Source: an uncultured Bacteroidales bacterium
GTDB taxonomy: Bacteria > Bacteroidota > Bacteroidia > Bacteroidales > Bacteroidaceae
DNA: 34,631 nt
Direction: 5' to 3'
NCBI GenBank assembly: GCA_902763865.1
Contig: CACWTR010000027.1
Coordinates: forward strand, 1 to 34,631
The notes under the pieces were generated by a model, which worked only from the letters and a program-made list of their open reading frames with translations, searched no databases and had not been told where the DNA came from. This document shows, piece by piece, positions 1-34,631 of this stretch; the stretch's first letter is position 1, and every line of letters begins with the position of its first letter. Both the position numbers and the translations under genes were made by a program.

Positions 1-95
<95 letters not shown>

Positions 96-105
96 TTTAA
101 GAGAG

Positions 106-139
106 AAGCCCTTCGAGAGAAATCTCGGAGGGCTTTTTT
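106..139 (+). terminator. Intrinsic terminator of the rRNA operon
   Basis: The arm AAGCCCTTCGAGA (106-118) pairs with TCTCGGAGGGCTT (123-135) around a GAAA loop and runs into a T tract ending at 139. It lies about ten bases after the 5S rRNA and is the natural end of the rRNA transcript. Confidence 0.88.
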
Positions 140-204
140 GTTTGTGTAGGCACCCAAAGCCCGCAGCCCGCACAGCCCCCAGCCACAGCTCCCCGCCCAC
201 ACAG

Positions 205-240
205 CCCGCAGCCCCCTCCCGGCCTCCCCCGAGGGGGATG
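205..240 (-). repeat. GC-rich dispersed repeat, copy 1 (intergenic)
   Basis: Read on the minus strand, this segment would encode P-S-P-S-G-E-A-G-R-G. Two similar stretches lie inside the mannosidase gene at 17262-17297 (P-S-P-Q-R-E-A-G-G-E) and, more weakly, 17915-17945 (P-S-L-G-G-E-G-S-E). The shared DNA core is a C-run, a G-rich GGGGAGGCCGGG-like block and more G. Here it is intergenic, at the end of a strongly C-rich, G-poor stretch (142-220) in which no gene is recognised. Confidence 0.6.
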
Positions 241-330
241 GGATTAATGGGACCAATAGGACCAATAGGACTAATGGGACATATAGGCCCAATAGGTCTA
301 ATAGGACTGATAGGACCAATGAGGGCAATG
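241..330. repeat. 9-bp minisatellite, ten units
   Basis: Ten consecutive 9-bp units follow the pattern GGACCAATA with substitutions (GGACTAATG, GGACATATA, GGCCCAATA, GGTCTAATA and so on). Because 9 is divisible by 3, the plus strand reads as a collagen-like Gly-Pro-Ile repeat. The open frame around it has no family resemblance outside the repeat and runs through unrelated repeats on both sides, so it is annotated as a repeat and not a gene. Confidence 0.8.
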
Positions 331-349
331 GGTTGTCGTGACGGGTTCG

Positions 350-415
350 TTGCTTCATCGCGATGGAGTGATTGCTTCATCGCGATGAAGCAATTGCTTG
401 TTCACGATGAAGCAA
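350..415 (+). repeat. Triple-palindrome element, copy A
   Basis: Three adjacent 22-bp dyads occupy 350-371, 372-393 and 394-415. The middle one is a perfect palindrome made of half-site TTGCTTCATCG and its complement CGATGAAGCAA. The outer ones are imperfect: unit 1 ends in GGAGTGA, and unit 3 has TTGTTCA in its left half. Related elements lie at 18534-18599 and 26020-26085. The right flank TCAATACGAC is shared with copy B, and ACGACGTGGT is shared with the right side of copy C. The element lies between the 5S terminator and the promoter of the 547 gene. Confidence 0.85.
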
Positions 416-480
416 TCAATACGACGTGGTCTTGCTGCCTCCATTTTATTTGTTATTTGGAATAAATATGGGCTGTTCTG

Positions 481-511
481 TTGTTTTCTTGATTATTATG
501 TTGTATATTTG
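481..511 (+). promoter_or_regulatory. Bacteroidota-type promoter for the acyltransferase fusion gene
   Basis: TATATTTG at 504-511 fits the -7 consensus TAnnTTTG, and TTG at 481-483 lies 20 bp upstream as the -33 element. The start codon at 547 would give a leader of about 30 bases. Confidence 0.65.
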
Positions 512-546
512 CACTTCAATACGGTGAGTTAAGAAAGCAATTACGG

Positions 547-2589
547 ATGTTCTCAAAGTCAAATACTCAGGCGCTGAAGGGCTTTGCTGCTATCGGAATA
601 CTGGTCTTTCATGTTCTGCTGGCCTATAGCATTTCTCCTGTTTTCAATATGTGGGGGGGAGTCTTTGTTGCTTTGTTCTTGGTGCTGAGCGGCTATGGTA
701 TTGAGGAATCATACAGAAGTAAAGGGCTTGACGGCTTCTGGGAAAACCGCTTGAGGAAGGTTGTTCTTCCTACGGCGTTCTTTATCTGTGCCTACAACTT
801 TGTTTTCTCTTTCTTTCCTCTGACGGGAGATGCGTCTTCCGGGATGTCGATGCACAGGTGTCTCGATGAGTTGCTATACGTCAGGCCGACGTTCTGGTTT
901 GTGTTCTTCATCCTGAAGTGTTATGCTGTCTATTGGGTCGGAACGCGTTTTATGAATGAGCGTTTCCGGCTTCTGTTCTTTTTTGTCTGTGCGATTGTCA
1001 ACCTCAATCTGACGGCTCCTTGCGGTCATTTGGAGGCGGAACAGTCTTTCAGCTTCCTTGCCGGTGTGCTCATCTCCAGGAACAAGCAACGTCTGCTTTC
1101 GCTTTCGGACAGGGCTGTGAAGTGGTCAACTTTCGTGCTACTACTTGTGGGAGCGGCTTTGTTGCTGCTGAAGTCCGTCCCGCTGTTGCACTCCTTGAAG
1201 GGAAGCATTGCGTACAATTATTTGCTTTGTCCCTTCCGCCTGTCTGTCGGTCTGGCTTTCATTCCGCTGTTTTCAATGATGCGGGTAGAGGCGAGTTCGC
1301 TGCTGAGAAAGGCGGGGAAGTATAGCCTGGAGATATACATTGCGCACATCCCATTCATCGGATTGATTGCCGGGGTGAGAGGTCTGGTGGTCTTCTTGGC
1401 TTATTCCGCCATTTCCTTTGCCCTTCTTCTGGCTTACAGGAGCTTTGTCGAGAAGAGGGTTGGCATTGCGGAGTCTTTGTATGTCCTTGTCAATGTGCTT
1501 TTTGTAACGAAGTATTCTTCGCGAATATCCGAGTCTGTCGTGTTGTTTGCCTCGCTGTCGGCAGTTGCTATCTATTATGTCGTGATTCGTGTGGTTCTAC
1601 CTTATATATATAGTGAGCTTCGCTTGCCGGAGGCTTCATGGATGCGGAGGTTTGTCTGTAGCCTTTCCGTGTTGGCTTTTGCCGGCATGTTAGTCGCGCA
1701 GTATGCGGTTGACCCATACGAGCTTCAGGTTGACAGGTGGTCGGCTTTGCACTTCCCGATTCAGAATCTCCTGTCAGGCATCTATCCCTATACGGCCTCT
1801 ACACATTTGGGCGGATATGCATCGCCGTTCCCGGTGTGGCAGATACTTCACGTTCCCTTCTATCTCGTGGGTAACGTGGGGCTGTCTTTCTTTGCAGCTA
1901 CGGCGCTCTTCCTGTGGAGTTGCTGGAAGAGGCAAGGGCGGGAGAAGGCTGCCATCGTCTGTGTGCTGCTATGGTCTTCTGTTGCAGTATGGTACGAGGC
2001 GATGGTGAGGAGCGACCTCATCACAAACTTCTTGTTGCTGGCTGCAATTGTCAATGTCGTGTTCTACCGCATGAGCCAGCAATGGGTTGAGCAGCACCGG
2101 TGGGCGATTTCCTGTATTGTCGGTCTGTTGGCCTGCACGAGGGTGATAGTGCTTATACCTGTTGCCATATTGCTGCTGCCGTACTTTATCAGGATGAATT
2201 GGCGCCGTCAGATTGCGACGGCACTTCTGACGGTTGTGGTCTTCGGCCTCACTTTTGTGCCGTTTGCCGTGTGGGACTGGCAGGAGTTCTATTATTTCCG
2301 CCACAATCCCTGGGCCTTGCAGACGAGCCAAGGCAACGTCTCCGACTTCATCCTCTTTGTCCCGCTTACAGTCTTTCTGGCAATGAATTACAGGACAAAC
2401 GCTTTTCGGTACTACCGAAATTCGGCCTTGATGCTCGTGGTTTTCGTGTGCGCTACGTTCTGCCATAATATGTATCTGTACGGGAATTGGGACTTGTTTT
2501 CCCCGACATTCGACATTACCTATTTTTCGACGGCAATCCCGTTTTGTCTGCTTGCCATTGCGGAGAATTATCCAAAGAACAACAAATAG
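547..2589 (+). CDS. Acyltransferase-3 family protein fused to a GT-C-like membrane domain
   Basis: This is a 680-residue polytopic membrane protein in two parts. Residues about 1-320 look like an acyltransferase-3 (OafA/WecH-type) domain: the N-terminal helix reads LKGFAAIGILVFHVLLAY with its conserved His, followed by FLVLSGYGI and a cytoplasmic FWENRLRKVVLP segment, and the half ends near YSLEIYIAHIPF. Members of this family transfer acyl groups to surface sugars. Residues about 360-680 resemble GT-C/DUF2029-type glycosyltransferases: an extracytoplasmic loop with VDPYELQVDRWS, then IYPYTASTHLGGYASPFP and many further helices. I infer a protein that both glycosylates and acylates an exported glycan; substrate and donor are unknown. 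A canonical promoter lies upstream, and the gene is monocistronic because the next gene has its own promoter. Acyltransferase half fairly sure, GT-C half probable. Confidence 0.8.
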   Translation: MFSKSNTQALKGFAAIGILVFHVLLAYSISPVFNMWGGVFVALFLVLSGYGIEESYRSKGLDGFWENRLRKVVLPTAFFICAYNFVFSFFPLTGDASSGMSMHRCLDELLYVRPTFWFVFFILKCYAVYWVGTRFMNERFRLLFFFVCAIVNLNLTAPCGHLEAEQSFSFLAGVLISRNKQRLLSLSDRAVKWSTFVLLLVGAALLLLKSVPLLHSLKGSIAYNYLLCPFRLSVGLAFIPLFSMMRVEASSLLRKAGKYSLEIYIAHIPFIGLIAGVRGLVVFLAYSAISFALLLAYRSFVEKRVGIAESLYVLVNVLFVTKYSSRISESVVLFASLSAVAIYYVVIRVVLPYIYSELRLPEASWMRRFVCSLSVLAFAGMLVAQYAVDPYELQVDRWSALHFPIQNLLSGIYPYTASTHLGGYASPFPVWQILHVPFYLVGNVGLSFFAATALFLWSCWKRQGREKAAIVCVLLWSSVAVWYEAMVRSDLITNFLLLAAIVNVVFYRMSQQWVEQHRWAISCIVGLLACTRVIVLIPVAILLLPYFIRMNWRRQIATALLTVVVFGLTFVPFAVWDWQEFYYFRHNPWALQTSQGNVSDFILFVPLTVFLAMNYRTNAFRYYRNSALMLVVFVCATFCHNMYLYGNWDLFSPTFDITYFSTAIPFCLLAIAENYPKNNK

Positions 2590-2610
2590 ATGCATTAGGG
2601 CAATAAAATG

Positions 2611-2652
2611 TTTGCCTAATTCGTTATATTATCGTACCTTTGTACGATAATA
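2611..2652 (+). promoter_or_regulatory. Consensus promoter with an inverted repeat over the -7 box
   Basis: TTTG at 2611-2614 and TACCTTTG at 2635-2642, separated by 20 bp, match the Bacteroidota -33/-7 consensus exactly. The -7 box lies within a perfect inverted repeat with 11-bp arms (TATTATCGTAC at 2627-2637, GTACGATAATA at 2642-2652) around a 4-bp CTTT spacer. This looks like an operator that a dimeric regulator could occupy in competition with RNA polymerase. No T tract follows, so it is unlikely to be a terminator. Confidence 0.75.
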
Positions 2653-2661
2653 GACTTTTGA

Positions 2662-3525
2662 ATGATAACGGCCTCGATAGTAACATACAATAACAACCTC
2701 CTGGACTTGGAGGGAATCCTTCGCAGCCTGCTCATCTCGCCTGTTCAGGTTCTCTGGATTATAGACCATAGCGACGAGTTCACGCGCTTGGAGGGAGAGT
2801 TGCAGGAGTATAAGCGGAAGGATGATGTCTATCTGCAGCACGAGGGAAGGGGTTTCCGGCTGGAATACATCAAGCAAACGAACAAAGGCTATGGCGGAGG
2901 CCATAACGTGGCACTTCGCAAGGCGATAGAGATAGGAAGCCAGTATCACCTTGTGGTCAATCCGGATGTGTGGTTCGGTGCAGAGGTTATCCCGGCCCTG
3001 TGGCGACTGATGGAGGAAGATGAAAGCATCGCCCAGGTCATGCCCAAGGTCCTCTTCCTGAACGGCTCCGTCCAGCACCTGGCTAAGCTGCTGCCTACAC
3101 CTTTGGACTTGTTCAACCGCTTCTTTATGCCGGCGAAACTGATATCCAAAAGGAACGACAAGTTCGAGCTGAAGCATTCCGGCTACGACAAGGTGATGAA
3201 CGTGCCCTTCCTGTCCGGATGTTTCATGTTCTTCCGGATGAGCGCCTTGCAGAGCGAGGGACTCTTCGACGAGCGCTTCTTCATGTATATGGAGGACGTA
3301 GATATGACGCGCCGCCTGCATGTGAAGTACAAGACGCTGTTCTACCCGTCGGTGAGCATCTACCACCGGTTCAGCCGCCTGTCCTACCATAAGTGGCACC
3401 TGTCGTTTGTCCACATGATAAGCGTGATAAAATACTTCAACAAGTGGGGCTGGATATACGACGGCGCACGGAGGCGCTTCAACAAAACGCTATTGAAGGA
3501 ACTGAAAACGAATTGTGAGGAATGA
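2662..3525 (+). CDS. Family 2 glycosyltransferase (rhamnosyltransferase-like)
   Basis: This 287-residue protein is a cytoplasmic GT-A glycosyltransferase of family GT2, which moves a sugar from a nucleotide donor to a growing surface glycan. It begins directly with the first strand (ITASIVTYNN). GYGGGHNVAL near residues 74-83 and VVNPDVWF near 97-104 (a DxD-like region) match the WbbL/rhamnosyltransferase branch. LSGCFMFFRMSAL and FDERFFMYMEDVDMTRRL near 187-218 hold the acceptor-side ED motif. The C-terminal region is basic and probably associates with the membrane. It starts about ten bases after a promoter-overlapping inverted repeat, and its stop overlaps the next start by ATGA, so it is translationally coupled to the Wzi-type gene. 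The sugar transferred cannot be told from sequence. Confidence 0.88.
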   Translation: MITASIVTYNNNLLDLEGILRSLLISPVQVLWIIDHSDEFTRLEGELQEYKRKDDVYLQHEGRGFRLEYIKQTNKGYGGGHNVALRKAIEIGSQYHLVVNPDVWFGAEVIPALWRLMEEDESIAQVMPKVLFLNGSVQHLAKLLPTPLDLFNRFFMPAKLISKRNDKFELKHSGYDKVMNVPFLSGCFMFFRMSALQSEGLFDERFFMYMEDVDMTRRLHVKYKTLFYPSVSIYHRFSRLSYHKWHLSFVHMISVIKYFNKWGWIYDGARRRFNKTLLKELKTNCEE

Positions 3526-5033
3526 AAACAAGATACGCTATAATCGTCGTCACCTGCCTGCTGCTTGTGCCGATGACCCTCGTGTCTCAGTCTGAACGGC
3601 TGGGTGAGGATATACAGTACGGTTTCAGCCTGCGCGGGACAAGTGGCGGCGGAGACAATGCGCCCTTCTGGTTCACCAGCAACCGCTACGGCCTGGGACC
3701 CGTCGGGAACCATACGGTCCTGGCCCGCGCCTATATCAAACGCGACGCGGATACCGACTCCCTGATGAACTGGCGCGTCGGTTACGGTGTAGATTTGGCT
3801 GCAGGCTACGGCAATCAGAGCGAGTTCTGCATCCAACAGGCCTACTTCGACGTACAGTGGAGAATGCTGCGCCTCTCCATCGGCCAGAAGCAAAGAGCGT
3901 CTGAGCTGAAGAATGAGGAACTTTCCACGGGAGGCATGACGCTTGGCATGAACGCCAGGCCCGTGCCTCAGGTCAGGTTGGAGATGCCCGACTTTTGGGC
4001 CATCCCCGGGACGAAGGGCTGGTTCTCCTTCAAGGCTCATCTGGCATACGGCCTCTATACCGACAACAGATGGCAGAGGAACTGGAATGCAGGCACTACG
4101 AATCTTTATACCCAGAACAGCTGGTTCCATTCCAAGGCATTGCTCATGAGGATTGGCAACCAGAAGAAATTCCCCCTGACGCTGAAGTTCGGACTTGAGA
4201 TGGCCTGCCAGTTCGGAGGCAAGGGCTATAACGAATTGGGCTACACAGGAGAGCGGCTTGAGCAGGCTGTCAGCCTGGGCAGCAATCCCTTCAAGGCATT
4301 CTTCCCCAGTGGCAGCGACGTGAACGACGATGCCTTCTCCAATGCCACCGGCAACCACCTCGGCTCATGGCACATCCGCCTGGACTGGACAGCCAAGAGC
4401 TGGAGCATCGGTGCCTACATGGAACACTTCTTCGAGGACCACAGTCAGCTGGGCTTCCAATACGGTCTCTGGAAGGACATGCTCTTAGGCGTGGAAGTCA
4501 ACTTCCCGAAGAACCGCTACGTGAGCACCCTTGTCTATGAACACAACGGCACGATGAACCAGAGCGGACCCATCTATCATGATGCCACGCCGGAGAATCC
4601 TCAGCAGATAAGTGCCAACGATGCCTACTACAACAACCATGTTTATGGCTCGTGGCAGCACGGGGGCTTCGTCATGGGCAATCCTCTTATCCCGTCGCCG
4701 ATGTACAATAGCTACAGGGGAATGGAAGGGAGCCTGCACTGCTTCTTCAGCCGTATCAACGCCCATCATGTGGCATTGAAGGGCAATCCGACTCCCCGGC
4801 TTTCATGGAGAGCGATGTACACCTACGAGAAGAACCTGGGAGCCTACGACCGCCCCGTAAAGGACCCGCTGGAAGGCCACTTCCTGCTCCTCGAGGCAAC
4901 CTACAGGTGCAAGAAGCTGAGGGGACTCAGCTATTCCTTGGCCTACGGACATAACCACGGGAACCTCCTCGGCCCGGCCAATGCCGCGATGCTGACCGTG
5001 GCGTGGGACGGCTGGATATTCAAAACCTTTTAA
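3522..5033 (+). CDS. wzi: Capsule assembly Wzi-family outer-membrane protein
   Basis: This 503-residue exported protein has an N-terminal signal peptide (about residues 1-22, ending VSQS). The mature start resembles Bacteroidota Wzi-type proteins: GFSLRGTSGGGDNAPFW around 35-50 and then NRYGLGP. The rest alternates polar and aromatic residues as in a large beta barrel and ends in a C-terminal phenylalanine, the usual outer-membrane barrel signature. In enteric bacteria Wzi is a lectin-like barrel that anchors capsule to the cell surface. Here the role is inferred from resemblance and from its place between a GT2 enzyme and a WecA-type transferase. It overlaps the upstream gene by 4 bp (ATGA). 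Family assignment is good; the polysaccharide it binds is unknown. Confidence 0.82.
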   Translation: MKTRYAIIVVTCLLLVPMTLVSQSERLGEDIQYGFSLRGTSGGGDNAPFWFTSNRYGLGPVGNHTVLARAYIKRDADTDSLMNWRVGYGVDLAAGYGNQSEFCIQQAYFDVQWRMLRLSIGQKQRASELKNEELSTGGMTLGMNARPVPQVRLEMPDFWAIPGTKGWFSFKAHLAYGLYTDNRWQRNWNAGTTNLYTQNSWFHSKALLMRIGNQKKFPLTLKFGLEMACQFGGKGYNELGYTGERLEQAVSLGSNPFKAFFPSGSDVNDDAFSNATGNHLGSWHIRLDWTAKSWSIGAYMEHFFEDHSQLGFQYGLWKDMLLGVEVNFPKNRYVSTLVYEHNGTMNQSGPIYHDATPENPQQISANDAYYNNHVYGSWQHGGFVMGNPLIPSPMYNSYRGMEGSLHCFFSRINAHHVALKGNPTPRLSWRAMYTYEKNLGAYDRPVKDPLEGHFLLLEATYRCKKLRGLSYSLAYGHNHGNLLGPANAAMLTVAWDGWIFKTF

Positions 5034-5058
5034 CACCTCTGGACAAAACTGACACGAC

Positions 5059-5499
5059 ATGAAAAGGATTATATACATACTGCTCATATCACTGATGACG
5101 ATGCTCGTCCCGACGAGTTGCAACAAGAGAGACATCAATGGCGACCTGGACGGGATGTGGCAGCTGACGGAGTGGAGGGACAAGGACAACAACGTCAAGG
5201 CAACGAAGGACGACATGATATTCTACAGCTTCCAGCTGAAGATGGCGAAGTTCCTCAAGCAGGCAGAAAGCGAGAACTTCTCTATGATGAATTCCATGCT
5301 TGAGTTCACTTCGGGGCAGATACGCATCTACGAGCCTGCCGTCTATGGCGGCGAAGGGCACGATGACATGAAGCAGATGTCCGAGCTTGCTGTCTTCGGA
5401 GTTCCCGAAGACGGTATCTTTCATGTCCAGCTGCTGACGGGCAGCGACATGCAGCTAAGGACGAACAGCCAGGACGTGCTCACCTTCAGGAAGTATTAA
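5059..5499 (+). CDS. Small lipocalin-like lipoprotein
   Basis: This 146-residue protein begins with a lipoprotein signal: hydrophobic residues about 5-18 followed by VPTSC, so Cys21 would be lipidated. The mature region opens with NGDLDGMWQLTEW, the strand-turn pattern of small lipocalin-like Bacteroidota lipoproteins, and ends LRTNSQDVLTFRKY as a closing beta strand. No enzyme motif is visible. It lies 25 bp after the Wzi-type gene and 21 bp before the WecA-type gene on the same strand, so it is probably co-transcribed with them. A role in binding or export of the polysaccharide is a guess from position only. It could equally be a generic periplasmic or outer-membrane lipoprotein. Confidence 0.75.
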   Translation: MKRIIYILLISLMTMLVPTSCNKRDINGDLDGMWQLTEWRDKDNNVKATKDDMIFYSFQLKMAKFLKQAESENFSMMNSMLEFTSGQIRIYEPAVYGGEGHDDMKQMSELAVFGVPEDGIFHVQLLTGSDMQLRTNSQDVLTFRKY

Positions 5500-5520
5500 C
5501 AGCAGCAAATCGACATATTT

Positions 5521-6600
5521 ATGAATAGCATCTTCTATGCCTTTGCTGCATCGTACCTCTCGGCTGCGCTGGTGACGCTTGTCGGCCTGCCTCTCATCAT
5601 CAAGGCTTGCCGTTACTTTGACTATTTTGACATGCCCAACGAGCGCAAGGTGCACCGCAAGCCTGTTCCCCGCCTGGGCGGGCTGATATTCATGCCAGCT
5701 GCTGTCGTGGGCCTGGCCGTTGCCTCTTGGGTCAGCAAGATGATGGGAACGGGAGAGTTCGTGTTTGGCGTGTCAACGGTGGCAATGACCGTAGGCGGTC
5801 TGATTATCTATCTGATAGGCGTCTTCGATGACCGTTACGGCATGAAGGCTTCCCATAAGTTCGTCATTCAGACCATTGCGGCCTTAATCCTGCCCTTGTG
5901 CAACCTGGTCATTACCGACTTGAACGGCATCTTCGGCCTCCATCAGATTCCTTTTGCCGTCGGTTATGTGTTGACGGTCATTGCTATCCTTACCATCGTG
6001 AATGCCATCAACCTGATAGACGGCATCGATGGCCTGTCGTCGGGACTCTGCATCCTGATTCTGCTGGCCTACGCCGTGTTGCTGAGGGGCAATCCAGCCA
6101 TTGCTTCTCTCGACCTGGCGATTGTCGGCTCGCTGGTCGTCTTCTGGTGCTTCAATGTGTTTGGTAAAATCGGTGGACTGAAGATCTTCATGGGCGATGC
6201 CGGCAGCCTCTTCCTGGGATATGTCTGTGCCTATATGAGCATCAAGAGCCTGATGCGCCCCATCGCTCCTGTTGACTGCGGCGAGGAGCAGATGCTGATA
6301 TCCATTACGCTGCTGCTGATTCCTGTGCTCGACGTTATTCGTGTGGCTGTGCAGCGTCGGCTGACGGGCCACGGCATCTTCGAGCCGGACAAGACGCACA
6401 TTCACCACATACTGATGAATGCGGGCCTTTCGATGCATGGTGCCTTAGCTTGCATCCTGACTTTGTTCCTGCTGATTTGCGGTATTAACTATGCGCTGTG
6501 GCAATGTCACTTCCCCATGCCGCTCATCGTCCTGACGGACACGGCAATCTATGCACTCATCTGCGGAGTGCTGCTGCTGATGGGCAAGTCTGACAATTAG
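5521..6600 (+). CDS. wecA: Undecaprenyl-phosphate N-acetylhexosamine-1-phosphate transferase (WecA/MraY family)
   Basis: This 359-residue integral membrane enzyme of the MraY/WecA family transfers a sugar-1-phosphate from a UDP-sugar to undecaprenyl phosphate, the first committed step of many surface glycans. Visible motifs in order are PNERKVHRKPVPRLGG (39-54), the FDDRYG metal-binding pair (102-107), NAINLIDGIDGL (161-172), FMGDAGSLFLGY (223-234) and KTHIHHIL (291-298), the last being the HIHH signature that separates WecA-like enzymes from MraY. About ten hydrophobic segments surround these loops. The usual substrate of this branch is UDP-GlcNAc, but the specificity here is an inference. 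It is the last gene of the plus-strand group and ends 7 bp from the convergent dehydratase gene. Confidence 0.9.
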   Translation: MNSIFYAFAASYLSAALVTLVGLPLIIKACRYFDYFDMPNERKVHRKPVPRLGGLIFMPAAVVGLAVASWVSKMMGTGEFVFGVSTVAMTVGGLIIYLIGVFDDRYGMKASHKFVIQTIAALILPLCNLVITDLNGIFGLHQIPFAVGYVLTVIAILTIVNAINLIDGIDGLSSGLCILILLAYAVLLRGNPAIASLDLAIVGSLVVFWCFNVFGKIGGLKIFMGDAGSLFLGYVCAYMSIKSLMRPIAPVDCGEEQMLISITLLLIPVLDVIRVAVQRRLTGHGIFEPDKTHIHHILMNAGLSMHGALACILTLFLLICGINYALWQCHFPMPLIVLTDTAIYALICGVLLLMGKSDN

Positions 6601-6607
6601 GGGAGAA

Positions 6608-8539
6608 TCAGTCGAGAGCTTCGTACTTCGACTGCCGGCTCTTGAACTCAGGCACGATTTCCTTCATAATCTTCACAATAGCCATGTCGTCGTAGGTGTA
6701 GCTGGCTTCGAGAAGTCGTTCTTCGTTCTTGCGGGCCTGCTCGTAGTCGTATTCGCGCACCTTGGCAATCATGATTTTCGGATGAATGGTGGGAAGGGTG
6801 TGCTCGGCATCGTTGAGCACTTCTTCGTAGAGCTTTTCTCCGTCGCGTAGTCCGGTGAACACGATTTTGCATCCTTGTGCTCCGCTCAGGGTTATCATGC
6901 GCTGTGCGAGGTTGGCAATACGCACGGGCTTGCCCATGTCGAAGACGAAGATTTCTCCTCCCTTGCCCATCGTGCCGGCTTCCAGTACCAGCTTGCAGGC
7001 TTCGGGGATGAGCATGAAGTAGCGAATGATGTCGGGGTGCGTGACGGTGACGGGTCCGCCTTTAGCGATCTGCTCCTTGAAGATGGGGATGACGCTTCCG
7101 TTGCTGCCCAGGACGTTGCCGAAGCGTGTCGTGACAAACTGTGTTCTTGCTGTCTGTCCGTCGGCCATTGTGCATTTGCCGTCGGCTACTGCCTGGTTGA
7201 GCGCTTGGCAGTAAATCTCGCAAATGCGTTTCGAGCATCCCATGACGTTGGTCGGGTTGACGGCCTTGTCGGTGGATATCATGACGAACTTCTTTGTTCC
7301 GTACTTGACGGCGAGGTCAGCGATGACGCGTGTGCCATAGACGTTGTTCTGCACGGCCATAGCCGGGTTGTCCTCCATCATGGGCACGTGCTTGTAGGCT
7401 GCTGCATGGAAGACGTATTCGGGCTTGTGGCGGCTGAAGATGTTCTCCATGTAGGTCTGGTTCGTGATGCTTGCCACGATGGTGTGGCATTGGATTTTGG
7501 GATACTGTTCCTCCATCATGCGGCGGATGTCGTGCATGGGTGTCTCTGCCTGGTCGATGAGTACGAGTTCCTTGGGCTCGAAGTGTGCCACCTGATGAAC
7601 CATTTCGCTGCCGATGCTTCCGGCTGCTCCGGTGATGAGGACGCGGCTGTCGTTGAGCTGTCGTCCGATGGCGAGCATATCGACTTCTATCTTGTCGCGC
7701 GGCAGGAGGTCTTCGATATCCACTTCGTGTAGCTGGCTGTATCTGAGTTCGCTCTTCCCGTCCCATTCTTCAGCGGTGAAGGGCATCATCATGATTTTTA
7801 TTCCTGCTTCGATGAGGTTGTTGATGAGTGTCTCCTGCTCGCGGAAGTGTGTTGTCTGGAGCGGGCTGACCATGAGAATGGAGATGCGTTGCTTCCGCAT
7901 GATGTCGATGAGGTCGTCCTCGTCGGTATAGACGGGCAGGCCCAGGAGCCATTTGCCCCTCATCTGCGAGTCGGAGCTGATGAAGCCCTTGATGATGTAG
8001 CGGTTGGGTGTCTCGTTGCGTATGCTTTTGGCGAGGCTGATGCCGCCGTTCTGCACGCCGTAGATGAAGATGCGCTTTGTCAGTCCGTTGCTGCGGAAGA
8101 CGTCGTACAACGTCTTGACGGCAACGCGCAGTCCGCCCATGAAGAGGGTTGCAATCATGAGGGTGGTGGCGAGCAATGTGGGATAGCTGAGGTAGATGCT
8201 CTCCATGTCCTCGGGTATGAGCAGGCTCAGGCCGTATGCTATCAGGGTTCCTATGCCCATTGCATAGAGCAGTCGTGCCAGATCGACGAAGCTGCTGTAG
8301 CGGAAGATGCCGCTATAGGTGTGGAAGATGCGGAAGGAGATGGTGTAGGGGATGAGCAGTAGGAGCAGTTCCTTGAAAAGGCTCCAGAAGTTATCGGCCA
8401 GGGAGTCTCCGCCGCGAAGGATGTAGAATGCAAGTATGCCGCTGAATATGATGAGGGCGTAGTCTATGACGAGTATGCACCAATAGGGTAGTGCATTACG
8501 GCTGAAATACCAGTTGACGAATCGTGATACAATCTTCAT
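6608..8539 (-). CDS. Membrane-bound nucleotide-sugar 4,6-dehydratase (WbpM/CapD/FlaA1-like)
   Basis: This 643-residue protein has four N-terminal membrane helices (about 20-135), a nucleotide-binding module (IYGVQNGGISLAK near 159-171) and a C-terminal short-chain dehydrogenase domain from about 298. The NAD-binding motif is GAAGSIGSEM (304-313). The catalytic region STDKAVNPTNVMGCSKR (422-438) has Met433 where many relatives have Tyr, followed three residues later by Lys437; this Met-x3-Lys form is typical of WbpM/PglF-type UDP-GlcNAc 4,6-dehydratases. Such enzymes make precursors of bacillosamine, QuiNAc or FucNAc sugars. It faces the WecA-type gene convergently across 7 bp and probably supplies it with substrate. 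The start codon is preceded directly by a (TA)7(GA)6 tract. Product stereochemistry is not determinable here. Confidence 0.88.
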   Translation of the reverse strand: MKIVSRFVNWYFSRNALPYWCILVIDYALIIFSGILAFYILRGGDSLADNFWSLFKELLLLLIPYTISFRIFHTYSGIFRYSSFVDLARLLYAMGIGTLIAYGLSLLIPEDMESIYLSYPTLLATTLMIATLFMGGLRVAVKTLYDVFRSNGLTKRIFIYGVQNGGISLAKSIRNETPNRYIIKGFISSDSQMRGKWLLGLPVYTDEDDLIDIMRKQRISILMVSPLQTTHFREQETLINNLIEAGIKIMMMPFTAEEWDGKSELRYSQLHEVDIEDLLPRDKIEVDMLAIGRQLNDSRVLITGAAGSIGSEMVHQVAHFEPKELVLIDQAETPMHDIRRMMEEQYPKIQCHTIVASITNQTYMENIFSRHKPEYVFHAAAYKHVPMMEDNPAMAVQNNVYGTRVIADLAVKYGTKKFVMISTDKAVNPTNVMGCSKRICEIYCQALNQAVADGKCTMADGQTARTQFVTTRFGNVLGSNGSVIPIFKEQIAKGGPVTVTHPDIIRYFMLIPEACKLVLEAGTMGKGGEIFVFDMGKPVRIANLAQRMITLSGAQGCKIVFTGLRDGEKLYEEVLNDAEHTLPTIHPKIMIAKVREYDYEQARKNEERLLEASYTYDDMAIVKIMKEIVPEFKSRQSKYEALD

Positions 8540-8565
8540 TATATATATATATAGAGAGAGAGAGA
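8540..8565 (-). repeat. (TA)7(GA)6 dinucleotide tract abutting a start codon
   Basis: Plus-strand bases 8540-8553 are seven TA units and 8554-8565 are six GA units. On the coding (minus) strand this is (TC)6(TA)7 followed at once by ATG of the dehydratase. It occupies the place of the ribosome-binding region, so slippage could alter leader length and translation. Confidence 0.85.
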
Positions 8566-8583
8566 ATTAGCTTTTATTTTTTG

Positions 8584-8614
8584 CAAAGTTAACAACTTAT
8601 AACATTATATGCAA
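8584..8614 (-). promoter_or_regulatory. Promoter for the WbpM-like gene
   Basis: Read on the minus strand, TAACTTTG (8591-8584) is a consensus -7 box and TTG (8614-8612) lies 20 bp upstream as a -33 element. The leader to the start codon at 8539 would be roughly 35-40 bases and contains the dinucleotide tract. The promoter separates the dehydratase gene from prs, so the two need not be one transcript. Confidence 0.65.
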
Positions 8615-8667
8615 GGAAAATGTTAGAAAAAAAACATGAATTGTCTTTATTTGTTCAAAAGAACACG

Positions 8668-8887
8668 TTCTTATTGCCAACGGCTCACGTTCTTATTGCC
8701 ATCGACTCACGACCTTATTGCCAACGACTCACGATCTTATTGCCAACGACTCGCGTTCTTATTGCCAACGACTCACGATCTTATTGCCAACGACTCGCGT
8801 CCTTATTGCCAACGACTCACGTCCTTATTGCCAACGACTCACGATCTTATTGCAATCGGCTCACGTCCTTATTGCCAATGCGACACG
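8668..8887. repeat. 22-bp tandem repeat array, ten units
   Basis: Ten head-to-tail units of exactly 22 bp fill 8668-8887. Each is two variable bases (TT, TT, AC, AT, TT, AT, TC, TC, AT, TC in order) followed by a near-constant 20-bp core, CTTATTGCCAACGACTCACG. The few core changes are mostly in the first two and last two units. There are no spacers, so it is not a CRISPR. Because 22 is not a multiple of 3, all three plus frames stay open, which produces spurious open frames. It lies between the stop of prs (8922) and the promoter of the dehydratase gene; the rest of 8540-8921 shows nothing else. Confidence 0.92.
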
Positions 8888-8921
8888 ATGTCTTTTCGCG
8901 GGGGGAGTTTGGCCCGCCCGC

Positions 8922-9860
8922 TCAGATGAGGTATTGCTTGGAGATACTCTCGTTGTTTTCAACGCATTGTATGGTGTGTGCCAGTAGCGCAGCAATGGAG
9001 AGTTGCTTGACCTTCTTGCAGCTCATGTCGTAGGGGATGCTGTCGGTGAAGACCATTTCCTCGATGCACGATGCCTCGACGCGCTCTTTTGCGGGGCCGC
9101 TCATGAGTCCGTGGCTGGCTATGGCTCGCACGCTCCGTGCTCCGTTCTGCTTCATCAGGTCGGCAGCCTTGGTGATAGTGCCGGCTGTATCGACAATGTC
9201 GTCGATGAGGATGACGTTGGCATCGGTCACGTCGCCGATGATTTCCATGCTGGCTACCTCGTTGGCCTTCTTGCGTGTCTTGTTGCAGAGGACGAGGGGG
9301 CAGTTCAGGTACTTGCTGTAGGCGCTTGCACGCTTCGAACCGCCCACGTCGGGTGTGGCGATGACGAGGTTGTCCAGCTTCAGACTCTGTATGTAGGGCA
9401 GTATGACGCTGGAGGCGTAGAGGTGGTCAACGGGCACGTTGAAGAATCCCTGCTCCTGGTCGGCATGCAGGTCCATGGTGATGAGGCGTGTGATGCCGGC
9501 CACTCCGAACATGTCGGCCACGAGTTTTGCGGCGATGCTGACGCGGGGCTTGCTCTTGCGGTCCTGACGGGCCCATCCGAAGTAGGGGACAACGGCGTTG
9601 ATGGTGCGTGCCGAAGCACGTTTCGCTGCGTCTATCATGAGGAGCAGCTCCATGAGGTTGTCGGTGTTGGGGAATGTGCTCTGCACGAGGAAGACATCCA
9701 CGCCGCGGATGGACTCCTCGAAGCAGACTTCAAACTCGCCGTCGGAGAATTTAGTGATGGAGAGGTTGCCCAGCTCGCAACCCAACTGCTGGCAGATTTT
9801 CTCTGCCAGATAACGTGACTTGGTGCCCGAGAACACCTTGAATGACCTTTCGCAATTCAT
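8922..9860 (-). CDS. prs: Ribose-phosphate pyrophosphokinase
   Basis: This 312-residue cytoplasmic enzyme makes PRPP from ribose-5-phosphate and ATP, feeding purine, pyrimidine, NAD, histidine and tryptophan synthesis. KFSDGE, YFGWARQDRK and LHADQEQGFF are the family's nucleotide and metal-binding segments, and VILIDDIVDTAGTI is the PRPP-binding loop with the acidic pair. The frame can be extended upstream to a TTG at 9896, but that would overlap the thiE-like gene. The ATG at 9860 gives the usual family length and starts just before the conserved FKVFSGT strand, so it is preferred. It follows the thiE-like gene by 28 bp on the same strand and is probably co-transcribed from that gene's promoter. 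Confidence 0.96.
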   Translation of the reverse strand: MNCERSFKVFSGTKSRYLAEKICQQLGCELGNLSITKFSDGEFEVCFEESIRGVDVFLVQSTFPNTDNLMELLLMIDAAKRASARTINAVVPYFGWARQDRKSKPRVSIAAKLVADMFGVAGITRLITMDLHADQEQGFFNVPVDHLYASSVILPYIQSLKLDNLVIATPDVGGSKRASAYSKYLNCPLVLCNKTRKKANEVASMEIIGDVTDANVILIDDIVDTAGTITKAADLMKQNGARSVRAIASHGLMSGPAKERVEASCIEEMVFTDSIPYDMSCKKVKQLSIAALLAHTIQCVENNESISKQYLI

Positions 9861-9888
9861 AGTCTCTATAGTTCGTTGATTGTTCTTT

Positions 9889-10497
9889 CTATCCAACGGC
9901 TTTCCTCAGCCTGCGGAAGTGGGCGATGAGCTCCTTGTAGTCCTTCCCCGAGTGTACGTCGAAGCGGTTCCAGAGGTCGCCGCGTATGGCAACGCCTCCG
10001 AAGCCCCACTGCCGCACCTGCTCGATGTTCTCCAGCGAGACGCCTCCCTCGGCAATGACGCGGTGGTCGATGATGCCCTGGCGTGCGGCGGAGAGCAGCT
10101 CGTCGGGGGTGAAGGATGCTTTGTTCTCGCTTTCCGAGATGCTGTCGAAGATGTTGCGCAGCAGGACGTACTCGCTCAGCGGCTTCTGCTCCACGATGCC
10201 CTGCAGGTCGTAGCAGGTCCTGGTGACGGGGCCCTTGTAGGATGCCGGTGCCTCGGGATGGCGCTTGCTGAGGTGGATGCCCAGCAGCCCGAACTCGTCG
10301 CAAAGGTAGAAGTGGTCGTGCACGACGATTTTCCTGCGGTACTGCTCGGGCATGAGGCTGAGCAGACGCTCGCAGAAGACGGGCTCTGAGTTCGGTTTGC
10401 GCAGGTGGAGAATGTCCAGTCCTTCCTCGAAGAGTGTGGTTAGAATCTTGTCTTCTTCAATGAAGAACTCGGGGCTGGTGAGCAGAATAAGTTTCAT
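9889..10497 (-). CDS. Thiamine-phosphate synthase family protein (ThiE/TenI-like)
   Basis: This 202-residue TIM-barrel protein of the ThiE/TenI family has the family's order of strands: MKLILLTSP, LDILHLRKP (near 28-36), KIVVHDHFYLCDEFGLLGIHLS (near 55-76), RTCYDL, and RVIAEGGVSLENI with FGGVAIRGDLW near the C terminus, the last two forming the phosphate-binding loops. ThiE joins HMP-PP and HET-P to make thiamine phosphate. The usual V-N-D-R segment is here VVHDHF, and no other thiamine genes lie in the window, so it may be the TenI-like paralogue common in Bacteroidota and not the main synthase. Its promoter lies at 10527-10534, and prs follows it. Confidence 0.75.
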   Translation of the reverse strand: MKLILLTSPEFFIEEDKILTTLFEEGLDILHLRKPNSEPVFCERLLSLMPEQYRRKIVVHDHFYLCDEFGLLGIHLSKRHPEAPASYKGPVTRTCYDLQGIVEQKPLSEYVLLRNIFDSISESENKASFTPDELLSAARQGIIDHRVIAEGGVSLENIEQVRQWGFGGVAIRGDLWNRFDVHSGKDYKELIAHFRRLRKAVG

Positions 10498-10526
10498 TCC
10501 GATACGCTGTGTCGTTTTTCCGGGTG

Positions 10527-10534
10527 CAAAGGTA
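10527..10534 (-). promoter_or_regulatory. -7 box for the thiE-like/prs transcript
   Basis: Minus-strand TACCTTTG (10534-10527) matches the Bacteroidota -7 consensus, 30 bases before the thiE-like start codon at 10497. The AT-rich sequence about 20 bp further upstream has no clear TTTG. Confidence 0.6.
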
Positions 10535-10542
10535 CGATATTT

Positions 10543-10574
10543 AATTCATAAATCATAATTCATAAATCATAATT
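10543..10574. repeat. 14-bp direct repeat between divergent promoters
   Basis: AATTCATAAATCAT occurs twice back to back (10543-10556, 10557-10570) and is followed by a third AATT. It fills the space between the -7 boxes of the divergent thiE-like (minus) and GH43 (plus) genes and would overlap both upstream promoter regions. It may be only an AT-rich spacer repeat. Confidence 0.7.
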
Positions 10575-10596
10575 TTCTTTTTTGTTCAAAAGTTCG

Positions 10597-10604
10597 TAAC
10601 TTTG
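10597..10604 (+). promoter_or_regulatory. -7 box for the GH43-type gene
   Basis: TAACTTTG at 10597-10604 matches the -7 consensus, 41 bases before the start codon at 10645. A TTTG at 10581-10584 is too close (12 bp) to be a normal -33 element, so that partner is unclear. Confidence 0.6.
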
Positions 10605-10644
10605 CAAACAGAACGAGAACGTATTAAGCTTAATATAATAAGGT

Positions 10645-13600
10645 ATGAAGAAATCCACACTCTTTGCGGCCCTGCTCCTCGCGCTCTTCTCCGTGCAGGC
10701 AGGCGCACAGAAGAAGTACAAGAATCCCGTCTATGGCTCCGACTTCCCGGACCCGACCGTACAGCGCGGCCTCGACGGCACGTGGTATGCCTATGCCACG
10801 GGATGCAAGTGCAAGAAGAGCACCGACCTCGTCAGGTGGACCGACGTCTCGGGCGTCATTTCACGCCCCACGTGGAACGACAGCACATACACCGACGCCA
10901 ACGGCAAGAAGGTGACCGACCACTACAGCCTCTGGGCCGCAGACGTCAACTACGTCGATGGCAAGTACATCTGCTACTACGCCTCGGCCCTTTGGGGCAA
11001 CGGTTCGCGCACCGGTATCGGCGTGGCCGTGGGCGACACCCCGACCAAGTTCACCGACAAGGGCAAACTCTTCCGCAGCACCGAGATAGGCGTGAAGAAC
11101 AGCATCGACCCCTGCTACGTCGAAGAATTCGACAAGAAGTACATCGTCTGGGGCAGCTTCAACGACATCTGCATTGCCGAGCTCACCGACGATGCCCTCG
11201 CCATCAAGAACTTCTCCCCCATCAATAATCCGCAGCCCAACGGCTCATGGAAGCGGCATGCCGGAGTCACGAAGCTGGCCGGCGGAGCCTTCGAGGGAGC
11301 CATGATATACAAGCGCGGCAAGTACTACTATCTCTTCTGCAGCGTCGGCTCCTGCTGCGAAGGAGAGAAAAGCACCTACCGCACCGTCGTGGGCCGCTCG
11401 CAGAAACTCATGGGGCCGTACCTCAACAAGCAGGGCGGACAGATGGTGAGCGACAACTACACCACCATCATCTCCGGCAACGACCGATGGAAAGGACCCG
11501 GACATAACAGCGAAATCATCACCGACGACGAAGGGCAGACCTGGCTCCTCTACCATAGCTACGACGCCAACAACAACTTCAACGGTCGCCTCATGCTTCT
11601 CGACAAGATAACGTGGCAAGGCGACTGGCCCGTCATCAACGACGGACATCCCAGCAGCGACGAGCGCGACGCACCCGTCTTCTATACCGGCAACGGTGCA
11701 AACCTCACCTACAAAGTCCAGAATGCCGACCTGATGAAAAGCGCATGGAAAGGCTGGAACGTCACCGCCAGCGACGACTGCGAGACGGGCAGCGGCAAGG
11801 GAACCGCCTTCGCCCCCTTCGGCTATGCACGCTACGGCGGCACCTTCGACATCTCACAGACCATCAGCACCAACGTCGTGGATGGACTCTACGAACTGAA
11901 GGTGAACGGCTTCGACACAGAACACAGCGTGGATTACTACGTCGGGAAAGTCGCCACCCCCGTGCTTTGTCCTGCCGACGAAGGCATCAACGCCCCGGCA
12001 TCCGATGCCGTCGTCTCCAACAACTTCCTCAATGGCAAGCTCGGCCAAAGCGTCTATGGCCTCGCCACGGGCGGCAGGCTGACCTTCGGAATGCGCACCA
12101 AGCAGCCCCTCGCCGAGACAGAGCGCTTCTGCGTAGGCAAGGTCAATATCATTTATCGTGACCGCCTTTCCGACGCCAACCCCGAAGTCCTCACATCCGT
12201 GCTCGCCAGCTATTACGAAATGGCAGAAAGCGTGGCTAACGCCGGAAAACCATATTATACGGGCTACAACCAGACCATCGCCTCCTACAAAGCAACAGCA
12301 GAAGGCACAGACGAAGTCGCCACCCGCTACCAGCAGCTGCTCAAGATTAACCGCACCATCGACAGCATACAGACCAGCATCGACGTTTATGCCGACCTTA
12401 TCGTCGAGGCCGACCTCCTGAAGGAAAAGCTTGCCGTTGCGGAAGCCGCAGGCTACAGCACTCAGGAAGCAAAGGACGCACTGGCCGAGGCACAGCAGGC
12501 AATAGCCGACTGCAACCTCAAGGATAAGGAGGTGAAAGCTCTCATCGAGCGTCTGCAGACCGCTGGCCATGACATGACATACTCCTACCAGACAGGCGAC
12601 GGCAGCAAGGACAACCCCTACGTCATCCTGCGCCCCGAGCAGCTCGACTACATGCACGACGTGCTCATTCAGGACCAAATGGTTTACTTCGTGCTGGGAG
12701 CAGATGTCGATATGGAGGGCTTCGACTGGAAACCACTCAACACCAGCGATAACAGCAGCCGCTATTGGATTAACTTCGACGGCAAGGGACACGTCATCCG
12801 CAACTTCACGCCCAACGGCACAAAGTCCTACCCCAGCTTCTTCGGCACCATGTGCGGCGAGATACGCAACACGGGTTTCGTCGATGCCAAGATAGACGGA
12901 ACAGGTTCCGGCGCGGCAGTCATCGGCGGAACACTCGGGCACAGCAGCTTCAAGGATGCTGAAGGCAACCTTTACCCCGTCATCATCGAGAATTGCTACG
13001 TGACCGGAACCATTACCAGCAAAGGATACGTCGGAGCCATCGGCGGCACACTTGGCAACTCGCCCGTCATCATCCGCAACTGCTACAGCGCAGTCAGCAT
13101 CACCGGCAACGGCACGTCGGCCAACTACTCCGGCGGACTCGTCGGGCGTGTCCGTACAGACTTGACCATCGAGAACTGCTATGCTGCAGCTCCCGTCTCT
13201 TCGCCCACGGCAGGCGGCATCGTTGCGGGCGGCCAGAACAGCACGACGCCGGGCAGCACCTACCGCAACGTCATTGCATGGAATCCGAGTGTGGATGGTT
13301 CGACAGCCGACCCCTTTGGCATCACGACAGACCTGGATGTCCTCTCTTCGACCTATACCTTTGCCGACATGCTCCTGAACGGGCAGCCCACGACTGGCGG
13401 CCTGAGCCACATGGAGCTCTGCGGCATCGCCGGCCAGTGGGGAGCACCCTGGCACGCTGACCCGACAGCCGGCAACGGCTATCCCATCCTCCAGTGGCAG
13501 TATGACAGAGGTGACTATCGCCTGCTCTGCGGCTTCGATCCCGACAGCGACCCTTCGACTGGCATCAACGACATATCAGCTGTCCGGCAGACCGCCGAGG

Positions 13601-13713
13601 CGAGAATCTACAACCTTGCAGGTCAGCAAGTCAAAGCCACCAGGGACAATGCTGCGAGCCGCAACTTGCCGAAGGGCATTTACATCATAGACGGACGTAA
13701 AGTAATAAAGTAA
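10645..13713 (+). CDS. Secreted multidomain GH43-type glycosidase with GLUG-like region and sorting tail
   Basis: This 1022-residue exported protein starts with a signal peptide (1-21, ending AGA). Residues about 24-345 form a GH43 five-bladed propeller: FPDPTV holds the likely base Asp36, KNSIDPCY the pKa-modulating Asp155, and GGAFEGAMIYKRGKYYYLF the likely acid Glu217. GH43 enzymes cleave arabinan, arabinoxylan or xylan side chains. A beta-sandwich-like region follows (about 355-500), then a helical FIVAR-like stretch (about 505-640, rich in Ala, Glu and Lys). Repeats like ENCYVTGTITSKGYVGAIGG (about 690-890) recall GLUG modules. The end, IYNLAGQQV ... NLPKGIYIIDGRKVIK, is a type IX-like sorting tail, so the enzyme is probably placed on the surface or released. 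No SusC/SusD pair is adjacent. Confidence 0.85.
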   Translation: MKKSTLFAALLLALFSVQAGAQKKYKNPVYGSDFPDPTVQRGLDGTWYAYATGCKCKKSTDLVRWTDVSGVISRPTWNDSTYTDANGKKVTDHYSLWAADVNYVDGKYICYYASALWGNGSRTGIGVAVGDTPTKFTDKGKLFRSTEIGVKNSIDPCYVEEFDKKYIVWGSFNDICIAELTDDALAIKNFSPINNPQPNGSWKRHAGVTKLAGGAFEGAMIYKRGKYYYLFCSVGSCCEGEKSTYRTVVGRSQKLMGPYLNKQGGQMVSDNYTTIISGNDRWKGPGHNSEIITDDEGQTWLLYHSYDANNNFNGRLMLLDKITWQGDWPVINDGHPSSDERDAPVFYTGNGANLTYKVQNADLMKSAWKGWNVTASDDCETGSGKGTAFAPFGYARYGGTFDISQTISTNVVDGLYELKVNGFDTEHSVDYYVGKVATPVLCPADEGINAPASDAVVSNNFLNGKLGQSVYGLATGGRLTFGMRTKQPLAETERFCVGKVNIIYRDRLSDANPEVLTSVLASYYEMAESVANAGKPYYTGYNQTIASYKATAEGTDEVATRYQQLLKINRTIDSIQTSIDVYADLIVEADLLKEKLAVAEAAGYSTQEAKDALAEAQQAIADCNLKDKEVKALIERLQTAGHDMTYSYQTGDGSKDNPYVILRPEQLDYMHDVLIQDQMVYFVLGADVDMEGFDWKPLNTSDNSSRYWINFDGKGHVIRNFTPNGTKSYPSFFGTMCGEIRNTGFVDAKIDGTGSGAAVIGGTLGHSSFKDAEGNLYPVIIENCYVTGTITSKGYVGAIGGTLGNSPVIIRNCYSAVSITGNGTSANYSGGLVGRVRTDLTIENCYAAAPVSSPTAGGIVAGGQNSTTPGSTYRNVIAWNPSVDGSTADPFGITTDLDVLSSTYTFADMLLNGQPTTGGLSHMELCGIAGQWGAPWHADPTAGNGYPILQWQYDRGDYRLLCGFDPDSDPSTGINDISAVRQTAEARIYNLAGQQVKATRDNAASRNLPKGIYIIDGRKVIK

Positions 13714-13727
13714 TAAGGTAACGAACC

Positions 13728-14582
13728 ATGAGACCGCTGATTCTTTTCCTCATATCGCTAATCTGCTGTGCACCGATACGTTCACAGAAGAAGAACACGA
13801 CGCTAACGGGCGTAAGCGGCGTAGTCTATGATTCCGGCAACGCCTGCATCGCCAAGGTCTCTGTCCGCGAGATAGACGGAAACCATCGCGTCTATAATCA
13901 GACGAAGACAGACCGCAACGGACTCTTCTCCTTCCGTGTGCGCGACACGCAACACTCCCTTCAGTTCTCTGCACCGGGTTTCCGCACGCTCACTCACAAG
14001 ATGCTTGGTCAAAACAAATTCCGCGTGAGGATGGAAAGGCGCCGTACCTCTCCTTACGTCGAAACGGCCAAGGTGGTCCTCAAAAGCGACAGACTCTTCA
14101 ACGGACACTACTTGGGAGAGGTCGTGCGACAGCAAGCCTGGATAGAGAAGATGTGTGACTCGCTCTATGCCTTTATCATTCCCGTTCAGATGGACAAGCC
14201 TGTCGATGAGTACTCTGCCGGCAGGAAGCTCATTGTGCTCGACGACGTGGGACAACAGGTGATGCTGCTCGAGAATGTGGTCGATGCCTATCCCATCCTC
14301 GGTGACCCGGATGACATTGACCAGTCCGAAATCGTCCAGACCTATATCGGTTTGGAACATGGAGGCGCAGATTCCTACTATGCACCGGGAGGCGATTCGG
14401 GCAGCGAGAAGCTGTATTCCTATCCGCACTTTCAAATCTCCCGTGCACAGATGGAGCAGATATGCGAGAAGCCGGAACTCCTCTCCCGTATAGCCGTCGA
14501 TACCTATCGCGCCAATAACTACTGGAATTTCTTCCCGACAGACAAAACCATCTCACTCTTCCGTAAGGCACTTGAGAAGTAA
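13728..14582 (+). CDS. Exported protein with a carboxypeptidase-regulatory-like domain
   Basis: This 284-residue protein has a signal peptide (1-19, ending PIRS). Residues about 28-105 look like a carboxypeptidase-D regulatory-like beta sandwich: GVSGVVYDSGNACIAKVSV, TKTDRNGLFSFRV and FSAPGFRTLTHKM follow that fold's repeating pattern. The remainder (about 110-284) is not recognised. It contains many acidic residues and ends in a helix near the stop, with no sorting tail or membrane helix. It begins 14 bp after the GH43 gene and ends 47 bp before the GH38 gene, so it probably shares their transcript. A periplasmic or outer-membrane accessory role in glycan use is inferred from location only. 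Confidence 0.72.
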   Translation: MRPLILFLISLICCAPIRSQKKNTTLTGVSGVVYDSGNACIAKVSVREIDGNHRVYNQTKTDRNGLFSFRVRDTQHSLQFSAPGFRTLTHKMLGQNKFRVRMERRRTSPYVETAKVVLKSDRLFNGHYLGEVVRQQAWIEKMCDSLYAFIIPVQMDKPVDEYSAGRKLIVLDDVGQQVMLLENVVDAYPILGDPDDIDQSEIVQTYIGLEHGGADSYYAPGGDSGSEKLYSYPHFQISRAQMEQICEKPELLSRIAVDTYRANNYWNFFPTDKTISLFRKALEK

Positions 14583-14629
14583 GGCCCCCAGAGTCTCTTC
14601 AGAGGGAATGCGGAACAGCGTAAAATGAA

Positions 14630-17600
14630 ATGAATGATATAAAAATGCGAAGTGCAATAAAACGTTTGCCTGCCATTACTCTCCCGAAAGGAGGATGGGC
14701 GGTTTCTCTCTTGCTGCTCTGTACCTCTGTTTTTTGCCGGGCCGAGGACGAGAAGACGCTTTTCCTCATCTCCAATACGCATCTGGACACCCAATGGAAC
14801 TGGGATGTGCAGACGACCATATCGCAATACGTGAAGAACACCCTCTCCGACAACCTGTCGCTCATGGCGAAGTATCCCGACTTCCGACTCAACTACGAGG
14901 GTGCCATCAAGTACATGTGGATGAAGGAGTACTACCCGGCTGAATTCGAGAAGATGAAGCAGTACGTGAGAAACGGGCAGTGGCACGTCAGCGGGATGTC
15001 CGTCGATGCAAACGACGTGATGATGTCGTCTGCCGAGAGCATCCTCCACAGCATGCTCTACGCTAACCGCTTCTATCGGGACGAGTTGGGCGTGCGGGGT
15101 GGCTATGATGTCATGCTGCCCGACTGCTTTGGCTTCTCCTATGCCCTGCCTTCGCTCATGCGCCATGCTGGGCAGAAAGGCTTCCATACCGCCAAGCTCG
15201 GCTGGGGTTCTGCTGCCTACGACAAGCTGCCGCACTTCGGAGTCTGGCAGGGAGTTGACGGCAGCAAAGTCTATGCTGTTTATAAGCCTGGAGCCTACGA
15301 CAGCCATGAGGAGTTCAACAAGGACCTCACGAATGATTCGGAGATACTCGGCAAGCTCAGCACCAACATCTCGGAAAGCGGCATTCCCGTTGCTTTCCGG
15401 TACGTCGGACCTCGTGGCGACCGGGGCGGTGCCCTCCAGGACAATCCCGGCAAGGACGGCGAGAACACACCCTACTGGCTCAGCTACAATGCAGGGAAGC
15501 AGGATGGAAGCATCAAGGTGCGGCTTGCAACACCGGACGAGTTCTTTCAGTATATGGAGGACCACGACAAAGGACAGTACAAGCTCTGGAATACTGAACT
15601 GCCGATGCGTGCCCACGGCGTCGGTGCCTACACCAGCTGGGGAGCCCTGAAGCTGTGGAACCGCAAGAACGAACTGTTGGCCGACGCTGCAGAGAAGGTT
15701 TCGTCCCTTGCCATGTGGCTCGGCCTCCGCGAATATCCCTCCCGTCAGCTGCGCGATGCCTGGGTGCGTACCATTTGGCAGCAGCACCACGACGGCATTA
15801 CCGGCACGAGCATCCTTCCGGCCAACGACTATTCCTACAACGAGTACTACCTTGCCAACCGAGCTTTCGCGCAGGAGCTCTCCACGAGTGTCGGTGCCAT
15901 CATCCAGCAGATGGACACAGACACGGAAGGTGTGCCCATCGCAGTCTTCAACCCTCTTTCCCACGAAAGGACAGACATCGTGGAGGGGTCGGTCTATGTG
16001 GGTCGGTTCGTGAACACGGTTCGCGTCATCGGTCCCGACGGCAATGAAGTCCTCTCCCAAGTCCTGCGCTATGACAATGCCACGGGCCTTCTGCACTTCA
16101 TCTTCGCAGCTACCGTGCCCTCGCTGGGATATGCCGTCTATGATGCCAGGGTAGGGGAGAAGCCGACGCTCGCCTCGGACCTCTCCATCGAGGACAGCAA
16201 CAACCAGAAGCGCATCTCCAACGGACGGTATCGCGTCGCCGTCAACAGCAACGGCGACATTGCGAGTCTCTTTGGCATAGAGAACAATCGCACCTTCATC
16301 AATTCCGCTGTCCGCCTACAGCTCATCTACGACCACGAGGACACCTGGCCGGCATGGGAAATCAGTTACACCGACATCTGCCGCACCCCGTCATCCTATG
16401 TGTCCGGCGACGCCGAGATAGAGCTTGTCGAGGACGGACCGCTGCGCAAGTCGCTGCGCGTCACGCGCCGGAAGGAAGGCTCCACCTTCGTGCAATACAT
16501 CCGCATGAATGCCGTCAACGACCGCGTCGAGTGTGTCAACGAAGTGGATTGGCAGACCAGCGAGCGCATGCTGAAAGTCAGCTTCCCGTTTGCCTTCAGC
16601 AATGCCAGTGACACCTACGACATCTCGCTTGGCACCATCAAGCGCGGGGTGCGCACGAAGGACGAATATGAAGTCTGCGGCCACCAATGGGCTGACCACA
16701 GCGCCATGTCCGGTCGCTACGGGGTCTCCGTCCTGAACGACTGCAAGTACGGTTGGGACAAGCCCTCGGCCACGTCGCTGCGCCTCACCTTGCTGCGAAC
16801 TCCCTCCTGCGGGGCCTACAGCCACCAGGCCAACATGGACCTCGGCCCGAACAAGTTCACTTATGCGCTGTTGCCCCATGAAGGCGGGTGGAGCGAGCGG
16901 ACACAGATGCAGGCCGGAGAGCTGAACCAGCCTCTCATTGCCTTTGTTGCCAGCAGGCATCATGGCGGCATACTTCCCCGCAAGAGCTGTTTCGCTTCGC
17001 TCAGCACCGATAAGGTCGTCATCAAGGTTCTGAAGAAGGCTGAGGATACCGACGAGCTCATCGTCCGCGTCTATGAATGGGCCGGCGAGGACCAGGAGGA
17101 TGTGCGTCTCTCCTTCCCCGTGCCTGTCATCTCTGCCCGCGAGGTGAACGGCATCGAGGAAAGCCTCACCGGGGGCCAGTGCTCAGTAGTTGACAGCTCA
17201 GTCGTCTTCAGCATCGGCCACTACCAGCCCCGCACCTTTGCGCTGAGGCTTCAGCAACCTTTCCCCTCACCTCAGAGAGAGGCCGGGGGCGAGGCTGTGT
17301 CTTTGTCATACAACATCGACCTGATGAGCTACGACAGCTCGCGGGGCAATGCAACCAGCTCCTACATCTATGCCTACCCTGCCGAACTCATCCCCGACAC
17401 GCTCCGTGCCGACGACACGGACTTCGTGATGGGGCCGCGAGCTAACGGCGAGAAGAACGTGCTTCGCCTCAGCACTGCTCAAACCATTCCTATCCCTTCA
17501 TGGGTCGGCGAGAGCAAGGACAGGTACAAGCTCTACCTGCTCATGGCGAGTCCATCGGAAGCCGGGGCGAAGGTGACCGCGACGGCTGGCGACGAGCAGA

Positions 17601-18520
17601 CCGAGCTGCAGGTGCCCTACTTCAGCGGACGTGTGGCCGAGCCGCCATCCTGCACAGCGCTCACCGAGAACTACCGCAGGGAGAACATCGTCTTTGCTTC
17701 CTCGCATGCTCACAACGTCTCGGGCAAGTCGAACCAGACGATGCAGATGCTCTATATATATAAATATGGTATAGAGCTGCCCGAGGGCGTGACCGAAGTC
17801 AGCCTCTCCGCCTCGGACCGCAAGACCTTCCTCTTTGCTGCCACCGTCGCTTCCAATCAGGCGGACGACATCGCGCCCTTTGCACCGCTCACTACTGAGG
17901 TGGAGACCCAACAGCCCTCCTTGGGGGGAGAAGGGTCGGAGGCCGATGACCGCCTGGTGCCAAAAAGCGTCACGGCCTCGCACCAGAACGGCACCGGCGA
18001 ATCTGCGGCCAAGGCTAACGACCAGGATGCAACGACCAAGTGGTGTGCCACGAGTTCGCAGAGCCGCACCCCCTACCTGCAATATGTCCTGAAGGACACC
18101 GCCATCATAGACCGCTGGATGGTGCTCGGGGCTGCACGCGAGAGCGGCAGCTACGTGGCCCGCGCCTTCAAGCTGCAGTATCAGGCAGCGGACGGCACAT
18201 GGGTGGATGCCGATGTGGTCCAGGACAACCAGGTGAACAAGGTGGTGCGCACGTTGCAGCAGCCCATAACCGCCACACGTGTCCGCCTACAGATGATTCA
18301 GGGCGAGCAGGAAGGCTACACGACCCGCATCTACGAGTTCGCCGTCTATGGCTACCTGAAGGGCGACGACCCGTCGGGTCTGGCTCCGGTATTTGACTCG
18401 GCAGAAGAGGACGAAGGGGCCTGGTTCGACCTTGCAGGGCGCAGGACAAAGACAAAGCCTCAAGGCATCGGCATCAGGAAAGGAAGAAAAGAACTGAACC
18501 GCAAAAGCAGGCAGACATGA
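14630..18520 (+). CDS. Secreted GH38 alpha-mannosidase with F5/8-like domain and sorting tail
   Basis: This 1296-residue exported enzyme has a signal peptide after a short basic start (membrane segment about 22-36). An alternative ATG at 14645 would shorten it by five residues. Residues about 43-330 are the GH38 catalytic domain: THLDTQWNWD gives zinc ligands His51 and Asp53, MLPDCFGFS the nucleophile Asp165, and QQHHDGITGTS the His386/His387 zinc region. The middle domains match the mannosidase mid and C-terminal beta modules (about 340-870). Residues about 1108-1250 resemble an F5/8 type C (discoidin) carbohydrate-binding domain. The end, WFDLAGRRTKTKPQGIGIRKGRK, is sorting-tail-like. Two GC-rich dispersed repeats sit in frame at linkers (877-890, 1094-1106). 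It likely removes alpha-mannose from host or yeast glycans. Confidence 0.9.
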   Translation: MNDIKMRSAIKRLPAITLPKGGWAVSLLLLCTSVFCRAEDEKTLFLISNTHLDTQWNWDVQTTISQYVKNTLSDNLSLMAKYPDFRLNYEGAIKYMWMKEYYPAEFEKMKQYVRNGQWHVSGMSVDANDVMMSSAESILHSMLYANRFYRDELGVRGGYDVMLPDCFGFSYALPSLMRHAGQKGFHTAKLGWGSAAYDKLPHFGVWQGVDGSKVYAVYKPGAYDSHEEFNKDLTNDSEILGKLSTNISESGIPVAFRYVGPRGDRGGALQDNPGKDGENTPYWLSYNAGKQDGSIKVRLATPDEFFQYMEDHDKGQYKLWNTELPMRAHGVGAYTSWGALKLWNRKNELLADAAEKVSSLAMWLGLREYPSRQLRDAWVRTIWQQHHDGITGTSILPANDYSYNEYYLANRAFAQELSTSVGAIIQQMDTDTEGVPIAVFNPLSHERTDIVEGSVYVGRFVNTVRVIGPDGNEVLSQVLRYDNATGLLHFIFAATVPSLGYAVYDARVGEKPTLASDLSIEDSNNQKRISNGRYRVAVNSNGDIASLFGIENNRTFINSAVRLQLIYDHEDTWPAWEISYTDICRTPSSYVSGDAEIELVEDGPLRKSLRVTRRKEGSTFVQYIRMNAVNDRVECVNEVDWQTSERMLKVSFPFAFSNASDTYDISLGTIKRGVRTKDEYEVCGHQWADHSAMSGRYGVSVLNDCKYGWDKPSATSLRLTLLRTPSCGAYSHQANMDLGPNKFTYALLPHEGGWSERTQMQAGELNQPLIAFVASRHHGGILPRKSCFASLSTDKVVIKVLKKAEDTDELIVRVYEWAGEDQEDVRLSFPVPVISAREVNGIEESLTGGQCSVVDSSVVFSIGHYQPRTFALRLQQPFPSPQREAGGEAVSLSYNIDLMSYDSSRGNATSSYIYAYPAELIPDTLRADDTDFVMGPRANGEKNVLRLSTAQTIPIPSWVGESKDRYKLYLLMASPSEAGAKVTATAGDEQTELQVPYFSGRVAEPPSCTALTENYRRENIVFASSHAHNVSGKSNQTMQMLYIYKYGIELPEGVTEVSLSASDRKTFLFAATVASNQADDIAPFAPLTTEVETQQPSLGGEGSEADDRLVPKSVTASHQNGTGESAAKANDQDATTKWCATSSQSRTPYLQYVLKDTAIIDRWMVLGAARESGSYVARAFKLQYQAADGTWVDADVVQDNQVNKVVRTLQQPITATRVRLQMIQGEQEGYTTRIYEFAVYGYLKGDDPSGLAPVFDSAEEDEGAWFDLAGRRTKTKPQGIGIRKGRKELNRKSRQT
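17262..17297 (+). repeat. GC-rich dispersed repeat, copy 2 (in frame inside the mannosidase)
   Basis: This segment encodes P-S-P-Q-R-E-A-G-G-E-A (about residues 879-889) between the end of the mannosidase beta modules (RTFALRLQQ) and the next domain (LSYNIDLMSYD). It matches intergenic copy 1 at 205-240 in both DNA pattern and reading frame. The Pro/Gly-rich peptide looks like an added linker. Confidence 0.6.
17915..17945 (+). repeat. GC-rich dispersed repeat, copy 3 (in frame inside the mannosidase)
   Basis: This segment encodes P-S-L-G-G-E-G-S-E-A (about residues 1096-1105), immediately before the F5/8-like domain. The DNA, CCCTCC then a run of G, GAAGGG and GGAGGCC, is a weaker match to copies 1 and 2. 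Like copy 2 it falls at a domain boundary and keeps the frame. Confidence 0.5.
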
Positions 18521-18533
18521 CACGACGAGTTCA

Positions 18534-18599
18534 TTGCTTCATCGCCATGAAGTGATTGCTTCATCGCGATGAAGCAATTGCTCCATCGCGATGGAGCAA
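18534..18599 (+). repeat. Triple-palindrome element, copy B
   Basis: Three consecutive 22-bp dyads lie at 18534-18555, 18556-18577 and 18578-18599. The middle unit is identical to that of copy A. Unit 3 (half-site TTGCTCCATCG with complement CGATGGAGCAA) is also a perfect palindrome, with matched changes in both arms relative to unit 2. The right flank TCAATACGAC is identical to copy A. The element starts 14 bp after the mannosidase stop and lies upstream of the SIMPL gene; no clear TAnnTTTG promoter was seen between it and that gene. Confidence 0.87.
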
Positions 18600-18675
18600 T
18601 CAATACGACACGATACACTGACGAATTTCAACTTACATAACTAACCAAATCAAACAACCAAACAACAAAAATACT

Positions 18676-19398
18676 ATGGAAGGAAAAACAATTCACTACG
18701 TAGGCGGGGCTTGCATCCTCGCCCTCGGCATCTTCTTCGGATGCAATGCCATCAAGCAAGGTATTGTTCAGTTTAAGGAAATGGACCGCACCGTCACCGC
18801 CAAGGGTCTGTGCGAAAGGGAAGTGAAAGCCAATAAAGTGACGTGGCCGCTCAAGTTCAAGAAGCTGGGAAATGACCCCGCCGAACTCTACGAAAGCATC
18901 GAGAAGGACAATGCCATCATCATGGAGTTCCTCAAGAGCAACGGTCTGACGGAAAAGGAAATCTCATTGGCTCCCCCCACGATGGTGGACCAACAGGCCA
19001 ACATCAGCTATTCCAGCGAGACGGTCCGCTATCGCTACAAGGCCAACTGCGTGGTCACCGTGGTCAGCAGCAGGGTTGACCTCGTCCGCAGCCTGGTCAG
19101 CAGGCAGGCCGAGCTGATGCGTCAGGGCGTGACCATCGTGGGCAATGAGTACGACGAAGGTTCCGGCGTCACATACGAATTCACCGGACTCAACGACATC
19201 AAGCCCGAGATGATAGCCGAGGCAACAAAGAATGCACGCAAGACGGCAGAGCGCTTTGCCGAAGACTCGGAAAGCGAGCTGGGCAAGATTCGCACCGCCG
19301 ACCAGGGGCAGTTCAGCATCGAGAATCGCGACAACAATACGCCTTGGCTGAAGAATGTCCGCATCGTCACGACCGTAGTCTATTACCTCAAGGACTGA
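18676..19398 (+). CDS. SIMPL domain protein (DUF541 family)
   Basis: This 240-residue protein has one N-terminal membrane helix (about 7-26, GGACILALGIFFGCNAIKQG) and then a SIMPL domain to the end. The domain shows the usual start RTVTAKGLCEREVKANKVTWPL and an alternating strand-helix pattern ending VRIVTTVVYYLKD. SIMPL proteins are periplasmic or membrane-anchored and assemble into large oligomers in some species. Their biochemical role is not settled, with links to stress survival. The leader region holds copy B of the triple-palindrome element. The gene ends 20 bp from the convergent response-regulator gene. Confidence 0.85.
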   Translation: MEGKTIHYVGGACILALGIFFGCNAIKQGIVQFKEMDRTVTAKGLCEREVKANKVTWPLKFKKLGNDPAELYESIEKDNAIIMEFLKSNGLTEKEISLAPPTMVDQQANISYSSETVRYRYKANCVVTVVSSRVDLVRSLVSRQAELMRQGVTIVGNEYDEGSGVTYEFTGLNDIKPEMIAEATKNARKTAERFAEDSESELGKIRTADQGQFSIENRDNNTPWLKNVRIVTTVVYYLKD

Positions 19399-19418
19399 AG
19401 CAGCTCCGGCGCGTAGCC

Positions 19419-20147
19419 TTACCTGCCCAGGAACTTCGTGTCGAGGAACTGCTGGAAGGCTTCGCGATACATGTCGCCGATGGGCAGGAAGGTGTCCTGG
19501 TCCATGATGACGCGGCTCTTGTTCACCTCGAGTATCATGTCCAGATTGATGATGTAGGAACGGTGGATGCGCATGAAGTTCGCCGGAAGCCGTTCCTCCA
19601 TCCTCTTCATCGACAGGAGGGTGACAATGGGCTTCTGCCCGCCGGCGAGGTGTATCTTGAGGTATTCGCTCATGGCTTCGACGTAGCGTATGTCGCTGAT
19701 GCTGACCTTGAGGATGCGGGAGTCCGTCTTGAGGAACAGCGTGTCGTCGGCCTTCCTTTCTGCCGGCAAGCTGCTCTCGGCAGTGGGCCCGGCCTTCAGC
19801 CGTTCCTTCAGCCTTTCTGCAGCCCGCTGGAAGTCCTGCAGGCCGAAAGGCTTGAGCAGGTAGTCAACAGCATTGACGCGGAAGCCTTCGACGGCATACT
19901 CGGCGTATGCCGTGGTGAAGACCACGAGCGGGGGTGAGGGCAGCGACTTGATGAAGTCCATGCCGTCCATGTCGGGCATGTTGATGTCGCAGAAGATGGC
20001 ATCGACGGTGTCCTGCTCCAGGAACTGTCTTGCCTCGGGAGCGCTCTTGCACTGCGCTGCCAGTTCCAGATAGGGAACCTTGCTGATATAGTGGACCAAC
20101 TGCCGTAGAGCCAAGGGCTCGTCATCGATAGCCATGCATCTGATCAT
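19419..20147 (-). CDS. LytTR-family response regulator
   Basis: This 242-residue cytoplasmic transcription factor has an N-terminal receiver domain (about 1-115) with the acidic pair in AIDDEP (8-9), the phosphoacceptor Asp54 in FCDINMPDMDG, and the conserved Thr and Lys in TTAYAEYAVEGF and LLKPF. A charged linker leads to a LytTR DNA-binding domain (about 140-240) with DIRYVEAMSEYLKIHL, VTLLSMKRMEERLPANFMRIHRSYIINL and the closing LPIGDMYREAFQQFL. It overlaps the histidine-kinase gene by 4 bp (ATGA), so the pair is coupled. It is the last gene of a five-gene minus-strand locus and is likely to regulate the upstream Cthe_2159-like genes; that target is an inference. Confidence 0.93.
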   Translation of the reverse strand: MIRCMAIDDEPLALRQLVHYISKVPYLELAAQCKSAPEARQFLEQDTVDAIFCDINMPDMDGMDFIKSLPSPPLVVFTTAYAEYAVEGFRVNAVDYLLKPFGLQDFQRAAERLKERLKAGPTAESSLPAERKADDTLFLKTDSRILKVSISDIRYVEAMSEYLKIHLAGGQKPIVTLLSMKRMEERLPANFMRIHRSYIINLDMILEVNKSRVIMDQDTFLPIGDMYREAFQQFLDTKFLGR

Positions 20148-21256
20148 GTGAGAGGTATTTCAAGTTCAACATTGTAGGTGTCGGGCTTGTCCTCGATGGA
20201 GAGCGTGTAGTCCTCTCCGTAGATGAGGTTCAGCCGCTGCCGGACATTCGTCAGTCCGATGCCCCCCTTCTCCCGGTCCGACCCTGTGCCCTTGCTGTTG
20301 CTGCAAAGGAATTTGAGTCGCTGTCCGCTGACGGAGGCTTTCACGTGGACGAAGGAGTCGTGCTGATAGCTGACCCCGTGCTTGAAGGCATTCTCGATGA
20401 ACGTAATGAGAATCAGCGGAGGCAGCTTTGCCGGCACGGGCTTCGGCAAATCCACCTTCACCTCCACATGCTCCGTGAAGCGCAGGCGCATCAGTGCCAC
20501 GTAGTGGCGGATGAAGTCGAACTCGCCCGAGAGCAGGACATCCTTCTTGTTCCCCTCGTAGAGGATGTAGCGCATCATTCGGGACAGCTCCACGATGGTG
20601 TCCTTTGCTTTCTCGGGTTCGATGTCAACCAGGGCGTGGATGTTATTGAGCGTGTTCATGAAGAAGTGGGGATTCACCTGATAGCGCAAGTACTCCAGCT
20701 GCTGCTCCAGATTCTTCTTCTCCAGCGCGGTGAAGCGTCTCTGGTCGTCCTGCGACTTGAAGAAGTACTTGATGCCAAGGTTCAAGCCCAGTATCAGGAC
20801 AAGAACGATGATGGCGACGGCATCGTGTTCGCCGATGATGGCAGGCGGAGCACCTTGGTGCAGAGGCGGACGCCTGTCCTCCATGAAAGGCGGGGGAGCA
20901 CCTCCACCCCTGAACTCGGCAGGATGGAAGTCGGGCTTCATCGGGCGATGGCTGCACTGGTAGAATGCAAAGCTTGCCAGCATAGCCAGGGTAATCAGCG
21001 CATATTGTACCGGCTTCTTCCTGTAAACAAGCAGCGGTGCAAGAAGATAGTTGTGGACGATGAACAGGAGAAGGAAGGGCACCAGGCGCTTCCAGATGAA
21101 CCATACGTCGTGCCACTCGAATGCCAGATGAATGTCGCTGACGGAGCGGGCATACAGACTCAGCACCGGGGCGACGAAAGCCATCGCCCACAGCGCCAAG
21201 TACATGAGATTCTCCTGACGTGACTGATGCTGCATCCAGTAATAACGTTTTCTCAT
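20144..21256 (-). CDS. LytS/YehU-type sensor histidine kinase
   Basis: This 370-residue membrane kinase has an N-terminal region of about four hydrophobic segments (18-36, 55-78, 83-100, 145-164). Between the third and fourth is a stretch of about 40 residues that is rich in Pro and Gly (RGGGAPPPF and RRPPLHQGAPP) and is predicted to be extracytoplasmic. A coiled linker (170-192) leads to the His_kinase domain: YQVNPHFFMNTLNNIHAL with phospho-acceptor His197, then FIENAFKHG (N box) and GGIGLTNVRQRL (G box), then the closing strand. This arrangement is typical of LytTR-partner kinases. It begins 70 bp downstream of the 640-residue beta-helix gene with no promoter seen in that gap, so it is probably part of the same transcript. 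The stimulus is unknown. Confidence 0.92.
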   Translation of the reverse strand: MRKRYYWMQHQSRQENLMYLALWAMAFVAPVLSLYARSVSDIHLAFEWHDVWFIWKRLVPFLLLFIVHNYLLAPLLVYRKKPVQYALITLAMLASFAFYQCSHRPMKPDFHPAEFRGGGAPPPFMEDRRPPLHQGAPPAIIGEHDAVAIIVLVLILGLNLGIKYFFKSQDDQRRFTALEKKNLEQQLEYLRYQVNPHFFMNTLNNIHALVDIEPEKAKDTIVELSRMMRYILYEGNKKDVLLSGEFDFIRHYVALMRLRFTEHVEVKVDLPKPVPAKLPPLILITFIENAFKHGVSYQHDSFVHVKASVSGQRLKFLCSNSKGTGSDREKGGIGLTNVRQRLNLIYGEDYTLSIEDKPDTYNVELEIPLT

Positions 21257-21326
21257 TGTTATAACGATAGAAGAGCCTGCAAAATTGTGTAAGACGTAGG
21301 ATTTTTATGCCTCGCAGTGCACGGCA

Positions 21327-23249
21327 CTACCAGTTGCCGGGACGTCCGCCACCGCCGGGGCCGTGGCCGCCGCCGGAAGAGTAGTTGGACAGGCTCACGG
21401 ACGAACCGCCGTTTGCTCCGCTGTAGCCGTTGCCGCTCCAGAAACTCGTTCCGCTGCCCGTCACGTTTGACTTCAGAGCAGGACTGCTTGTGGTATAGAC
21501 CGCCATCGAAGTGCCCATTGAGCTGTTCGACGGAACCTTGAAGGCAAAAGCCAGTGCCGAGCCGTTGTAGAGGCCGTACCAGCTGCCTTTGCTGTAGCTG
21601 GCAGACTTTGCCGTACCGCCGGAGATGCTGGCCCCCCTCTCGAATCCGCCTATCGCCACAACGTTGCCTCCGGAGATGTACAGCTTGTAACCTCCCTCGG
21701 TGTTGGCATCGAGTCCCACTTCTGGCTGCCTGGCTGCAACGGCAAAGACGTTTCCTCCCGTTATGGTCAAATTGCCGTTGGCGTCTATTCCGTCGTTGCC
21801 CGACGAGTTGGCCATGATGTATCCGCCGCTGATGGTCATGTGACTGCTCGAGTTGATGGCATCGTCGCTCGAGTAGGCATAGACGTAACCTCCGCTGATG
21901 TTCAGCGTGCTCTTGCACTCTATGCCCTCGTGGTACGTGGCGCTCACGTTCACGGTGCCGCCGCTGATGGTCATCGTCCCGTCGGCCTTGATGCCCTTGG
22001 GCGATGTCTTCAGCGCATCGTTGAGCCGCTCGGTGGTGGAGGAAGAGGTGGTTGTCCGGATGGTGGTATTGCTGGTGCTGGAGCAGTAAGCTATCTGTCC
22101 GCTGCTCGTGACGCTGACGTTTGCCTCGCCGCTGATGGTCATCGTCCCGTCGGTCTTCATGCCTTTGCCGCCTGCACCGCTGTTGGCGAGTGTCATCGTG
22201 CCGCCGCTAATGGTCATGTTGCCGTCGCTGCTGACGCATGTGCTGCCTTTCACCTCGCTGTCGTCGCTGTCCCATGCTGCACTTCCCGTGCACCGGACGG
22301 AGATGTCGCCGCCGCTGACGCTGACGTCGCCATTGGCCTTGATGCCCTTCGTAGCAGCCGCTGAGGTGGAGATGCTGAGTGTGCCGCCCTCGATATAGAT
22401 GTTGCCGCTGTCCTCATCCTCGTGGTCGGTGGTCTGGCCTGTGGATGTCTCACCGCCCAGGTCGCATTGCAAGCCGTCGTCGCCTATGCCGCTCAGGGTC
22501 ACGGTTCCGCTCTCCATCAGCAGGTATTCCTCGCAGCTGATGCCGTCGCCCACGGTGGAGGTGATATTGAGCGTCAGGTTCTTGATGCTGACGTAGGATG
22601 CACTCTTGATGCCGTGCTTCGTCTTGCCGGCCACGGTCAGCGAGCCGTTGCCTTGCAGTTGCAGCTGTCCCTTCGAGTAGATACATGCTTTCTGCGAGCC
22701 GTCGGCACCATCGGTGAGCGTGTTCTCCGTGCCTTTCTTGGCCGAGAGCTGTATGCGCTTCTTGTTGTTGATGTTGATGGCCGCGCCGCCGGGATTGGTC
22801 AGTGTGAGGCCGTTCAGTGCAATGGTGCACTTGTACGTGCCGTCGAGCGTCAGCGAGCCGTCGGTGCTCGTTCCGCTCAGCTGATAAGTGATCTCGTCGC
22901 CATCCACGGCATCGGTGTTGAGCTGTTCAATCGCGACGTGTGCTCCGCTGACGGTTGCGTTGACGTACTGTGCTGCGTTGCCGGCCACGGTGACGCTTGC
23001 TTCCGTGCCGCTGTAGGCAACGGAGACGAGATTGTCTGTAACCGAAGTGTCGTCTGTATATATACGTGTGACGTCGCTCAGCTCGAAGGTCTTGCCCATG
23101 ACGGTAAGGGAGGAGCCTCCCTGGAAGTTCATCTCTCCCGTCTGTGTGGCAGGGAACTGATAGGTCACACTTCCGATGCTGACGTTCAGTGTCTGTGCCT
23201 CTGCTGCCATCCCGGTCAGCAGGGCGGCTATGGTTAACAGGTTCTTCAT
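21327..23249 (-). CDS. Secreted Cthe_2159-like carbohydrate-binding beta-helix protein
   Basis: This 640-residue protein has a signal peptide (1-18, ending AEA). Residues about 20-75 resemble the small N-terminal strand repeat of Bacteroidota secreted proteins (QFPATQTGEMNF, FELSDVTRIYTDD). From about 140 onward it is a right-handed beta-helix with short repeats such as GGDISV, GGTMTL, GIKADGTMTISGGTVNVSAT and GIDANGNLTITGG, spaced about 22-30 residues. This pattern fits the Cthe_2159/DUF4353 family, whose founding member binds cellulose and pectin-like acidic polymers through calcium-rich helix turns. The C-terminal tail is Gly-rich and ends GGGGRPGNW. Its start overlaps the stop of the 131-residue gene upstream (ATGA), and the kinase gene follows. 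Function as an adhesin or polysaccharide-binding surface fibre is inferred. Confidence 0.82.
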   Translation of the reverse strand: MKNLLTIAALLTGMAAEAQTLNVSIGSVTYQFPATQTGEMNFQGGSSLTVMGKTFELSDVTRIYTDDTSVTDNLVSVAYSGTEASVTVAGNAAQYVNATVSGAHVAIEQLNTDAVDGDEITYQLSGTSTDGSLTLDGTYKCTIALNGLTLTNPGGAAININNKKRIQLSAKKGTENTLTDGADGSQKACIYSKGQLQLQGNGSLTVAGKTKHGIKSASYVSIKNLTLNITSTVGDGISCEEYLLMESGTVTLSGIGDDGLQCDLGGETSTGQTTDHEDEDSGNIYIEGGTLSISTSAAATKGIKANGDVSVSGGDISVRCTGSAAWDSDDSEVKGSTCVSSDGNMTISGGTMTLANSGAGGKGMKTDGTMTISGEANVSVTSSGQIAYCSSTSNTTIRTTTSSSTTERLNDALKTSPKGIKADGTMTISGGTVNVSATYHEGIECKSTLNISGGYVYAYSSDDAINSSSHMTISGGYIMANSSGNDGIDANGNLTITGGNVFAVAARQPEVGLDANTEGGYKLYISGGNVVAIGGFERGASISGGTAKSASYSKGSWYGLYNGSALAFAFKVPSNSSMGTSMAVYTTSSPALKSNVTGSGTSFWSGNGYSGANGGSSVSLSNYSSGGGHGPGGGGRPGNW

Positions 23250-23641
23250 TTCCTTATTTGCACTTTAATTGTCATTCCATTTGTCTTTATGATGTATGTG
23301 CCTTGAGGCAGCTTCCTGCCCTGAGGCATCTGCCGACCGCTCAGGTCGTAGATGGCTGTCGCTTCCGTCGGCTCCAGACTGTCGAGGTCTATGCTCGAGA
23401 TGCCGGTGGGGTCGTCGTCGGTGAACTCCATCTTCGCGAGGGATGCAACATTGAGTTCGAGGGTGTTCGTCCCGTTTGTCACCGTCAGGATGCCGTCTGC
23501 GAAGGTCATGTTCAGGTCTGTGGAAGTGATGCCTTGGACGGTTCCGTCGCTTAGGGTGAAGAGCAGGCAGCTGTAGTCTGCAGCTCTCATGCCGGTGGAA
23601 AGTGTGGCAAGGAGGCATAGGATATATAGCTTGCGTTTCAT
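23246..23641 (-). CDS. Small secreted protein with a type IX-like sorting tail
   Basis: This 131-residue protein starts at the ATG at 23641. The frame extends further upstream, but the residues before this point do not look like coding sequence, and MKRKLYILCLLATLSTGMRA is a good signal peptide. The mature protein has one short beta module: YSCLLFTLSDGTVQGI, LNMTFADGILTVTNG and LNVASLAKMEF. An acidic linker leads to ATAIYDLSGRQM and LPQGTYIIKTNGMTIKVQIRK, which is a sorting-tail pattern. The same strand module occurs at the N terminus of the next gene's product. The stop overlaps that gene's start by ATGA, so the two are translationally coupled. It could be a partner or processed half of the beta-helix protein; no enzyme activity is indicated. 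Confidence 0.72.
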   Translation of the reverse strand: MKRKLYILCLLATLSTGMRAADYSCLLFTLSDGTVQGITSTDLNMTFADGILTVTNGTNTLELNVASLAKMEFTDDDPTGISSIDLDSLEPTEATAIYDLSGRQMPQGRKLPQGTYIIKTNGMTIKVQIRK

Positions 23642-23716
23642 GATGATTGGGTTTAGATGTGTTGAACAAATAGTCATTATATATTATGTAATGTGTGGCA
23701 ACGGGCTGTCTGCTGT

Positions 23717-25471
23717 TCACCATCTGCCGCCGGGTCCGCCTCCTCCGCCCATGCCGCCGGTGCTGCCGGAATAGGACGAGAGGGATACCGACGAGCCGCC
23801 GCTGAAGGTGCTGCCGCTGACGGCCAGTCCCCCGAAGCGCGATGTGCCGCCGCTGACGCTGATGCCCGACTTGAGGCTTGGCGTGGAGGCTGCCGAAACC
23901 ACCAGGCCGTTGCCGCCGCTGGACGGCGACCTGAAGCAGAAGCTCTCGCTGCCGTAGCTCAGGGCGTACCAGGTGTTGGTGCTCCAGGAAGCCTGATAAC
24001 ATGTCTGGCTGAGGCTGCTGCCCTGTTCCAGTCCGCCAACGGCGACGACGGTGCCGCCCTGGACGTAGAGCTTGTAGCCTCTTTCGGTGTTGGCATCGAG
24101 CGCCACTTCCGCTCCGCCGCTGCAGATGGCATAGACGGTTCCGCCCTTGATGTACAGGTTCCCGTTTGCATCAATGCCGTCGTTGTTCCGCCCTTGGGCG
24201 AAGACGAATCCGCCGGAGATGGTCAGATGGCTCTTTGCGTTGATGGCATCGTCGTAGGCGTATGAAGCCACTTCGCCGCCGCTGATGTCGAGCGTGCTCT
24301 TGCTCTCGATGCCTTCGCCGTTAGTGCCGCTGGTGCGCACCCAGACGAGTCCGTCGGTGACGCTGACAGCGCCGTCGGCCTTGATGCCCTTGGGCGATGC
24401 GGTGTCGTTGTTGCTCCTGTACTGCCCGCCCTCGGTGACGATGTACGTGCAGCCCCCGTTGAAGCAGCATTCAGTATCTGAGCTGATGCCCTTTCCGCCC
24501 GCACCGGTGCTCTTGAGCCACAGCTCTCCTCCGTTCATGGTGAACGTCTCGTCGGCCTTGATGCCGGCTGCCCCCTTGGCCTCGTTCTCGTCAGTGTCGT
24601 AGGCACCGCCTCCGCTGGTGACGACTGTGGTGCGTCCGCCGTTCACCACGATGACGCTCTCGCAGTTGATGCCTTTTGCCGCAGCTGCTGATACCTCTAC
24701 GTTCAGGATGCCGCCGTTGATGTAGATGCCGTCGTTGGCCTTGATGCCGTGGTTGGCCCTGGACTGGGCATAGACGTTGTTGCCTTTGCGGAAGACGATG
24801 TAGTCAGCCGAGTGGATGCCGTTGTTGTAGTTGCCCGTCACGCTGAGCGAACCGCTGCCGTTGAAGAGCAGTTTCCCCTTGCAGTAGAGTGCGCCCTTGT
24901 GGTCGTTAAGCGAACTGCTCCCGTCGGCCAGCGTGTTGGTGGTGCCGTCGGCCAACATGACGTAGGCACGCTTGGAACAAAGCAGGTTGAGGGCTGCCGA
25001 GTCGGGATTGGTGATGCTGACCCCGTTCAGCAGGACCTCGTACTTCTTGTCACCCGCCACCGTGAAGGAGCCGTTGGCAGTGGAGCCGCTCAGGACGTAG
25101 CAGATGCCCTTCGTGGAACCGTGATTAGCCGTGACGTGTCCGCCGTTGACCGTTATCTCCACGCCGTCTGCCGTCTTTGCCTCGGGATTGGAGAGGTCGA
25201 TGCTGATTTCCGTTGTGAAGGAATTGTTCTCCAGCGGGTCCTCGTCGGCATCGGGGAACTGTTCGCTGACCGTCGCCTCAGGTTCCGCAGTCGTCCTGTC
25301 GATATCGACGGAGAAGGAACTCAGTCCGCCCGCAGCCTGCGAGGTGCTGCCGGACCCGGAACTGCCCGAAGCGGATGAGGCGTCGCTGCCTGTCACGTCT
25401 TCCGTCGAGCAGGCCGTAGCAGTCATCAATGTGGCAAGGAGCAGGATGAATGTCATTTCTTGGAGTTTCAT
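23717..25471 (-). CDS. Cthe_2159-like carbohydrate-binding beta-helix lipoprotein
   Basis: The preferred start is the ATG at 25471, giving 584 residues with a lipoprotein signal (hydrophobic segment then TATAC, lipidated Cys21). The frame continues 16 codons further upstream without signal-like sequence. A Ser/Gly-rich spacer (about 22-60) and an acidic stretch precede a beta-helix (about 90-540) with repeats GIKANDGIYINGGILNVEV, GIKADETFTMNGGELWL, GIESKSTLDISGGEV and GIDANGNLYIKGGTVY. It is a clear paralogue of the 640-residue protein but is anchored by lipid instead of being secreted. The tail is again Gly-rich and ends GGGGGPGGRW. It heads the five-gene minus-strand locus, with a -7 box at 25517-25524 lying next to the terminator of the gene before it. 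It probably displays a polymer-binding fibre on the cell surface. Confidence 0.83.
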   Translation of the reverse strand: MKLQEMTFILLLATLMTATACSTEDVTGSDASSASGSSGSGSTSQAAGGLSSFSVDIDRTTAEPEATVSEQFPDADEDPLENNSFTTEISIDLSNPEAKTADGVEITVNGGHVTANHGSTKGICYVLSGSTANGSFTVAGDKKYEVLLNGVSITNPDSAALNLLCSKRAYVMLADGTTNTLADGSSSLNDHKGALYCKGKLLFNGSGSLSVTGNYNNGIHSADYIVFRKGNNVYAQSRANHGIKANDGIYINGGILNVEVSAAAAKGINCESVIVVNGGRTTVVTSGGGAYDTDENEAKGAAGIKADETFTMNGGELWLKSTGAGGKGISSDTECCFNGGCTYIVTEGGQYRSNNDTASPKGIKADGAVSVTDGLVWVRTSGTNGEGIESKSTLDISGGEVASYAYDDAINAKSHLTISGGFVFAQGRNNDGIDANGNLYIKGGTVYAICSGGAEVALDANTERGYKLYVQGGTVVAVGGLEQGSSLSQTCYQASWSTNTWYALSYGSESFCFRSPSSGGNGLVVSAASTPSLKSGISVSGGTSRFGGLAVSGSTFSGGSSVSLSSYSGSTGGMGGGGGPGGRW

Positions 25472-25516
25472 GATAGTCTTCTGTTTAGTTGTCGTAATTA
25501 TATCTGTTTCCTGCTG

Positions 25517-25548
25517 CAAAGGTATAAAGAAAAGGCCGGTCCGCGAAA
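25517..25548 (-). promoter_or_regulatory. Promoter of the Cthe_2159-like / LytTR locus
   Basis: Minus-strand TACCTTTG (25524-25517) fits the -7 consensus. TTTC (25548-25545) lies 20 bp upstream in place of TTTG, inside the loop of the preceding terminator hairpin. The leader to the 25471 start would be about 40 bases. Confidence 0.6.
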
Positions 25549-25570
25549 TTTATTCAACGAACCGGCCTTT
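25531..25570 (-). terminator. Hairpin terminator after the TSCPD gene
   Basis: AAAGGCCGGT (25531-25540) and ACCGGCCTTT (25561-25570) are perfect complementary arms around a 20-base loop. On the minus strand the hairpin ends in CCTTTTCTTT. It follows the stop of the TSCPD gene (25588) and lies directly upstream of, and partly within, the next gene's promoter. Confidence 0.75.
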
Positions 25571-25587
25571 TTGTTCAGTGAACAGAC

Positions 25588-25845
25588 CTAAGCCTGTGCC
25601 TGCAACTGCTCCAGTGCCCTGCAAAGCTGGTCGGGACACGAGGTACGCTTCGTGCCGCACCGGATGCCGTTCAGACGCTGTATGACGTCGCCAACCTTCT
25701 GTCCTGTCACCAGGCGGCTGATGCCTTGCAGGTTGCCGTTGCACCCGCCCACAAAGAATACTTGCTGGATGATGTCGTTGTCATCTACTGTCACGTCGAT
25801 TACCTGCGAGCAGGTCCCTTCTGTTTGATACTGAATGTGTTTCAT
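25588..25845 (-). CDS. TSCPD domain protein (TIGR03905-like)
   Basis: This 85-residue protein starts at the ATG at 25845. The frame continues upstream through repeats, but MKHIQYQTEGTCSQ is the typical start of this family. It matches small TSCPD proteins, which resemble the C-terminal domain of class II ribonucleotide reductases: TCSQVIDV, VFFVGGCNGNLQGISRLVTG and the signature GIRCGTKRTSCPDQLCRAL near the end. The paired cysteines (in VGGCNG, IRCG, TSCPDQLC) suggest metal or redox chemistry. The exact role is not established for the stand-alone form. It has its own consensus promoter at 25916-25947 and a strong hairpin terminator after it. Confidence 0.85.
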   Translation of the reverse strand: MKHIQYQTEGTCSQVIDVTVDDNDIIQQVFFVGGCNGNLQGISRLVTGQKVGDVIQRLNGIRCGTKRTSCPDQLCRALEQLQAQA

Positions 25846-25915
25846 TGTTCTGTTGTTGTTTTCTGTAAAAGTTCCGCAGCCGGGTAGGTCATCCCCGCCT
25901 TGCCTCATTGCAGCG

Positions 25916-25947
25916 CAAAGGTAGGAAGAAAATACGCAACAGCCAAA
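25916..25947 (-). promoter_or_regulatory. Promoter of the TSCPD gene
   Basis: Minus-strand TTTG (25947-25944) and TACCTTTG (25923-25916) are separated by exactly 20 bp, a full consensus match. The leader to the start codon at 25845 is about 65 bases, with no obvious structure. Confidence 0.72.
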
Positions 25948-26019
25948 CAAATAAGCAGAAAACATGCCGAAAGAGCACAAAAGTCGCATCCATCCCGACG
26001 ATGCAACACGTTGACTCGA

Positions 26020-26085
26020 TTGCTTCATCGCGAACAAGCAATTGCATCTACATGTATGTGCAATCACTCCATCGCGATGAAGCAA
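26020..26085 (-). repeat. Triple-palindrome element, copy C (inverted)
   Basis: Read on the minus strand the order of units equals copy A: the first (26085-26064) is identical to copy A unit 1, and the third (26041-26020) differs from copy A unit 3 by one base. The middle unit (26042-26063) has a quite different sequence, TTGCACATACA then TGTAGATGCAA, yet keeps most of its dyad symmetry. The plus-strand right flank still carries ACGACGTGGT and GCCTCC as copy A does, so the core appears flipped relative to its flank. It lies between the divergent promoters of the TSCPD and PASTA genes. Confidence 0.83.
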
Positions 26086-26105
26086 CGAAGACGACGTGGT
26101 GACGT

Positions 26106-26341
26106 CGCCTCCACGACTGGTGAGGCTCTCCTGGAGCTGACGATGAAGGCAATCATCCCCCTGCCTGAAGGGGTGCAGCATCGCCTTCGCCTTCGTTCCG
26201 GGCTACCACAAGGCGGAGGGCGAGCTCTTCGAGCCTTACGCGCTGAGGACGGACAGCGGCATACTGCATCGCATCAAGCGGGCCGAGTTCCGACTAAATT
26301 TCTCCGCTAAGACAAAAAAATCGCAGCCCTATACTCTTTAA
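26106..26341 (+). pseudogene. Decayed gene fragment with a one-base frameshift
   Basis: Two adjacent plus frames join into one plausible protein end if one G is removed from the GGGG at 26170-26173: GEALLELTMKAIIPLPEG, then CSIAFAFVPGYHKAEGELFE, PYALRTDSGILHRIKRAEF and RLNFSAK, with a TAA at 26339-26341. There is no start codon or upstream body, because the triple-palindrome element lies immediately before it. I read it as the C-terminal remnant of an exported or enzymatic gene; the family is not recognised. The rest of 25846-26410 holds only the promoters and the repeat element. Confidence 0.45.
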
Positions 26342-26356
26342 CTCCTAACTTTTTTG

Positions 26357-26364
26357 TACCTTTG
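26357..26364 (+). promoter_or_regulatory. -7 box of the PASTA-rluD-ddl run
   Basis: TACCTTTG at 26357-26364 matches the -7 consensus, 46 bases before the PASTA gene start. A TTTA at 26337-26340, 16 bp upstream, is only a weak -33 candidate. Confidence 0.6.
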
Positions 26365-26410
26365 CGGGTGGTATGCGTAAATCGTCATACGGCTAATCAT
26401 AAAGAAGTCC

Positions 26411-27049
26411 ATGAAAGGAATCCTCAAGAAACTCTTTAGCCCCGTTGTACGTTGGAACCTGGCGGCAATGGTGCTGGTCAGCATAGCCCTCTTCGCAGGG
26501 TTGTGGATATGGATGACGAGATATACCATGCACGGCGAAGGCGTGGATGTGCCCGACGTCAAGGGCATGATGCTGGGCGATGCGGAGTATGCTCTGGAGA
26601 AACTCGAACTGGTGGCGGTGGTCGTGGATTCGGCCTACGTCCGCGAGCAGCCGGCAGGCATCGTGCTGGAGCAGACACCGGCGCCGGCTGGTCGCGTAAA
26701 GTCGGGCCGCGAAATCTATCTGACCATCAACCAGAAGCAGACCCCGACCAACATAATCCCCGACATAGCCGGCAACTGCTCGCGCCGCGAGGCTGAAGCA
26801 CGCCTGCGTGCCCTCGGCTTCAAAATAGGGCCGATGGAGTTCGTGCCGGGCGACCCCGACTGGGTGATAGCCCTCAAGGTGAACGGCAGAGAGGTCTATA
26901 GCGGTGAGCGCGTCCCGTGCGATGCAGCTGTGGTGCTGGTCGTGGGCAACAGCGGTTCGGATCCCGCGGATGACGACTGGACGATGGACAGCCCGCAGAC
27001 CGACGACGTGGAAGAAGAACCAGTGGAAGGTTACGAAGAGGAACTTTGA
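26411..27049 (+). CDS. Membrane-anchored PASTA domain protein
   Basis: This 212-residue protein has a short cytoplasmic start, one membrane helix (about 16-35, LAAMVLVSIALFAGLWIWM) and an extracytoplasmic part with PASTA repeats. The first is GVDVPDVKGMMLGDAEYALEKL through GREIYLTINQ (about 45-115). The second begins TNIIPDIAGNCSRREAEARLRALG and runs to about 180. The tail is very acidic (DDDW ... EEEPVEGYEEEL). PASTA domains bind peptidoglycan stem peptides or beta-lactams in other proteins. Here there is no kinase or penicillin-binding domain, so it is a stand-alone wall-binding protein. It begins a same-strand run with the RluD-type and Ddl genes, a neighbourhood common in Bacteroidales. 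The stop is 7 bp before the next start. Confidence 0.88.
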   Translation: MKGILKKLFSPVVRWNLAAMVLVSIALFAGLWIWMTRYTMHGEGVDVPDVKGMMLGDAEYALEKLELVAVVVDSAYVREQPAGIVLEQTPAPAGRVKSGREIYLTINQKQTPTNIIPDIAGNCSRREAEARLRALGFKIGPMEFVPGDPDWVIALKVNGREVYSGERVPCDAAVVLVVGNSGSDPADDDWTMDSPQTDDVEEEPVEGYEEEL

Positions 27050-27056
27050 GCAAAAT

Positions 27057-28109
27057 ATGACGGAACGCGAGGAAGACATACTCGAGGACGACGACCTGCT
27101 CCCCGACGGACAGCCCGAAGAGTTCGAGCACTGGCGTATAGAGGTGGATAAAGGGCAGAGCGCGGTCCGCGTGGATAAGTTCCTGATGGACCACATGCCC
27201 GGCACGAGCCGCAACCGCATACAGAAGGCTGCGGAGGCCGGCACTATCCGTGCAAACGACAAACCCGTCAGGAGCAGCTACAAGGTCAGGAGCGGCGACA
27301 TCATTACGCTTGTCCTGGACCATCCTAAACGCGAGTGGGAGATAGTGCCCGAGGACATCCCTCTGGACGTAGTCTATGAAGACGAAGTGCTGCTCGTTGT
27401 CAACAAACCGGCTGGCCTCGTCGTGCATCCGGGCTGCGGCAACTATGAGGGGACGCTCGTCAACGCTATTGCATGGCACCTGCGCCACGACAAGAACTAC
27501 GACCCCAACGACCCTACCGTCGGCCTTGTGCACCGCATCGACAAGGACACCAGCGGACTGCTGGTCGTAGCCAAGACTGCTGATGCCAAGACACACCTTG
27601 CCAAGCAGTTCTTCTACCATACCTGTCGCCGCGAGTACAACGCACTGGTATGGGGGCCCTTCACCGCCGACGAAGGCACCATAACCGGCAACATAGGCCG
27701 CCACGCGAAAGATCGCTTGCAGATGGACGTCTATCCGATGGACGGAGAGGTGGGGAAGCCTGCCGTGACGCACTATCGGGTGCTGGAGCGATACGGGCCT
27801 GTTACGCTGGTGGAATGTCACCTGGAGACGGGTCGCACACATCAGATTCGTGCACACATGCGCCACATCGGGCATCCGCTCTTCGGCGATGAACGCTACG
27901 GCGGCTGCCAAATCCTGCGGGGCGAACAGACAGCATCCTACAAGGCTTTCATCCACAACTGCCTTGAGCTCTGTCCCAGGCAGGCACTCCACGCGAAGAC
28001 GCTCGGCTTTGTCCATCCCGTGACAGGCGAGGAGCTGTTCTTCTCGTCGCCCTTGCCCCAGGACATGGAGGCGCTGCTGAACAAGTGGAGGAGAAAGACA
28101 AATAATTAA
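27057..28109 (+). CDS. rluD: RluA/RluD-family pseudouridine synthase
   Basis: This 350-residue RNA-modifying enzyme converts uridines in rRNA to pseudouridine. The start at 27057 is chosen because the frame upstream of it overlaps the PASTA gene and reads as noise. An acidic N terminus (EEDILEDDD) precedes an S4 RNA-binding domain (about 34-82, VRVDKFLMDHMPGTSRNRIQKA). The catalytic domain follows from about 103: VVNKPAGLVVHPG, then GLVHRIDKDTSGLLVVAK with the catalytic Asp162, then ETGRTHQIRAHMRHIGHPLFGDERYGG. The overall layout is that of RluD, which modifies helix 69 of 23S rRNA; RluC-like specificity cannot be excluded. It sits in a run with the PASTA and ddl genes. Confidence 0.92.
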   Translation: MTEREEDILEDDDLLPDGQPEEFEHWRIEVDKGQSAVRVDKFLMDHMPGTSRNRIQKAAEAGTIRANDKPVRSSYKVRSGDIITLVLDHPKREWEIVPEDIPLDVVYEDEVLLVVNKPAGLVVHPGCGNYEGTLVNAIAWHLRHDKNYDPNDPTVGLVHRIDKDTSGLLVVAKTADAKTHLAKQFFYHTCRREYNALVWGPFTADEGTITGNIGRHAKDRLQMDVYPMDGEVGKPAVTHYRVLERYGPVTLVECHLETGRTHQIRAHMRHIGHPLFGDERYGGCQILRGEQTASYKAFIHNCLELCPRQALHAKTLGFVHPVTGEELFFSSPLPQDMEALLNKWRRKTNN

Positions 28110-28124
28110 TTCATCACATAGCAA

Positions 28125-29126
28125 ATGAAGAAGACAATAGCAATAGTATGCGGAGGCGACAGCTCGGAACACGACGTGAGCATGCGGAGTGCCGAAGGCA
28201 TCGCTTCCTTCATCGACCCTACACATTATATAATATATAAGGTGGAGATTCATGCCGGCAAATGGGAAGCCCTGCTCTCCGACGGCAGCCGTTGCAAAGT
28301 CAACAGGGACGACTTCAGCTTCGAGGCTGAAGGCCAAACGGTCCGTCCCGACTTCTGCTACATCACCATTCACGGCGCTCCGGGCGAGAATGGCGAGTTG
28401 CAGGGATACCTCGACCTCATCGGCATGCCGTACTCCACTTGCGGTGTGCTCGTCGAGGCCATGACCTACGACAAGTTCGTGCTCAACAATTACATGCGCG
28501 GCATGGGTGTGTCGGTGGCCGACAGCCTGCTCGTCAAGCAGGGCCGCAGCGACGAAGTGAGCGACGACGACATCATCTCCCGCATCGGACTGCCCTGCTT
28601 CGTGAAGCCCTCGCGCGGAGGTTCATCCTTCGGCACGACAAAGGTAAAGACCCGGGAAGCGCTCCGACCGGCCATCGAACTGGCACTGAAGGAAGGAGAG
28701 GACGCAATGGTGGAAGCTTTCATGGATGGCATGGAGCTGACGTGCGGCTGCTACAAGACACGGGAGAAAAGCGTCGTCTTCCCCATCACCGAGGTTGTAT
28801 CCAAGAACGAGTTCTTCGACTACGATGCCAAGTACAACAACGAAAGCGACGAAATCACACCTGCACGCATCAGCCAGCATCTCGCGGAACGGGTGAGCAA
28901 GCTTACATCCATGATCTACGACATCCTGGACTGCCACGGCATCATCCGCATCGACTACATCATCACGAAAGGCGAGAAGATAAACCTCCTGGAGATTAAC
29001 ACTACGCCAGGCATGACCTCGACAAGCTTCATCCCGCAGCAGGTCCGTGCCGCAGGACTCGACATCAAGGACGTGATGACAGATATCATAGAGGACGGAA
29101 TAAACAGGTTCACAGCTCAGAGTTGA
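28125..29126 (+). CDS. ddl: D-alanine--D-alanine ligase
   Basis: This 333-residue ATP-grasp enzyme joins two D-alanines to make the terminal dipeptide of peptidoglycan precursors. It shows IAIVCGGDSSEHDVSMRSAEGI at the start (substrate Glu in SSEHDVS), the ITIHGAPGENGELQGYLDLIGMPYS strand-loop, VKPSRGGSSFGTTKVKT (ATP loop), and near the end LLEINTTPGMTSTSFIPQQ, the metal and D-Ala binding segment. Length and order match DdlA/B-type enzymes. It starts 15 bp after the pseudouridine synthase gene. The PASTA protein two genes upstream would bind the finished product of this pathway. Confidence 0.96.
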   Translation: MKKTIAIVCGGDSSEHDVSMRSAEGIASFIDPTHYIIYKVEIHAGKWEALLSDGSRCKVNRDDFSFEAEGQTVRPDFCYITIHGAPGENGELQGYLDLIGMPYSTCGVLVEAMTYDKFVLNNYMRGMGVSVADSLLVKQGRSDEVSDDDIISRIGLPCFVKPSRGGSSFGTTKVKTREALRPAIELALKEGEDAMVEAFMDGMELTCGCYKTREKSVVFPITEVVSKNEFFDYDAKYNNESDEITPARISQHLAERVSKLTSMIYDILDCHGIIRIDYIITKGEKINLLEINTTPGMTSTSFIPQQVRAAGLDIKDVMTDIIEDGINRFTAQS

Positions 29127-29145
29127 ATTTAATAGCAAATGTTCA

Positions 29146-30303
29146 ATGGTAAACGAATTTGATGAAATCCGTCCCTATGCAGCGGGAGAGGTGAAGCAAG
29201 CCGTGGAGTCATTGCTTGCCGACAGGCAGTTCTCTCACCTGTTGCAAGGCTTCGTGCCCTGGATGCCTCGGTGGATGCGCAACGGACTCTTCCGTCTCGC
29301 CTTCGTCGGAGTCAACACGCCCCTCCAGTTCCAACTGCGCTTCATCAAACCTGTCCTGAAGCATATCCTGCGACGTTGCAGCACCGACCACACCTTTGCC
29401 TACAACGGCATCGCCCCGGGACCGGAACGCTACACCTTCATCAGCAACCATCGCGACATCGTACTCGACAGCGCCATCCTCGACCTCATGCTCCACGAGC
29501 ACCGCTTCCCCACGACCTGCGAGATTGCCATCGGCGACAACCTCCTCATCTATCCCTGGATCAAGACACTTGTCAAACTCAATAAAGCCTTCACCGTCAA
29601 GCGCGGACTCAGCCCCAGGGAACTGCTGGAAAGCAGTCAGCGCATGAGTCGCTACATGCACCATGTCATTCAGGAGAAACATGAAAACATCTGGATTGCA
29701 CAGCGCGAAGGACGGGCCAAGGACAGCAGCGACCAGACTCAGGAATCACTGCTCAAGATGTTTGCAATGGCTGGAGAAGGCAGCATCGTGGACCGACTGA
29801 AGGAACTGCACCTCGTGCCGCTGAGCATCAGCTACGAGTATGACCCATGCGACTACCTCAAGGCACGGGAGTTCCAGATGAAACGCGACAATCCCGCCTT
29901 CAAGAAAACCAAGCAGGACGACCTCGACAACATGAAGACGGGCATCTTCGGGCAGAAGGGACGCATTCACTACGAGGCAATGCCCTGCATCAACACCTGG
30001 CTCGACGAGGTTGCGGAGCTGCCCAAGACAGAAATCTTTGGTGAGATAGCCCGTCGCATAGACCGTCAGATTCATGCAGGCTACCGGCTTTATCCCGGCA
30101 ACTACGTTGCTGCCGACCTGCTCGACGGGACATCAGCCTTCAGCAACCAATATACTGCCGAAGAACGGAATGCTTTCGAGAAGTATCTGCAGAGTCGCAT
30201 CGACCTCATACACATTGAGAACAAAGACGAGGCATTCCTCAGGGAACGTATCTTGACGATGTATGCCAACCCTGTCATCAACAAAATGAAGAGTGCAGAA
30301 TGA
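29146..30303 (+). CDS. PlsC-like acyltransferase
   Basis: This 385-residue protein belongs to the lysophosphatidate/glycerol-phosphate acyltransferase superfamily. The block TFISNHRDIVLDSAILDLML near residues 103-122 is the His-Asp acyl-transfer motif; here the spacing is H-R-D-x3-D instead of the classical HX4D. IWIAQREGRAKDSSDQTQ near 184-201 is the substrate-binding block equivalent to the PlsC EGTR motif. No strong membrane helix is seen, so it is probably peripheral. Such proteins are a common Bacteroidota branch annotated as 1-acyl-glycerol-3-phosphate acyltransferases. The substrate is not certain. It follows ddl by about 20 bp and overlaps the next start by ATGA. Confidence 0.8.
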   Translation: MVNEFDEIRPYAAGEVKQAVESLLADRQFSHLLQGFVPWMPRWMRNGLFRLAFVGVNTPLQFQLRFIKPVLKHILRRCSTDHTFAYNGIAPGPERYTFISNHRDIVLDSAILDLMLHEHRFPTTCEIAIGDNLLIYPWIKTLVKLNKAFTVKRGLSPRELLESSQRMSRYMHHVIQEKHENIWIAQREGRAKDSSDQTQESLLKMFAMAGEGSIVDRLKELHLVPLSISYEYDPCDYLKAREFQMKRDNPAFKKTKQDDLDNMKTGIFGQKGRIHYEAMPCINTWLDEVAELPKTEIFGEIARRIDRQIHAGYRLYPGNYVAADLLDGTSAFSNQYTAEERNAFEKYLQSRIDLIHIENKDEAFLRERILTMYANPVINKMKSAE

Positions 30304-30962
30304 AGAACGAAAAAGGTTTTGCTCGGCGGACCGTAGGGGAAAGCCAATTTGTTGCCGCCCTGAACAAGGGCCTGTCGTTGTTGTTGCTCCTCCTGATTGT
30401 TTCATGCAGGGGCAATGACTCTTCTGACTTCTACCCCGACATTGTGACGGAATTCGCTAACATCCGGACAGACGAAGCCGGCTGTCTGGCGGACTTCACT
30501 ACCGACGACGAGCGCACCTACACCATCGCCAATCCGAAAGACGGTTACAACAAGAATGCCATATACCGTGCCGTCTGCGGCTATGTGGCAGACGGACAGA
30601 CTGCAACCCTCTATCATGCCACGGGTGCCCATCTGCTCCGCGACTCGACGGAGCTGGACTTAACACCCGATGCACTGAACGTCACCAGCGTTTGGCTATC
30701 CGGACGGTACATCAACATGCAACTTTCGCCACTCTCGCAAGGCGGTACGCAGTACTGGGGCTTCCGATACGAGGGAGTGAGCGGACGAACCACGCACGTC
30801 AGCCTCCACCACCGACAGAACGGCGACCCACAATCCTACTCCCAGACCGTCTATGCCAGCATCCATGTGGATAGCCTCAAAACGGTCCCGTCGGGAGACT
30901 CCATCGCCCTCCATTTCGCAACATTCCAGGGCGAGCGTGTCTGGAGATTCAAGAAACCTTAG
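30300..30962 (+). CDS. NigD-like lipoprotein
   Basis: This 220-residue protein has a longer-than-usual N-terminal region followed by the hydrophobic stretch LSLLLLLLIVSC, with Cys36 the likely lipidated residue. The mature part resembles NigD-like proteins of Bacteroidota: FYPDIVTEFANIRTDEAGCLADFTTDDERTY, a central VTSVWLSGRYINMQL strand and a closing beta domain ending GERVWRFKKP. NigD was named as an immunity-like gene of a Bacteroides bacteriocin locus, but most family members are orphan outer-membrane lipoproteins without a toxin, and none is visible here. The start overlaps the acyltransferase stop by 4 bp. The stop TAG overlaps the luxS stop codon on the opposite strand. Confidence 0.75.
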   Translation: MKNEKGFARRTVGESQFVAALNKGLSLLLLLLIVSCRGNDSSDFYPDIVTEFANIRTDEAGCLADFTTDDERTYTIANPKDGYNKNAIYRAVCGYVADGQTATLYHATGAHLLRDSTELDLTPDALNVTSVWLSGRYINMQLSPLSQGGTQYWGFRYEGVSGRTTHVSLHHRQNGDPQSYSQTVYASIHVDSLKTVPSGDSIALHFATFQGERVWRFKKP

Positions 30963-31453
30963 GCATCGGCAAAGACCTTCCCGTCGTCGAGAGTAACCTG
31001 CAGCTTGGTATATTCGCTGTGGAACTCGTGCCTCAGACGATTGAGGTAGCGGGCACATTCCCATTTGCACATCGGCAGGTCGTGGAGCAGATAGTTGCCA
31101 CATGTCTCGGGCTGTGTGGCCGGCACCTCCTGCTGCCCGAGTATCCACTCAAGGCACCTGATGGTCAGCCTCCTCATGTCTTCTGCACTGTATGCGCCCG
31201 TCATGATGATGTACATGCCTGTCAGACAACCCATCGGGCCGACATAGACAACGTCCTCGCTCACCTCGGAATTGCGAAACCATGTTGCCATAAGGTGTTC
31301 CAGGCTGTGCATGGCTGCCGGGGCAACGGCAGGCTCGCGGTTGGGCTCCGTAATGCGAAGGTCGAAAGTCGTAAAGCCCTTATCTATGCGAGAGACGTAG
31401 ATGCCGGGTTTCAGACAGGTATGGTCAATCGTAAAACTCTGTATGACTTCCAT
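30959..31453 (-). CDS. luxS: S-ribosylhomocysteine lyase
   Basis: This 164-residue cytoplasmic metalloenzyme cleaves S-ribosylhomocysteine to homocysteine and DPD, the precursor of autoinducer-2. SFTIDHTCLKPGIYVSR opens the protein, AAMHSLEHLMATW carries the HxxEH metal ligands, GPMGCLTG the catalytic Cys, and ETCGNYLLHDL the third metal ligand Cys. The ATG at 31453 is preferred over an upstream TTG because it gives the family's usual start. The gene is convergent with the NigD-like gene, with stop codons overlapping by three bases. A hairpin lies 15-54 bases upstream of the start codon, and no promoter was found between it and the next gene, so luxS may be expressed by read-through. Confidence 0.95.
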   Translation of the reverse strand: MEVIQSFTIDHTCLKPGIYVSRIDKGFTTFDLRITEPNREPAVAPAAMHSLEHLMATWFRNSEVSEDVVYVGPMGCLTGMYIIMTGAYSAEDMRRLTIRCLEWILGQQEVPATQPETCGNYLLHDLPMCKWECARYLNRLRHEFHSEYTKLQVTLDDGKVFADA

Positions 31454-31467
31454 CGTGAATAAATCTG

Positions 31468-31507
31468 AAAGCCGTTCCAAGAGAGACCAGTCTCAAGGAA
31501 CGGCTTT
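31468..31507 (-). terminator. Hairpin between the repeat lipoprotein gene and luxS
   Basis: AAAGCCGTTCC (31468-31478) pairs with GGAACGGCTTT (31497-31507), with an inner stem GAGAC/GTCTC. The minus-strand side has only a short T tract (GGCTTTCAG), so it may terminate only partly and act as an attenuator before luxS. The plus-strand side has TTTTATTG. Confidence 0.65.
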
Positions 31508-31539
31508 TATTGTTACTTAAAAAGATTGGAGTTTTTTTT

Positions 31540-32208
31540 TTAGAGCTTGAGCTTATTAGCAGCATCGTTGATGGCATCGCCTACAGCTTTGTTAGCCTTG
31601 TCAGCGGCACCTTGCACAGCCTCGTTTGCCTTGGCCTTGCCCTCTTCTACCTTAGCCTTGCCAGCCTCGACAGCTTCGTTTGCCTTGGCCTTGCCAGCCT
31701 CGACAGCCTCGTTTGCCTTAGCCTTGCCAGCCTCGACAGCAGCGTCAGCCTGTGCCTTTGCAGCGTCAACGGCAGCATCCTTGGCAGCAGCTGCATCAGC
31801 CTCGATAGCGGCTGCGGCATCTTCAGCTGTGGTCTGTGCAGCAGCGGGGATGGACTTGACGGTATTGATGATGTCGCTAAGGGTGAGTGTATTGATGTTC
31901 AGCTCCTGAAGCTTTTGAGCATTCTCCTGAACGAAAGCCTCAATCTGGCTTGCATAGGCAGTTGCAGCCTCTGTGTCGCCGCTTTCGAGGGCAGCCTGAA
32001 GTTCTTCCTGAACGGTTTCAACAGCTTCTTGGATAGCTGTGACATCGCCGGATTTAACGGTCTCGGTAAGGGTGCTAACGACTACTTCGGGGGTAGCGTT
32101 CTCAAACACAAGGTTCTCTTCCTCTGCGGTGTTAGTCTTTGTGCTGCCTGTGCAGGCTGTCAGACTCATTGCAGCAACGACGGCTGCATAAACGAATAAC
32201 TTTTTCAT
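31540..32208 (-). CDS. Ala/Lys/Glu-repeat lipoprotein
   Basis: This 222-residue protein has a lipoprotein signal (MKKLFVYAAVVAAMSLTAC, Cys19). Residues about 35-115 are a mixed helical domain (VVVSTLTETVKSGDVTAIQEAV). From about 120 to the end the sequence is almost only Ala, Lys, Glu, Asp, Asn, Val and Gly, with an 11-residue repeat EAGKAKANEAV occurring in tandem (about 165-205). Such 11-mers form long amphipathic helices like LEA or apolipoprotein-type proteins. It probably makes a helical rod or coat anchored in the outer or inner membrane, but the function is unknown. It has a full consensus promoter at 32263-32294, and luxS lies downstream. Low-complexity composition makes family assignment weak. 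Confidence 0.75.
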   Translation of the reverse strand: MKKLFVYAAVVAAMSLTACTGSTKTNTAEEENLVFENATPEVVVSTLTETVKSGDVTAIQEAVETVQEELQAALESGDTEAATAYASQIEAFVQENAQKLQELNINTLTLSDIINTVKSIPAAAQTTAEDAAAAIEADAAAAKDAAVDAAKAQADAAVEAGKAKANEAVEAGKAKANEAVEAGKAKVEEGKAKANEAVQGAADKANKAVGDAINDAANKLKL

Positions 32209-32262
32209 TGCTTAACTTTTTAATTGTTTAAGGTGTTTTAGTTTGTCTCTTTAATTCTGCGG

Positions 32263-32294
32263 CAAATTTACGCCAATTCTGCGATATCGGCAAA
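32263..32294 (-). promoter_or_regulatory. Promoter of the repeat lipoprotein gene
   Basis: Minus-strand TTTG (32294-32291) and TAAATTTG (32270-32263) are 20 bp apart, a full -33/-7 match. The leader to 32208 is about 50 bases. Confidence 0.72.
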
Positions 32295-32323
32295 GGAAAA
32301 GACGAGAAAATTGTCGTCAATGC

Positions 32324-32354
32324 TTGAAAATTACAATAATTATTCCTATTTTTG
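32324..32354 (+). promoter_or_regulatory. Promoter of the 32365 gene
   Basis: TTG at 32324-32326 and TATTTTTG at 32347-32354 are separated by 20 bp. The -7 box lies only 10 bp from the ATG at 32365, so the leader is very short, which argues against the earlier in-frame start at 32311. Confidence 0.65.
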
Positions 32355-32364
32355 TGCTCCAGAT

Positions 32365-32892
32365 ATGCAGAAAGTCACTAATCCACTCGTTTGGCTTGCC
32401 CGCTTCCGACACCGTCGGGGCTATGGCGTACACAGCCCTTTTGCCTTCCGTTTCATCACGGATGTCATCTACGAAAGCCATCCCTACTATGCCTATAGGG
32501 AACTTGATTGCAGACTGCCGCTTCCCATGAGGCTGAGGCAACGCAAGGGCCTGCATTTGCTGTTGCGCGTAGCCAACCATCTTCAGCCCGACATCATCGT
32601 ACTGCCTCGCGATGCGTGGTGGGAGAAGCGCTACCTGCAAAGCGGTTGCCGGACAGCCAACATCCAGTGCCAATGGCCGAGGGGAGAGGTTGGTATGTGC
32701 CTGCTCAGGGAACCGTCGGACGAAGTGTTGCAGCACCTCGGACAGCATTCCGTGCTCCTGCTCAACGACCTGCACCGCTATCGCCAGTGGTTCCGTGAGC
32801 TGCCGTCGGTGGTCAGCTTCGACCTCTACGACCTCGGCATAGCCTTTTTCGATAAACAGTACAACAAACAAAACTACATAGTAAACTTTTAA
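32365..32892 (+). CDS. Small conserved protein with an HRRGYGVHSPFAF motif
   Basis: This 175-residue protein starts at the ATG at 32365, because the promoter lies inside the longer frame. The N-terminal block FRHRRGYGVHSPFAFRFITDVI is the opening motif of a Bacteroidota family often annotated as SAM-dependent methyltransferases. No glycine-rich SAM loop is visible here, and the protein is shorter than most relatives, so it may be a degenerate form. Later segments (HLLLRVANHLQPDIIVLP, HSVLLLNDLHRYRQWFREL) could be remnants of Rossmann strands and helices. The next gene starts one base after its stop, so it is co-transcribed with the adenosyltransferase gene. I would not assign an enzyme activity. 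Confidence 0.65.
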   Translation: MQKVTNPLVWLARFRHRRGYGVHSPFAFRFITDVIYESHPYYAYRELDCRLPLPMRLRQRKGLHLLLRVANHLQPDIIVLPRDAWWEKRYLQSGCRTANIQCQWPRGEVGMCLLREPSDEVLQHLGQHSVLLLNDLHRYRQWFRELPSVVSFDLYDLGIAFFDKQYNKQNYIVNF

Positions 32893-32893
32893 T

Positions 32894-33439
32894 ATGAGTA
32901 AAGTATATACAAGGACAGGCGACTCGGGTACTACGTCGCTTGTAGGCGGAAAGCGTGTCAGCAAGGCCTGTGACCGCTTGGAAAGCTACGGAACCATCGA
33001 CGAGCTGAATGCTCAGGTCGGCCTCCTTCTGACCTATGTCACCAACCAGGCCGAGAGGGAATGTCTCATTGGCATACAGAACAATCTCTTTGTTGTCGGA
33101 GCTCAGCTTGCCACGGAAGCAGGGCAGGCCCACGTGCTGTCCCATACAATCACCGAGGACGATGTGGCAGCTCTGGAGAAGAACATCGACCGTGCATCCG
33201 ACGGGTTACCGAAGTGGCGGGGCTTCACGCTTCCCGGCGGTTGCAGAGCAGCGGCGCATGCCCACGTCTGCCGGACTGTCTGCCGGCGTGCAGAGCGCAG
33301 GGTGTTGACCTTAAACACTTCAGAACCAGTCCCCCCGTTTCTCCTTGCATACGTCAATCGGCTGAGTGACTATTTCTATGTTCTGGCCCTCAGATTGAAC
33401 TTTTTGCAAGAAACAGAAGAAATTTTATGGCAAAAATGA
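32894..33439 (+). CDS. PduO-type cob(I)yrinic acid a,c-diamide adenosyltransferase
   Basis: This 181-residue cytoplasmic enzyme transfers the adenosyl group of ATP to cob(I)alamin, making adenosylcobalamin for enzymes such as methylmalonyl-CoA mutase. VYTRTGDSGTTSLVGGKRV at the start is the ATP-binding motif, followed by RLESYGTIDELNAQVGL. Near the middle FTLPGGCRAAAHAHVCRTVCRRAER holds the conserved Arg and Glu of the active site, and YVNRLSDYFYVLALRLN is the C-terminal signature. Length fits the PduO/MMAB family. It is coupled to the small gene before it (stop at 32892, start at 32894). No cobalamin-dependent enzyme is encoded in the window. Confidence 0.92.
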   Translation: MSKVYTRTGDSGTTSLVGGKRVSKACDRLESYGTIDELNAQVGLLLTYVTNQAERECLIGIQNNLFVVGAQLATEAGQAHVLSHTITEDDVAALEKNIDRASDGLPKWRGFTLPGGCRAAAHAHVCRTVCRRAERRVLTLNTSEPVPPFLLAYVNRLSDYFYVLALRLNFLQETEEILWQK

Positions 33440-33468
33440 TTGTTGTATGAAAAAATGTTGTATCTTTG
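33440..33468 (+). promoter_or_regulatory. Promoter of the DUF2795 gene
   Basis: TATCTTTG at 33461-33468 is a consensus -7 box with TTG at 33440-33442, 18 bp upstream. The start codon at 33506 is about 35 bases further on. Confidence 0.65.
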
Positions 33469-33505
33469 CAAACTAAATGTAAAACAGTAAAACACGTAAA
33501 AAGAT

Positions 33506-33727
33506 ATGTATTGGACTTTGGAATTAGCTTCAAAACTGGAGGATGCCCCCTGGCCTGCAACCAGGGAAGAACTGATTGACTATGCCACCCGCAGCGGTGC
33601 TCCCCTCGAAGTTATCGAGAACCTAACCGAAATGGAAGATGAAGGTGAAGTTTACGAGACTATAGAAGACGTTTGGCCGGACTATCCAACAAAGGAAGAC
33701 TTCCTCTTCAACGAGGATGAGTATTAA
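33506..33727 (+). CDS. DUF2795 family protein
   Basis: This 73-residue acidic protein matches the small DUF2795 family: MYWTLELASKLEDAPWPATREELIDYATRSGAP and IENLTEMEDEGEVYETIEDVWPDYPTKEDF. It has no signal peptide or membrane segment. The role is unknown; similar proteins are widespread and conserved in Bacteroidota chromosomes. It has its own promoter and is followed by a hairpin, after which composition changes and the recombinase gene begins, so it is probably the last native gene before the integrated element. Confidence 0.83.
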   Translation: MYWTLELASKLEDAPWPATREELIDYATRSGAPLEVIENLTEMEDEGEVYETIEDVWPDYPTKEDFLFNEDEY

Positions 33728-33756
33728 TAGGCTTTTTAAGTCTAAACCGTTTAATT

Positions 33757-33803
33757 CCAGCGAGATAAGCAAATACTAATTGTTTGTCTCGCTGGTGTTT
33801 TAT
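33757..33803 (+). terminator. Hairpin after the DUF2795 gene
   Basis: CCAGCGAGA (33757-33765) pairs with TCTCGCTGG (33787-33795), and the stem extends inward with further pairs (AAGCAAAT against ATTGTTTG). TGTTTTAT follows. It is a probable terminator and may also mark the edge of the integrated DNA. Confidence 0.65.
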
Positions 33804-33918
33804 AGCCATAAATAGCCTGTTTTGTTTGTCTAAATTACGATTTTTAACATCGGAAATTGAGTTTGTTTGTCTAAAAATCGCTACCTTTGCACATCCTCAT
33901 GGATAAACGACAAACAAA
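33780..33918. repeat. TTGTTTGTC repeats upstream of the recombinase
   Basis: TTGTTTGTCT starts at 33780, 33822 and 33863 (spacing 42 and 41 bp). The last two copies extend to a 14-bp identity, TTTGTTTGTCTAAA (33821-33834, 33862-33875). An inverted copy, GACAAACAA, lies at 33909-33917. The regular spacing of about four helical turns suggests recombinase arm sites or a regulator's binding sites; this is an inference. Confidence 0.6.
33882..33889 (+). promoter_or_regulatory. -7 box of the recombinase gene
   Basis: TACCTTTG at 33882-33889 matches the -7 consensus, 40 bases before the start at 33929. Nearby TTTG copies are not at the standard spacing. An upstream ATG at 33899 opens an 8-codon frame that stops at TAA, in frame with the recombinase. 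Confidence 0.55.
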
Positions 33919-33928
33919 TAACTAAGAT

Positions 33929-34631
33929 ATGGGAAGGCCAAAAAGACTCTATCCGCTTGGAAAATTCAGACTACGTGTTCCCAAGCTGCCAGAACGGGAT
34001 AAAGCATATCCTGTTGAACTTGAATATACCTGGAACAGGCAAATTCTTAGAAGGACAACTAATGTCTTTGTGAAAGTAGGAGACTGGAATCAGGCTGGCA
34101 ACAATGGTCGCGGCGTAATACGTTCTAGCTATGGCCCAGAGTATGCTCATATGAATCAGATACTTAATGGTCGTGTAGAACGTATAGACTATTTGCTTGC
34201 AGAATATAACGAGAAGCATCCGCATCAGATTACTGCAGAGGTCATCATGGGCTTCCTTGCAGATAAGCCATTGACAAGGAAAGACCAAGGCAAGGATTTT
34301 GTCCAGTTTACGATGGAGCGTCTTGAGTCTGACTATTCTCGGAATAGGATTGGAAGAAGCCGTTATATGAATGGGAAGTGTTGCATGAATGTCTTCACAA
34401 CTTTCTTACGTGCAACAAAACAAGGTACTTATGAGCCCGACAAGATTTATGTCGGCGACATAACACCTGAACTCATAGACAGCTACATTGAATGGCGTAG
34501 GGAGATAAAGCAAAACGGCGATGAAACCATCAACCATGCCTTGACACCTATTATAAAATCGTGCGCGTATGCGAGTGAATTGGGCATGATTTCTTCTACC
34601 GTAAACGCTCGCATTCAAGATATGCGTATTG
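33929..34631 (+). CDS. Tyrosine recombinase (integrase), N-terminal part, cut by the window end
   Basis: The frame opens at ATG 33929 and runs to the window edge without a stop (234 residues visible). The start MGRPKRLYPLGKFRLRVPKL and the segment VFVKVGDWNQAGNNGRG match the arm-binding N-terminal part of Bacteroidota integrases. About residues 105-234 (DFVQFTMERLESDY, GKCCMNVFTTFLRAT, ITPELIDSYIEWRRE, HALTPIIKSCAYASELGMI) form the SAM-like core-binding domain. The catalytic domain with its R-H-R-Y residues would lie outside the window, so activity cannot be judged. Base composition is visibly AT-richer than the genes to the left, which fits an acquired integrative element. No tRNA gene is adjacent. 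Direct repeats and a hairpin precede it. Confidence 0.85.
   Translation, partial: MGRPKRLYPLGKFRLRVPKLPERDKAYPVELEYTWNRQILRRTTNVFVKVGDWNQAGNNGRGVIRSSYGPEYAHMNQILNGRVERIDYLLAEYNEKHPHQITAEVIMGFLADKPLTRKDQGKDFVQFTMERLESDYSRNRIGRSRYMNGKCCMNVFTTFLRATKQGTYEPDKIYVGDITPELIDSYIEWRREIKQNGDETINHALTPIIKSCAYASELGMISSTVNARIQDMRI

Follow-up and report, generated by a model that had tools for sequence, protein, structure and literature searches.

Intergenic palindrome arrays phased at two helical turns in an uncultured Bacteroidales bacterium and its relatives

Three places in one stretch of DNA from an uncultured Bacteroidales bacterium (family Bacteroidaceae) each hold three 22-bp palindromes set head to tail, which raises the question of what such triples are and what keeps their spacing so regular. 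The window, by which we mean the whole 34,631-nucleotide stretch analysed, contains the following features, including an array of a second family.

328..349, no strand assigned: degenerate outer dyad of 22 bp on the left of copy A, with the in-phase motif YSAA..CRWCGYGWYG
350..415, plus strand: copy A, inner block of three 22-bp dyads (unit types E, M, T)
416..437, no strand assigned: degenerate outer dyad of 22 bp on the right of copy A, with the in-phase flank motif
8655..8896, no strand assigned: second-family array (CCAACGACTCACGWYCTTATTG) with 11 WCRYGW centres in phase, each exactly 22 bp from the next
18512..18533, no strand assigned: copy B, left outer dyad with the in-phase flank motif
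18534..18599, plus strand: copy B, inner block of three 22-bp dyads, the third perfect with both arms changed
18600..18621, no strand assigned: copy B, right outer dyad with the in-phase flank motif
25998..26019, no strand assigned: copy C, outer dyad on the plus-strand left with the in-phase flank motif
26020..26085, minus strand: copy C, inverted inner block whose middle unit is of X type (TTGCACATACATGTAGATGCAA)
26086..26107, no strand assigned: copy C, outer dyad on the plus-strand right with the in-phase flank motif

The coordinates and unit sequences of the three blocks, first described in a sequence-only reading of the window, were verified, as were its observations that unit 3 of copy B stays a perfect dyad with both arms altered, that the middle unit of copy C is aberrant, that copies A and B share the right flank TCAATACGAC, and that copy C has its units in reverse order relative to A and B. 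Pure triples of the aberrant X-type unit occur elsewhere in the source genome and in G166, another species of the same genus. The proposal that the core of copy C had flipped in place did not survive, because the ACGACGTGGT that A and C have in common matches the degenerate flank motif of the family and is thus no evidence of a flip at one site; orientation also varies freely over 54 copies. Tandem Repeats Finder (TRF) assigned period 22 to copies A and B, and copy C is absent from its list.

The three copies belong to a family (M) of at least 54 elements in the source genome, so that the triple layout extends well past the window: 46 of the 54 have exactly three units, and every unit of all 54 keeps the 22-bp phase, with no length changes seen. 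The consensus 22-mer has 135 sites genome-wide at three or fewer mismatches, compared with none for a reversed control; a single 22-mer with five mismatches (L082:7460) was excluded from the element list. As the sequence-only reading had anticipated from three copies, the elements are dispersed, lie in either orientation and are nearly all intergenic, two overlapping a predicted gene end. They sit mostly after the stop of the upstream gene or between divergent genes, with promoter room left. Among 48 classified elements the gene pair is divergent in 21 and convergent in 5; the site is close to the upstream gene's stop in 17 of 20 tandem cases, and 10 elements run with transcription and 9 against it. 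The unit haplotype E-M-T recurs, and M/X hybrids are also present. No exact match to the family was found in viral contigs, and blastn gave none among plasmids or phages.

The spacing reaches beyond this family. A scan of sampled stretches over periods of 15-40 bp found runs of at least three palindromic units at periods 21 and 22 alone, and shuffled controls at the seven periods tried gave zero. Such triples at period 21/22 number 11/5 in the source genome (three of the five being the window's own copies), 1/1 in G134 with a little of G148, and 0/2 in the same genus, with none in the sampled other genera. Arrays found by TRF, regardless of palindromy, peak at the same place, with 13 at period 22 (25 at period 21) in the source genome, 34 (8) in the same genus and 15 (15) in other genera of the family, whereas any other period from 16 to 30 gave at most eight. 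In overlap-free loci, where the coding fraction is 63-83%, the arrays that lie between genes are 44 of 45 at period 22 and 37 of 46 at period 21. Consensus units with at least seven pairs in their best rotation make up 23/35 in the source genome, 15/37 in the genus and 13/27 in other genera, compared with 8% of random 22-mers; beyond the source genome, the clearly palindromic share of the 21-22-bp arrays sampled is no more than half. No 22-bp array was found in small samples of other bacterial families, and G009, sampled over 100 kb, has neither a 21- nor a 22-bp array. In the literature searched, which takes in a minority of subscription journals, we found no account of 21-22-bp phased palindrome arrays in this bacterial family.

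The letters of the unit, by contrast with its spacing, vary by species and by array family. The M sequence is nearly absent from the relatives searched: among four whose LysS is 91-94% identical, three lack the unit at up to three mismatches and G304 carries a two-unit variant. At lysS, where an allele lacking the element was sought, the neighbourhood is rearranged. In G134 the units sit inside a longer dispersed repeat, and by eye the flanks align in six of seven copies. One pair of arrays, in G008, demonstrates constraint on stems and spacing, sharing 56 of 56 stem bases and the same a-b-a-a order while only 17 of 32 linker bases agree and the flanks differ. The second-family array in the window lies 25 bp past the stop of the ribose-phosphate pyrophosphokinase gene (prs; 8922-9896, minus strand), and in the intergene downstream of prs the source genome, G304 and G310/G320 carry 22-bp arrays that differ from one another. 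Copy number in the second family at period 22 ranges up to about 10, and some of its arrays in the source genome are embedded in a larger repeat with inverted ends.

The outer dyads of the M elements have little in common beyond their in-phase motif, in which the C at position 10 is present in 107 of 107 flanks counted; past about 36 bp, no position carries more than 0.25 bits of information over the 66 bp of flank examined. A pre-existing target composed of two outer dyads was considered and rejected, since in 400 kb no isolated double-outer site reached the score attained by 90% of the filled ones (their 10th percentile), and all 17 double-outer places found there fall inside longer second-family arrays. 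Thus the outer motif looks maintained. A cloverleaf, in which the left flank would pair at long range with the right one, was likewise rejected: the two flanks match at 9.88 of 22 positions compared with 11.27 in shuffled partners (z -5; 51 of 54 elements), a deficit that shared polarity does not explain (direct identity z -0.3). With regard to the terminal inverted repeats of MITEs, the outermost half-units of most M elements are inverted copies of each other, and it is the next 22 bp that are less complementary than shuffled partners. Mirror units of the A family (18 arrays) also avoid pairing (U2:U3, p<0.001; U1:U4, p ~0.03).

The suggestion that symmetry rather than bases is preserved, through paired changes in the two arms, finds little support inside the source genome, where 11 paired changes stand against 221 one-sided ones, counts that do not represent independent events because the M copies share descent. 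Selection for symmetry by this route is accordingly not supported within the genome. Between species, both arms have changed in G134 (TTGTTTC/GAAACAA) and in G304 (TTGCTGC/GCAGCAA). In X-family triples, units 1 and 3 are perfectly complementary in four of five cases and mismatches lie within units, a pattern closer to one long hairpin than to three local dyads. Six arrays folded as single strands do so far better than their shuffles (z -5.6 to -11.3).

Interspersed palindromes are known from many bacteria, and the triples resemble REP, BIME and REPIN elements with their RAYT transposases in being short, intergenic, high in copy, species-specific and present in both orientations. They differ in their contiguous two-turn phase, in having several unrelated sequences with one geometry, and in having neither a GTAG-type foot (by eye) nor an adjoining RAYT. 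A genome-wide protein-family search, confined to Y1_Tnp in a genome 84% complete, found two such genes; one of them, C4, has a different, GGGC-type repeat on either side, and no M triple lies in the 7-kb and 10-kb stretches around the two. A second-family array lies about 180 bp past the end of the C4 gene, outside that gene's own repeats. On these grounds the proposed mobilisation of the triples by a RAYT is not supported. The available part of PMC6006769 gives a GT[AG]G foot beside the stem as a REP/RAYT feature; none was seen by eye at the unit borders, which are mostly GCAA/TTGC and GTGA/TTGC, with TTCG, TTGA / TCAA, CGAA at the outside. Membership of the triples in the REP/RAYT system therefore fails on transposase adjacency and on the foot.

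The BrickBuilt MITE of Porphyromonas gingivalis, as far as the consulted portion of PMC4596501 describes it, is another dispersed, intergenic, species-restricted set of short tandem units in a Bacteroidetes host without a transposase of its own. It has 23-nt direct repeats in up to 22.8 copies, along with a leader and a tail bearing IS5-type terminal repeats, whereas here the units are 21-22-bp dyads, mostly three or four in the M and A families, the phase is 22 bp in 54 of 54 M elements, and no leader or tail was seen within their 66-bp flanks. CGTC-tagged REPs (PMC3733652) are also palindromic, lack a dedicated transposase and count Bacteroidetes among their hosts; they bear a CGTC end tag, mostly a CCA tail, and occur singly or as dimers, and the accessible text of that source does not describe tandem 22-bp phasing. 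M-type units abut without spacers and so lack the repeat-spacer layout of CRISPR arrays with their unique spacers.

Iterons and multi-operator arrays place protein sites about two turns apart, which favours cooperative binding. Iterons are confined to a few replication or partition loci; the arrays here occupy many intergenic sites and undergo sequence turnover. Repeated dyads at whole helical turns (periods 21 and 22 in the stretches scanned) are what an array of protein dimers would present, and the confinement of palindromic triples to these periods, where array periods also peak, supports multi-dimer protein sites, suggested earlier, as one candidate function. A spacing that is typically 21 or 22 bp, despite letters that vary by species, suggests docking arrays in which spacing outweighs sequence. 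We put at just short of an even chance the reading that the triples are a species-specific family within a class of intergenic, sequence-specific dyad arrays on which proteins dock two turns apart. The working form would probably be double-stranded DNA, with one candidate protein dimer docked per dyad, dimers on the same DNA face binding cooperatively, and degenerate outer dyads extending the array. Placement after stops or between divergent genes, with promoter room left, would fit a role in the nucleoid, or as an insulator or boundary, better than the regulation of individual genes. The arrays may multiply and be replaced in each species by copying, either transposition-like or by gene conversion. 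Such copying would account for inner blocks that are nearly identical at unrelated sites yet almost missing from relatives. Several observations count against docking: a regulator's site would be expected to be conserved in close relatives, yet three of four lack the M unit; part of the 21-22-bp arrays are not clearly palindromic; and to these are added the pairing in X triples, the strong folding of six arrays and G009 with its lack of arrays.

Alternatively, the triples may be selfish, non-autonomous mobile repeats, MITE- or REPIN-like, with their enzyme encoded elsewhere and two-turn spacing serving the transposition complex alone, an explanation we regard as doubtful while giving it real weight. 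Fifty-four similar inner blocks with mostly unrelated flanks, both orientations, species specificity and intergenic placement all speak for it, as do sites near upstream stops, where insertion would do least harm, the shared E-M-T haplotypes and M/X hybrids, the longer repeat in G134 and the larger repeat with inverted ends around some second-family arrays. It is opposed by the lack of a transposase linked to the triples around the two Y1_Tnp genes, by the absence, over 400 kb, of any isolated double-outer empty site that passed the score threshold, and by the in-phase flank motif and the G008 arrays, whose linkers but not stems diverged, two features that simple recent copying would not produce. 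Strong folding in all six arrays tried, both-arm changes between species and the X triples would favour selection of the palindromes as RNA or single-stranded DNA hairpins, whether terminator-like, mRNA-stabilising or replication-related. We consider this improbable, because in both the M and the A family complementarity between mirror-image flanks or units is avoided, one-sided changes prevail within the genome, and RNA needs no helical period. The RNA hairpin triplets proposed earlier gain no support from orientation, which is random with respect to transcription, or from the few convergent and many divergent sites, although palindromes act on both strands and random orientation is not decisive. 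Least credible, and in our estimate very unlikely, is a functionless by-product of minisatellite slippage and gene conversion on palindromes, purged from genes. The tandem layout, intergenic bias, unit exchange and range of second-family copy numbers agree with it, but slippage would neither select 21-22 bp in many unrelated sequences nor fix unit number at three or four in the M and A families, and the length changes it predicts are not seen in M elements.

The docking reading can be widened to the whole bacterial family as a geometric rather than a sequence code, a step that we think somewhat unlikely. Small sets of dyads, often three or four, would lie two turns apart for a fast-evolving candidate protein set, their letters being replaced together in each species while the geometry and some positions persist; by extrapolation from samples, roughly 100 or more intergenic sites in each genome would carry such sets. 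That the period is locked at two helical turns in species and sequences without relation to one another points to a common physical rule. If this is true, the arrays would be a candidate genome-wide architectural element for this bacterial family and a natural example of many sites changing sequence in concert, with a bearing on the co-evolution of DNA-binding proteins and their sites.

The genome holding the window (G000; 2.91 Mb in 75 contigs, about 84% complete) has 135 sites within three mismatches of the consensus TTGCTTCATCGCGATGAAGCAA, while the reversed control has none. From it we assembled at least 54 elements of the M family, leaving out one lone 22-mer with five mismatches; for the 51 lying beyond the window, neighbouring sequence was retrieved as well. 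These include the three sites of triple 22-bp dyads that the sequence-only reading had reported in the window, and which are borne out as described:

Copy A, 350-415: triple of 22-bp dyads
Copy B, 18534-18599: triple of 22-bp dyads
Copy C, 26020-26085: triple of 22-bp dyads, inverted

The raw tally was 45 elements with three units, 8 with four and 1 with a single unit; because the last unit of one four-unit element (locus L097) is of the outer type described below, we adopted 46, 7 and 1. Within every element all units abut in 22-bp phase. Once oriented, an element mostly begins with unit E, whose right half is usually CGATGGAGTGA, has M or X as its central unit and often closes with T, whose left half is TTGCTTGTTCG. 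Both genomic orientations occur, and three elements have no assignable orientation. Among the 45 three-unit elements without N, 44 of 135 units are perfect and the order M-M-M is never found. Relative to the M unit, 53 elements (26 X-type units excluded) carry 221 one-sided and 11 paired changes, counts that shared descent inflates. On the oriented strand, 129 of the one-sided changes are G-T compatible.

A degenerate 22-bp dyad flanks the inner block on each side, with the in-phase motif YSAA..CRWCGYGWYG. Its position 10 is C (G on the other side) in every one of the 107 flanks counted. One unit further out, a weak signal reappears. Within an outer dyad, the halves match each other no better than shuffled ones do. 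Copy A lies downstream of 5S rRNA, and its left flank resembles that of a triple at a second contig start (L093:1-188 against window 229-437); left flank and inner block agree, the likeness ends with the inner block, and the right outer dyads differ.

We scanned for three consecutive units of the same period (15-40), each at least 72% self-complementary, and the stretches scanned gave matches only at 21 and 22. G000 (435 kb) had 11 at 21 and 5 at 22, the latter including copies A, B and C; G134, taken together with 20 kb of G148 (334 kb), had one at each; the remaining species of the genus (274 kb) had none at 21 and two at 22; and there were none in other genera (161 kb) or in shuffles at seven periods. 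The 21-bp matches in G000 form a separate A family, ATTTTCA-N5-TGAAAAT, in which 18 of 21 clusters have exactly four units. It is the commonest palindrome array in the G000 sample (L125-L144, e.g. L125:16024), and its outer motif is centred about as far out as that of M triples. Pure X triples are present in G000 and G166.

Tandem Repeats Finder tallies of sampled stretches, over periods 16-30, gave 25 arrays at 21 and 13 at 22 in G000 (next highest, 8); 34 at 22 in the same genus (next highest, 8), at least one counted twice in two overlapping loci; and 15 at each in other genera of the family (next highest, 5). Small samples of other families of the class (216 kb) and other classes (83 kb) had none at 22, and two and three, respectively, at 21. 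Consensus units with at least seven pairs in their best rotation make up 23 of 35 in G000, 15 of 37 in the same genus and 13 of 27 in other genera, against 8% of random 22-mers, so that many, yet not all, of these arrays are clearly palindromic. In non-overlapping loci, 44 of 45 period-22 and 37 of 46 period-21 arrays are intergenic, where coding fractions are 63-83%. One relative, G009, had no 21- or 22-bp array in 100 kb.

Symmetry over longer range differs among the families. Across 51 of the 54 M elements, the outer dyads on the two sides of an element complement each other less than shuffled partners do (9.88/22 versus 11.27/22; z -5), and their direct identity is as expected. The A family shows no reduced complementarity between flanks (17 arrays), and its mirror units avoid pairing. 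The M and A pattern fits avoidance of long perfect palindromes with local dyads retained; units 1 and 3 of X triples are perfect reverse complements in four of five cases, which contradicts such avoidance.

Gene context was taken from our own simple gene caller on draft genomes. Two of the 54 M elements overlap a predicted gene end and four have a neighbouring gene called on just one side; the other 48 sites split into tandem (22), divergent (21) and convergent (5), against 58, 21 and 10 among gaps of at least 150 bp in 400 kb of G000. Divergent sites may thus be somewhat favoured, although this is not a strong test. Excluding two tandem cases with gaps above 1 kb, the upstream stop is nearer than the downstream start in 17 of 20 (medians 55 versus 163 bp). 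In tandem cases, orientation agrees with transcription in 10 and opposes it in 9. A set of 20 neighbouring proteins, drawn from 13 loci, gave a named family for 9 at the limit used, tig and lysS among these, and for the other 11 no named family. Gene order at the lysS element (L074:3979-4044) and at copy B differs from that in relatives, most of whose 24 loci have, by eye, lysS followed by gpsA; GH38 and SIMPL lie on separate contigs in G304 and G307. Elsewhere in the window, 21327-25519 holds two adjoining Cthe_2159-type carbohydrate-binding-domain proteins, with strong repeats within each and between the two.

The likeness of inner blocks at unrelated sites requires some copying route; none was found. 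Mobilisation by a RAYT transposase, offered earlier as a possible role, is not supported for the triples. Set against the literature on known repeat systems (PMC4596501, PMC3733652, PMC5771137, PMC6006769, PMC3119063), M triples lack the transposase adjacency of REP/RAYT systems, none lying in the 7-kb and 10-kb stretches around the two Y1_Tnp genes found, and, as judged by eye, the foot (PMC6006769). Nor do M elements match the unit length and ends given there for BrickBuilt, the Porphyromonas gingivalis MITE (PMC4596501).

A second family of 22-bp arrays has WCRYGW centres, as at window 8655-8896. Runs of at least three such centres at fixed spacing number 17 at spacing 22 in the G000 sample and window (15 places, of which two count twice, in different frames), and at most three at every other period from 14 to 33. 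Some of these arrays lie inside a larger dispersed element, MITE-like by eye (six loci aligned within L110-L116, about 2680-3340), with TATTGCACACTT ... AAGTGTGCAA and, in L110, TGACAAAATG ... CATTTTGTCA further out. Another, of about eight units, lies some 180 bp beyond a Y1 transposase gene (L016:1402-1857, contig C4), which has GGGC-rich palindromes on both sides and is likely a REPtron with its own repeats. On contig C18, the 396-aa product of L017:724-1914 matches Y1_Tnp weakly and has a long C-terminal part; in the 400-500 bases to either side of the gene no repeat was noticed.

Between species the letters turn over. A search of 301 family genomes for the M 22-mer, allowing up to two mismatches, found it in the window's genome, G134, G090 and G212: G134 has seven M-like copies with both arms changed, and G090 and G212 have one each, outside arrays. 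Among named genome contigs, a set that may omit records close to the window's genome, only G134 (Bacteroidaceae bacterium RGIG6335, sheep rectum) gave an exact match to the M or G134 form. By eye, six of the seven G134 copies are embedded in a longer common repeat; this dispersed repeat (L099-L105) is roughly 200 bp, with conserved flanks. The close relative G304 has a two-unit array of an M variant, both arms changed, and the nine other members of the genus covered by that search lack the unit at up to three mismatches. Window 10516-10614 has five dispersed matches in G304 (81-93% over 56-99 bp).

At the few sites compared (prs, GH38 and an RluD-type gene), the sequence after prs comprises 11 in-phase 22-bp units of the CCAACGACTCACG family in G000, a CAGTACCACCG array at 22 bp in G304 and a GGTTAACC array at 22 bp in G310 and, by eye, G320. 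After GH38, G000 has copy B, G310 and G320 have a different 22-bp array, and G304 and G307 have none in view. The last 700 bp upstream of the RluD-type gene adjoining copy C show no such array in relatives; in G304 one lies further off. Two G008 arrays, whose flanks differ, match in all the 14-bp stems of four units and in the order of these stems, one of the two stem types departing from the other on both arms. Their linkers coincide at 17 of 32 bases.

The letters of the arrays change, as do the linkers in the case examined (G008), and what the arrays have in common is a spacing of two helical turns, often with one dyad per unit. The simplest common cause would be double-stranded DNA with dimers docked on one face.
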